Positions 1 through 51,064 of a stretch of 51,064 nt of DNA are shown piece after piece. The stretch lies in NCBI GenBank assembly GCA_026417755.1, contig JAOACQ010000110.1:1-51064 (forward strand), written 5' to 3'. The notes below the pieces were generated by a model. That model made no database searches and was not told where the DNA came from. It saw only the letters and a list, made by a program, of their open reading frames with translations. Made by a program: the position numbers and the translations under genes. Origin of the DNA: Brevinematales bacterium (lineage in GTDB: Bacteria; Spirochaetota; Brevinematia; Brevinematales; JAOACQ01). How positions within the stretch are numbered: position 1 is the first letter of the stretch; each line of letters starts with the position of its first letter.

Positions 1-421
1 CTAAAGACACAATAAAAGCCGGTATGCCTTTATAAGCAACCCAATATCCATGCCATAAACCAATAAGAAGCCCAACAAGAATAGTTATAACTATAGCTGG
101 AACGACAGGCATATTAAGTTTTATCATAAGCATTGCTGCAACTGCCCCACAAAATCCAAGAACAGAACCAACAGATAGATCAATGTGACCGGCAACTATT
201 ATCAATGTCATACCTATTGCTAAAATTGCAACAGTTGCACTCTGTATAAAAAGGTTTGATAAATTTCTAGGAGTTAAATAAATAAACTCTCCGTAAACAA
301 CCTTTGTTATTATTGAGAAAATAAGCCAGATAGCAAGTAAAGCTATAATCATAGCATATTGTCTAACATTCATCTTAAATGCCGTGAGTATTATTTCCCT
401 ATAGTTTTTTGTCTTTGACAT
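1..421 (-). CDS. xylH: Sugar ABC transporter permease, XylH-like (partial; C-terminus off the window)
   Basis: Minus-strand translation from ATG at 421 reads MSKTKNYREIILTAFKMNVRQYAMIIALLAIWLIFS...LTPRNLSNLF...GMTLIIVAGHIDLSVGSVLGF; closely resembles the full-length permease at 23429-24565; directly downstream of the ATPase gene. Confidence 0.88.
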   Translation of the reverse strand, partial: MSKTKNYREIILTAFKMNVRQYAMIIALLAIWLIFSIITKVVYGEFIYLTPRNLSNLFIQSATVAILAIGMTLIIVAGHIDLSVGSVLGFCGAVAAMLMIKLNMPVVPAIVITILVGLLIGLWHGYWVAYKGIPAFIVSL

Positions 422-436
422 TTTGTCCTCCATTAA

Positions 437-1948
437 TTAAATATTTGTAGCATAAGCCATTATTTTTTCCTGGGTTGCTTCTTCATGATAAAGTTCTCCT
501 GTTAATTTACCTTCATGCATTACGATTATCCTATCCGACATTCCAAGAATTTCCGGTAATTCAGAAGAGATCATTACAACACCAACACCCTTTGCAACAA
601 GCATATTCATTATATTATAAATTTCATACTTTGCACCGACATCAATCCCTCTCGTTGGTTCATCAAGAAACAAAACCTTTGGTTCAGCCATAAGCCATTT
701 TGCTATTACAACTTTTTGCTGATTACCGCCACTAAGATTCATCGCCTTTTGTTCTATAGAAGGTGTCTTGATTTTCAGTTCATCAACATACCTTAAAGAT
801 CTTAAAATTTCTTCATTTTTATTAATTACCGAATAAGAGGAAATATTCTCAAGATTGGCAAGAGAAACATTTTGTTGAATCGACATATTGAGAACAAGCC
901 CAAATTGTTTTCTATCTTCAGAAAGATAACATATTCCATAACTTATTGCATCTTTTGGAGAGTTGATTTCTATTTTTTTCCCATTCAAATAAATTTCTCC
1001 CTTAACCTTTCTTCCATAAGCCCCAAAGATACTCATCATAAGCTCAGTTCTTCCTGCTCCCATAAGTCCAGCCACACCAAGTATTTCATTTTTTTTCACT
1101 TCAAAAGACACATTGTCACAAACTATCTCTTCGGTTTCAGGATCAACAACTGTCCAATTTTTAACCTCAAGAATAGTTTCAGACGCTTTATGCTTTTGTT
1201 TTGGAAATCGTTCTGTTAATTCTCTACCAACCATATATGAGATTAATCTATCTTCATTAAGTTTCTTTGCTCCCTCGGTTATAACAGTTTTACCATCTCT
1301 TAAGACAGTAATTGTGTCTGCCACTTCAAAAACTTCTTTAAGTCTGTGAGAAATAAATATACAGGTGATACCCTTTGACTTTAATTTCCTTAAAATCTTA
1401 AATAAATTCTCTGATTCTGATTCTGTTAAGGCTGCTGTAGGTTCATCTAAAACAAGTATTTCAGCTTCCTTCAATAAAGCTTTTGCTATTTCAACTAATT
1501 GTTGCTGCCCCACTCCAAGATGTAAAACTTTAACAGTAGGATTTATATCAAGTCCGACCTCTTTCAAGATCTCTTCAGTTTTTTTGAACATCTCATCTTT
1601 CTGTATAACTCCATATTTTGCAATCTCATTTCCTAAAAATATATTTTCTACAACACTTAAACTTTTTACTAACGCTAATTCCTGGTAAATTATAGCTATT
1701 TTTGCCTTTTCACTTTGCTTAATATTATGAAACTGTTGTTCCACACCATTTATCAAAATTTTACCTTCATAAGTCTTGTATGGATAAACCCCACTTAAAA
1801 TCTTCATTAAAGTTGATTTACCGGCTCCATTTTCTCCAACAAGTGCATGTATTTCACCCCTTTTTACCTTAAATGTAACATCGCTCAAAGCCTTTACTCC
1901 CGGAAACTCTTTCGATATTCCTATCATCTCAAGAATATAATCCGCCAT
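437..1948 (-). CDS. xylG: Sugar ABC transporter tandem-NBD ATP-binding protein (XylG/RbsA/MglA type)
   Basis: GENGAGKST Walker A, LGVGQQQ signature, LVLDEPTAAL Walker B, FISHR H-loop; second NBD with GAGRTEL and LSGGNQQ. Start taken at MADYILEMIGISKEF (RBS AGGAG upstream) rather than at the longer ORF start. Confidence 0.93.
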   Translation of the reverse strand: MADYILEMIGISKEFPGVKALSDVTFKVKRGEIHALVGENGAGKSTLMKILSGVYPYKTYEGKILINGVEQQFHNIKQSEKAKIAIIYQELALVKSLSVVENIFLGNEIAKYGVIQKDEMFKKTEEILKEVGLDINPTVKVLHLGVGQQQLVEIAKALLKEAEILVLDEPTAALTESESENLFKILRKLKSKGITCIFISHRLKEVFEVADTITVLRDGKTVITEGAKKLNEDRLISYMVGRELTERFPKQKHKASETILEVKNWTVVDPETEEIVCDNVSFEVKKNEILGVAGLMGAGRTELMMSIFGAYGRKVKGEIYLNGKKIEINSPKDAISYGICYLSEDRKQFGLVLNMSIQQNVSLANLENISSYSVINKNEEILRSLRYVDELKIKTPSIEQKAMNLSGGNQQKVVIAKWLMAEPKVLFLDEPTRGIDVGAKYEIYNIMNMLVAKGVGVVMISSELPEILGMSDRIIVMHEGKLTGELYHEEATQEKIMAYATNI

Positions 1949-1972
1949 TTTTATCTCCTGAAAAAAATTTCT

Positions 1973-2001
1973 GAGTTGCGTTGCTTTTCGCAACGCAACT
2001 C
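1973..2001 (-). repeat. 12-bp perfect-stem hairpin between SBP and ATPase genes
   Basis: GAGTTGCGTTGC-TTTTC-GCAACGCAACTC read directly. Confidence 0.85.
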
Positions 2002-2012
2002 AAAGTCAAAAA

Positions 2013-3026
2013 CTAATTCTTGAATACATCTTCTTTCTTAAGATATCCACTCTTTATCAAAACTTCTTCAAGATTATTCTTATCTACTGCAATAGGAGTA
2101 AGAAGAATTGAAGGAACATCAATCTTATTGTTGTTTACTGTCTGATTTGCTTCGGTTAGAGTCTCTCCTTTTGCCATCTTTATAGCAACTTCTATAGCTT
2201 TAGCACCAAGAAGTCTCGTATCCTTGAAAACTGTCATAGTTTGCTCACCTTTCATAATTCTTATTGCTGCTGCAAGCTCAGCATCCTGACCTGTTATAGG
2301 AACCTTGCCAGCAAGCCCCTGGGCAGCAAGAGCCTGAATACATCCACCAGCTGTTCCATCATTTGGAGCAAGTACAGCATCAATCTTATTCTTATTAGCT
2401 GTTAAAGCCTGTTCCATAAGTTTCTGAGCTTCTGCTGGCTGCCAATCTTTTACCCACTGATCCATAACAATTTTAATCTGCCCCTTGTCTGCAAGAGGTT
2501 TAATATACTTCATCGCACCCTCTCTGAAGAGTTTTGCATTGTTATCAGTAGGTGCACCAGCCAAAACTACATAGTTTCCTTTTGGAACAAGTTTTGTTAT
2601 ATAAGCACCCTGAAGCTCTCCAACTTTAACATTATCAAAAGAAATATAGACATCAACATTACAATCCATTACTAGTCTGTCATAAGAAATAACCTTAATT
2701 CCTTCCTTATGAGCTTTTTCAACTATTGCTGCTGCACTATTTGCATCATGAGGTGCAAGAATAAGAACCTTAATACCCTGTGCTATCAAATTTTCACACT
2801 GTGCAAGCTGTTTTTGAGCATCATTGTCAGAAATCTGAACTTTGAGATCAACACCCAGTTTCTTTGCCTCTTCTTCCATTTTGATCTTATCTCTTACCCA
2901 TCTTTCTTCTCTCTGAGTAGGAAGAGATAAACCTACTTTGATTCCACCTTTTTTCCCACCGCCACAACCAGCGAGGAAAACAAGAGCAACAACTGAAAGT
3001 GATAATACTTTCCAGAAACTTTTCAT
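2013..3026 (-). CDS. xylF: Sugar ABC transporter substrate-binding lipoprotein, XylF-like
   Basis: Lipobox LVFLAGC; ISYDRLV...DVYISFDNVKVGELQGAYI and PITGQDAELAAAIRIMKGEQTMTVFKDT are XylF-like motifs. Confidence 0.9.
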   Translation of the reverse strand: MKSFWKVLSLSVVALVFLAGCGGGKKGGIKVGLSLPTQREERWVRDKIKMEEEAKKLGVDLKVQISDNDAQKQLAQCENLIAQGIKVLILAPHDANSAAAIVEKAHKEGIKVISYDRLVMDCNVDVYISFDNVKVGELQGAYITKLVPKGNYVVLAGAPTDNNAKLFREGAMKYIKPLADKGQIKIVMDQWVKDWQPAEAQKLMEQALTANKNKIDAVLAPNDGTAGGCIQALAAQGLAGKVPITGQDAELAAAIRIMKGEQTMTVFKDTRLLGAKAIEVAIKMAKGETLTEANQTVNNNKIDVPSILLTPIAVDKNNLEEVLIKSGYLKKEDVFKN

Positions 3027-3059
3027 AAAAATCCTCCTAAAGTTTTAGATTTTGATTTG

Positions 3060-3102
3060 ATTTTAATTCAAAATAAAAAACTGTCAATAACACTTATGGG
3101 TG
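3060..3102 (-). promoter_or_regulatory. Candidate regulated promoter of xylF-like operon 1
   Basis: Minus strand: -35 TTGACA (3087-3082), 16-nt spacer, -10 TAAAAT (3065-3060); CAC-N6-GTG dyad (3091-3102) 3 nt upstream of the -35. Confidence 0.6.
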
Positions 3103-3123
3103 ATTTTTAATGAAAAAATATCC

Positions 3124-4098
3124 TCATACTTTCGGGTGAGATTTTCTATCCTTGATAAGATTGGCAAGTTCCATTCTATTTTTTACATTTGTTTTCTGAT
3201 AAATACTATAGATATGGGTTTTAACTGTATTAAGCGAAATAAAAAGTTCTTCACAAATTTTTTTGTTATCATATCCTTTTAAAAGTAAATCTATAATTTC
3301 TTTTTCTCTTTCTGTTATACCAAGATTCTTTAGAATTTCCTTACCATTTTCAATATTACCGAGTTCTCTACCAGTCATTTTTTTAATAAGCAAATCTTCA
3401 TCAGCAACCTGAATATCTTCAGTAGTAATAATTTCTCCATTTCTTAAAACACTTACCCTATCAGAAATATCAAAAATTTCATTTGTTCTATGAGAAATAA
3501 AAATTACAGTTTTATTTTTTTGAAGTTTAAGCTGTCTTATAACCTGTAAAAAACTTTCCCCTTCATTTTCAGACAAATCGGAAGTAATCTCATCAAAAAT
3601 TATAATAATTGGATCATAAATTAAAGCTCTTGCAAGTTTTACTATCTGAACTTCCCAGTTTGAAAGTTCACTTATCTTTTTCCCCGGAAAAATATCAAAC
3701 CCCAGTGAATGAAAAAGCTCTTTTGTTTTTTCAAATGATTTTTTCCAATCAATTATACCTGAAAAGGATATTTCTTTGGCAAGAAATATATTTTCATAAA
3801 CATTTAACTGAGGAATTAAAGAACTATTTTGGTATACAACCCCTATCCCAGATTTTTCACTATCCCTCTGTGAATAAAATTTTACAGGTTTACCATCAAG
3901 AAGAATATTACCTTTATAACTATAAGCAGAATAAAAACCACCTAATATCTTGACAAGAGTTGATTTGCCAGAATCTTTCTCACCCATTATAGAGTGTATT
4001 TCTCCTTTTTTGATAGACAAACTAAGATTTTTAAGAATTGGCTTTTTACCAATATTAAATGAAATCTTTTTTAACTCCAGAATATTTGGAGTTTTCAT
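3124..4098 (-). CDS. Single NBD (XylG N-half-like) fused to C-terminal LuxR/GerE HTH; putative transcriptional regulator
   Basis: GEKDSGKSTL Walker A, VVYQNSSL Q-loop, degraded signature LSNWEVQ, IIIIFDEITSDLSE Walker B, FISHR H-loop, MTGREL, then GITEREKEIIDLLLKGYDNKKICEELFISLNTVKTHIYSIYQKTNVKNRMELANLI = LuxR HTH. Confidence 0.92.
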   Translation of the reverse strand: MKTPNILELKKISFNIGKKPILKNLSLSIKKGEIHSIMGEKDSGKSTLVKILGGFYSAYSYKGNILLDGKPVKFYSQRDSEKSGIGVVYQNSSLIPQLNVYENIFLAKEISFSGIIDWKKSFEKTKELFHSLGFDIFPGKKISELSNWEVQIVKLARALIYDPIIIIFDEITSDLSENEGESFLQVIRQLKLQKNKTVIFISHRTNEIFDISDRVSVLRNGEIITTEDIQVADEDLLIKKMTGRELGNIENGKEILKNLGITEREKEIIDLLLKGYDNKKICEELFISLNTVKTHIYSIYQKTNVKNRMELANLIKDRKSHPKV

Positions 4099-4107
4099 AG
4101 AAACTCC

Positions 4108-4689
4108 TCACTCTAGCATTTTCCTTTGAATTCTGGCTGCCTGTTCTGGATCCATCTTTGAAATTAAATATGGAACTATTGACTGTCTACCTGCTTTTTT
4201 GGCTCTTTCATCCATTCTTTTGAAAAGATCTATAATCATTAGATCTTCTTGTTTCTCTATTATTTTTACTGCATCAAGTGGTGGCATATTTTCAATATAT
4301 TCAGCTAAAGAATCAAGTCTTTTTGAATAAGATTCTTTCTCTGATTGAGCTCTTTCAAATTCGCTTATCATATTTTTTATATTTTCTTTTTCTTGAGCTA
4401 TATTTTCTTTTTCAATGTTTATATCTCTCAACTCTTTTTCAATCTTCTTTTTTTCCTCTTCAAGCCCTTTAATCTTTTCTTCAAGAACCTGCCATTTTTT
4501 TTCAAGTTCTACTTTTTCAAGTAAATAAGGATCCTCAATTCTAGGAGTATATTGTTCTTTTAACAATGGCATTTCTGCAAATATCATTCTATAGTCAAGT
4601 ATTTGAAGAAAATCCAGCAAATATAACGCAAGTGTTATAACACCTAAATTAATGAGAAGTAAGAATACTATTCTTTTATTTCTACTCAT
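4108..4689 (-). CDS. flbB: FlbB-like periplasmic flagellar collar protein / MotE-like coiled coil
   Basis: N-terminal TM, long Lys/Glu coiled coil, C-terminus MPPLDAVKIIEKQEDLMIIDLFKRMDERAKKAGRQSIVPYLISKMDPEQAARIQRKM (MgtE-N-like/FlbB); next to fliJ-like gene. Confidence 0.7.
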   Translation of the reverse strand: MSRNKRIVFLLLINLGVITLALYLLDFLQILDYRMIFAEMPLLKEQYTPRIEDPYLLEKVELEKKWQVLEEKIKGLEEEKKKIEKELRDINIEKENIAQEKENIKNMISEFERAQSEKESYSKRLDSLAEYIENMPPLDAVKIIEKQEDLMIIDLFKRMDERAKKAGRQSIVPYLISKMDPEQAARIQRKMLE

Positions 4690-4700
4690 ATATAACCAGC

Positions 4701-5405
4701 TTATTTAAAATTTTTATATAAGTTATAATATTTTATAACATTATCAACATAATCTTTTGTCTCTTCATAGTCCGGGATACCATTGGCGTTGTCAACGGCG
4801 TTAGGCCCAGCATTATAAGCGGCGAGAGCAAGATTGAGATCGTTATTATACCTATTAAGCAAAAATTTTAAATATCTAGTCCCCCCAAAAATATTCTCTC
4901 TTATATCAAATGGATTTTCAACACCTAAAATCTCTGCAGTCTTTGGCATAAGTTGCATAAGCCCCATCGCACCTTTTGGAGAAACAGCAAATTTATTAAA
5001 ACCCGATTCTTGTTTTATCATAGCTTTTATCAGAGACCTATCAATTCCGTATTTTTCTGAAGCTGAATCAATTACATTATCTATATTTTCTTCTTTGTAT
5101 GATTTCTTTTGAATTTCATAAATTGAATTTAGTAATTCTTTATTCTCTTCTTTATTCCCTATCAATAAATTTAATTTTTTTAAGGAATCATTTTCATTAA
5201 GACCCGGCAAACTACCATTTTCTTGCAACACTTCTTTCAATATTTCACTAAACTTTTTTTCACCCGCTTTTTCTTCCTTTTGATCGAATTTGTCAATTTG
5301 GTTAATCTTTGAAAGGCTTTTATAACCACTGAGAGCTTTTATCTCAGAGATACGATTTTCTATATCTCTTATTCTTGATACGACATTTGATATTGCTTCT
5401 ATCAT
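4701..5405 (-). CDS. Lytic transglycosylase (SLT domain)
   Basis: [42 protein letters not shown]...[17 protein letters not shown] motifs. Confidence 0.9.
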
Positions 5406-5420
5406 AAGATCCCCTCTTTT

Positions 5421-5882
5421 TTAATTTTCGGAATTTAAGCTATCTGCTTTATTTTTCATATAGGTATTTTTACCAATTTCATCTATAATTTTTTGTTCTT
5501 CTTTTCCTGTCTCTTCTAGGTACTGTTTATATTTTTTTTCTTTAATAAGTTCAACTATCTTTTTTTCCTTTCTCAACTGGTTATAAATCTCTATTTCTCT
5601 CTCCATTTTCTTTCTTTTTTCTTCTATAACTGGCTCAAGATTTTTTATTGCTTTTTCTGCATTCGTACTTATATAATCTAACATTCTTAAGTTTTCAATC
5701 GAAAAACTTTCTCCCTTAAGGATAGAATTTTTATAATTCTTTACATTATTTTTGATATTCTCTACTTTATTAACCTCAACTTGATATTCACCACTTGCTT
5801 TTGCAAGTTTTACTTTCTGTAATTCTTCTTTTTTTTCTCTTATCTCAAGGAGCTTTTGAAGATTAAATTGAAACTTTTTCAT
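5421..5882 (-). CDS. fliJ: Flagellar export protein FliJ-like
   Basis: MKKFQFNLQKLLEIREKKEELQKVKLAKASGEY... coiled coil characteristic of FliJ; flagellar context. Confidence 0.75.
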   Translation of the reverse strand: MKKFQFNLQKLLEIREKKEELQKVKLAKASGEYQVEVNKVENIKNNVKNYKNSILKGESFSIENLRMLDYISTNAEKAIKNLEPVIEEKRKKMEREIEIYNQLRKEKKIVELIKEKKYKQYLEETGKEEQKIIDEIGKNTYMKNKADSLNSEN

Positions 5883-6003
5883 ATATCTTTATATACTAAC
5901 TGAAAAAAGAAATAAAATCAAGATTTTTATTATTTGTTTAAAAATTGGAAATATAAATTATTTTAAATTATAATTTTAATATTAAATTTTTGAAGGAGGA
6001 AAT

Positions 6004-7272
6004 ATGGCAATATCAAAAAAGACAGTCAGAGATATTGATATTAAAGGTAAAAGAATTATAATGAGAGTTGATTTTAACGTTCCTATGAAAGATGGAGTTG
6101 TTCAGGATGATACAAGGATAAAAGCAGCATTACCTACTATTAACTATATTCTTGAACAGGGTGCAAAAAGCCTTGTTCTTATGTCCCATCTTGGAGATCC
6201 AAAAAAAGATATGCAAAAGGCAAAGGAAAAAGCAGAGAAAGAAGGTAAACCATTTGATGAACAAAAGTATATAGAAGGCAAACACAAAATGCAACCTGTG
6301 GCAAAATATCTTGAAAAGTTACTCGGAAAACCTGTTGCCTTTGCTCCCGATTGTTTAAGTGAAGAAACAAAAAAAATAGTAGATAGCCTTCCTGAAGGTG
6401 GAATTTTGATGCTTGAAAATACTAGATTTCATAAAGAAGAGACTTCAAAAGAAGCATCCGAAAGAGAAAAAATGGCAAAAGTTCTTGCAACTTATGGCGA
6501 TATTTTTGTTAACGATGCCTTTGGAACCGCTCACAGGGCACATGCTTCAACCGAAACTATAGCACACTTCCTTCCTGCTGTAGCTGGCTTCTTAATGGAA
6601 AAAGAGCTTGAATACTTAGAAGAAAAAGTTTTAAAAAATCCCGCAAGACCATTTGTAGCAATAGTTGGTGGTGCAAAAGTTTCTTCTAAAATAGGAGTAC
6701 TTGAAAGTTTATTAAACAAAGTTGATAAACTTATAATTGGTGGAGGAATGGCTTACACATTCCTTAAAGCCAAAGGGCTCTCAGTAGGATCATCACTCAT
6801 CGAAGAAGATATGATAGAAGTAGCAAGAGAAATATTAAAGAAATCTCATGAAAAGAAAAATTACATCTATCTTCCTATTGATCATATAGTTACAAAAGAA
6901 TTTTCTCCCGATGCAGAAGAAAAACATGTAGCAAGAGGAAACATAGAAGAAGGTTGGATGGGAATGGATATAGGACCTCTCACAGTTCAAAATTTTATAA
7001 GCATCATAAAAGAAGCAAAAACAGTCTTCTGGAACGGTCCTCTTGGAGTTTATGAATTTGAAAAATTTGCTAAAGGTACAACAGAAATAGCAAAAGCCCT
7101 TGCAAGCCTTCCTGATTGCACCACAGTAATAGGTGGAGGAGATGCTGTATCTGCAGTTAACAAAGCCGGTGTAGCTGATAAGATGAGCCATATATCTACA
7201 GGTGGTGGAGCCTCTTTGGAACTAATTGAGGGTAAGGTACTACCCGGTGTAGCTGCATTACTAGATAAATAA
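6004..7272 (+). CDS. pgk: Phosphoglycerate kinase
   Basis: RVDFNVPMKDG, LMSHLGDPK, LENTRFHKEE, FVNDAFGTAHRAHAST, VAIVGGAKVSSKIGVL, GGGDAVSAV; RBS AGGAGGA. Confidence 0.98.
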   Translation: MAISKKTVRDIDIKGKRIIMRVDFNVPMKDGVVQDDTRIKAALPTINYILEQGAKSLVLMSHLGDPKKDMQKAKEKAEKEGKPFDEQKYIEGKHKMQPVAKYLEKLLGKPVAFAPDCLSEETKKIVDSLPEGGILMLENTRFHKEETSKEASEREKMAKVLATYGDIFVNDAFGTAHRAHASTETIAHFLPAVAGFLMEKELEYLEEKVLKNPARPFVAIVGGAKVSSKIGVLESLLNKVDKLIIGGGMAYTFLKAKGLSVGSSLIEEDMIEVAREILKKSHEKKNYIYLPIDHIVTKEFSPDAEEKHVARGNIEEGWMGMDIGPLTVQNFISIIKEAKTVFWNGPLGVYEFEKFAKGTTEIAKALASLPDCTTVIGGGDAVSAVNKAGVADKMSHISTGGGASLELIEGKVLPGVAALLDK

Positions 7273-7289
7273 TTTGTTGGAGTTTTAAA

Positions 7290-8045
7290 ATGTCAAGAAA
7301 ACCATTTTTAGCCGGAAACTGGAAAATGTACAAAATTTCCAGTGAAGCAGAAAGTTTTGCAAAAGAATTTAAATCTTTAGTTTCAGATGTGAAAGACAGA
7401 GATATTTTGATATGTGCCTCTTTCACCCTCCTTCCTGTATTAGCAAAAGAATTTAATGGAACAAATATTATGCTTGGTGCACAAAATATGTATTTTGAAA
7501 AAGAAGGTGCTTTTACCGGTGAAGTATCACCATTACAACTGATTGATGCTGGAGCAAAATATGTCATACTTGGACATTCAGAAAGAAGACATATCTTTGG
7601 TGAAACCGACGAATTAATCAATAAAAAAGTAAAAGCCGCCTTACAGTATAATTTGCTTCCCATTCTCTGTGTTGGTGAACTACTTGAAGAGAGAGAGGCT
7701 GGAAAAACAGAGGCCGTGGTTAAAACTCAGGTTGTAGAAGGATTCAAAGGGCTCTCAAAAGATGAAGCATTAAAAGTTACAATAGCTTATGAACCGGTCT
7801 GGGCAATAGGAACGGGTAAAACAGCTACACCAGAAGATGCAGATAGTGTCCATAGTTTCATCAGAAAGGTTCTTTCAGAAATATACGACAAAGATACATC
7901 AGAAAAGATAAGAATACAGTATGGTGGTTCTGTAAAACCTGAAAATATTGATTCTCTGATGGCAAAACCCAATATTGATGGTGCACTCGTTGGTGGAGCA
8001 AGTTTGAAAGCGGATTCTTTTACAAGAATTGTAAAGTTTAACTAA
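7290..8045 (+). CDS. tpiA: Triosephosphate isomerase
   Basis: AGNWKMYK, ILGHSERR, IAYEPVWAIGTGKTATPE, IQYGGSVKPEN, ALVGGASL. Confidence 0.98.
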   Translation: MSRKPFLAGNWKMYKISSEAESFAKEFKSLVSDVKDRDILICASFTLLPVLAKEFNGTNIMLGAQNMYFEKEGAFTGEVSPLQLIDAGAKYVILGHSERRHIFGETDELINKKVKAALQYNLLPILCVGELLEEREAGKTEAVVKTQVVEGFKGLSKDEALKVTIAYEPVWAIGTGKTATPEDADSVHSFIRKVLSEIYDKDTSEKIRIQYGGSVKPENIDSLMAKPNIDGALVGGASLKADSFTRIVKFN

Positions 8046-8054
8046 ATAGATAGA

Positions 8055-8162
8055 GTTGCCCAAAATATATATTTTTATCTGATTGACTTCTCGTTTAAAT
8101 AATAACAGGGTGTTTATTTTTGTTGCATAAAGCAAAGAAAGTGAATTGTTTTTTTGGGCAAC
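8055..8162. other. 108-nt element bounded by an 11-bp inverted repeat (possible structured RNA or 3'UTR)
   Basis: GTTGCCCAAAA (8055-8065) and TTTTGGGCAAC (8152-8162), with a small internal AACA-GGG-TGTT hairpin; intergenic after tpiA. Confidence 0.4.
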
Positions 8163-8183
8163 CCTTTTGTAACCAAAAAACAC

Positions 8184-8211
8184 TTGATTTTTTATTTCTT
8201 AATGTTATAAT
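8184..8211 (+). promoter_or_regulatory. Sigma70-type promoter for the small ORF at 8256
   Basis: TTGATT-N16-TATAAT. Confidence 0.55.
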
Positions 8212-8255
8212 ATTAATTGTAAATAAAGGGTTTTTTAAGGAGGAAGGTGCTGTTA

Positions 8256-8447
8256 ATGTCACCTAAAATTTTTGATATTGAAGCTCTTGTTTCTGAAGTT
8301 GTCGAAGAGATAATGAGGTATAAGTGGCTTGAAAGCGAAAAAGCAGGTAAAGATATTGGCGAAAATGAAGCTGCATCAAGATGGATTTCTGAACATTACG
8401 ATTTATGGTTTAATGCTACTAAAGATAAATTTATAAAAGATATGTAA
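8256..8447 (+). CDS. Small conserved-looking protein, function unknown
   Basis: AAGGAGG upstream; MSPKIFDIEALVSEVVEEIMRYKWLESEKAGKDIGENEAASRWISEHYDLW; promoter upstream. Confidence 0.7.
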   Translation: MSPKIFDIEALVSEVVEEIMRYKWLESEKAGKDIGENEAASRWISEHYDLWFNATKDKFIKDM

Positions 8448-8487
8448 ACATTTCTCTTTCTCATCTTTCCTTTTGCAAGGATTATTT

Positions 8488-10386
8488 ATGAAAAAATTCT
8501 TTCTCGGTTTAGGTGTGTTTTTTTTAGTTCTTATAATTGGGCTCTCATTTTTGGTTTTTTATTTTATTAAAACTTTTGATGCAAAAAAATTTCTTGAAAT
8601 TACCTCAAAAGAAATTCAAAAAAACTATGGTTATTCTATAACCACTGGTAATGTTTTTTTTGATATAAAATCAGGTCTTTCATTAGAAAATCTAAAAATC
8701 ACAGAAAAATCCGAAAAAATTCTGACATCAGATAAATGTATTCTTTACTATGATCCAATTTTTCTATTAACAGAAAGAAAACTTAAAATTTCAAAAATAT
8801 ATTTTAATAAAGGCGAAATTTCATATGAAACTATAACAAATTTTTTAAATAAAACAAAAACGACAAATAGTTCAACGCTAGGGATTGAAATTTCATATCT
8901 TTCTTCTGCACATTCCATTTTAGTTTACAAGAACACGAAACTAACTATTAATGGTGATATAAACATAAAAGATAGTTTGAAATTCAAACTTAAGGCCAAA
9001 GAAAAAAATAGTTATCTTGAATTCAATGGAAACTTTAAAAACGGAAAAGTAGCAGCAAGAAACTTAAATCTTATAGATTGGATAGAAATAAACTTCCCAC
9101 TCTATATTGACTATTCCACTTTTTCTTTTAGAGAAGAAAATAAAAATTATTATCTTACATTCGACAATTTTAAGGGAAATTTTAAAGAAAACTTAATTAA
9201 AATAGATAACTCTTTTAACTTAAATATTCTTAACAACTTCAAAACATTTGAGTTTGAAAAGGTTGATTTAACTTACAATAATTCTCAATTTTCCATTAAA
9301 AATGCTATTTATATGAATAACGAAAATTTTAAAATAGAAGCAACAAAGAGTCGCTTTAATCTGAATGAGTTTTTCAAAAATATTAATGGTATAGCAGAGG
9401 GAAATTTTATAATCGAAAAAAAAGAAAAATATAATTTTACTGGCAATTTATCATTAAATGGATTGTCAATGCAATATCTTTCAAATTTCAATGGGCAAAT
9501 AGACATCAGTGAAAGTATAATGTCAATAAAGGGAGAGGGATTATATTCAGATATAAAATTCTCAATTGAAGCAACTTCTGATGATTGGTTAAATAAAAAA
9601 ATTTCAGGTAGTATTTATATTCCAGAGATAAAGGTTGAAAAAATCACTAACCTGAAATTCTCTTATTCAGACGGAGAAAATTTATTTAATGTAATTAATG
9701 CAAATATAAAAATTGACAATATTACATACAACAAAATATCAATCAACAACTTGAATACAAAAATGACAATTTTACCCAAAAAAATAAATATAGATAATTT
9801 TAATCTCATTGCTCTATCAGGTAAGATAACTGGAAGTGGCAAAATAGAAAATAATATTATGAACATTAATTTTAATTATGATAAAGCAAAATTAAATGAG
9901 TTTTCAGATATCATCTTCACAGATAATAAAAAAATCTATGGAACACTTTCTATGCAGGGAGAAATATCATTAAAACCTATAAACTTCTCAAGTATAGACG
10001 CCAATTTAAGAGGAAAAATCAGCTATGGAGAACTCGAAAATATTTTTATTCAAAATCAACTCAAAGATTTTCTGTATGATGTCCCGTTGGATCACGTTTA
10101 TTTTGACAACATTGATTTTGATATCGGTATAAAAAATTCAAGAATAAACTTTAATAACTTTGATTTTAAAAGTTCAAAGATAATTTCAAAAATAAACGGT
10201 TACTACAATATTTCTGATAATTCATTAAATCTGAAGATTTTTTTATCATTTTCTAAAGACTATTTGAAAGAGTTACCAAATGTTGCAAATCTTATAATTC
10301 AGGGTAAACAAAGAGAAAATTGGATTGATTTTAATATTAACATAGATGGAACCACCAAAAAGCCGAATTTTTATTTTATTCAATAA
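8488..10386 (+). CDS. AsmA-like/intermembrane-transport family protein
   Basis: N-terminal TM followed by long beta-rich repeat region; N-terminus MKKFFLGLGVFF...SKEIQKNYGYSITTGNVFFDIKSGLSLENLKI and C-terminal 'LRGKISYGELENI' region resemble AsmA family. Confidence 0.65.
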   Translation: MKKFFLGLGVFFLVLIIGLSFLVFYFIKTFDAKKFLEITSKEIQKNYGYSITTGNVFFDIKSGLSLENLKITEKSEKILTSDKCILYYDPIFLLTERKLKISKIYFNKGEISYETITNFLNKTKTTNSSTLGIEISYLSSAHSILVYKNTKLTINGDINIKDSLKFKLKAKEKNSYLEFNGNFKNGKVAARNLNLIDWIEINFPLYIDYSTFSFREENKNYYLTFDNFKGNFKENLIKIDNSFNLNILNNFKTFEFEKVDLTYNNSQFSIKNAIYMNNENFKIEATKSRFNLNEFFKNINGIAEGNFIIEKKEKYNFTGNLSLNGLSMQYLSNFNGQIDISESIMSIKGEGLYSDIKFSIEATSDDWLNKKISGSIYIPEIKVEKITNLKFSYSDGENLFNVINANIKIDNITYNKISINNLNTKMTILPKKINIDNFNLIALSGKITGSGKIENNIMNINFNYDKAKLNEFSDIIFTDNKKIYGTLSMQGEISLKPINFSSIDANLRGKISYGELENIFIQNQLKDFLYDVPLDHVYFDNIDFDIGIKNSRINFNNFDFKSSKIISKINGYYNISDNSLNLKIFLSFSKDYLKELPNVANLIIQGKQRENWIDFNINIDGTTKKPNFYFIQ

Positions 10387-11189
10387 TAACTATCATACTG
10401 AGTTATAAAAAATTTCAATTCATAATTATACAATTTATTAATTTCTTCTATTTCCATTTTCTTTTTTTCCCAGTATGAAACATATCTATGTTTATCCATT
10501 AAAATATCCAAAATATCCTGTCTATCTTCCAGTTTTCTTTTTATCAACGAAAAATTTCCCATTTTAGGATGATACGCCTCAATGTAGACCTTTGAAACCT
10601 TTCCCTGCAAAATTTCAAAAATCTCATTAATATCTGTAAGTTCAGGAAAGAAAGGCCCTATATATGCTATTACGTTCAACTTATTTTTAAACAACTTATT
10701 TATCGCTTCTATTCTTTCTTCCATCGGAAAACTTCGCTTTTCAAAAAGTTTTCTTATAATTTCAGAATTAACTGTTATATATATTAAATTTCTATTGGAA
10801 TAATCAATATCTTGTATATAATCCGCCACAAAAGGTTGTTTGGTAAGTAAAACAAATGGCACGTTATATTTTTTCAAAAGCCTGATGGAAGAAATAATAA
10901 GATTGAATTTGTCCTCCAAAATTTGAAAAACCTCAGTAGTAGAACCAATTAATACTCTATCAATATCTTTAATGCTCATTAATTCTTTTTCTAGAAGTTC
11001 AACAAACTTCTCTTTAACAAAAACAAACTCCCCCCATTCCTTCTTTGTTTTTTGAATACCTTTATTGTATTGAACATAACAATAGTCACAACCTACCAGA
11101 CAACCTTTATAAGGATTCAACACATAGTTACCCAAAGGAATGCCGGTTTTAGCTAATGCTTTATCAACCTTCTGAAGTAGTATTTCCAT
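10380..11189 (-). CDS. Radical SAM protein, SPL/photolyase-like family
   Basis: YKGCLVGCDYCYVQY (CxxxCxxC) near N-terminus; FVLLTKQPFV and related family features. Confidence 0.85.
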   Translation of the reverse strand: MEILLQKVDKALAKTGIPLGNYVLNPYKGCLVGCDYCYVQYNKGIQKTKKEWGEFVFVKEKFVELLEKELMSIKDIDRVLIGSTTEVFQILEDKFNLIISSIRLLKKYNVPFVLLTKQPFVADYIQDIDYSNRNLIYITVNSEIIRKLFEKRSFPMEERIEAINKLFKNKLNVIAYIGPFFPELTDINEIFEILQGKVSKVYIEAYHPKMGNFSLIKRKLEDRQDILDILMDKHRYVSYWEKKKMEIEEINKLYNYELKFFITQYDSYY

Positions 11190-11192
11190 TTT

Positions 11193-11945
11193 CTACCTTG
11201 CAATATAAATAAATTTAAAATTAATAGAAATAGGAGCTTCTCTTCTCAACCCCTCTGGCAACGGACCAAAATTTTTTGAATAAATAACTGCATTAAGACA
11301 GGACTGATCAAGAATACTATAACCATAAGATTTTGATACTCTTGGATTTATAACATTTCCATTCTGATCAATATTAAAATGAATAATCACTTCTCCGGTT
11401 TTAATAATGCCCTGATAATATTGAAATACAGGGAAAAAAGTCTTCCAGTTTTCTCCTATTTTTTTCTGCATTTCAAGAAAATATGAGGCATATTCATATT
11501 GAATTGTGCCTAAAGATATGTTACCTTCACTATCCATTTCAATAATGGGTTTATCATCCGGATCAAAAAGTGTTGGAATTCTCTCTCCTTCAAAAGAAAA
11601 TTCTTTTTTCTCCTCTTTCTTTGTCTCTATTTCACCTTCTTTATCGGAAGATTCTTCTTTTTGAGTTTCTTTAGTTTCTCCAGTATCAAACATATTGTAA
11701 CGATTATCTCCCTTTATTGGGGAAGAATTTATATTTTGTTTATCAGATAGTAAAGCCTTATCTGGAACTATTTTTGAATAAGTAAAAGTTTCTACAAAAA
11801 TATTTTCTATAAGAGGTTTTTTAAAATTTTTTATGTTGAAAATTTTCTTCACCACCTCAAGTTGTTGAACACCTAAAAAAGTAAACACAAGATAGCAATG
11901 TATAACAAAAGACAGATAAATATAAAAATAAATATTTTTCTTCAT
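11193..11945 (-). CDS. TonB-family energy transducer
   Basis: N-terminal TM, acidic/Lys linker, C-terminal GEVIIHFNIDQNGNVINPRVSKSYGYSILDQSCLNAVIYSKNFGPLPEG. Confidence 0.8.
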   Translation of the reverse strand: MKKNIYFYIYLSFVIHCYLVFTFLGVQQLEVVKKIFNIKNFKKPLIENIFVETFTYSKIVPDKALLSDKQNINSSPIKGDNRYNMFDTGETKETQKEESSDKEGEIETKKEEKKEFSFEGERIPTLFDPDDKPIIEMDSEGNISLGTIQYEYASYFLEMQKKIGENWKTFFPVFQYYQGIIKTGEVIIHFNIDQNGNVINPRVSKSYGYSILDQSCLNAVIYSKNFGPLPEGLRREAPISINFKFIYIAR

Positions 11946-11946
11946 A

Positions 11947-12822
11947 CTATTTTCTCGCAATAACAACCATAGAACTCGTAAAAAATAGTCCACCTATCCT
12001 CAATTTGCTCATAAAATGATAAAAACTAATTCTTATCCATTTTAGATAATCTTTAAATGAACTAAAATCTCCTCTTGATTTTAAAAGTTTGGGAAGCAAC
12101 CCAAATTCAACACCCCCATATATTTTTACCCACTTAAAACCAACATCTTTTAAGATTTTCTTAAGATTCTTATGAGTAAAATAAGACAAATGCCCTGGAA
12201 GGTAATAATGATAATTCTTACCAAAAATTTTGGCCTGAAGTCCAGCCATATTGGCTGTCTGAATCAGAATAATTCCTCCTTCCAACAAAGAATTATAAAG
12301 TTTAACTAAAGCAATCTTTGGGTCAAAAATATGTTCTACAACCTCCACCATGGTAATTACACTAAAAAAATTATCTGGTAAATCTATATCCTCAACACTA
12401 CCTATAAATATCTTATCACTACCAAATCGTTTTTTTGCATACCCACCTGAATAATCTGATACTTCAATACCATATGGATTAAAACCATTCTCTTTTGCCA
12501 CCTGTAAAAGGCCCCCAAAAGAACATCCCACATCAAGGAAATTTTTGTCTAAAACTTTCGTTTTTTCAAGATTTTTAAGTATTTTTACCCTTTTTTCCCA
12601 AACATACCTCGAAAAATTCTCTTTTTTTCTCTCATCCAGATAAGAATATTCCTGTTTATTTGAATAATAATCTTCTGTATAAAATTTATAAGCTAGATTT
12701 TTCTCAACTTCCTGAAACATAAAACCACAATTTTCACATTCAAATATTTTAATTGGCTGGTTGAAATTATTTATAACATATTTTTCATTTATCTCTTCTG
12801 AACAACATAGCCTGCAATTCAT
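11947..12822 (-). CDS. Class I SAM-dependent methyltransferase with N-terminal zinc-ribbon motif
   Basis: MNCRLCCSEE...FECENCGFMFQ (paired CxxC), VLDKNFLDVGCSFGGLLQVAKENGF motif I, VEVVEHIFDP. Confidence 0.88.
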   Translation of the reverse strand: MNCRLCCSEEINEKYVINNFNQPIKIFECENCGFMFQEVEKNLAYKFYTEDYYSNKQEYSYLDERKKENFSRYVWEKRVKILKNLEKTKVLDKNFLDVGCSFGGLLQVAKENGFNPYGIEVSDYSGGYAKKRFGSDKIFIGSVEDIDLPDNFFSVITMVEVVEHIFDPKIALVKLYNSLLEGGIILIQTANMAGLQAKIFGKNYHYYLPGHLSYFTHKNLKKILKDVGFKWVKIYGGVEFGLLPKLLKSRGDFSSFKDYLKWIRISFYHFMSKLRIGGLFFTSSMVVIARK

Positions 12823-12872
12823 AAAATATCCCATATTAAATTAACTTGAGTTAACCAAAAAGTCAATTTTTT

Positions 12873-12901
12873 TTGACAAAAAAGAGTGCTAAAACTATAA
12901 T
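12873..12901 (+). promoter_or_regulatory. Consensus sigma70 promoter of the GH57-like gene
   Basis: TTGACA (12873-12878) - N17 - TATAAT (12896-12901). Confidence 0.75.
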
Positions 12902-12979
12902 ATTCAAGATATTCAATCTTATTTACTTCAAAAAGATAACTAAAAAAAGGTATAATTATTATAGAGAAGAAAATTAATT

Positions 12980-15703
12980 ATGGGGGAAAAAATGAGAAAA
13001 ATTGTATGTATTTTAGTTATGTTTCCAATGATATTGTTTTCTCAATCTGCAAAATCAAAAGCTGGAGATTTAATTATCAACAAACTGAAAAACGGAAATA
13101 TTGAACTCGAAAATAACTATATCAGGTTTGTAGTAAGTCCAAAAGATAGTGGTAAGATTGTAGCTTTAGCTAACAAAAAGAGCTTAGAAGAATTAATGAA
13201 ATATGAAAATACAATAAATTCTGGAATTGGGGAAGATATTTTTGATATTATCTATCCTGGTAACGAAATGAAGCCATATGGAATAAAATCTGCTGGTTTT
13301 GGAAAAAATGAAGAAAATATATATGTAGAATTAACCTCTCCATTAAGAGAAATCTTAAATAAAGATATTCTCTTAAGAAAGAAATATACTTTAGACAGAA
13401 AATCACCTACCATTTTTATGGAAGTTGAGTTAATCAATAACTCATCAAAATCCGTAAAAATAAAATATGGAATGAAAAACTGGCTTTCTTTCGGTGAAAC
13501 TGGAAGAAAATTGATAATAGCAAACGAAAATGAAATTGAAGAAATTCCTTTTATGCCTTTTTCAGGTGAACACGGCGGCATATTCTCCCATGATGGATTT
13601 ATGGCTATCAGTTCAAAAGATATAAAATCCTCTGTATTATTAACTTATGATAAAGAAAATATTCTCTATATAGATAGTTTTCATAAAAAAGATAGCCAGA
13701 GTCTTGAAATTTACACAAAAGAAATTGAGTTGGAACCTAAAAAATCTTTTTTACTCAAAAGCGATTTGGTAGTACTTGAAGATATAAATAATATTAATGC
13801 TGCTAATGTTAACATAAATGTTATATCTACATTAACTCCAGAAATCAAAAGTGGCAAAATCTTTATAACAGGAAGTTTATTTAAATACGGCAAAGAAACT
13901 CTTGATAACCTTAAACTTAAAATTTCTTTGTTAGATGAAAATGATAAAGAAATTAGCACAATTGCAAACGAAAATATTGCTACTCTGTCTTGGGAAACTC
14001 CATACAATGTCAATTTATCCTCTGATATAACAAAAATAAAATCCCCAAGAATAAAACTTTTTTATCAACTTATTGATTCAAATGATATGCCAATTTTTTC
14101 TGTAGTGAGAAAGGTTGAAATTACAAAACAAAAACCATCTTCACCAATCGACAAAAATTTGACTGTTAATATAGTTTTCAATTTTAATACTGAATTTTAT
14201 CTTGATAACATCAAAAACAGCAATATAATTGAAAATACAACCCAGAGTTATTCCAACGTCCTAAACTTCATAGAAAAAAAGTCAAAAATCAGGTTTGATA
14301 TTGCTATAAATGGAATCACAATCTACAATTTTATAAAAAATAACCCAAATCTTATTGACAGATTGAGCACAGTAATAAATAAAAAAAATGTAAATTTACT
14401 TGCTTCTGGTTTCAGTGATCCACTTTTCCCTATGATTTCAAAAAAAGATATAGAAGTCCAGATAGCATATGATAAAAACCTTAAAAATTCTGTTTTTGGA
14501 GTAAAACCAGAGGGTATTTTCTTCCCTGAATTAGCTTTTGATAATACTTCTCTGGAACCAATAGTAAAAAATGAAATAACATATTGTTATCTAAGCGATG
14601 TATCTGTTCTTAAAGGATACAAAAACTTTCCGGACATGAACTACTACGCCCCATCAAGAATGATGAGTACAGGTTTTGGAATGAATGCGCTTATTGTAGA
14701 TTCAAAGGCAAAGTCTATTATTGAAAGAAAATCTGACAAGGCAATAAATGATCTGTTAAATTATATTATTGAAATTCAAAATAAAAATAAGGATGGAAAA
14801 AACCATCTTGTTCTATTGATCGATGCAGAAAAATGGAGTGATATTACTTTTCTTGAAAAATTATTTACCGCTCTTGAAGAAATCAAATGGATTAAATTTT
14901 CTTCAAGCGATGATATTTTCAAAGCCTTCATCCCAACACAAATAATTTTAGGAGAAAAGGTAAGTGGAAGTATATTCTTTGATCCTGAAACCAAAGAAAC
15001 ATCTTTTTATCCTTGGTATGAACCTGTAAACAGAAAATCAAAATTAATGCAACAAATTATAGAAACTGGCGATATACTTACAAGAAATCTTGAAAAAATA
15101 AATATTGCAAAAGAGAATTATAAAGAAAAAGATTTCTCATTTGCTGAAAATCTCTATAACAATGCAAATGAGAGTTTTATTTTCTCAGTAAACGCAAATT
15201 ATTTCAAAGGAAACAATGAAGAAAATATAAAAATTTCAGAAAATTTAATTGATAAATCAAGAAAAACTGTTGCAGGTATTTATGATATCCTAATAGGAAC
15301 CATAAAAAATCAAAAACTTAAAATACCAAACTGGAAAGAAAATGCAACTTTGATGAATGAAGATGAAAGAATTCTTGCATTTAATAAATTAAAAACTAAA
15401 ATTATCCCTATTACAGATAGAAAAATAAACCCTGATAAAGTAACTTCTTTTTCGATTATAACAGTCGATTTCAAACTGCCAGAAAATGTTAAAGATATTG
15501 ATTATAACAATATATACTTAATTTTCAATATAAACGGTTCAGAAGAGTATTATAAGATCAAAGCAGATCTATCGTTAAATGGTAGAATAAAAGCCACTCT
15601 TGGCAATACAAAATCTGGTGATGAATTGGCTTGCTATATTTATTTCAAAGATAAAAAGAATAATACTTATATTTCAGACAAATTCAATATTATAACAGAG
15701 TGA
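12980..15703 (+). CDS. Secreted GH57-like glycoside hydrolase-fold protein
   Basis: Signal peptide; 'LLASGFSDPLFPMISKKDIEVQIAYDKNLKNSVFGVKPEGIFFPELAFD' matches the GH57 nucleophile region; 'VLLIDAEKW' resembles the GH57 acid/base region. Confidence 0.65.
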   Translation: MGEKMRKIVCILVMFPMILFSQSAKSKAGDLIINKLKNGNIELENNYIRFVVSPKDSGKIVALANKKSLEELMKYENTINSGIGEDIFDIIYPGNEMKPYGIKSAGFGKNEENIYVELTSPLREILNKDILLRKKYTLDRKSPTIFMEVELINNSSKSVKIKYGMKNWLSFGETGRKLIIANENEIEEIPFMPFSGEHGGIFSHDGFMAISSKDIKSSVLLTYDKENILYIDSFHKKDSQSLEIYTKEIELEPKKSFLLKSDLVVLEDINNINAANVNINVISTLTPEIKSGKIFITGSLFKYGKETLDNLKLKISLLDENDKEISTIANENIATLSWETPYNVNLSSDITKIKSPRIKLFYQLIDSNDMPIFSVVRKVEITKQKPSSPIDKNLTVNIVFNFNTEFYLDNIKNSNIIENTTQSYSNVLNFIEKKSKIRFDIAINGITIYNFIKNNPNLIDRLSTVINKKNVNLLASGFSDPLFPMISKKDIEVQIAYDKNLKNSVFGVKPEGIFFPELAFDNTSLEPIVKNEITYCYLSDVSVLKGYKNFPDMNYYAPSRMMSTGFGMNALIVDSKAKSIIERKSDKAINDLLNYIIEIQNKNKDGKNHLVLLIDAEKWSDITFLEKLFTALEEIKWIKFSSSDDIFKAFIPTQIILGEKVSGSIFFDPETKETSFYPWYEPVNRKSKLMQQIIETGDILTRNLEKINIAKENYKEKDFSFAENLYNNANESFIFSVNANYFKGNNEENIKISENLIDKSRKTVAGIYDILIGTIKNQKLKIPNWKENATLMNEDERILAFNKLKTKIIPITDRKINPDKVTSFSIITVDFKLPENVKDIDYNNIYLIFNINGSEEYYKIKADLSLNGRIKATLGNTKSGDELACYIYFKDKKNNTYISDKFNIITE

Positions 15704-15721
15704 GGATTAATCCTCACTCTG
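15696..15721. terminator. 26-bp perfect palindrome between convergent genes (candidate bidirectional terminator)
   Basis: CAGAGTGAGGATTAATCCTCACTCTG, perfectly self-complementary; weak T-tracts. Confidence 0.6.
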
Positions 15722-17083
15722 ATTCTTATAACCATATTCTTCAAGTTTCCTTAAAAGAGTTTTCCTACCAATATTAAGGATTTTTGCAGCTTTTGATTTA
15801 TTCCAATTAGTATAATTCAAAGTAGAAAGTATAGCCTCTTTTTCAATCTCATCAAGTGTAGCACCAATCTGAATTTTAAACTCACTTCTTTCTGTTAATG
15901 CTCCACCTTCCATCTTAAGATATTTTGGCAAAATATCTTCCGTAATAAATTTTTTATTACACAAAATCACAAGATTTTCTATCAAATTTTGAAGCTCCCT
16001 CACATTACCAGGCCATCTATAATTCTGTAAAATAATTAAAGCATCCCCCTTAATACCCTGTATGTTTTTCCCATGCTTTTTATTATAAAATTTTAAAAAA
16101 TAATCTATAAGAAGTGGAATATCTTCCTTTCTCTCTCTCAGAGGAGGAATATGAATGTTAATTATATTAAGCCTATAATACAAATCTTCTCTGAATTTAC
16201 CCTCTTCTACTAATTGCTTTAAATCTCTATTTGTTGCAGTTATAACCCTAATATCAACCTTTATTGTTTCTTCACCACCTACTCTCTCAAATTCATGCTC
16301 CTGTAATACTCTAAGGAGCTTAACCTGAACACTTTGAGAAATTTCTCCGATCTCATCAAGAAATATTGTGCCACTATCAGCAAGTTCAAACCTGCCCCTT
16401 TTCCTTGATATTGCTCCGGTAAATGCTCCTTTCTCATGCCCAAAAAGCTCACTTTCAAGTAAAGTTTCTGGCAAAGCTGCACAATGAACTTTAACAATTG
16501 GGTTTTTTGCCCTTCTACTATTAAGATGAATTGCGTTTGCAATTACTTCCTTACCGGTACCACTTTCACCACTAATCAAAACAGTAGCATCTGTTGGAGC
16601 AACCTGTTTAACCATCTTTAATACTTCCTGAAAAGCCTTTGAATTACCAATTATATTGTCAAAATTATACTTTTCGTCCACCAAAGATTCCAAAACTTTC
16701 TCTCTATCTTTTCTTTTTCTCTCTTCAATAGCCCTGTTAACTATCAAAGCAAGTTTTTCAATATTTACGGGCTTGGTTAAAAAATCATAAGCTCCTCGCT
16801 TCATTGCTTCAACAGCTTCATCCACCCCACCATGTCCCGTCAAAATTATCACGGGTGTATCACAACTTACTCCCTGCACTTTTTTAAGAAAATCCATTCC
16901 AGAAATATGTGGTATTTTTAAATCAAGAATAACAGCGTCCGGGCAGAAAAGTTTTAATTTTTCAAGCCCATCTTTTCCATCTTCAGAAGTTACTACCTCA
17001 AAATTTTCAAGTTTTAAAGCCGTTTTAAGCCCTTCCCTGATATTTTTTTCATCATCAACTACTAAAACAAGAGGTTTCGCCAT
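15707..17083 (-). CDS. Sigma-54-dependent response regulator (NtrC family)
   Basis: Receiver [14 protein letters not shown]...[14 protein letters not shown]...KPVN; AAA+ [30 protein letters not shown]-terminal Fis-type [26 protein letters not shown]. Confidence 0.96.
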
Positions 17084-17310
17084 ATTACTCCCTGTTAAAC
17101 TATATAAAAATATAACTGTATCAAGAATACACAATCCAATATATTATGAAAGAAAAAAAAATATTTTTCAAGAATGAAAAAAGTTTAATAAAATACAAAT
17201 TCTTGATTATGAATTGAATAAAAAATGTTAATAAAATAAATATTAACTTTTTATAAAAATAAAATTTTTAAAATTTGATTTTTTACTTTTAATCAATTAA
17301 AATATAACTT

Positions 17311-17811
17311 ATGAAAATCATAGGAGCATTTTTAATCATTATTTCCCTATTTTTCTCTTCTTTGATTTATCAAAGTTATAAAATAGAAAAATTTAAAAAG
17401 GTTGGAGTTATTTCAAAAGCGAGAATTTATAAAAAATATAAAATTGAAAAAACAAAAAAATGGGGTAACCCAGCCATAAAGCAATCAGGACGCTATTCCT
17501 ATATTAAAAAAAGTGATTATTATTTTGACATAGCACTATTCATATATGAAAAAAAAGAAGGGACAAAAGATAACTTCTTAAAACTTCCAAAATTAAAAGA
17601 ATCCGTATTTGCATCCATACCGGTTGATAAATCTACTTACGATAGTTTAAATATAGGTAATGAAATAGAAGTAGTCTACTTAAAAACACAACCAGAAAAC
17701 GTAATATCAAAAAAAATGCTTGAATCTTTAATTTATATAAACCCTTTAATTGGAATATTAATCTTAATATTTTTATTCATAAGTGGAACCTTTTTATTAA
17801 TTAAAAAATAA
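17311..17811 (+). CDS. DUF3592-like two-TM membrane protein
   Basis: N- and C-terminal TM segments flanking a soluble domain with '...DSLNIGNEIEVVYLKTQPENV' typical of DUF3592. Confidence 0.55.
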   Translation: MKIIGAFLIIISLFFSSLIYQSYKIEKFKKVGVISKARIYKKYKIEKTKKWGNPAIKQSGRYSYIKKSDYYFDIALFIYEKKEGTKDNFLKLPKLKESVFASIPVDKSTYDSLNIGNEIEVVYLKTQPENVISKKMLESLIYINPLIGILILIFLFISGTFLLIKK

Positions 17812-17926
17812 AATTTTAACTCAAAAAATTAAATCAAAAACTTTTATTAAAAAAATCCCTAAAAATTTGGACTTCAACTCAAATTCTTGCCTTCTTGAAA
17901 AAAATATTTTATAATAATTTATATAC

Positions 17927-17999
17927 GGGGATGTAGCTCAGTTGGGAGAGCACTACAATGGCATTGTAGGGGTCGTGGGTTCAAGTCCCATCATCTCCA
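17927..17999 (+). tRNA. tRNA-Ala (anticodon GGC)
   Basis: Full cloverleaf GGGGATGTAGCTCAGTTGGGAGAGCACTACAATGGCATTGTAGGGGTCGTGGGTTCAAGTCCCATCATCTCCA; G3:U70 identity pair; upstream TTGCCT-N17-TATAAT. Confidence 0.97.
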
Positions 18000-18004
18000 T
18001 ATTT

Positions 18005-18529
18005 TCACTTATAGTAAGTAGAAAAGAATATTATTTTTGAACTCTGAGGACCTAGTTTTTTTATTTCATAATCATCTTGCAAAAATATTTTAGCACCCCT
18101 TAATATTCCGACTATATCTACCAATGCTTTCTCGTTTGTATAGTATATTGTAATCGAATCATCACTATTAACAGAAAAATCTATCTGATTGAGAAGGCTG
18201 TTACGCACAATTTTACATATTTCATTATTAATAGTAATAATACTTAAAAGAAGGTTCTTAGTATTTGAACATCTATTTGTAATATTATTTATAAGTTTAG
18301 GAATAAACTCAGTAAGCCAGAAATTTGTAAACTCCGAATTAAAAAAATCATCTGTTTCTTTGATTTGTGATAAGAGCTGTCTTCTTAAGGCTCTATAAGA
18401 AGTTTCATCCCATTCTCTATACTTTGAAGTATCAAGCCCCAAAAAATCCTCTATTTCTTTCCAGCACTCAAGCCCATAATTTTTTAGTATCCATTCTTTA
18501 ATGGCAATTATTACAAAATTACTTTGCAT
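18005..18529 (-). CDS. H-NOX (haem NO-binding)-like domain protein, probably without the haem ligand
   Basis: N-terminus IIAIKEWILKNYGLECWKEIEDFLGLD and C-terminus ITIYYTNEKALVDIVGILRGAKIFLQDDYEI resemble the HNOB fold; no His at the expected proximal position (only motif-level recognition). Confidence 0.5.
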   Translation of the reverse strand: MQSNFVIIAIKEWILKNYGLECWKEIEDFLGLDTSKYREWDETSYRALRRQLLSQIKETDDFFNSEFTNFWLTEFIPKLINNITNRCSNTKNLLLSIITINNEICKIVRNSLLNQIDFSVNSDDSITIYYTNEKALVDIVGILRGAKIFLQDDYEIKKLGPQSSKIIFFSTYYK

Positions 18530-18772
18530 TTTCTCATCTTCATCATTATTTTATACTTAACTTTGTCAAAAGTCAAATTTTTAATACAAAATTTTATATT
18601 ACTTAAAGTTTAATTAACATTTATTACTTAAGGAAAATTGTGAATTTTTTAGCTGGTATTGTTTTATTTATTAACTCGTTTATTTTATTGTAAATAAAAA
18701 GTAAATAAAAATTTGATTATTTCAGTTATTTATTTTATCATTTTTAGATAACTATTTATCGGAGGATAATGT

Positions 18773-20284
18773 ATGAAAAGAATTATTTTTGCCATGCTTG
18801 CTCTTGTAACCTTTTCTTGCTCGCTTATTGATGAAAAGGTAATTGCTTCTTATGGCAGTGGAAAAATGAAAGGCACAGTGAAAATCAAAGATGTAAAAGC
18901 TGACTTTTTAAACTATGCATTATATGATCAGTCAATCGTTTCAAATGATGTAAACTGGTATAAGGAGTTAATTAGATCAAAATTTGTAATTCCAGAATTA
19001 CAGTATATCGATTTAGTAGAAAGAGGAATAACAAATTCAACAAATTTCATTTCAAATTTCCAAAAGATGGAAAAAAATATATATGATGGAACTCTCATAA
19101 GAAAAGGCCAGGAAATAATCACCGAAATTAGCAAGAAAGGCAAACATAATCTTGCTAGAGCATCTCATATTCTCTTCCTGGTATCAAAATATACAAATGT
19201 TAACGGCAAACAAATTGAAAAATCCGAACAGGAATATCAAAAAGAATTGCAGGAAATAGAAAAGAAAGCTGTCAATTTACTTGATAGCCTTAAACAGGCA
19301 AAAAATCTTGATAAAGAATTTGCAGAAGCTGCAAAAAATCTTTCAGAAGATCCAGGTAGCAAGAATAATGGAGGGGATCTTGGCTACTTCACCGAAGGAA
19401 CAATGGTAAAAGAATTTGAGGACGCCGTATTTAATGCAAAAAAGAAAGGTTTAGTAGAAACCCCTGTAAAAACTCCATATGGATTTCATATCATTTATGT
19501 AAAGGAACCAGCAAGTAAAAAATCTTTATCTCAGATAAAGTCAAAGGTAGATAAAAACTCATACTCAAGAATTGAAAGAACATTATCTTATAAATTTATG
19601 GATAGTTACAAACAAGAAAAGGTGAAGGACCTATTTGAAAGTGATTACGCCAATAAAAAAATTGTACTTGATGGTAACTCATATGAACCAAAAGATATTC
19701 CAGATAATGCAAAGGTTGTCGAGGTTTATGGTAAACCATATAGTTGGTCGGAATCAAAAGAAATCATTTCTTTCTATATACCTAACTTTATTGAAACCCT
19801 CAATTTTGATAATTTTATTACTCAGATGAATAATCTTAAAAACTTCTTATTCTTCAGAGATATTGCAAAAAACAAAAATTATGACAAATCTGCTAAATTC
19901 AAAAAAGATGTAAAAGATAATATAGAAAAATATAGAAAGAATCTTGTTGTTCAAACATACGAAGGAGAACTTTTTGAAAATAGTAAGAATCAGATTGCTG
20001 AGAAAGATATCATAGACTATTACAACAAGAATAAAGAAAAATTTACCAAAACAGAAAAAAATAAAAAGATTATCGTCCCATTAAAGGATGCTAAAGAATC
20101 AATAATTAACGAACTTGCATTTCAGAACTTACAAACAGAAAAAAGAAAGTGGGAAGATGAACTCAATAAAAAATATCAAATTGTGTTCAGTGATTCTGCA
20201 ATCAAATCCTTAATCAATATGGAAAAACAAAATATTCAAAAGTTCAAAAGAGAACAACAAAATAAACAACCAAAAAGAAAATAA
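18773..20284 (+). CDS. Parvulin-type peptidylprolyl isomerase lipoprotein (PrsA/SurA-like)
   Basis: Lipobox LVTFSC; ARASHILFLV...LSEDPGSKNNGGDLGYFTEGTMVKEFEDAVF...VKTPYGFHIIYV. Confidence 0.92.
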   Translation: MKRIIFAMLALVTFSCSLIDEKVIASYGSGKMKGTVKIKDVKADFLNYALYDQSIVSNDVNWYKELIRSKFVIPELQYIDLVERGITNSTNFISNFQKMEKNIYDGTLIRKGQEIITEISKKGKHNLARASHILFLVSKYTNVNGKQIEKSEQEYQKELQEIEKKAVNLLDSLKQAKNLDKEFAEAAKNLSEDPGSKNNGGDLGYFTEGTMVKEFEDAVFNAKKKGLVETPVKTPYGFHIIYVKEPASKKSLSQIKSKVDKNSYSRIERTLSYKFMDSYKQEKVKDLFESDYANKKIVLDGNSYEPKDIPDNAKVVEVYGKPYSWSESKEIISFYIPNFIETLNFDNFITQMNNLKNFLFFRDIAKNKNYDKSAKFKKDVKDNIEKYRKNLVVQTYEGELFENSKNQIAEKDIIDYYNKNKEKFTKTEKNKKIIVPLKDAKESIINELAFQNLQTEKRKWEDELNKKYQIVFSDSAIKSLINMEKQNIQKFKREQQNKQPKRK

Positions 20285-20289
20285 CAAAA

Positions 20290-20312
20290 AGCCCTGTAGA
20301 ATCTACAGGGCT
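20290..20312. terminator. Bidirectional rho-independent terminator
   Basis: AGCCCTGTAG-AAT-CTACAGGGCT flanked by AAAA/TTTT between convergent genes. Confidence 0.92.
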
Positions 20313-20315
20313 TTT

Positions 20316-21353
20316 CTATTCTATTTTATAAAAACTTCGTGGATTAAATGCCTCTCTTATTCCCTCACCTACAAAAGCAATCAAAAGCAAAATCAAAAAC
20401 AAGAACAAGGCTGGAAAAATGGAAAGCCAGTAAGAGGAAAGGTTCGCCATTCCTTGTCTTAAAAGTTCCCCAATGCTTGGTGTTGGAGCTGGCAACCCAA
20501 ATCCAAGAAAATCAAGAGCTGAAAGTGAAAAAATAGCCCCTATAAGATCAAAAGGAAGAAAAGTAATCACTGGAGTTAATGCATTGGGAAGAATGTGATT
20601 AAACATAATTTTAAAATCTGAAACCCCAATTGCTCTTGCAGATTCAACAAAAGGCATTTCTTTAATCTTGTAAAATTCAGCTCTTATATAGTAAGAAATA
20701 CCTATCCAGTCAAAAAAAGAAAAAACAATTATAAGCATAAAAATACTATTTCCAATTGAACTTCCCAGAATAATAACAATATAAAGAAAAGGAAGAGCAG
20801 AAATAATCTCTATAATCCTCTGAAATGTAAGATCAAACCACTTTCCTATATATCCCTGTAAAGCTCCTATAAAAACACCAACAGAAATACTAACAAAAGT
20901 AATAAGCAAAGCAAAACTAAAACTTATTCTGAAGCCATATATTATTCGTGTCAGAATATCACGACCTCTGTCATCCGTTCCTAAAAGATTTCTAAAAGTT
21001 GGTGGAGAAGGAGGGTTTGATGGTAAATTTTCTATAGATTCATATGGAGAATAAGGAATAGGTGGAAAAATTGCAAAATTCTTTTTATTCTCTAAAAATT
21101 TTTCACTCTTAACAAATTTCTTATAATCAATTATATCAGTAGCTGAATACCCAAAGTGATCCCCCGAATAAAAAGTAAAAATCGGAAAATACAATTTACC
21201 ATTGTATTTCAAAATAACTGGCTTATCATTAGCAATAAAATCAGCAAACAAAGAAAAAAAATAGAGCCCCAGTATTAAAATTAAGGAATAATAAGCACGT
21301 TTCTGACTTTTAAACTTTTCAATTCTTCTTAATGTTAATGGTGAAAATTTCAT
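20316..21353 (-). CDS. Peptide-type ABC transporter permease (YejE/OppC family)
   Basis: N-terminal TM, long periplasmic insertion with YSPYESIENLPSNPPSPPTFRNLLGTDDRGRDILTRIIYG, then BPD_transp_1 region. Confidence 0.92.
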   Translation of the reverse strand: MKFSPLTLRRIEKFKSQKRAYYSLILILGLYFFSLFADFIANDKPVILKYNGKLYFPIFTFYSGDHFGYSATDIIDYKKFVKSEKFLENKKNFAIFPPIPYSPYESIENLPSNPPSPPTFRNLLGTDDRGRDILTRIIYGFRISFSFALLITFVSISVGVFIGALQGYIGKWFDLTFQRIIEIISALPFLYIVIILGSSIGNSIFMLIIVFSFFDWIGISYYIRAEFYKIKEMPFVESARAIGVSDFKIMFNHILPNALTPVITFLPFDLIGAIFSLSALDFLGFGLPAPTPSIGELLRQGMANLSSYWLSIFPALFLFLILLLIAFVGEGIREAFNPRSFYKIE

Positions 21354-21358
21354 ATATA

Positions 21359-22378
21359 TCACCTGAATCTTATTCTTGGATCGACAATTACAAGTGCAAT
21401 ATCAGAAAGTATTCTACCAACCAGAACAAGTAAACTCGAAATAAAGGTCAATCCTAAAGCAACAGGATAATCCCTATTAACAATAGCTTCATAACCAAGC
21501 AACCCCATTCCATCAATTGTAAAGATAGTCTCAATTAATACTGAGCCAGATAAAATCACAGTTAAAATCATACCAATATTTGTAGCAACAGGAATAAGAG
21601 CATTTCTCAAAGCATGTTTAAAGACAGCCTCTTTAAAACTCAATCCTTTCGCAAGTGCTGTTTTAATATAATCTTTTTGCAACTCTTCAAGCATAGAATT
21701 TTTCATTAAAAGTGTGAGAGTAGCAAAATTACCTATTAAATAACAGAATACAGGAAGTACCATATGATAAATTACATCAAGCACTTTTCCAAAGAAACTT
21801 AAATCCTCAAAATTATCAGAAATTATACCGCTTATAGGAAACAGATTAAGAAAACTCCCTCCACCAAAAAGTACAATAAGGATTACAGCCATTACAAAAC
21901 CAGGAATAGAATAACCTGCAAATATTAAAAAACTTGTATAATGATCAAATGGTTTATTATTCTCTATTGCCTTTTTTATACCTAAAGGAATACAAATCAT
22001 ATAGCTTAATAAAAACCCAGTTAGCCCAAACATCAAAGAGATAGGAATTCTTGAAACAATTATAGTTAAAACTGGCTTCTCATAAATATAAGAATAGCCA
22101 AAATCACCTCTTATTATTTTAGAAAGCCAATCAAAATATCTTATTATCAAAGGTTTATCAAATCCATAATATTGTTTTATTTTTTCAATTTCTTCTGAAT
22201 AAATCTGAGATTGTGGTTGTGTTGTAGAACCCTCTTTCAACTGGGATTGCTTAAGTTTGTAGATAGCCTGTTCTATAGGCCCACCGGGGACCGCATTCAT
22301 TATAAGAAAACAAACGAGAGTAATACCAAACAAAGTCGGTAAGATCAATAACAATCTTTTGATAATATAAGATTTCAT
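21359..22378 (-). CDS. Peptide-type ABC transporter permease (YejB/OppB family)
   Basis: MKSYIIKRLLLILPTLFGITLVCFLIMNAVPGGPIEQ...; DPRIRF C-terminus. Confidence 0.92.
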   Translation of the reverse strand: MKSYIIKRLLLILPTLFGITLVCFLIMNAVPGGPIEQAIYKLKQSQLKEGSTTQPQSQIYSEEIEKIKQYYGFDKPLIIRYFDWLSKIIRGDFGYSYIYEKPVLTIIVSRIPISLMFGLTGFLLSYMICIPLGIKKAIENNKPFDHYTSFLIFAGYSIPGFVMAVILIVLFGGGSFLNLFPISGIISDNFEDLSFFGKVLDVIYHMVLPVFCYLIGNFATLTLLMKNSMLEELQKDYIKTALAKGLSFKEAVFKHALRNALIPVATNIGMILTVILSGSVLIETIFTIDGMGLLGYEAIVNRDYPVALGLTFISSLLVLVGRILSDIALVIVDPRIRFR

Positions 22379-22388
22379 AAAGTATCCA

Positions 22389-22871
22389 CTATAAGATTCC
22401 TTCTATTTTTAGTAATTTTTCTTTTATATTTAATCCTGCACTAAAGCCACCTATACTATTTTTTTGTAAAAAATTCTTCGGTAAAACCCTGTGGCACGGT
22501 ATAATAATCGGAAATGGATTTAATCCAAGAATTCTTCCAACAGCTCTCTTCAAATTTTTATTGCCCAATTTTTCTGCTAAACCTTCATAACTTATAAAGT
22601 TACCATAAGTTATTTTAATCAAAGCCCTATAAACTTTCAACTGGAAATCACTAAAAACACTAAAATCCAATAACTTAAAATCTACATCAAAATTAACTAT
22701 TTTACCACCAAGATAATCGAAAAATCTTTCAAAAAATTTATTGTAAGAAGTTTTTTCCGGAAATGAAATTTTATCACTATTTGAAAGGTTAATTTTAGTA
22801 AAAACATTATTTTCGATGCAAAAAGAAACCCCTATCCCATTATTGGAAAGAAAGAAATTTTCTTTTTGCAT
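22389..22871 (-). CDS. ogt: Methylated-DNA--protein-cysteine methyltransferase
   Basis: FPIIIPCHRVL active site; YGNFISYEGLAEKLGNKNLKRAVGRILGLNP. Confidence 0.93.
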   Translation of the reverse strand: MQKENFFLSNNGIGVSFCIENNVFTKINLSNSDKISFPEKTSYNKFFERFFDYLGGKIVNFDVDFKLLDFSVFSDFQLKVYRALIKITYGNFISYEGLAEKLGNKNLKRAVGRILGLNPFPIIIPCHRVLPKNFLQKNSIGGFSAGLNIKEKLLKIEGIL

Positions 22872-22910
22872 AAAAAAACCTTTTCAAAAATTTTTTATCC
22901 AATAAAAAAA

Positions 22911-22998
22911 CGGAAGAGGAGGGATTCGAACCCTCGGTACGCTTTTGGCGTACACGTGCCTTCCAAGCACGCTCCTTAAACCACTCGGACACTCTTCC
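22911..22998 (-). tRNA. tRNA-Ser (anticodon GGA)
   Basis: Minus strand GGAAGAGTGTCCGAGTGGTTTAAGGAGCGTGCTTGGAAGGCACGTGTACGCCAAAAGCGTACCGAGGGTTCGAATCCCTCCTCTTCCG; long variable arm; loop TTGGAAG. Confidence 0.97.
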
Positions 22999-23049
22999 AG
23001 CTAAAAAACTATAATATTATAATTTTTTTTTACCTTTCTGTCAAAATAT

Positions 23050-23304
23050 CTAATCTTCCATTATAACATATTGGACCTTTACCCCTCTTATAGCCTCCAG
23101 TTTCTCCTTCATTTTCTTATGTTCATTTTGATCACCAATAAGCTGCAAAATCATTAACCCCTTATCACTACAAATATTCTCATTTGCTTCATGCAAACCA
23201 AGCCTTGTTTTAACATAACAACCAAACTCCGTAAGAACTTTCTGAACTTCTACAGCCTCATTAAGCCTATTAGTTAATAAAACAATAAGTAATTGATATT
23301 TCAT
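23050..23304 (-). CDS. Small ACT-like protein, TM1266-type putative [FeFe]-hydrogenase-system regulator family
   Basis: MKYQLLIVLLTNRLNEAVEVQKVLTEFGCYVKTRLGLHEANENICSDKGLMILQLIGDQNEHKKMKEKLEAIRGVKVQYV resembles TM1266-like sequences. Confidence 0.6.
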   Translation of the reverse strand: MKYQLLIVLLTNRLNEAVEVQKVLTEFGCYVKTRLGLHEANENICSDKGLMILQLIGDQNEHKKMKEKLEAIRGVKVQYVIMED

Positions 23305-23367
23305 AAAGTTCCTCCCTAATTTTCAATATTATACAAAATAAGTATAAATTAGTCAATCAGAATTTAT

Positions 23368-23409
23368 TAAAAAAGCTGAGTTCTCAATTATGAAAAACCC
23401 AGCTTTTTT
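23368..23409 (-). terminator. Rho-independent terminator of xyl-like operon 2
   Basis: AAAAAAGCTG...CAGCTTTTTT inverted repeat downstream of the permease gene. Confidence 0.8.
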
Positions 23410-23428
23410 ACTATAAAAAAGGAAAAAT

Positions 23429-24565
23429 TTAATCTTTTTGTTTGGTTTGAAAATCTATAAGAACTGCAAACATTAAGATTAAGCCTTTAACAATGTATTG
23501 CCAGAAAGTAGGAGTATTAAGTAATACCATTCCATTATCAAGACTTGCCATAATTAAAGCCCCAACAATCGCTCCTGTAACATTACCAACACCACCCATT
23601 AAACTTGTCCCGCCTATTACACATGCTGCTATAACATCAAGCTCAAAACCAGTTCCAGCAGATGTAGTTGCTCCATTAAGCCTTGCAGATAAAACAACCC
23701 CTCCAATCCCGCAAAGTAGGCCCATAAGCACAAAAGCTATTAATGTATTAAGTTTAATATTTATTCCTGAATACTTTGCTGCCTCAGGATTACCTCCTAT
23801 TGCATACAAATATCTTCCAAATCTCGTATGTTCACTTATAACCTTAAAAATTACAACAAGAGTAAACAGTAATAAAACTGGAACAGGTATCCCCTCATAA
23901 CTATTCATAATAAAAACAGCCAATATAATAAGTCCAATTATCAGCAAATTAATAATGAGATCATAAAACAAAGGTTTAGTTTCAAAACCATAATTTATTC
24001 TATCCAATCTCTTCTTTATCCTTATAAAAAGAATAAAAATAACTACTATCATAGCAAGTATCCACCCAATAGTCGTGGGTAAAAAAGCCTGCCCAATCTG
24101 GACAAATTCATGGCTTAATGGAGAGATTGTTCTACCTTCTGTAATTCCAAGAATTACACCTCTGAATATCATCATCCCACCTAAAGTTACAACAAAAGCT
24201 GGAACTTTAAGATAACAAACCCAATCCCCCTGCCATAAACCAATCAATAATCCAACAAGTATAGCAACGGAAACAGCCCCAATTGTTGACCACCCCATCT
24301 TAGCCTGTAAGATTGCAGCTATGGCACCGGTCAAACCAACAACAGATCCAATCGACAAATCTATATGCCCGGAAACTATAATCAAAACCATCCCAATTGA
24401 AAGAATCCCAGTTATAGACATTTGTCTCGCTAAATTTGAAAGATTTCTTGGAGTGAGAAAGGTATCCTGATTAAGCAAAAAGAAAAGAAGCCATATAGCT
24501 ATTAAAGCAAAAACCATAACATATGATTTTAAATTTACTTTCACTCTTCTTTTTTCTACTGACAT
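23429..24565 (-). CDS. xylH: Sugar ABC transporter permease, XylH-like
   Basis: LTPRNLSNLARQMSITGILSIGMVLIIVSGHIDLSIGSVVGLTGA...AAKYSGINIKLNTLIAFVLMGLLCGIGGVV...GGTSLMGGVG; TAATG overlap with upstream ATPase gene. Confidence 0.94.
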   Translation of the reverse strand: MSVEKRRVKVNLKSYVMVFALIAIWLLFFLLNQDTFLTPRNLSNLARQMSITGILSIGMVLIIVSGHIDLSIGSVVGLTGAIAAILQAKMGWSTIGAVSVAILVGLLIGLWQGDWVCYLKVPAFVVTLGGMMIFRGVILGITEGRTISPLSHEFVQIGQAFLPTTIGWILAMIVVIFILFIRIKKRLDRINYGFETKPLFYDLIINLLIIGLIILAVFIMNSYEGIPVPVLLLFTLVVIFKVISEHTRFGRYLYAIGGNPEAAKYSGINIKLNTLIAFVLMGLLCGIGGVVLSARLNGATTSAGTGFELDVIAACVIGGTSLMGGVGNVTGAIVGALIMASLDNGMVLLNTPTFWQYIVKGLILMFAVLIDFQTKQKD

Positions 24566-26079
24566 TATTTTCCTCCTGTTGCATAATACATTATTTCTTC
24601 CTGTGTTACATTACCACCTTGAAGTTCTCCTGTAATTTTACCCTCTGACATAACCAAAATTCTATCACTCATACCTATTATTTCGGGTAACTCTGAAGAA
24701 ATCATTACAATACAAACTCCCTTTCTGACAAGTTCATTCATTATCTTATATATTTCTACTTTTGCTCCTACATCTATACCTCTAGTAGGTTCATCAAGAA
24801 AAAGTATCTTTGGCTCTGTTAAAAGCCATTTTGCAAGAACAACTTTTTGTTGATTCCCGCCACTTAAATTATTAACCAAGGTTTCAAGAGAAGGTGTTTT
24901 TATTCTTAATTCCTCAACAAATTTTTTACCATATTTTATTTCCTCATTTTCATTAATTAAAACTTTTGAAATCTTCTCCATAGCTGAAAGTGTAATATTT
25001 TTCATCACATTCATTTTCAAAATGAGTCCATACAACTTCCTATCCTCCGTAACGAGTCCAATACCATATTTTATGGCATCAGCAGGTGAATTAATCTCTA
25101 TCTTTTTACCTTTAAGATAAATATCGCCTTTTTTTCGGCCAGGATAAGCTCCAAAGATACTGGTTACAAGTTCTGTTCTTCCAGATCCAACAAGCCCTGC
25201 AATTCCAAGAATTTCTCCTTCTCTTACTTCAAAAGTAACATTATCAAGCAATAATTCTCCATCCTTTGTAGGATCTTCAACACAAAAATTTTTAACCTGA
25301 AGGACAACATTCTTTGGAATATGTTTTTCACGTGGATATAATTCCTTAAGTTCTCTTCCTACCATCATCGAAATAATTTTACTTTCATTCAAATTCTTTA
25401 CTTCATCAGTTCCTATAGTTTTTCCATCTCTTAAAACAGTAACCCTATCTGCAATTTCAAAAATTTCTTTTAATCTATGAGAAATATAAATACAGGTTAC
25501 TCCTTCTTTTCTTAATGAACGTAAAATTTCCATAAGATTCTCTGTTTCATTCTCAGATAATGAAGCTGTTGGCTCATCTAAGATAAGAATTTGTGCATTT
25601 TTACTCAATGCTTTCACAATTTCAATAAGTTGTTGTTGCCCGACTCCAAGTTCTTTAACTTTTCTATTTACATTTACATCAAGTTTTACTCTCTTTAAAA
25701 GTTCGGTACTTGTATAGCAAATTTTATCCCAATCAACAAAAGATTTCATCTTCAATGGTTCATTCCCAAGAAATATATTTTCAGCAATACTCAATTCTTT
25801 TATAAGAGTTAATTCCTGATATATTACTGAAATTCCTGCTTCCTCAGAATCTCGAACATTAAGAAATTTTTTTTCTTTTCCATTTATAAAAATTTGACCT
25901 TCATAAGAAGAACATGGATAAACTCCACTTAAAATCTTAATTAAAGTTGATTTACCAGCCCCATTTTCTCCAACAAGTGCATGAATTTCTCCTTCACAAA
26001 CTTTAAAACAAACATTATCAAGTGCTCTCACCCCCGGAAAATCTTTTGTAATACCTTCTGCTTCAAGAATATAATTCAT
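24565..26079 (-). CDS. xylG: Sugar ABC transporter tandem-NBD ATP-binding protein, XylG-like
   Basis: GENGAGKSTLIKILSGVYP, LGVGQQQLIEIVKAL, ILILDEPTASL, YISHRLKE; second NBD GSGRTEL, LSGGNQQKVVLAKWL. Confidence 0.94.
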   Translation of the reverse strand: MNYILEAEGITKDFPGVRALDNVCFKVCEGEIHALVGENGAGKSTLIKILSGVYPCSSYEGQIFINGKEKKFLNVRDSEEAGISVIYQELTLIKELSIAENIFLGNEPLKMKSFVDWDKICYTSTELLKRVKLDVNVNRKVKELGVGQQQLIEIVKALSKNAQILILDEPTASLSENETENLMEILRSLRKEGVTCIYISHRLKEIFEIADRVTVLRDGKTIGTDEVKNLNESKIISMMVGRELKELYPREKHIPKNVVLQVKNFCVEDPTKDGELLLDNVTFEVREGEILGIAGLVGSGRTELVTSIFGAYPGRKKGDIYLKGKKIEINSPADAIKYGIGLVTEDRKLYGLILKMNVMKNITLSAMEKISKVLINENEEIKYGKKFVEELRIKTPSLETLVNNLSGGNQQKVVLAKWLLTEPKILFLDEPTRGIDVGAKVEIYKIMNELVRKGVCIVMISSELPEIIGMSDRILVMSEGKITGELQGGNVTQEEIMYYATGGK

Positions 26080-26103
26080 AATAACCTCTTAGTAATTTAT
26101 TGA

Positions 26104-26134
26104 TCCAGAGGGTAGCTCAATAGCTACCCCTGGA
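26104..26134 (-). repeat. Stable hairpin between SBP and ATPase genes of operon 2
   Basis: TCCAG(A)GGGTAGCT-CAAT-AGCTACCC-C-TGGA: 13 base pairs with one bulge. Confidence 0.85.
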
Positions 26135-26192
26135 CCGAGACTACCCAAAAGCGTTAGCCTCAATAGCACCTCCATTCAAAAGATCCCATCAT

Positions 26193-27185
26193 TTATTTTC
26201 CGTAAATATCTTTTTCAGAATGGAACCCATCGGCAACTATAACAGATTTCATATTAGCCTTTGTAACCTGAATAGGAACAAGCATTATAGAAGGAACATC
26301 GATTTTGCCATTGTTTACTTTTGTATTAACTTCACTTGCTGGTTTCTTATTAGCCAATTCTAAAGCTGCTTTTGCTGCTGCAGTTGCAAGTTTCTTGATA
26401 GGTTTATAAATAGTAACCGCCTGTGTCCCAGCAACTACTCTCTTACATGCTGCAAGCTCTGCATCCTGACCGGTAACCAATACCTTACCAGCAAGTTTCT
26501 GCTCGGCAAGAGCCTGAACAGCGCCACCAGCAGTCCCATCATTAGCACATAAGATTACATCTACCTTATTTTTATGCTGGGTTAAACCATTTTCCACATG
26601 TTTTAATGCTTTTTCTGGTGACCATCCATCACACCACTGCTCAAATACAACCTTTGCATCAGGATATTTTTTCAACACGTTTTCAAAACCCTGTCTTACA
26701 AGAAATGCATTATTATCAGTAGGAGACCCATTAATTATAAAATAATTGCCTTTTGGTTTTAATTTGCAAACATATTCTGCCATGAGTTCTCCAACCTTAA
26801 CACTATCAAAAGAAACATAGAGATCAAGATCGCAGTTCTTAATCATTCTGTCATAGGCAATAACCGGAATTTTTGCTTTCTGAGCAGATTTTACAATGGA
26901 ACTTGCTGTTTCACCATTCTGAGCAATTACTACAAGAACATTAACTCCCTTAGTGATAAGATTTTCACACTGGCTATTCTGAAGATTTTCATCACCATTA
27001 GCTGACACTACTATAACTTCAGCACCAGCTTTTTCTGCCTCAGCCACAAAAAGATCTCTGTCCACCTTCCATCTTTCTTCTGCAAGAGTAGCAAAAGAAA
27101 GACCAATCTTTACCTTTGAGAAACCAGTTACAGAAACAAAGAATAAAAGAAATAAACTAAACACTACCTTCAAAAACTTCTCCAT
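26193..27185 (-). CDS. xylF: Sugar ABC transporter substrate-binding protein, XylF-like (no lipobox)
   Basis: VIAYDRMIKNCDLDLYVSFDSVKVGELMAEYV, LVTGQDAELAACKRVVAGTQAVTIYKPIKKLA; signal peptide. Confidence 0.92.
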   Translation of the reverse strand: MEKFLKVVFSLFLLFFVSVTGFSKVKIGLSFATLAEERWKVDRDLFVAEAEKAGAEVIVVSANGDENLQNSQCENLITKGVNVLVVIAQNGETASSIVKSAQKAKIPVIAYDRMIKNCDLDLYVSFDSVKVGELMAEYVCKLKPKGNYFIINGSPTDNNAFLVRQGFENVLKKYPDAKVVFEQWCDGWSPEKALKHVENGLTQHKNKVDVILCANDGTAGGAVQALAEQKLAGKVLVTGQDAELAACKRVVAGTQAVTIYKPIKKLATAAAKAALELANKKPASEVNTKVNNGKIDVPSIMLVPIQVTKANMKSVIVADGFHSEKDIYGK

Positions 27186-27252
27186 CTTAAACCTCCTTTA
27201 AAAATGGAATTTATTTTTATTTTATAATTATTTTTAAATACATTTTAAATAA

Positions 27253-27320
27253 ATTTTAAATATTAAGATTATTTTGTCAATCACCTTAGAGAATGAATTT
27301 TTTCACCCATTAAGGTGATT
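27253..27320 (-). promoter_or_regulatory. Candidate regulated promoter and operator of xylF-like operon 2
   Basis: Minus: TTGACA (27280-27275)-N16-TAAAAT (27258-27253); 10-bp inverted repeat AATCACCTTA (27279-27288)/TAAGGTGATT (27311-27320) and nested TCACC-N6-GGTGA (27303-27318). Confidence 0.65.
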
Positions 27321-27322
27321 TT

Positions 27323-28288
27323 TTAATTTTCTTTAAATTTTAACATAAGTTTGAGAAGTTCAATACGATTGTTCACACCAGTTTTTTGATAAATATTGCT
27401 GATATGGGTTTTAATGGTATTCACTGAAATGCATAACTTGGAGCAAATTTCTCTGTTATTCTTACCATTAAGTAGCATTATTAATATATCTTTCTCTCTT
27501 TTTGAAATATTGAATGATTCACAAAAGCTATCTATAAAAATATTCTTTGTAAGCTCTTTACCAAGCATCATAGACATTTCCGCATCATCATCATAATAAT
27601 TTTTGGCTTCCTCACAAAAAACCGTTTTGCCATCCCTTACAAATGTTATCATATCAGTTATGTTAAGAATCTCTTTAAGTTTATGCCCAACATAGACAAA
27701 AGTCAAATTATAACTTTTTCTTATCTTTTTCAACAACTCAAAAAATTCATCCATCTCTCTTTCAGACAAAACGGCTATCAAATCCTCTAAAATCCATATA
27801 TTAAGATTTTTAACAATTGCTCTTGCCATTTCGATTTTGTGTTGATCAAAGGTAGTTAAATTTTCTAATTTTAAATTAGGGTTTATATTAAGGCCTACTT
27901 CCTCAAGTGCTTTTGAAGTAAAGGAAATACATTTTTTCTTATCTATAAAACCAGCCTTAGTAAATTCACTCCCTAAAAAGACATTTTCCCATATTGACAT
28001 TTCTTTAACAAATTTTGGTTTTTGATGAATAACAGATATACCTGCCCTTTCACTATCTTTGATAGTATTAAAAGTCTCTTTATTCCCATTGATAAATATA
28101 TCACCTATATAATTACTCGAAGATATTTCACCAATAAGAATCTTGATTATGGCTTCTATGCTTGATTCATTATCTGCTATAACTGTATGAAATTCATTCT
28201 CTTTTACACAAAGGTTGAAATTATTAAGTACTCTTATATTGTTATTAAGTTTGGTAATATCTTTCATCTCAAGTAGATAGGTTTTCAT
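27323..28288 (-). CDS. Pseudo-ATPase NBD (XylG N-half-like) fused to C-terminal LuxR/GerE HTH; putative transcriptional regulator
   Basis: Collinear with XylG N-half (ERAGISVIHQKPKFVKEMSIWENVFLGSE...VGLNINPNLKLENLT...DMITFVRDGKTV...MMLGKEL) but Walker A degraded to ADNESSIEA; C-term FNISKREKDILIMLLNGKNNREICSKLCISVNTIKTHISNIYQKTGVNNRIELLKLML = LuxR HTH. Start at MKTYLLEMKDITKL preferred. Confidence 0.92.
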   Translation of the reverse strand: MKTYLLEMKDITKLNNNIRVLNNFNLCVKENEFHTVIADNESSIEAIIKILIGEISSSNYIGDIFINGNKETFNTIKDSERAGISVIHQKPKFVKEMSIWENVFLGSEFTKAGFIDKKKCISFTSKALEEVGLNINPNLKLENLTTFDQHKIEMARAIVKNLNIWILEDLIAVLSEREMDEFFELLKKIRKSYNLTFVYVGHKLKEILNITDMITFVRDGKTVFCEEAKNYYDDDAEMSMMLGKELTKNIFIDSFCESFNISKREKDILIMLLNGKNNREICSKLCISVNTIKTHISNIYQKTGVNNRIELLKLMLKFKEN

Positions 28289-28350
28289 TTCAATAACCTT
28301 ATTAAAATATATCCAATGAAGTATAAAAGAGATAAAAGAAAAAGTCAATA

Positions 28351-29664
28351 TCAAATTTTTTCTATCCTTTTCAATTTGTAACAAAAGATCAGTTCCGAAG
28401 CAAAAATTAAGCCAACCATAAAAAAGTACATAAATCCAAGATGATAAATTTTAAAATTATCAAATTTAAGATAAATAGGAAAATATGAGAATATTCCTGT
28501 AATACTTTGAATTATCTTCCATAAAAATTCAACTATAAAATAGAAAAAGTTAAAATTAATAAAAGAGCATAAGTAATTACAAAACAAGAAAATCAAAAAA
28601 ATTGAAAATAAAGGTATAACAATAAGATTAGAAAGAAAACTAATCAAACTCACACTTCCAAAATAATATAACATCAAAGGTAGAGTGGCCAAATTCGCAG
28701 ATAATGTAATTGAAAATGATTTTTGAAGAAAAGAAGGAACTTTTTGAAAGAAAAAATCAAAAAAAGTCGAAAAGAAAAATATACCTCCAAAAGCAGCATA
28801 AGAAAGCCAGAAACCAATGTTAAATAAAAATTCTGGAAAAACAACCACAGAAATAAAAGCTGTAAACATCATCACATCAAAAATCTCTGGGTTTAACCCC
28901 TTTAAATAATAATAGTTTAAAACTACAAACATAAAGCCGGCTCTTAAAACAGAAGGAGATAAGCCAGACAAAAAAATATATAAAACTACAAAAACAGAAG
29001 TCAACCAGAAAACTGTTGTTTTACGAAAGAAAAAAGATAAAACAATATTTACAAAGCCAGCAATAATTGCGATGTGAAGCCCAGATAAAGCAAGTAAATG
29101 CATAAGTCCTGTTAATCTAAAATTTTCTTTTGTTTCATAATCAAGTGCATATCTATCACCAAAAATGAAACTTTTAACTAAACTTCTGAAATTCTCATTT
29201 TCTATTTTTTCTATATGTGCTAAAAGGTTATTCCTTATTTCTGAAAAAAATTTTAATAATAATATTCCTTCTTTTTTTATTTCTATTTCTTTTGCATATA
29301 TTTTATTCTTTATTATATTACCGGCTATATTAACAATTTGCCCTCTATAAAGATTTATTTCCCTTTCGTATACTATCTCGAAAGGAAAAGCACTGACTAT
29401 ATACTTATCCCCTCTCTTTTCACTGAAATCAGAAATCAAGAATAAAGCATTAATAAATTTTTCATTATAATTAATATAATTATAATTAATATTTTTCTTA
29501 TAATTAGCAAATACAACCAAAGCAGAAAAAATAAAAAGGAAAATGAATGCTTTTTCGTGCTTAATAATTAATAAAAAGATAAGAAAAGAAATTACAATTA
29601 AAGAAAAAATTAACTTATGGCTGAACAGTAAAAAAACAAACAATATAAATATTAAATAATACAT
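28351..29664 (-). CDS. ComEC/Rec2 competence-domain membrane protein (no metallo-beta-lactamase domain)
   Basis: FRLTGLMHLLALSGLHIAIIAGFVNIVLSF...LSGLSPSVLRAGFMFVVLNYYYLKG; multiple TMs. Confidence 0.9.
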   Translation of the reverse strand: MYYLIFILFVFLLFSHKLIFSLIVISFLIFLLIIKHEKAFIFLFIFSALVVFANYKKNINYNYINYNEKFINALFLISDFSEKRGDKYIVSAFPFEIVYEREINLYRGQIVNIAGNIIKNKIYAKEIEIKKEGILLLKFFSEIRNNLLAHIEKIENENFRSLVKSFIFGDRYALDYETKENFRLTGLMHLLALSGLHIAIIAGFVNIVLSFFFRKTTVFWLTSVFVVLYIFLSGLSPSVLRAGFMFVVLNYYYLKGLNPEIFDVMMFTAFISVVVFPEFLFNIGFWLSYAAFGGIFFFSTFFDFFFQKVPSFLQKSFSITLSANLATLPLMLYYFGSVSLISFLSNLIVIPLFSIFLIFLFCNYLCSFINFNFFYFIVEFLWKIIQSITGIFSYFPIYLKFDNFKIYHLGFMYFFMVGLIFASELIFCYKLKRIEKI

Positions 29665-29665
29665 A

Positions 29666-30781
29666 TCAGAATAATATGCTTATTCTAGCTCCAAAATAAG
29701 AAGGATTTACTCCATTAACTAAATATCCTTCTAGTTCATTAGGAATGTAATGATTCTTTTCCTCTATTGTAAGATATTTGCCAGGCTCACTAATTGAATA
29801 ATTATTATCCAAAACTGATAAACCCACTCCAAAAACAAAAGAAGCATCAAAAATTAGCATAACGTATCTACCAAGATGAAAACCAAACTGTCCGCTAAGT
29901 GGAAAAGTCCATTGCATACAATCTATTTTGTAATTATCTTTCTTAAAAGAAGGAAAATCTAAACCCAATCCAATGCCCCCACCAAGAAGTATATAACCAT
30001 TAGCAATAAGGTTTAAGTTAAATATCAAATTAAAATTGTATCCACTGAGTTGCCATTTCTGATGTTCACCATAATATAATCTAAAGTCAAAAAGCAACTC
30101 ACCATCACTATCAGCGACAATCCTAAAAGCAGCTAATCCTGCATAACCATAGTCTTTATCTGAAAAATTCAGATAATATCCTCCAACGTCAAAGGCCGAA
30201 TCAGGCATACGAGAAGGCTGCTGATATGTATACTCTTGATTATAATTTTGGTTTTGGCTAGAAGAAGGAGCAGATTTCTCTATTGATACCTTTTTTGGTT
30301 CATGTTTGGGGATATTTTCTCCTTTTGCCTTTCTTATCAATCTATCAGCAAGCACAGGCATTATGTTTAAGAATTCATCTTTTGTATAGCTATAAACCTG
30401 GTCTGCAAATTCTATTATACCTGTTTTTGTATCTATAGACTTTATTGTTATTACATAAAGGACTCCTGTATATGACAGAGAACCAAGCCATATCTTTTCA
30501 GCTCCAACTAAAGCACCAATTTTTGTAGCCTGTTCTTCTTCAGTTAAACCTGCAAGACTTAATTTCTGTTCCTCAATAACCTTACCAAGCATCGAACGTT
30601 CAACAACGACAAAATACCTTCTATTGACTATTTCAATCTGAAGTGTCTCGGTAAGAAACTCAGTATCTATAGCCTCTTGAGTTCTATTTTCTATCTTAAG
30701 AATTGCGATTTTATTTAATTTTTCTTGAGAAAAAGTCAAAGAAATAAAAAGAAATAAAAAAAGAAAAAAATATTTCTTCAT
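29666..30781 (-). CDS. CsgG/LpoB-like domain protein with C-terminal beta-rich region
   Basis: Signal peptide; KIAILKIENRTQEAIDTEFLTETLQIEIVNRRYFVVVERSMLGKVIEEQKLSLAGLTEEEQATKIGALVGAEKIWLGSLSYTG. Confidence 0.75.
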   Translation of the reverse strand: MKKYFFLFLFLFISLTFSQEKLNKIAILKIENRTQEAIDTEFLTETLQIEIVNRRYFVVVERSMLGKVIEEQKLSLAGLTEEEQATKIGALVGAEKIWLGSLSYTGVLYVITIKSIDTKTGIIEFADQVYSYTKDEFLNIMPVLADRLIRKAKGENIPKHEPKKVSIEKSAPSSSQNQNYNQEYTYQQPSRMPDSAFDVGGYYLNFSDKDYGYAGLAAFRIVADSDGELLFDFRLYYGEHQKWQLSGYNFNLIFNLNLIANGYILLGGGIGLGLDFPSFKKDNYKIDCMQWTFPLSGQFGFHLGRYVMLIFDASFVFGVGLSVLDNNYSISEPGKYLTIEEKNHYIPNELEGYLVNGVNPSYFGARISILF

Positions 30782-30829
30782 GATTCTTACCTCCCAATAA
30801 TAATTTAAAAATAGAGAATAAAAATCTAT

Positions 30830-31156
30830 TTACCTATACTTAACTACATGAACCTTTTCTATTGTTATAAAACCATCTTTCACAACATTATCAAGAAAAT
30901 CAAAAAAAGGCTTCAAATTTTCTTCTTTATCAACAATTTCAATAACCAATGGCAAATTATCAGAAATATCTATAAGTTTCAATGCTCGAAGTCTTTTATC
31001 TGCTCCAAACCCCATCAACCCTCGTAAGACAGTAGCCCCAGCAATATTCATTTTCCTTGCTTCACTTATAATAAATTCGTAAAGAGGCTTACCCTCATGC
31101 TTTGTGTTTTCACTTAAAAATATTCTCACCAGTAAATCATCTTCAATTATTTTCAT
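30830..31156 (-). CDS. DUF190 family protein
   Basis: VRIFLSENTKHEGKPLYEFIISEARKMNIAGATVLRGLMGFGADKRLRALKLIDISDNLPLVIEIVD. Confidence 0.95.
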   Translation of the reverse strand: MKIIEDDLLVRIFLSENTKHEGKPLYEFIISEARKMNIAGATVLRGLMGFGADKRLRALKLIDISDNLPLVIEIVDKEENLKPFFDFLDNVVKDGFITIEKVHVVKYR

Positions 31157-31539
31157 ATCTTTAACCTTAATAAGATTATTTTAGACAACAAAAAACCAAT
31201 AATTACAAATAATATACCACCTATGTTAGTAAATATCAAATTATATATTGCATACTTCGTTTCTTCATTTCTAAGCAAATTGAAAGTTTCAAGCCCAAAA
31301 GAAGAAAAAGTTGTAAAACCACCAAGAATACCAACAAATACAAACATTCTCCATTCTGAAGGCAGAAATCTGTTCTCAATCCACCCCGAAAGAAATCCTA
31401 TAACAAAACAACCAATCAAATTAACAACAAGAGTTCCAAAAGGAAAGGTTTCCCCCGAAAAATTATAAACGAACCTCGATAGTGAAAATCTCAATACCCC
31501 TCCTATTCCGCTCCCAAGAAAAATAAGAAAATATTTCAT
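31153..31539 (-). CDS. crcB: Fluoride efflux channel CrcB/Fluc
   Basis: GSGIGGVLRFSLSRFV...FPFGTLVVNLIGCFVIGFLSG...GILGGFTTFSSFGLETFNLL. Confidence 0.97.
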   Translation of the reverse strand: MKYFLIFLGSGIGGVLRFSLSRFVYNFSGETFPFGTLVVNLIGCFVIGFLSGWIENRFLPSEWRMFVFVGILGGFTTFSSFGLETFNLLRNEETKYAIYNLIFTNIGGILFVIIGFLLSKIILLRLKI

Positions 31540-31553
31540 TATCACTCCAAAAA

Positions 31554-32054
31554 TCAATCTTTTATATCAATTTCATAACCATCCAAAACTTTTAATATAA
31601 AATTAGTGAAATAAGCAAAAAAAACTCCAGAAATAAAAGAAAGGAAACATATAAGCAAAAAACTAAAAATGAAATTTAATGTCAATTTCAGAATAGAATA
31701 TGATGAAGAAAAAATCCCACCTCTAGAAAAAATATTAGTCAACAAAAATATTAATGAACTCAAAAAGAAAAATACTAACGAAAAAGCCATAAATATTATA
31801 CCTGTTTTAATCACTGGGAGTCTAATTATCTTTATAAACCTTAATTCAATTAGTTTAGCTTGTTTTCTATCATAATTTTCAATATGTTTTATTTCATTAG
31901 GATTTAAAGACTTTTTATCTTCGCTTTGAGAATCAAAATTTTGTATCTCTTTCTGGCTAGAATATTCATTTTTATGAATGTCATAACCACAGTATTTACA
32001 GAAAGATAAATATTTCGGTGTATCTTTATTACAATTAGGACATAGCATTTCCAT
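31554..32054 (-). CDS. Zinc-ribbon membrane protein, unknown function
   Basis: MLCPNCNKDTPKYLSFCKYCGYD zinc ribbon then TM segments. Confidence 0.75.
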   Translation of the reverse strand: MEMLCPNCNKDTPKYLSFCKYCGYDIHKNEYSSQKEIQNFDSQSEDKKSLNPNEIKHIENYDRKQAKLIELRFIKIIRLPVIKTGIIFMAFSLVFFFLSSLIFLLTNIFSRGGIFSSSYSILKLTLNFIFSFLLICFLSFISGVFFAYFTNFILKVLDGYEIDIKD

Positions 32055-32236
32055 ATTTCCTATAATTATTTTGCTTTAAATATAACTAAAAATTAACTTT
32101 CTTTAATTATATTGAAACACTCGTTTTTTGTCAAAATGTAAAAGAAATTTATTAAAACTTTAATTAGTTTACCAGTCTATAATTAACCTATTAAAAAATT
32201 ACTATATTAAGAATCAGAAATTAACTCTATCACTTT

Positions 32237-32265
32237 TTGCCAAAAACAGAAGTTTTTTATATAAT
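32237..32265 (+). promoter_or_regulatory. Sigma70-type promoter upstream of the Slt-like gene
   Basis: TTGCCA-N17-TATAAT. Confidence 0.6.
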
Positions 32266-32301
32266 AAATATTGCCAAAAATCAATAATTTATGGGGCTTC
32301 G

Positions 32302-34470
32302 ATGAAAAAACTCTTTTTTTTAGTCTTATTACTTTGGTGTGGATATATCCGGGGGGAAGATACACCTTTTGATTACTACAAAAATTACTCTTTTAGGAGA
32401 GTTGTCAGTTCATTAACCAATAAGAAAGATCTCTCAGCCTATGAAAACTATATTATTGCCACATCATTTTTTAAAATGAAGAAGTATGCCGACGCATTGT
32501 TTTATTACTCAAAAGTTAATTTTGATTCTTTTTCAAATAACATTTTCAGAGACAATTTTATTACTTTTTATACAACCTCTCTAAATAACTTTATAGAAGA
32601 GGATTCTGCCTCTTATTCAAATTACTTATACATTTCAAATCTTGTATTTTTCTACACAAATAATATATATTTCGATGAAGTAGAAAAAAATTATGTAAAT
32701 ATATTATGGAAAACTAAAGATTTTGATAAACTCGTAAATTATAATTTTATGAATACCAATCTATCATTTTTTAAAACCTTCGCCAGTTTGTTCATAACAA
32801 ATTCTTTATTCCAAACAGAAGAACCAAATCTTGAAGTTGAAATAAGTAAGTTTTCTATACTACTTGATTATTTTGACTTTCTAGATAGAAAAATAATAGA
32901 TAATCTTGAACAAAAATACTTTGAAAATCTCATCTCATTTTTAATAAAAAAAGAAAAATTTAAAGAGTTGGAAAATATTTTAAAAGAATATTACGTAAGA
33001 TTTGGAGAATCTGATTTTTATTACAGAAATTATGCGTTTACACAATACAGACTTGGTAACAAAAATGAAGCAATTGAGTTATTAGAAAATTACATCAAAA
33101 ATGGGACTCGAGTAAGCTGGCAATCTTTTAAAACATTTCTCGACTTACTTCTTAAAGAAAAATTAGATGAAAAGGCATATTCTTACCTTAAAAAATATAA
33201 AGATTTTTATGGTCCTTCATATTATGATTACTGGATAAGAGTTTTAAAGAGAACTGATAGATATCTCGAATTATATAATTGGTACTTAAAACTTTCCCAG
33301 AGAGTCGGTATACTCCCCGAATATGAAAGAGAGGTTTTCAGAACACTTCTCAGAAATAATCTTTCGCTCGCAAAAAAAATGGCTAGTTCACTCAAAGGAA
33401 ACAACAAATTTTATTATACATATTCACTTGCACTAATTAATTATCAAAATAAAAATTATAAATCAGCTTATACAAATTTTCTTACAATAGTAATTGACTA
33501 CCCTTTCACATACGAATGGATAGTTTCATTAAAATATGAAAAAGAATTAAGAGAAAACAATAAAAAACTTTTCTATGAAAAAATAGCCACAAAAATAGGA
33601 ACTTTGAATGGGAAAAAGAACTTTTCAAAAGATGATTTGCTTTTCTATTATGCCATAGACTATTATTATCCTGAATTAAAAAATAAATATAAAAATTTGT
33701 TTAATAAACTATCAATAGCAATAATAAATTTTCAAAATAATTTTTCAAACAATATAGTAAGAAGTGAAAAAATCGACAACAAATTTGATAAGTTTATTGA
33801 GCTTGAAAAAAACCTTCCCGACTATATGTGCCTTGAAAGAATAAAACTTTTAGAAAAAGTATTTGATAAAAAATATAATCTTTCTCTTTTTTACGATAAC
33901 TATGACTTTTTTACCAACAGAGGCATGGAACATTATATAGTTTCATATATGAATGGATTTATAATAAATTATCTTGAGAAGAAAGATTATTTTATTCTAC
34001 TTAATAAAAATGATATTTTAAAAATTTTTCCCACAAATCATCTTGAAAAGATAGAAACATACATAACAGATAAAGATATGGCATTATGGGCTATATCTTT
34101 TGTGAGAGAGGAAAGCCACTTCAGAAAGGAAGTAGTATCCTGGGCAAATGCTATAGGTATAGCTCAAATAATACCACCTACCTTTGAAATGATCAAAAAG
34201 GCAATGAAACTCGATATAAATATATATGACTTTGATGATAATCTACTTGCTGGAATTTATCACTTCAAATATTTACTTAATAAATATAGGGGAAATATTT
34301 TTTATGCTGTTGCAGCTTATAATAGTGGAGAAGGAAGTGTAAATAAATGGAAACAAAAGTATAATTATATAGATGAACTATGGGCAGAATGTGTCGAATA
34401 CAATGAAACTTATTATTATATCCGCAAAATAATCTTCTCCCACTTCATTTATGAATATCTGGTTAAGTAA
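32302..34470 (+). CDS. Slt70-like lytic transglycosylase with helical repeat N-terminus
   Basis: Signal peptide; TPR-like repeats; ALWAISFVREESHFRKEVVSWANAIGIAQIIPPTFEMI...FYAVAAYNSGEGSVNKW. Confidence 0.9.
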   Translation: MKKLFFLVLLLWCGYIRGEDTPFDYYKNYSFRRVVSSLTNKKDLSAYENYIIATSFFKMKKYADALFYYSKVNFDSFSNNIFRDNFITFYTTSLNNFIEEDSASYSNYLYISNLVFFYTNNIYFDEVEKNYVNILWKTKDFDKLVNYNFMNTNLSFFKTFASLFITNSLFQTEEPNLEVEISKFSILLDYFDFLDRKIIDNLEQKYFENLISFLIKKEKFKELENILKEYYVRFGESDFYYRNYAFTQYRLGNKNEAIELLENYIKNGTRVSWQSFKTFLDLLLKEKLDEKAYSYLKKYKDFYGPSYYDYWIRVLKRTDRYLELYNWYLKLSQRVGILPEYEREVFRTLLRNNLSLAKKMASSLKGNNKFYYTYSLALINYQNKNYKSAYTNFLTIVIDYPFTYEWIVSLKYEKELRENNKKLFYEKIATKIGTLNGKKNFSKDDLLFYYAIDYYYPELKNKYKNLFNKLSIAIINFQNNFSNNIVRSEKIDNKFDKFIELEKNLPDYMCLERIKLLEKVFDKKYNLSLFYDNYDFFTNRGMEHYIVSYMNGFIINYLEKKDYFILLNKNDILKIFPTNHLEKIETYITDKDMALWAISFVREESHFRKEVVSWANAIGIAQIIPPTFEMIKKAMKLDINIYDFDDNLLAGIYHFKYLLNKYRGNIFYAVAAYNSGEGSVNKWKQKYNYIDELWAECVEYNETYYYIRKIIFSHFIYEYLVK

Positions 34471-34471
34471 A

Positions 34472-35365
34472 CTATCTCGCTCCGTTTATAATTAAAGGCA
34501 ACCCTGTAGCATTAGGACTTGTTGGCATAATTATAAAAGTAGCGTTAGATGAATTCGCAAGATTCTTATAAACTTGGATCGCCTCAAGTTGTATATAATA
34601 TGGTGTAAGAGTAGAATTTATAATTCTTTGAGCTTCAGCGAGCCCTTTAGCCTCAATCACTTTTATTCTTGCTTCTTCCTCTGCCTTTTGCTTTTTAAAC
34701 TCCATTGCCTCTGCTTCCTGCTGGGCTTTTAATTTCATCTGTATGGCATCCTCGACTTCCTGTGGGAGCAATATCGCCCTGATAAGAAAACTATCAATAA
34801 CCACCCCCTTCTCCGAAAGTTTCTCAATCAATATTTTTTCAATCTCTTTTGCTATTTCTTCTCTTTTGGAAGAATAAATCTCTTCCGCTTTGTATTTACT
34901 AATAACATTTCTTATCTCTGTTCTTATAATAGGCAAAATTATTTTGTTTAATAACTCATTAAGACTTGTAGCATAAAGTGAATATATTTTAGGAGCCATA
35001 GCTTCATTTATTTTATAAAGAGTAGTACAATCTAAAGAAATCGTAAGCCCATTCTGTGTCCTTGCATTGACAATATTTGAATCAGCAAGTGTTAATTCTT
35101 GAAGTCTGGTAGGGAAATATACTATTTTCACATAAGGAGGAACAAAATTTACTCCGCTTTTTAATGTTCTATCAGAAACATGGCCAAGAAAAATATAAAT
35201 ACCAGTATAACCTGCCGGTATCACAATTACAGTAGAAATAAGAAGGAGTACTAAACCAACCGAAAAAACAAAAATAGAAAACAATCTTCCGAGTTTTTTA
35301 AAAGGTTTTACAAAAAGTATGATAGAAATTATAATTAATAGTATTGAAATTAAAAACTTCATCAT
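34472..35365 (-). CDS. SPFH/prohibitin family membrane protein
   Basis: TM N-terminus; IPAGYTGIYIFLGHVSDRTLKSGVNFVPPYVKIVYFPTRLQE...VVIDSFLIRAILLPQEVEDAIQMKLKAQQEAEAMEFKKQKAEEEARIKVIEAKGLAEAQRII. Confidence 0.92.
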   Translation of the reverse strand: MMKFLISILLIIISIILFVKPFKKLGRLFSIFVFSVGLVLLLISTVIVIPAGYTGIYIFLGHVSDRTLKSGVNFVPPYVKIVYFPTRLQELTLADSNIVNARTQNGLTISLDCTTLYKINEAMAPKIYSLYATSLNELLNKIILPIIRTEIRNVISKYKAEEIYSSKREEIAKEIEKILIEKLSEKGVVIDSFLIRAILLPQEVEDAIQMKLKAQQEAEAMEFKKQKAEEEARIKVIEAKGLAEAQRIINSTLTPYYIQLEAIQVYKNLANSSNATFIIMPTSPNATGLPLIINGAR

Positions 35366-35428
35366 TTTTTCCTCCTATGCCATATTTTAAATCTATATAA
35401 AACTAAATGCAAGAAAAGGGAGATAGTT

Positions 35429-35971
35429 ATGAAGAAATTTATTTTTCTAATGCTTTTGACAGGTATTTCTTTTGGTTTTGATTATAAGGAGGATTTATTT
35501 GAAAAAAGAAATGCAATTGTAGTTGAAGTAAGCGACGGAGACACAATTAAAGTGAAACTAAATGGAAAAATCGAAAAAGTTAGACTTTCCTTTGTTGATA
35601 CAATGGAAAGCAAAAAAAATAAAAAAGCAAAGAAAGATTTTAACTCAACCTATGAAAATGTAAGATTTAACGAAATTATAGAATATGGGAAAAAAGCAAA
35701 AAATTTTTTAAAGAGAGAGCTTCCTAACGGAACAAGAGTTCTCCTCTATATACCGTTAGAAAAACCTAGAGATAGTTTTAAAAGAATACTCGCTATAGTA
35801 GTAAAAGAAAAAGATAAAAAAGTCATTAACGAAATTTTACTGCTTAACGGACTGGCAAGAACATATTATCTTAAAGACGCTCCAGAAGATTTAAGAGAGT
35901 ATTATTTAAAACTTGAAAGAAAAGCACAGGAAGAAAATTTAGGAATTTGGAAAATTATCATAAAAAAGTAG
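35429..35971 (+). CDS. Thermonuclease (SNase)-like secreted nuclease
   Basis: Signal peptide; VVEVSDGDTIKVKLNGKIEKVRLSFVDTMES...YGKKAKNFLKRELPNG...LLNGLARTYYL...ERKAQEENLGIW. Confidence 0.92.
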   Translation: MKKFIFLMLLTGISFGFDYKEDLFEKRNAIVVEVSDGDTIKVKLNGKIEKVRLSFVDTMESKKNKKAKKDFNSTYENVRFNEIIEYGKKAKNFLKRELPNGTRVLLYIPLEKPRDSFKRILAIVVKEKDKKVINEILLLNGLARTYYLKDAPEDLREYYLKLERKAQEENLGIWKIIIKK

Positions 35972-36072
35972 TAAAAAAAAACCTACTAAAAAAATTTTTT
36001 TCTTAAAATTATTGACATATTTTAAAAAAAGTTTTAATCTATATAAAATAAAAAAGTTTTTTGGAATTTTTT

Positions 36073-37002
36073 ATGGATATTATCAAGGATAAAAAAATAG
36101 GTGTGCTCTGTGGTGGACTTTCTTCTGAAAGAGAAATTTCTCTTCGTTCCGGTAAGAATGTTTATAATACCCTTAAAAACATGGGACTTAATACAATAAT
36201 GATAGACGTTGATAGAGATATTGTAAGCAAATTAAAGGAAGAAAAGATAGATATAGCATTCATAATGCTTCATGGGCGTTACGGAGAGGATGGTTGTATT
36301 CAGGGGCTTCTTGAAATACTTGATATCCCCTATACAGGTCCCGGTGTTTTAGCAAGTTCAGTAGGTATGAATAAAAGAATAACCAAAAGAATCCTTTCTG
36401 CTAAAGGTATACCTGTTCCGGAATCAATAGATGTAAACTTTGAAAACCCAGATGAAACAATTGATTACATTAAAAATAAAATCAAATTTCCAGTGATTAT
36501 TAAACCAAACTGTGAAGGTTCAAGTATCGGGGTAATAAAGATAGAAAATGAAAATAAATTAAGAGAGGTCCTTTCAAACTATCAATTTAAAGACAGTTTT
36601 ATAGAAAAATATGTAGAGGGTAAAGAGGTTACAGCAGGTGGTATTCTTACAAAAGAAGGCTTTATTGACCTACCACTTCTTGGTTTGATCCCACAAAATG
36701 AGTTTTATGATTTTGATGCAAAATACACAAAAGGCAAAACTATAATGGAATTACCAGCTCAGGTTTCAAAATCGGTTGAGGAAAAGATAAAAAGATATAT
36801 TGAAACAACTTTCTATGAACTTGACCTTTATGGAGTCGCAAGACTTGATGTTATAATTGATAAAGATGATAATCCATATTTTCTTGAAGTAAACACGATA
36901 CCCGGTATGACAGAAACAAGTGACATACCAGCAATGGCAAAAGCAAAAGGTATGAGTATGGAAGAGCTTGTATCATTGATTTTAAAAAGTGCCTTTAAGT
37001 AA
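36073..37002 (+). CDS. ddl: D-alanine--D-alanine ligase
   Basis: VLCGGLSSEREISLRSG, MLHGRYGEDG, PYTGPGVLASSVGMNK, EVNTIPGMTETSDIP. Confidence 0.97.
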   Translation: MDIIKDKKIGVLCGGLSSEREISLRSGKNVYNTLKNMGLNTIMIDVDRDIVSKLKEEKIDIAFIMLHGRYGEDGCIQGLLEILDIPYTGPGVLASSVGMNKRITKRILSAKGIPVPESIDVNFENPDETIDYIKNKIKFPVIIKPNCEGSSIGVIKIENENKLREVLSNYQFKDSFIEKYVEGKEVTAGGILTKEGFIDLPLLGLIPQNEFYDFDAKYTKGKTIMELPAQVSKSVEEKIKRYIETTFYELDLYGVARLDVIIDKDDNPYFLEVNTIPGMTETSDIPAMAKAKGMSMEELVSLILKSAFK

Positions 37003-37091
37003 AAGAAATAATTGGTTACCTCTTTTTAGGAGAAATTGTTATATGAAAATAGGTTTATATTTTAATTTTAAAACCTTAGAGTTTTAGAATT

Positions 37092-37817
37092 ATGAGAAAA
37101 GGGACTATTATTTTTTCGAGATTTATTATTATTGTTTTCTTTTTGTTTTTAATTTCAGGTTTGCATTATGGATTCTATCTTATTCTTTTAAACACGGACG
37201 CATTTGCTCTTAAAGAAATTAAAGTAATTGGTAACAGATTTTTTCCCACAGAGAGCGTTATTATTAATTCAGGAATTGTAAAAGGAATTAATATTATGCA
37301 AATTAATCTCAAAGAAGTAGCATCAAGACTTAAAAAAAATTCATTTGTAAAAGATGTGGAAGTTAAAAGAATTTTTCCGGACAAAATAGAAATAATTATA
37401 AAAGAGAAGGATGCTGTGGCAAATTTTAACTACAATGGAAGCTACTTTGTAATAGACAAAGATGGTGTTTTTTTAACAAACGGTATATATATATTAGCCC
37501 CCTATCTTGAAGTTGATTATATTCCTTTAATTGAAAATGGAAAAGTTAAGGATGAATTTATTACATTCAATTTAGCAAATATATTTGATTATGGTAAACT
37601 GGATAAATTTGAAAAAATTTTAATAAAAAAAGACAGTGGAATCTTTATAAACTTAAAAAATCCAAAAAATACAACCTTTTTTGCCGGTAAAAAAATACTT
37701 GATGAAAATATTCTGGATAGAATATTTTATCTTGCTGACTATATTACCTCAAACAATATAAACATTAAACTGGTTGATTTAAGAAAAGAAAATGCCATAG
37801 GCATTTCAAATAATTAA
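37092..37817 (+). CDS. ftsQ: Cell division protein FtsQ (POTRA)
   Basis: Single TM; ALKEIKVIGNRFFPTESVIINSGIVKGINIMQINLKEVASRLKKNSFVKDVEVKRIFPDKIEIIIKEKDAVA; immediately upstream of ftsA. Confidence 0.92.
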   Translation: MRKGTIIFSRFIIIVFFLFLISGLHYGFYLILLNTDAFALKEIKVIGNRFFPTESVIINSGIVKGINIMQINLKEVASRLKKNSFVKDVEVKRIFPDKIEIIIKEKDAVANFNYNGSYFVIDKDGVFLTNGIYILAPYLEVDYIPLIENGKVKDEFITFNLANIFDYGKLDKFEKILIKKDSGIFINLKNPKNTTFFAGKKILDENILDRIFYLADYITSNNINIKLVDLRKENAIGISNN

Positions 37818-37830
37818 TATGGAGGTATAA

Positions 37831-39066
37831 GTGGAATCAAAAATTTTAGTAGGAATGGATATAGGAACAACAAAGGTATGTACTGTAATTTCAAAAATAA
37901 ATGAAGTTAACGAACTTGAAATAATTGGTGTAGGTCTTGTACCTTCCAGAGGACTCAGAAAGGGCGTAGTCATAAATATTGAAACTACAGCAGCTTCAAT
38001 AGCTTCATCAGTAGAAAAAGCCGAAATTCAGGCTGGCATCGAAGTTAAGGGAGCCTATATTGGAATTTCAGGTGGACATGTAGAGGGCATAACAAGCAAA
38101 GGTGTTATTGCAATAGCAGATAAAAATAAAGAGATTACTGATGCAGATGTCCGAAGAGTAATTGATGCTGCCATGGCAATAGTTATACCCGTTGATAGAG
38201 AAGTTGTCCATGTTATACCACAGGAGTTTATTGTAGATAGTCAGGCAGGTGTCAAGAACCCGGTAGGTATGTCTGGGATAAGACTTGAAGCAGTTGTAAA
38301 TATAATAACCGCTGCAGCATCTTCAATAAACAACGTAGTAAAAAGTGTTAATAGAGCAGGTTATGAGACTCTCGACATTATCCTTGAACCACTCGCTGCA
38401 GCCCAGGCGGTCTTAACAGAAGAAGAAAAAGAACTTGGAGTAGCCCTACTTGATATAGGTGGTGGAACAACCGATTATATAATTTTTGAAAATGGTAGCA
38501 CAAGAAGAACTGGTGTTATCTCACTTGGGGGAAACCAAATAACAAATGATATAGCATTTGTCCTCAAAACTCCAACAAATTCAGCCGAAGAATTAAAGAA
38601 AAGATATGGTGCTGCTATTTCAGATTATATTTCTGAAGATGAAGAAATCGAAATACCGGGGCTTGGTGGTAGAACCCCAACAATAGAAAAAAGAAAAAAA
38701 CTTGTAGAAGTTATAGAAGCAAGAATAGAAGAGATTTTTGAAATTGTCAATCTGGAATTTGAAAAAAGTGGACTTAAACCATATTTACCTGCAGGAATAG
38801 TACTCACAGGCGGAGTAGCATTAACTCCTTATATAAGTGATCTGGCAAGTGAGGTTTTTGGTTTACCTGTAAGAATTGGCAAACCAATAGGTATCGAAGG
38901 TCTTAAAGATATAGTTGAGAGCCCTATTTACTCAACAGCAGTTGGTCTTGCACTCTATGCCAAAAACCACTTACCAAGGCTTGGCCCTGTAAATACAAAA
39001 GATGAAGACAAAAATTTTAAGTCTATAATAGATAGAATCAGAGAATGGTTTAACGAATTTTTTTAA
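37831..39066 (+). CDS. ftsA: Cell division protein FtsA
   Basis: GTG start after GGAGG; VGMDIGTTKVCTVI, DIGGGTTDYIIF, GIVLTGGVALTP. Confidence 0.97.
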   Translation: MESKILVGMDIGTTKVCTVISKINEVNELEIIGVGLVPSRGLRKGVVINIETTAASIASSVEKAEIQAGIEVKGAYIGISGGHVEGITSKGVIAIADKNKEITDADVRRVIDAAMAIVIPVDREVVHVIPQEFIVDSQAGVKNPVGMSGIRLEAVVNIITAAASSINNVVKSVNRAGYETLDIILEPLAAAQAVLTEEEKELGVALLDIGGGTTDYIIFENGSTRRTGVISLGGNQITNDIAFVLKTPTNSAEELKKRYGAAISDYISEDEEIEIPGLGGRTPTIEKRKKLVEVIEARIEEIFEIVNLEFEKSGLKPYLPAGIVLTGGVALTPYISDLASEVFGLPVRIGKPIGIEGLKDIVESPIYSTAVGLALYAKNHLPRLGPVNTKDEDKNFKSIIDRIREWFNEFF

Positions 39067-39094
39067 GAATTTATAAATATCCGGGAGGGGAATT

Positions 39095-40288
39095 ATGTTA
39101 TATGAGAATTTTAATGAACTAAACCATGCTTCAGCGGACTTATTTTCTGATGTTAATGAAGAACCAATAACTAGAATTAAAGTTGTTGGTATTGGTGGTG
39201 CTGGTTGTAACGCAGTAAACAGAATGATTCAGGATGGATTGAGCAATGTAGAGTTTGTAGCTGTTAACACAGATCTTCAGGTTTTAAAAAACTCCCTTGC
39301 CAAGATCAAAATGCAGATTGGTGCAAGATCTACAAGAGGACTTGGAGCAGGAGCAAAACCAGAAGTAGGAGAAAAGGCTGCCCAGGAGGATATTGAGGAG
39401 ATTAAGACTTTATTTAGTAAGACAGATATGATATTTATCACTGCTGGTATGGGTGGAGGAACAGGTACAGGTGCAGCTCCAGTTTTTGCAAAAGTTGCAA
39501 AAGAAATGGGTATCTTAACGGTTGCTGTTGTTACACTTCCTTTTGACTTTGAGGGAAAACAAAGAATCGACAGAGCAATGCAGGGCATTAACAAACTTAA
39601 AGAAAATGTTGATACTATGATTGTAATCTCAAACTCAAGAATCTTTAAAGTTATTGAGAGAAAAGCACACATCAAAAATGCCTTTCACAAAATTGATGAA
39701 GTTTTAAAACATGCTGTTCAGGGAATTTCAAGCATTATAACTGATGTCGGAATCATTAATGTGGACTTTGCTGATGTTAGAACTGTTCTGTCAAACAAGG
39801 GAGAGGCTATAATGGGTGTAGGTATAGGTGAAGGTGAAAATAGAGCAGTTGAAGCAGCAAAACTTGCGCTTGAAAATCCTCTTATAGAAAATACTTCTTT
39901 CAAAAATGCTGCCGCTGTGCTCGTTAATATAGTAGGTGGAAATGACTTCTCAATGAGCGAATATTATGAAGCCGCACAAACAATAACAGAATTCTGTAGA
40001 CCAGATGCCGAAATCATCGTCGGTGTGAATGTCGATGATAACTTAAAGGATAAGGTTAAAATTATTCTTATCGCAACAGGTTTCCAGAAAGAAGAAACTG
40101 AAGTATGCAAAAATCCTTTATCTTTTGACAATGCTATAGAGGATAGAAAAGTTCTCTCTATTTCCGAAATAAGAAGAGAAAGAATGAAAAATAGAATTAA
40201 CATTGATCAAACTTTTGTAAACAGAAGTTTACTTGATGAAGATTATGAAACTCCATCTTTCTATAGGAGGCAAAATAAGGTTAATTAA
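39095..40288 (+). CDS. ftsZ: Cell division protein FtsZ
   Basis: KVVGIGGAGCNAVNRMI, AGMGGGTGTGAAPVFAK tubulin signature. Confidence 0.98.
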   Translation: MLYENFNELNHASADLFSDVNEEPITRIKVVGIGGAGCNAVNRMIQDGLSNVEFVAVNTDLQVLKNSLAKIKMQIGARSTRGLGAGAKPEVGEKAAQEDIEEIKTLFSKTDMIFITAGMGGGTGTGAAPVFAKVAKEMGILTVAVVTLPFDFEGKQRIDRAMQGINKLKENVDTMIVISNSRIFKVIERKAHIKNAFHKIDEVLKHAVQGISSIITDVGIINVDFADVRTVLSNKGEAIMGVGIGEGENRAVEAAKLALENPLIENTSFKNAAAVLVNIVGGNDFSMSEYYEAAQTITEFCRPDAEIIVGVNVDDNLKDKVKIILIATGFQKEETEVCKNPLSFDNAIEDRKVLSISEIRRERMKNRINIDQTFVNRSLLDEDYETPSFYRRQNKVN

Positions 40289-41826
40289 ATTTTTGATTTA
40301 AGATAAAAACAATCACCTATAGTTTTTATCTTGATTAAATTTTTATTAAAAAGATTATATACTGCAAGTTTAATCTCTTCAGGGGAAGTGCCACGTAGTT
40401 TTTTGTAGCCTGAAAATATCCTATACTTGAGGCTTTTCCCCTGAAGAATATCTGTCAACATATCAAAATCCATCCAGAATATTTTTGATAAGGTGGCAAG
40501 GATAGTTTTTTCAATAGAGTTTAATTTTTCTTTTTCAGGAACACATCTATCACATTTTTTACACTCCTTTTTTTCTTCTCCAAAATAATCAAGTAAAAAA
40601 GAAAATCTACAACCATCATAAAATATAAAATTCTTCATTGTTTGAATTTTTTTAATTTCAATTAACCTCTTCCTTTTATTCAAATAGTAAATCTTTAAAA
40701 TTTTCATTATCTCACTTACAACAGTCTTTAAATCGTATTTAATAATCCTTTTAAGGTAATTTTTGAGCTTTACTTTCAAGAAATTAAGAGTTAAATATTT
40801 TTTGGTAAGCATTTTTTGATAATTATTTAAATCTTGAAAAGATACTAAAAAAATACACTCTGAAATTTCACCATCCCTTCCACCTCTCCCTATCTCCTGA
40901 AAATATTCCTCAATCTCATAAGGCAAACCAAAATGTATAATCTGCCTGATATCTTTCTTATCAATACCCATACCAAAAGCACTTGTCGCAATCATAATAT
41001 TTGATCCCCCTGTTATAAATTTTTCCTGATTAATATTTTTTTCTTCCGATGTTAAGTCTGCATGATAAATTAGAGGATATAATTTATGATAATTTAGCAA
41101 ATTATTAAGTCTATAAAGTAAAATTTTAGAACCTGTAAATATAATTGTATTCTTTCCCTTAACTTTATTTTTAATCTCTTCTTCTTTTTCTTCTGTCAGT
41201 TTAACACTTATCTTCAAGTTATCCCTATAAATAGTCTTTTTAAAAATTTTGGCATCATTTATGTTAAGATAAAATTTAATATCATTTATTATTATTTTAT
41301 TAGCCGTTGCAGTAAAAGCAGAAATAACCTCTATATCAAACTTTTTTATAAATTTTATTATTTCAAGATAAGAACTTCTGAAAGAATTACCCCAAAGAGA
41401 AATACAATGTGCCTCATCTATAACAAGCATTGAAATTTTTACTTTTCTTAAAGAATTAATAAAGTTTTTATTTAAAAGCCTTTCTGGAGTAACATAAATT
41501 ATTTTATAATTTTCTATATTATTAAGAATATTATCAATTTCATTTTTATCTTTAGTAGAAGCTAAGTAATCTACATTTAATAAATTATAACGATTTTTGA
41601 GATTTTCGACCTGATCCTTCATAAGAGAAATAATAGGACTCACAACTATTGTCACACCATCAAAAATCAAAGCTGGAACTTGATAACATAAAGACTTCCC
41701 CCCACCTGTCGGCATTATAGCAATAGTATTTTGTCGAGAAATTATAGAATTGATAACCTCAAATTGCAAATCATACAACTTTTCTATGCCAAAAACATTT
41801 CTGGATACTTCAAAAATTTTTTCCAT
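40285..41826 (-). CDS. recQ: RecQ-family ATP-dependent DNA helicase
   Basis: AIMPTGGGKSLCYQVPAL, LVIDEAHCISLWGNSFRSSY, TSAFGMGIDKKDIRQIIHFGLPYEIEEYFQEIGRGGRDGE; zinc cysteines C..CKKCDRC. Confidence 0.96.
   Translation of the reverse strand: MEKIFEVSRNVFGIEKLYDLQFEVINSIISRQNTIAIMPTGGGKSLCYQVPALIFDGVTIVVSPIISLMKDQVENLKNRYNLLNVDYLASTKDKNEIDNILNNIENYKIIYVTPERLLNKNFINSLRKVKISMLVIDEAHCISLWGNSFRSSYLEIIKFIKKFDIEVISAFTATANKIIINDIKFYLNINDAKIFKKTIYRDNLKISVKLTEEKEEEIKNKVKGKNTIIFTGSKILLYRLNNLLNYHKLYPLIYHADLTSEEKNINQEKFITGGSNIMIATSAFGMGIDKKDIRQIIHFGLPYEIEEYFQEIGRGGRDGEISECIFLVSFQDLNNYQKMLTKKYLTLNFLKVKLKNYLKRIIKYDLKTVVSEIMKILKIYYLNKRKRLIEIKKIQTMKNFIFYDGCRFSFLLDYFGEEKKECKKCDRCVPEKEKLNSIEKTILATLSKIFWMDFDMLTDILQGKSLKYRIFSGYKKLRGTSPEEIKLAVYNLFNKNLIKIKTIGDCFYLKSKI
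40300..40332 (+). terminator. Possible ftsZ terminator hairpin embedded in recQ 3' coding sequence
   Basis: AAGATAAAAAC-N11-GTTTTTATCTT perfect 11-bp inverted repeat 12 nt after the ftsZ stop. Confidence 0.45.
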
Positions 41827-41840
41827 AAGTCATTAAAATT

Positions 41841-41868
41841 TTGATTTATTAATATTTTGCTTTATAAT
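41841..41868 (+). promoter_or_regulatory. Sigma70-type promoter for murF
   Basis: TTGATT-N16-TATAAT, 28 nt before the murF ATG. Confidence 0.6.
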
Positions 41869-41896
41869 TATATAAATTTCAAGTTTAAGGAATATT

Positions 41897-43243
41897 ATGT
41901 TAACACCAGACTTTATAACAGAAAGTTTGAATGTTCAACCAGTCATAATAGGGGAAATAAGAAAAGATATATCACTTAAAATATCTATCGATTCAAGAGA
42001 AATTGATGAAAATTCTTGCTTTCTTGCTATCAAAGGAGAAAGATTCGATGGACATAATTTTGTAAAAGATTGTGTTAACAAAGGAGTAAAATATTTTATT
42101 TTAAACAAAAAATATAAAAACAAAATAAAAGAAAATGGATATTTCTGGTTTGTGAAAGACAACATAAAAGCTCTCGGGCAACTTGCTAAAAAATATAAAA
42201 ACGAAATTTTTGCAAATTCTGTAGCAATAACTGGTAGCTCTGGAAAAACAACAACAAGAGAACTAATCGTTTCAATACTTTCAAAAAAATACAATATCCA
42301 TACCGCAAAGAAAAACTTCAATAACGAAATAGGTTTGCCCCTTACCATACTTGAGGCCAAACCAGAAACACACATTTTTGTATTAGAACTTGGTATGAAC
42401 CATAGAGGTGAAATTCACCGACTATCAAAGATTGTATCTCCCTTTGCCTCAGTAATAACAAATATCGGCTATGCACATATTGGAAATCTTGGAAGTAGAG
42501 AAAATATTGCAAAAGCAAAAGCAGAAATATTTGATGGAATGAATAAAGGTGGTTACGCCTTTTTGAATAAAGATGATGATTTTTATGAATTCTTAAAGAA
42601 AATTTCTCCCTGTGAGGTTATTGACTTTTCTATAAAAGATATTCAAATAATTGAAAATAAAGGTATAGATGGTTTTACTATAGATTATAAAGGGGAAAAA
42701 ATAGAATTTTCTCTTCCTGGATTTCATAATATTTCAAATCTTGCAGCAGCATTAAAAGTTGCTGAGTTCTTCAATGTAGACCCAAAAAATATTGCTGAAG
42801 CTATAAAAAATTTCAAACCGGTAAAAGGTAGAAATGAAGTAGTTAAAGGTAAAATAACCCTCATCAATGATGCATACAACGCAAATCCAGCTTCAATGAA
42901 AGCTAGTCTTCTTGTGTTATCATCTTCTAATAAAGGCCGAAAAATTGCTGTACTATCAGATATGCTTGAACTGGGAAAGTATGAAGTTAAGTTACATGAA
43001 GAATTAGGAGAATGGATTAATACCCAAAAACCATGCGAAACAATTTTTTGTTATGGAAAATTAAGCAAGATTATGGCTGATAAAATAAAAAACATCAAAG
43101 TTTTTTGGTTCGATAATAAAGAAAAAATGATTGAAGAATTAAAATCTTTTGTGCAGGAAGGAGATATAATTCTATTTAAGGCATCACACAGTATGGGACT
43201 TGAAGAAGTTTTTGATAGACTTCGTTCTTTTAAATCCAATTAA
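41897..43243 (+). CDS. murF: UDP-N-acetylmuramoyl-tripeptide--D-alanyl-D-alanine ligase
   Basis: IDSREIDENSCFLAIKGERFDGHNFV, AITGSSGKTTTRELI, LELGMNHRGEI, NDAYNANPASM. Confidence 0.96.
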   Translation: MLTPDFITESLNVQPVIIGEIRKDISLKISIDSREIDENSCFLAIKGERFDGHNFVKDCVNKGVKYFILNKKYKNKIKENGYFWFVKDNIKALGQLAKKYKNEIFANSVAITGSSGKTTTRELIVSILSKKYNIHTAKKNFNNEIGLPLTILEAKPETHIFVLELGMNHRGEIHRLSKIVSPFASVITNIGYAHIGNLGSRENIAKAKAEIFDGMNKGGYAFLNKDDDFYEFLKKISPCEVIDFSIKDIQIIENKGIDGFTIDYKGEKIEFSLPGFHNISNLAAALKVAEFFNVDPKNIAEAIKNFKPVKGRNEVVKGKITLINDAYNANPASMKASLLVLSSSNKGRKIAVLSDMLELGKYEVKLHEELGEWINTQKPCETIFCYGKLSKIMADKIKNIKVFWFDNKEKMIEELKSFVQEGDIILFKASHSMGLEEVFDRLRSFKSN

Positions 43244-43285
43244 TCTATAACATAATTCCTATGCTAGACTTACACAACTCAAGTT

Positions 43286-43486
43286 TTAAGTATTCTTTTT
43301 TGACTTATTTAATACAAAGTTATCAAACTTCTTCCAGACTTCTTCTGGCTCACACCCATCTTCATCTTTTATTATGAGATAATAACAGGGTGAAGAATTA
43401 TTCAGAACACACTTATCAATATTCATTTCTTTTGAGCTATCAACATTGCAACGGGGCAAAGAACATTTAAGAAGTAAACTTTTCAT
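43286..43486 (-). CDS. Small cysteine-containing protein, unknown function
   Basis: 66 aa with five Cys (KCSLPRCN...KCVLNNSSPC...DGCEPEEVW); GGAG-like RBS upstream. Confidence 0.55.
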   Translation of the reverse strand: MKSLLLKCSLPRCNVDSSKEMNIDKCVLNNSSPCYYLIIKDEDGCEPEEVWKKFDNFVLNKSKKNT

Positions 43487-43600
43487 ATTCTCCTCCAGTA
43501 TATTTCTCCCCCGAACAATACTTTTATATTATAACAATATTTTACTTTTTTCTCAATCTGTTTTTTATATATTTTATTGTAAACCTAATTTAAATTTTGG

Positions 43601-43629
43601 TTGACAATTTTTTAACTTTATTTTATAAT
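43601..43629 (+). promoter_or_regulatory. Perfect-consensus sigma70 promoter abutting the bioB-like start
   Basis: TTGACA (43601-43606)-N17-TATAAT (43624-43629); ATG at 43638. Confidence 0.8.
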
Positions 43630-43637
43630 AACTCAAT

Positions 43638-44555
43638 ATGGAAAAAGATATTAAAGATCTATTAAATCTTGACCTATTTGAATTATTAAAAATAGCTAGT
43701 GATAAAAAAAGCAAATATGCAAGAGATATTCATATTTGCTCAATAATAAATGCTAAATCCGGTTTATGCACTGAAAACTGCACTTATTGTGCTCAATCTC
43801 CTTTTAATAAAGCAAAAATAGAAAAATATTCTCTTTTAAATTTTGATAGAATATATGAAGCTGCCTCAAAAACTTATGAAAATGGAATAAGACATTTTGG
43901 AATAGTTACAAGTGGTTATGGATATCCAAAACCAAACAAAGAGTTTGAGGAAATTTTAAATATTATTGTTAAACTGAAAAGCAAGTTACCAGAACTTGAA
44001 ATCTGTGCTTCCTTAGGAATATTAAGTGAGGAAACCGTAAAATTAATTGTTGAGGCACAAATTTCTGAATACAACCATAATCTTCAAGTTATTCCCGAAA
44101 AATATAAATCATTAATTGCTACAACCCACTCCATTGAAGAACGAATCAATACTATCAGGGAATTAAAAAAATACCCCATAAAAGTTTGTTCTGGTGCTAT
44201 AATAGGGCTCGGAGAAACGATGGATGATAGAATAAAACTTGCCTTTTTCCTAAAAGAACTCGATGTAGATATTGTTCCAATAAATGTACTTATTCCTATT
44301 AAAGGAACAAAATTTGAAGATAAAAATTATATCACAGCAATAGAAGTTATAAAAACTTTTGCTATATATAGAATCATCCTTAAAGATAAGATAATAAAAT
44401 TTGCTGCCGGCAGAGAAACTATTATGAAAGATTTTCAAGGGCTTATAATGCTTTCTTCTGCTAATGGATTTCTTACAGGTGGTTATCTCACAACTAGAGG
44501 AAGGAGTATCGAAGAAGATCTTCAATTTTTGAAAGAATTGGACTTTTTTTATTAA
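43638..44555 (+). CDS. bioB: Biotin synthase-like radical SAM enzyme
   Basis: NAKSGLCTENCTYCAQS (CxxxCxxC), ISEYNHNLQ, IKVCSGAIIGLGETMDDRI, PINVLIPIKGT, AAGRET. Confidence 0.85.
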   Translation: MEKDIKDLLNLDLFELLKIASDKKSKYARDIHICSIINAKSGLCTENCTYCAQSPFNKAKIEKYSLLNFDRIYEAASKTYENGIRHFGIVTSGYGYPKPNKEFEEILNIIVKLKSKLPELEICASLGILSEETVKLIVEAQISEYNHNLQVIPEKYKSLIATTHSIEERINTIRELKKYPIKVCSGAIIGLGETMDDRIKLAFFLKELDVDIVPINVLIPIKGTKFEDKNYITAIEVIKTFAIYRIILKDKIIKFAAGRETIMKDFQGLIMLSSANGFLTGGYLTTRGRSIEEDLQFLKELDFFY

Positions 44556-44630
44556 AAAACTCTTTTTTATTCTGCAACTTAACTCTTACCCTCTTAAGCA
44601 GTGTGATTGGTATCTTATATATTATAAAAT

Positions 44631-45197
44631 TTACTTTTTAACTTTAATCTCTGTAAAAACTTCGTCTTTTGTCTCGATTATAGCTATCCCTCTTTTTTTG
44701 ATAAAATAAAGGAAATATTCAATTTTGTTAAGTTTTAATTTTGCCTTTATTACCTGAGAGAGTTTTACTTTAGTTATTGGGTGAGTGAACTCGTTATAAT
44801 CCTTTAAGAAGGAAAAATAAATATTTTCTCCTATCTTAATGTCTTTATTAAAATTAATCACTGGAGAAAAGATAAGTATGTTTTCAGTTAACATTCTTTC
44901 ATAAAAATTGTCTTTAATAGCTGAAAGATACACTTCCCTTTCATAATTTGCCCAGAATATTAAGTTTATTTCATTTATATTATTATACTTAATAATCCAA
45001 ACTATCCATATTCCATAATCTTCCCAATTTTCTGGAAGTATAAGTCTTTGTGATAATTCAATACTATTACTTTTCTCTGAAACTAAAGTATACTTAATAT
45101 CACTCCCAACAGGAAAAAAATCATTTTCAGGAAAATTTAATGCAAAAATTTGAGAAACAGCAAAAAAAATAAGTAAAATCTTAATATGAGTTGTCAT
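44631..45197 (-). CDS. Secreted protein of unknown function
   Basis: Signal peptide MTTHIKILLIFFAVSQIFA; overlaps the 3' end of the TPR gene. Confidence 0.65.
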   Translation of the reverse strand: MTTHIKILLIFFAVSQIFALNFPENDFFPVGSDIKYTLVSEKSNSIELSQRLILPENWEDYGIWIVWIIKYNNINEINLIFWANYEREVYLSAIKDNFYERMLTENILIFSPVINFNKDIKIGENIYFSFLKDYNEFTHPITKVKLSQVIKAKLKLNKIEYFLYFIKKRGIAIIETKDEVFTEIKVKK

Positions 45198-46314
45198 GGA
45201 ACTCTTCAATCTCACTTTCTATATTTTCTATTGTAGAATTTGCAAGTTGAGAAGTAAAATCCTGCCTATCATTAAAAATAGCTGAATATTTCTCATAAAC
45301 TTCAAAAGTTTTTTCTTTCTGTCCAGCATTTTCATATATTTTTGCAAGCAAAATGACGATTCTTGGGTCATTGGGAAATTTACCTAAATATTCTTCACAA
45401 AGATTAATCCCTTTTTTCCACTCTTTCTTTTCCATATAAATTCTTATCAATCCTATAACGGCATACCTTGATGGATTCTCTTTCATAATTTCAGTATAAA
45501 TGTTTTCTGCTTCATCATATTTTGATAACCTTGTATAACAATCTGCAAGCCTCGTTGCTATCCTATCATTTCTTGGATCATTGTTGTATAATTTTTTCCA
45601 ATACTTCAAGGCATCTCTATATCTTCTTTTTCCTCTTAAAGCATCCGCTATACCATACAATGCATAAAAATTGTTTCTATCTATCTCGAGGGCTTTCTGA
45701 TAATAGTCTATAGCTTTATCAAACTGTTTCCAGTTTCTATAAATATTTCCAACCATAGTAAGTATATTAATAAATTTTGGATTAATCTCAAGCAATGTCT
45801 TCCAGTATTCAAGTGCACGATTATACTTTTTATGTTTGTAATATAGATCCCCTATTCCCATAAGGGCAAATTTATTCTTTGGATTTATATTTAAAGCCAT
45901 AAGATAATATTTTTCGGCACTTTCATAGTCATTCTTTTTTCTGTAAGCATCAGCAATTCTTGTAATTACCAGATAATCGTTTGGTTCTATTTCAAGAAGT
46001 TTAAACCAGTAAAAAAGTGCCTTGTCCCAATCCTTAAGCCCTCTATAACTATCAGCAAGCCCAGCCAACGCCGATTTAAAGTTTGGTTCTAATGATAGTA
46101 TTTCCTCATAAATTGGGATTGCTTCCTCAAAATATAGTTGTTCTCTAAGAGAATCTGCATATCCCAACTTAGCTTTTATGATAAGATCTTTATCATCAAT
46201 TTTATCTTTCTCAAGGCTTGATAAAATATCAGTAAATAATTTTTGACTTTCTTCAAATTCCTGTTCCTTTAATAAATTATAAGCCTTTTCTAATTTTTCA
46301 ATCAAACTTTCCAT
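45181..46314 (-). CDS. TPR-repeat protein
   Basis: At least eight tandem 34-aa TPR units (e.g. DKAIDYYQKALEIDRNNFYALYGIADALRGKRRY). Confidence 0.93.
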   Translation of the reverse strand: MESLIEKLEKAYNLLKEQEFEESQKLFTDILSSLEKDKIDDKDLIIKAKLGYADSLREQLYFEEAIPIYEEILSLEPNFKSALAGLADSYRGLKDWDKALFYWFKLLEIEPNDYLVITRIADAYRKKNDYESAEKYYLMALNINPKNKFALMGIGDLYYKHKKYNRALEYWKTLLEINPKFINILTMVGNIYRNWKQFDKAIDYYQKALEIDRNNFYALYGIADALRGKRRYRDALKYWKKLYNNDPRNDRIATRLADCYTRLSKYDEAENIYTEIMKENPSRYAVIGLIRIYMEKKEWKKGINLCEEYLGKFPNDPRIVILLAKIYENAGQKEKTFEVYEKYSAIFNDRQDFTSQLANSTIENIESEIEEFHDNSY

Positions 46315-46332
46315 TTTGTTACCTCCAATAAA

Positions 46333-48912
46333 TTAATTCAACCAATATACAAGCCCCATCTCATAAGGATGTGATAGATATCTGTTAAATGGCACAACCC
46401 TTATAGTAAACTCATATCTACCCCCATTCTCAGGCTTAAGAGTCGTAGAGAATCTTGCCCGTCCATTTCCCAACTCTTCTTTTTTATCCATTACCGCTAC
46501 AAGATTATCTACTATAACTTTCCCTTTATCATCTATTTTTCTATAGAAAACTTCCACATTAACATCTTCACTTTTTATTCCCCCAAGTCTGACAATTGCA
46601 GAAATCTCTATACCGTTTGCTATAGTAGTTTCGATTGTATCTCCTGTCGGTTTTACAGAATCAATTTCTATAGAAATATTGTTCCATAGATTTGTAATAT
46701 AATTTTTCCACAATGTAATCTCTTTCGATATCTTATAGTTGTCTTTTTTAAATTCCTCTTCCTGCCTTATAGAAGGAACATAAAGTTTCTGTGTATATTC
46801 CTTAACCATTCTATCCGGACTGAAATTTGGCAACACTGTTTTAATGGATTCTTTCATCTTTTTAACCCCTTTGATGGGAATATTTTTTTCATTTCTTTCA
46901 TAATAGAGTGGTATAATTTCTTTCTCAAGTTTACTATAAATATCAAGAGCATCTTCCCTATCCTGGAGTTCTTGGTCTGGATAATCAATATCCCTCCCTA
47001 TAGACCAACCACATTCTGGATTCATTGCAAAAGCCTCTCGCCACCAACCATCCAGGACACTAAAGTTTATAATACCGTTTACAGGCCCTTTCTGTCCACT
47101 TGTCCCACTTGCCTCAAGAGGCCTTCGAGGAGTATTGAGCCATATATCAACCCCTTGAACAAGATACCTGGCAACATTAAGATCATAATCCTCAACAAAG
47201 AATATCTTACCTTTAAAACCAGTTTGTTTTGCAAGATCAAAAATCTGTTTTATAAATTGTTGGCCGGGTGTATCTTTAGGGTGAGCTTTACCTGCAAAAA
47301 CGATCTGAAGAGGCATATCAGGATTATTAAGTATCTTTTTAATCCTCTCAATATCTTTAAAAATCAAAATTGCTCTTTTATATGTTGCAAATCTCCTTGC
47401 AAATCCTATAGTAAGAACATCAGGACTCAACAATTCTCCTAGTTCATCTTCTATTTCAACATATGAAACACCATGTCTTATCCATTCTTCTTTTGCTCTC
47501 TTTCTGACAAAATCCACCATCTTAATCTTTAATTTTTTATGAACTTCCCACAACTCCTCATCGGGTATAGAATCAATCTTATTAAAAAATTCCTTATTGT
47601 TTAAATTTTCTTTCCAGTTTTTACCTAAGTATTTGTCAAATAGGAATGACATTTCAGGTGCAAGCCAGCTTTCAGTATGAACTCCATTTGTAATATGAGT
47701 TATAGGATTTTGTTCAGCTGGAATTTGCTCCCAAACTTTCTGCCAGAGTTTCCTTGAAACGTGTCCGTGAAGCTCACTTACACCATTTGCCCTTCCAGCA
47801 AGTTTCAAGGCTAAAACAGTTAAACTAAAAATCTGATAACCATGTGGATCTATTTCTTTTCCAAGATCCATAAATTCATTCTCTGAAATTTTTACACTTT
47901 CCCAATACTGCTTAAAATATTTAGCTTGAAGTTGAAGAGGAAACGCATCATTACCGGCTGGGACAGGAGTATGAGTTGTAAATATTGTGCTTGATCTGAT
48001 GTAATTTAAGGCTTCGTAGAAACTAAGATTATTATTAACTACTAATTCTCTTATTCTTTCAAGCCCCAGAAAAACAGAGTGCCCTTCATTCATATGCCAT
48101 ATATCAGGGTTGTACCCAAGTTCTCTTAAAGCCTTTACACCACCCATCCCAAGAAATATTTCCTGGGTGATTCTCATTTCCTGGTCTCCACCATAAAGCT
48201 GAGAAGTAAACCATCTATCTTCTTCTCTATTTTCTGGAACGTTTGTATCAAGAAGAATCAAAGTTACTCTTCCAACATTAACTTTCCAGATATTTGCAAA
48301 AACTTTTCTTCCCGGTAAATCAACCGAAATACGTGCCTGCTTGCCATCCTTCATTACTTTCTGCAAAGGAAGTTGGCTAAAATCAAGATTATAATAAATA
48401 GCCTCCTGCCAACCTTCTGGATTTATTCTCTGGGTAAAATAACCCTGTTTATAAAGTAAACCAACTCCAACAAGAGGAAGACCAATGTCACTGGCACTTT
48501 TAAGATGATCACCCGCAAGAACACCAAGCCCACCAGAGTAGATAGTGAGGGATTCATGAAAACCATATTCTGCAGAAAAATAGGCTACGAGTTTATTTTT
48601 ATACTCAGGAAAATTTTTGTTAAACCAGGTATTTTCTTCATTTATATAATTATCAAATTCTTTACAAACCTTTTCATATAACTCCAAATAACTTTTGTCT
48701 TCTGAAACCCTAACAAGTGATTTTTGATCTATTTCAAGAAGAAATTTAACAGGGTTATGATAAACCCTTTCCCACAAATCAGGATCAATTCTGATAAAAA
48801 GTTGTTGAGCATCATAATTCCATACCCACCAGAGATTATACGCAAGTTCCTTAATTCTTGAAATGTTTTGTGGTAGAGAAGGTTCTACTTTAAGAGTCCC
48901 CACATATTTCAT
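46333..48912 (-). CDS. glgP: Alpha-glucan (glycogen) phosphorylase, GT35
   Basis: FSAEYGFHESLTIYSGGLGVLAGDHLKSASDIGLPLVGVGLLYKQGYF, WHMNEGHSVFLGLERIRE, THTPVPAGNDAF, HITNGVHTESWLAPEM, RPLEASGTSGQKGPVNG. Confidence 0.96.
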   Translation of the reverse strand: MKYVGTLKVEPSLPQNISRIKELAYNLWWVWNYDAQQLFIRIDPDLWERVYHNPVKFLLEIDQKSLVRVSEDKSYLELYEKVCKEFDNYINEENTWFNKNFPEYKNKLVAYFSAEYGFHESLTIYSGGLGVLAGDHLKSASDIGLPLVGVGLLYKQGYFTQRINPEGWQEAIYYNLDFSQLPLQKVMKDGKQARISVDLPGRKVFANIWKVNVGRVTLILLDTNVPENREEDRWFTSQLYGGDQEMRITQEIFLGMGGVKALRELGYNPDIWHMNEGHSVFLGLERIRELVVNNNLSFYEALNYIRSSTIFTTHTPVPAGNDAFPLQLQAKYFKQYWESVKISENEFMDLGKEIDPHGYQIFSLTVLALKLAGRANGVSELHGHVSRKLWQKVWEQIPAEQNPITHITNGVHTESWLAPEMSFLFDKYLGKNWKENLNNKEFFNKIDSIPDEELWEVHKKLKIKMVDFVRKRAKEEWIRHGVSYVEIEDELGELLSPDVLTIGFARRFATYKRAILIFKDIERIKKILNNPDMPLQIVFAGKAHPKDTPGQQFIKQIFDLAKQTGFKGKIFFVEDYDLNVARYLVQGVDIWLNTPRRPLEASGTSGQKGPVNGIINFSVLDGWWREAFAMNPECGWSIGRDIDYPDQELQDREDALDIYSKLEKEIIPLYYERNEKNIPIKGVKKMKESIKTVLPNFSPDRMVKEYTQKLYVPSIRQEEEFKKDNYKISKEITLWKNYITNLWNNISIEIDSVKPTGDTIETTIANGIEISAIVRLGGIKSEDVNVEVFYRKIDDKGKVIVDNLVAVMDKKEELGNGRARFSTTLKPENGGRYEFTIRVVPFNRYLSHPYEMGLVYWLN

Positions 48913-48991
48913 ATAAACCCCTATAATAAAGACTATAAATAATTCTAACAAATATTTTACAATAAATCAATCGTTTTTGCAAAAATAGTTC

Positions 48992-51064
48992 CTATTTAAT
49001 TTTCCTTATCAAATAGACATATTCAATAATTTCAAGAAATACCAACTCAAGTTCAAGAAAATTTAATTTTTCTTTTTTGAAAAAATATTCAAAAAAACCT
49101 TTAACAAATGGATTTAAATTAATAGAAATTTGAGAAAAAATGTTGAAAAAATTTCTTTGAATATTTTTGAGGGTTAAATTTTTCTTATCAATTATGTTTT
49201 GAATTATTGAATTTTTCATTTCTTTTAATACTCTTTTGTCCTGAATGTTAATTAAATTACTACACATAAGTTTAAACGCCTTTTTGATAGTAGATATAAG
49301 TAACTTTTCTTTTTCATCTTCATCTTCAACACTTGCAAAATTATAAAATGTTTTCTTAACATCAAATAATATTGATAAATAAAATAAAATTTCATTCTTA
49401 ATCAGCTCATCCTTAATTTTTGAGTATCTTTTTAAGATAACCGGTATTGATTCAAGAACCTTTCCCCTTGAAAGAATTTCAAGGTAAACAAGAAACAAAC
49501 TTATATCCTCTTCATTTTTTATTTTTTCAAGAGCCATTTTTTTGACTTCTATATTTATCATAAAGGCAAGAGAATGTAAAGATTCCATTTTCAACGTTTT
49601 GTGGGGTGTATTTTCTGCTATCTTTAACAGAAAATTTCTGCATTCATCATAATTATAATTAGCAAGTGCCGACAGAATTTCCTTCTTTTCAAGATAAGAA
49701 GCATTCTTGTAGTATTTCATAAGTACTGACGCTGCTTGAAATGTTGTTATTTTAGCAAGGTTTCTTATGGCAGCAATTCTTACCTCATGATCCATATCAT
49801 AAAGCAATTTACTAAGTGGAACAACTCCTATAGAAGACTTGGTTTCACCTATATTTTCAGCCAACTTTATCCTTGACGGTATTCGAGGAATAAAACTTGA
49901 AACAAATATTCTATATATTACAGTTGCAAAATCTGGTCTTAAGATTACATCGCGGATAGAAAATTCTCCAAGAGACTTTTCAGATTCAACATATTCAGGA
50001 AACAAAACTAATCCTATAAGAATTAAAATTGCAGTAGTAAAAAATACAAAAATTGTAGAGTAAAACTCTTTACCAAATATGTAAAACAGAGGCTTACCAT
50101 ACAAATCTGTCAAATATCCACCAATTATTGGAGCAATTATTGCAAAAAATGAATTAATTGAGTTAAATACAGCTATATAAAGGGACCTGTTTTTTATAGG
50201 AGAAATGGAAAGGGAAGTATTAAATGTCCCCAAAATCCACCCAGCCGAAAAGAAATTTTGAATGAAAACAATCAATCCGAGCAATACGATATTATCTCTA
50301 TGTAAGAAATTAACAATTATTGGGGGAAAAATTAAGGAGAAAAGGCATATTTTTATTATAAACTTATTTCCACCAATTTCAGAAAGTTTACCAAAAAACA
50401 GATAGCCAAATATTCCAAAAATTATACCTGCTGCCGTAAAGTATGAAAGAAAAGATGGGGAAATTTTCAAATAATCAAGATAATAAACATTGAAAAACGG
50501 ATTGGAAAGTAATAAGGCAAAATTAAAAAAAGAAACCATTCCAACAAATTTTAAAAAATTTGTATCTTTAAATATATTTTTATAACTTACAAGAAAAGGT
50601 TCATTATAAAACTCATTCTTTTTTGGTTCATACTGAAAAAAAAGAGTTAAAGTCCCAAGAACTACAGCTAAGAAAGCAATTGAATAAACGAGAATATAAT
50701 TATTTTTATCATTATTATTTTTAAGTATAAATCCTGCAACTAAAACAGCAATTATACCTGCAACATTAGACAATGAATTACGAAATGCAAAATATCCTCC
50801 TCTCTTTTCTTCAGGCACAATATCTGCCATCCAGGTACTCCACCCTGTCCCGGCAAAAGACATTGAAAATGATGCAATGATTAAAATAAATATAATTAAA
50901 TAAAGAGGCGTTGATTTAAAAGGAACTCCAAGGAGTAAAAACATTGAAAAGATAAATAAACTCCTACCTATAAAAGAGGTCGCAATAACTATAGGCTTCC
51001 TTCTTGATATATTCCTTGTTAAGGCACCAGATATTGGCTGCAAAACGTTTACAAAGTATAATAA
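48992..51064 (-). CDS. MFS transporter fused to C-terminal HEAT-like repeats (N-terminus off the window)
   Basis: 12-TM-like MFS region (AFRNSLSNVAGIIAVLVAGFIL...) followed by HEAT units LLYDMDHEVRIAAIRNLAKITTFQAASVLMKYYKNASYLEKKEILSALANYNYDECRNFLLKIAE; reading frame stays open to the window edge (LLYFVNVLQPISG...). Confidence 0.8.
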   Translation of the reverse strand, partial: LLYFVNVLQPISGALTRNISRRKPIVIATSFIGRSLFIFSMFLLLGVPFKSTPLYLIIFILIIASFSMSFAGTGWSTWMADIVPEEKRGGYFAFRNSLSNVAGIIAVLVAGFILKNNNDKNNYILVYSIAFLAVVLGTLTLFFQYEPKKNEFYNEPFLVSYKNIFKDTNFLKFVGMVSFFNFALLLSNPFFNVYYLDYLKISPSFLSYFTAAGIIFGIFGYLFFGKLSEIGGNKFIIKICLFSLIFPPIIVNFLHRDNIVLLGLIVFIQNFFSAGWILGTFNTSLSISPIKNRSLYIAVFNSINSFFAIIAPIIGGYLTDLYGKPLFYIFGKEFYSTIFVFFTTAILILIGLVLFPEYVESEKSLGEFSIRDVILRPDFATVIYRIFVSSFIPRIPSRIKLAENIGETKSSIGVVPLSKLLYDMDHEVRIAAIRNLAKITTFQAASVLMKYYKNASYLEKKEILSALANYNYDECRNFLLKIAENTPHKTLKMESLHSLAFMINIEVKKMALEKIKNEEDISLFLVYLEILSRGKVLESIPVILKRYSKIKDELIKNEILFYLSILFDVKKTFYNFASVEDEDEKEKLLISTIKKAFKLMCSNLINIQDKRVLKEMKNSIIQNIIDKKNLTLKNIQRNFFNIFSQISINLNPFVKGFFEYFFKKEKLNFLELELVFLEIIEYVYLIRKIK

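Follow-up and report, generated by a model that had tools for sequence, protein, structure and literature searches.

The window analysed here is a whole contig (51,064 nt) of a Brevinematales bacterium (Spirochaetota), whose draft genome comprises 1.87 Mb and is 87% complete. Two cassettes can be observed on its minus strand, and both have the gene order regulator-xylF-xylG-xylH (Table 1). This arrangement had been claimed in a first-pass annotation of the DNA and is borne out by the gene coordinates, Pfam and NCBIfam. Both tandem ATPases pass the NCBIfam xylose-ATPase cut-off. No additional NBD-HTH fusion or tandem XylG is present in the remainder of the 87%-complete draft. As the two regulators are just ~32% identical, the cassettes do not represent a recent duplication.

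Regulator 1 starts 9 bp beyond a row of flagellar-type genes (window positions 4108-5882; FliJ family, SLT transglycosylase, MotE-like coiled coil), and this short distance means that it may be co-transcribed with them. Unlike regulator 1, regulator 2 has a promoter of its own. Inspection of the same genome also revealed LuxR-HTH proteins preceded by an apparent LacI/SBP-like sugar-binding domain (L001 and L004), which look like another sugar-sensing part joined to a LuxR-HTH output.

Table 1 Features of the two window cassettes and of related fusion loci in other Spirochaetota. Positions without a locus prefix refer to the window.
Feature	Position	Strand	Basis
XylH 1, 5' part of gene; start at 421, rest cut by contig end	1..421	-	
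XylG 1, tandem ABC ATPase	437..1948	-	Pfam; NCBIfam
XylF-like SBP 1	2013..3026	-	nearest E. coli XylF 3m9w, E 6e-96
xylF1 promoter, TTGACA-N16-TAAAAT	3060..3087	-	
Proximal operator 1 (predicted), TCACCCATAAGTGTTA, ends at -35 box	3088..3103	-	
Distal operator 1 (predicted), TCACCCGAAAGTATGA, overlaps regulator 1 stop codon	3124..3139	-	
ABC-LuxR regulator 1 (324 aa)	3124..4098	-	Pfam; AF2
XylH 2, permease (BPD_transp_2)	23429..24565	-	Pfam
XylG 2, tandem ABC ATPase	24565..26079	-	Pfam; NCBIfam
XylF-like SBP 2	26193..27185	-	nearest E. coli XylF 3m9w, E 4e-101
xylF2 promoter, TTGACA-N16-TAAAAT	27253..27280	-	
Proximal operator 2 (predicted), TCATTCTCTAAGGTGA, ends at -35 box	27281..27296	-	
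Distal operator 2 (predicted), TCACCTTAATGGGTGA	27303..27318	-	
ABC-LuxR regulator 2 (321 aa, ATG at 28288)	27323..28288	-	Pfam; AF2
Sigma70-like promoter of regulator 2, TTGACT-N17-TATACT	28320..28348	-	inspection
NBD-PAS-histidine kinase and sigma54 response regulator loci	L228, L229, L230, L231, L261-L280		
NBD-SpoIIE fusions	L185:15797-17701; L194:9297-11249; L232:6076-6966		

The regulators, which we refer to as ABC-LuxR, are proteins of ~320 residues consisting of a XylG-type NBD1 (residues ~1-245), a short flexible linker and a C-terminal GerE HTH. In regulator 1, the HTH spans residues ~262-313 and linker residues 246-250 have pLDDT values below 50 in the AF2 model. Both domains exceed their Pfam cut-offs in regulators 1 and 2, with 93.4 and 31.9 bits for ABC_tran (PF00005; cut-off 25) and 61.6 and 55.4 bits for GerE (PF00196; cut-off 23.5), and the HTH helices are present in both models. 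The NBD is confidently predicted (pLDDT 93 and 92), helped by alignments that took in XylG rows. FbpC and MalK are among the importer NBDs that the regulator 1 model matches in a Foldseek search (E 1e-20). The best NCBIfam model for both proteins is that of the xylose ATPase, of which only the first 248 positions are covered; against the XylG equivalog NF010069, they reach 216 and 195 bits, far below the cut-off of 699. Only NBD1 is present, and the HTH takes the place of the NBD2 of XylG.

The ATP-site motifs of the regulator NBD are decayed. Relative to XylG NBD1, retention is 0.43 for Walker A, 0.48 for the Q-loop triplet, 0.38 for the signature, 0.55 for Walker B and 0.53 for the H-loop segment. 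The signature is lost in all regulators, at odds with an active ABC transport ATPase. A GxxxxGKS-like Walker A is kept in 5/7 intact regulators and lost in the other two (regulator 2 and that of genome G028), while the H-loop His is missing in two. Regulator 2 lacks the Walker A, signature and Walker B motifs altogether. The domain is thus, as judged from its sequence, a degenerate XylG NBD1. The confident AF2 fold, the Foldseek matches to importer NBDs and the motif decay together describe a predicted folded pseudo-ATPase or weak ATPase.

One region escapes this decay. Between the Q-loop and the signature, the AENIFLGxE stretch is retained at 0.97 and the following GxIDW stretch at 0.90. In importers of known structure, the region from the Q-loop to the signature borders the coupling-helix groove. 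Docking on XylH would be in keeping with this retained post-Q-loop surface, although the AENIFLGxE segment may be kept for folding alone. A search of the RbsABC coupling-helix literature yielded nothing relevant.

A fusion profile search of 393 Spirochaetota genomes separated seven intact fusions (387-471 bits) from all other proteins (at most 288 bits). An eighth gene, in G002 (L189:4057-5011), is split over two frames by a frameshift and is either decayed or an assembly error, which brings the set to eight ABC-LuxR genes in 7/393 genomes. Among 84,980 species searched with one HTH peptide pattern, NBD-plus-HTH relatives (at least 32% identity) occur only in Spirochaetota. All eight genes lie on a contig with xylFGH, within ~8 kb of it. 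Four are directly upstream (both window genes, G034 and G042), three genomes of one genus have the gene four genes away in convergent orientation, and the G028 gene is ~4.5 kb upstream. The expectation that ABC-LuxR genes lie near xylFGH-type operons is borne out in all seven genomes that carry them, which excludes a location mostly away from transporters.

Two further genes can be observed at these loci. In G028, the regulator and SBP genes are separated by a GH95 glycoside hydrolase gene (L188:6388-9225), which suggests fucose or another released sugar as the substrate. A conserved protein of 181-182 residues is encoded convergently with the regulator at L186:13014-13562, L187:6298-6843 and L189:5014-5559. 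It has no match in Pfam or NCBIfam; we take it to resemble D-lyxose isomerase, which would be a hint at the sugar.

Operons without the fusion are organised differently. G202, G252, G129 and G381 have some of the closest xylF genes without a fusion, and inspection of the sequence upstream of their xylFGH genes identified a periplasmic sensor, a LytS-like kinase, a YesN/AraC-like response regulator and a second XylF-like SBP. This XylFII-LytS-YesN set is absent at the ABC-LuxR loci inspected. The proposal that ABC-LuxR replaces XylFII-LytS-YesN control is therefore supported at the level of gene neighbourhoods. As cited in PMC10384115, Li et al. 2017 describe control of xylFGH by XylFII-LytS-YesN, with the outside sugar sensed via a second SBP and a membrane histidine kinase. 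Going by that citation, the two systems share their target operon, whereas ABC-LuxR has neither an SBP nor a membrane part.

The regulator-linked operons share a candidate operator. A 16-bp palindrome, TCAYMC-N4-GKRTGA, is present in at least two copies at the xylF promoter of 7/8 of them, and upstream of xylF in 0/27 regulator-less operons with a detectable SBP; the flanks of some of these 27 cover just 120-200 bp above the gene, and wider flanks for eight again show no motif upstream of xylF. The co-occurrence is significant (Fisher 1e-6; 4e-5 once close relatives are collapsed). In four operons, the proximal palindrome exactly abuts the -35 hexamer, with its centre near -43.5, the classical site of LuxR-type class II activators. 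In the G005 genus, the -35 box is separated from the clear upstream palindromes by 35 and 65-66 bp, and a degenerate copy occupies the proximal register. Within the 51-kb window, three matches of at least 11/12 positions were found against 0.6 expected, all in the two xylF promoters. Exact matches occur at four places in the genome of the window, of which two are the xylF promoters and two lie inside genes. The G028 operon is the exception among the linked operons, with no palindrome found, and the HTH segment of its regulator reads IAANTVKAHL instead of the IS-x-x-T-V/I-KTHI of the other six.

The shared operator supports the predicted action of ABC-LuxR on the neighbouring xylF promoter, which we regard as very likely. 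Position and co-occurrence make it highly probable that a regulator dimer binds the tandem palindromes and activates xylF, and ABC-LuxR thus very probably switches on the neighbouring importer genes.

The same type of input domain is found in other signalling proteins. In 16/393 Spirochaetota genomes, 25 proteins combine a XylG-type NBD with PAS-HisKA-HATPase and are encoded adjacent to a sigma54 response regulator. These loci lie beside a CUT2 operon in 23/24 cases inspected. A near-consensus sigma54 -24/-12 promoter is present at 19/23 kinase-linked CUT2 operons, compared to 1.6 expected; under a common 1500-bp rule, the numbers are 14/23 and 2/46 for operons with and without such a kinase (p 5e-7). 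Three NBD-SpoIIE phosphatase fusions were found, all directly downstream of xylH, the third of which (L232; G285) is cut by the contig end ahead of its SpoIIE part. In G042, a single cluster holds both a LuxR and a SpoIIE fusion. Some long ABC ORFs of G055 resembled fusions but were rejected, as they are ordinary ABC exporters.

The NBDs of these classes differ in their ATP sites. In the kinase class, Walker A and Walker B are kept and the signature is lost, and the retention of AENIFLGxE is not seen. In the SpoIIE class, the ATP-site motifs are wholly lost, including Walker A in 3/3 proteins. Because the same XylG-type NBD is joined to LuxR, kinase and SpoIIE parts, it can be read as an input for three outputs. 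An NBD of transporter type thus recurs as the input module of signalling proteins whose genes lie beside those of CUT2 importers. The notion of an ATPase-mimicking regulator put forward in the first-pass annotation holds for the LuxR class; its restriction to LuxR proteins does not, since the same NBD also serves kinase and phosphatase outputs.

The regulators do not descend from their present neighbours. Each regulator branches outside the XylG next to it, and an origin by recent local duplication of that XylG was rejected for this reason. Core LuxR and SpoIIE NBDs group, on long branches, beside XylG-type NBD1s rather than with their neighbours. All kinase-class NBDs fall into one clade; for the LuxR class, the AU test does not reject a single origin (p 0.51 and 0.64). 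The suggestion that each regulator mimics the XylG beside which it is encoded stands in that the domain is a linked, XylG-type NBD1, and fails in that the tree does not derive it from that neighbour.

These observations can be combined in a model in which ABC-LuxR would be a dedicated one-component activator of the neighbouring xylFGH operon. Its LuxR HTH would bind the tandem palindromes just upstream of the xylF -35 box. The input domain would be a first NBD of XylG that no longer acts as a transport ATPase, having kept its fold and the segment by the groove that contacts the transporter. As its signal, the importer's own state is the likeliest: by docking on the transporter, through the XylH coupling helices and/or XylG, the NBD would make the amount of regulator free to activate depend on whether the transporter is working or absent. 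DNA binding, activation rather than repression, the docking partner and the direction of signalling are parts of this model that we infer. Taken whole, an importer-state-sensing activator of xylFGH is the explanation towards which we lean, by a little more than an even chance. That the NBD reads the importer and not a free ligand appears about equally credible, on the basis of neighbourhood specificity, reuse of the module and loss of Walker A in some members. Docking on XylH or XylG, which the first-pass annotation cast as competition for XylH or heterodimerisation with XylG under the control of transport state, is plausible. Several observations count against the model: the AENIFLGxE retention is missing from the kinase class, the G028 regulator lies 4.5 kb off and no operator was found at its operon, and in three genomes the regulator is four genes away and convergent.

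The docking partner could be XylG in particular, with the regulator NBD pairing with a XylG NBD and free or assembled XylG as the signal. An intact regulator Walker A could then face the canonical LSGGN signature of XylG NBD2, which is kept while the regulator's own signature is lost. Across 23 loci of the kinase class, the distances between NBDs track those between XylG proteins even after the kinase part is accounted for (partial r 0.31, p 0.0002), compared to a partial r of 0.04 for the kinase part and XylG given the NBD. Covariation of the NBD with XylH is not significant at these loci (0.11, p 0.10), and none is seen with the SBP. For the kinase class only, covariation thus favours XylG over XylH as the partner. 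However, XylG is homologous to the NBD, and shared bias or gene conversion could explain the signal. In the LuxR class, NBD and HTH follow XylG alike (r 0.60 and 0.56, for a small sample of n=7), so that co-diversification carries no information there. The two NBDs of XylG are, moreover, already paired within one chain, and we consider this form of the model somewhat unlikely.

Alternatively, the NBD could respond to a small molecule of the cytosol (the ATP/ADP ratio or a sugar metabolite, for example) without any contact with the transporter. The Walker A of most intact regulators agrees with this, and the kinase-class motif pattern is that expected of ATP-binding, non-hydrolysing domains. 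On the other hand, neither regulator 2, the G028 regulator nor any SpoIIE-class NBD has a Walker A left, and a general energy sensor has no need to be beside CUT2 operons. ATP occupancy, which had been named as part of the signal, cannot serve as such in regulator 2, where Walker A is lost. We regard a cytosolic ligand as an unlikely input. It is more doubtful still that the NBD is a relic for dimerisation only, with constitutive or signal-free expression: its ATP-site motifs decay at different places in different members, as a relic would allow, but the fold and the post-Q-loop segment are kept in proteins just ~32% identical, and three output classes have kept the XylG-type NBD, in nearly all cases next to CUT2 genes. 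Least likely of all, the palindrome could serve another regulator and ABC-LuxR act elsewhere, for which the motif-free G028 operon and the non-adjacent genes of three genomes speak, against the presence of the palindrome in 7/8 regulator-linked and 0/27 other promoters, the deviating G028 HTH and the intragenic position of the other exact matches.

The importer-state model has precedents. In E. coli, the ABC ATPase MalK restrains the LuxR-type activator MalT (PMC10427625). By analogy, a sugar importer ATPase module would here govern a GerE-HTH activator of transporter genes, with the transport state as the proposed signal. In that system, the ATPase is functional and MalT is a STAND protein of its own; in ABC-LuxR, the HTH is joined to an NBD without a transport role, and STAND and TPR parts are absent. 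A MalK-MalT-like logic in which one chain unites an ATPase-like sensor with the activator is our leading reading. In BceAB-BceS flux sensing, an ABC transporter is likewise a co-sensor for the regulator of its own genes (PMC7038271, PMC7828314), but the kinase BceS, a membrane protein, has no NBD, and BceAB belongs to the resistance systems and not to the CUT2 importers. XylG/RbsA-type CUT2 ATPases are the source of the input domain, from which ABC-LuxR differs in having NBD1 only and decayed catalytic motifs. With NarL/LuxR one-component regulators it shares the C-terminal GerE HTH and a 16-bp palindrome abutting the -35 box; their inputs are REC, autoinducer-binding, LacI-like or membrane domains, in contrast to an ABC NBD. 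No description of NBD-HTH, NBD-kinase or NBD-SpoIIE fusions turned up in the literature searched, though this does not prove that none exists. ABC-LuxR would work like known transporter-coupled regulation, while its architecture and the three-output module appear to be new.

Extended to the three classes, the model would describe a general spirochaete input module: a retired CUT2 (XylG/RbsA-type) NBD that acts as a mock ATPase subunit in sugar importers and passes transporter state to LuxR, PAS-HisKA plus sigma54 response regulator, and SpoIIE outputs. We offer this generalisation tentatively, at slightly less than an even chance. Few worked cases exist of cells reading importer activity rather than sugar concentration, namely MalK-MalT and the Bce systems. 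An evolutionary clue is given by the transporter's own ATPase domain, which has been reused at the input end of three types of signalling protein beside the transporter genes. The predicted operator and the sigma54 promoters make the design directly testable. Should the NBD indeed dock on the importer, a single polypeptide would couple transport state to gene expression and would represent a compact, portable sensor design.
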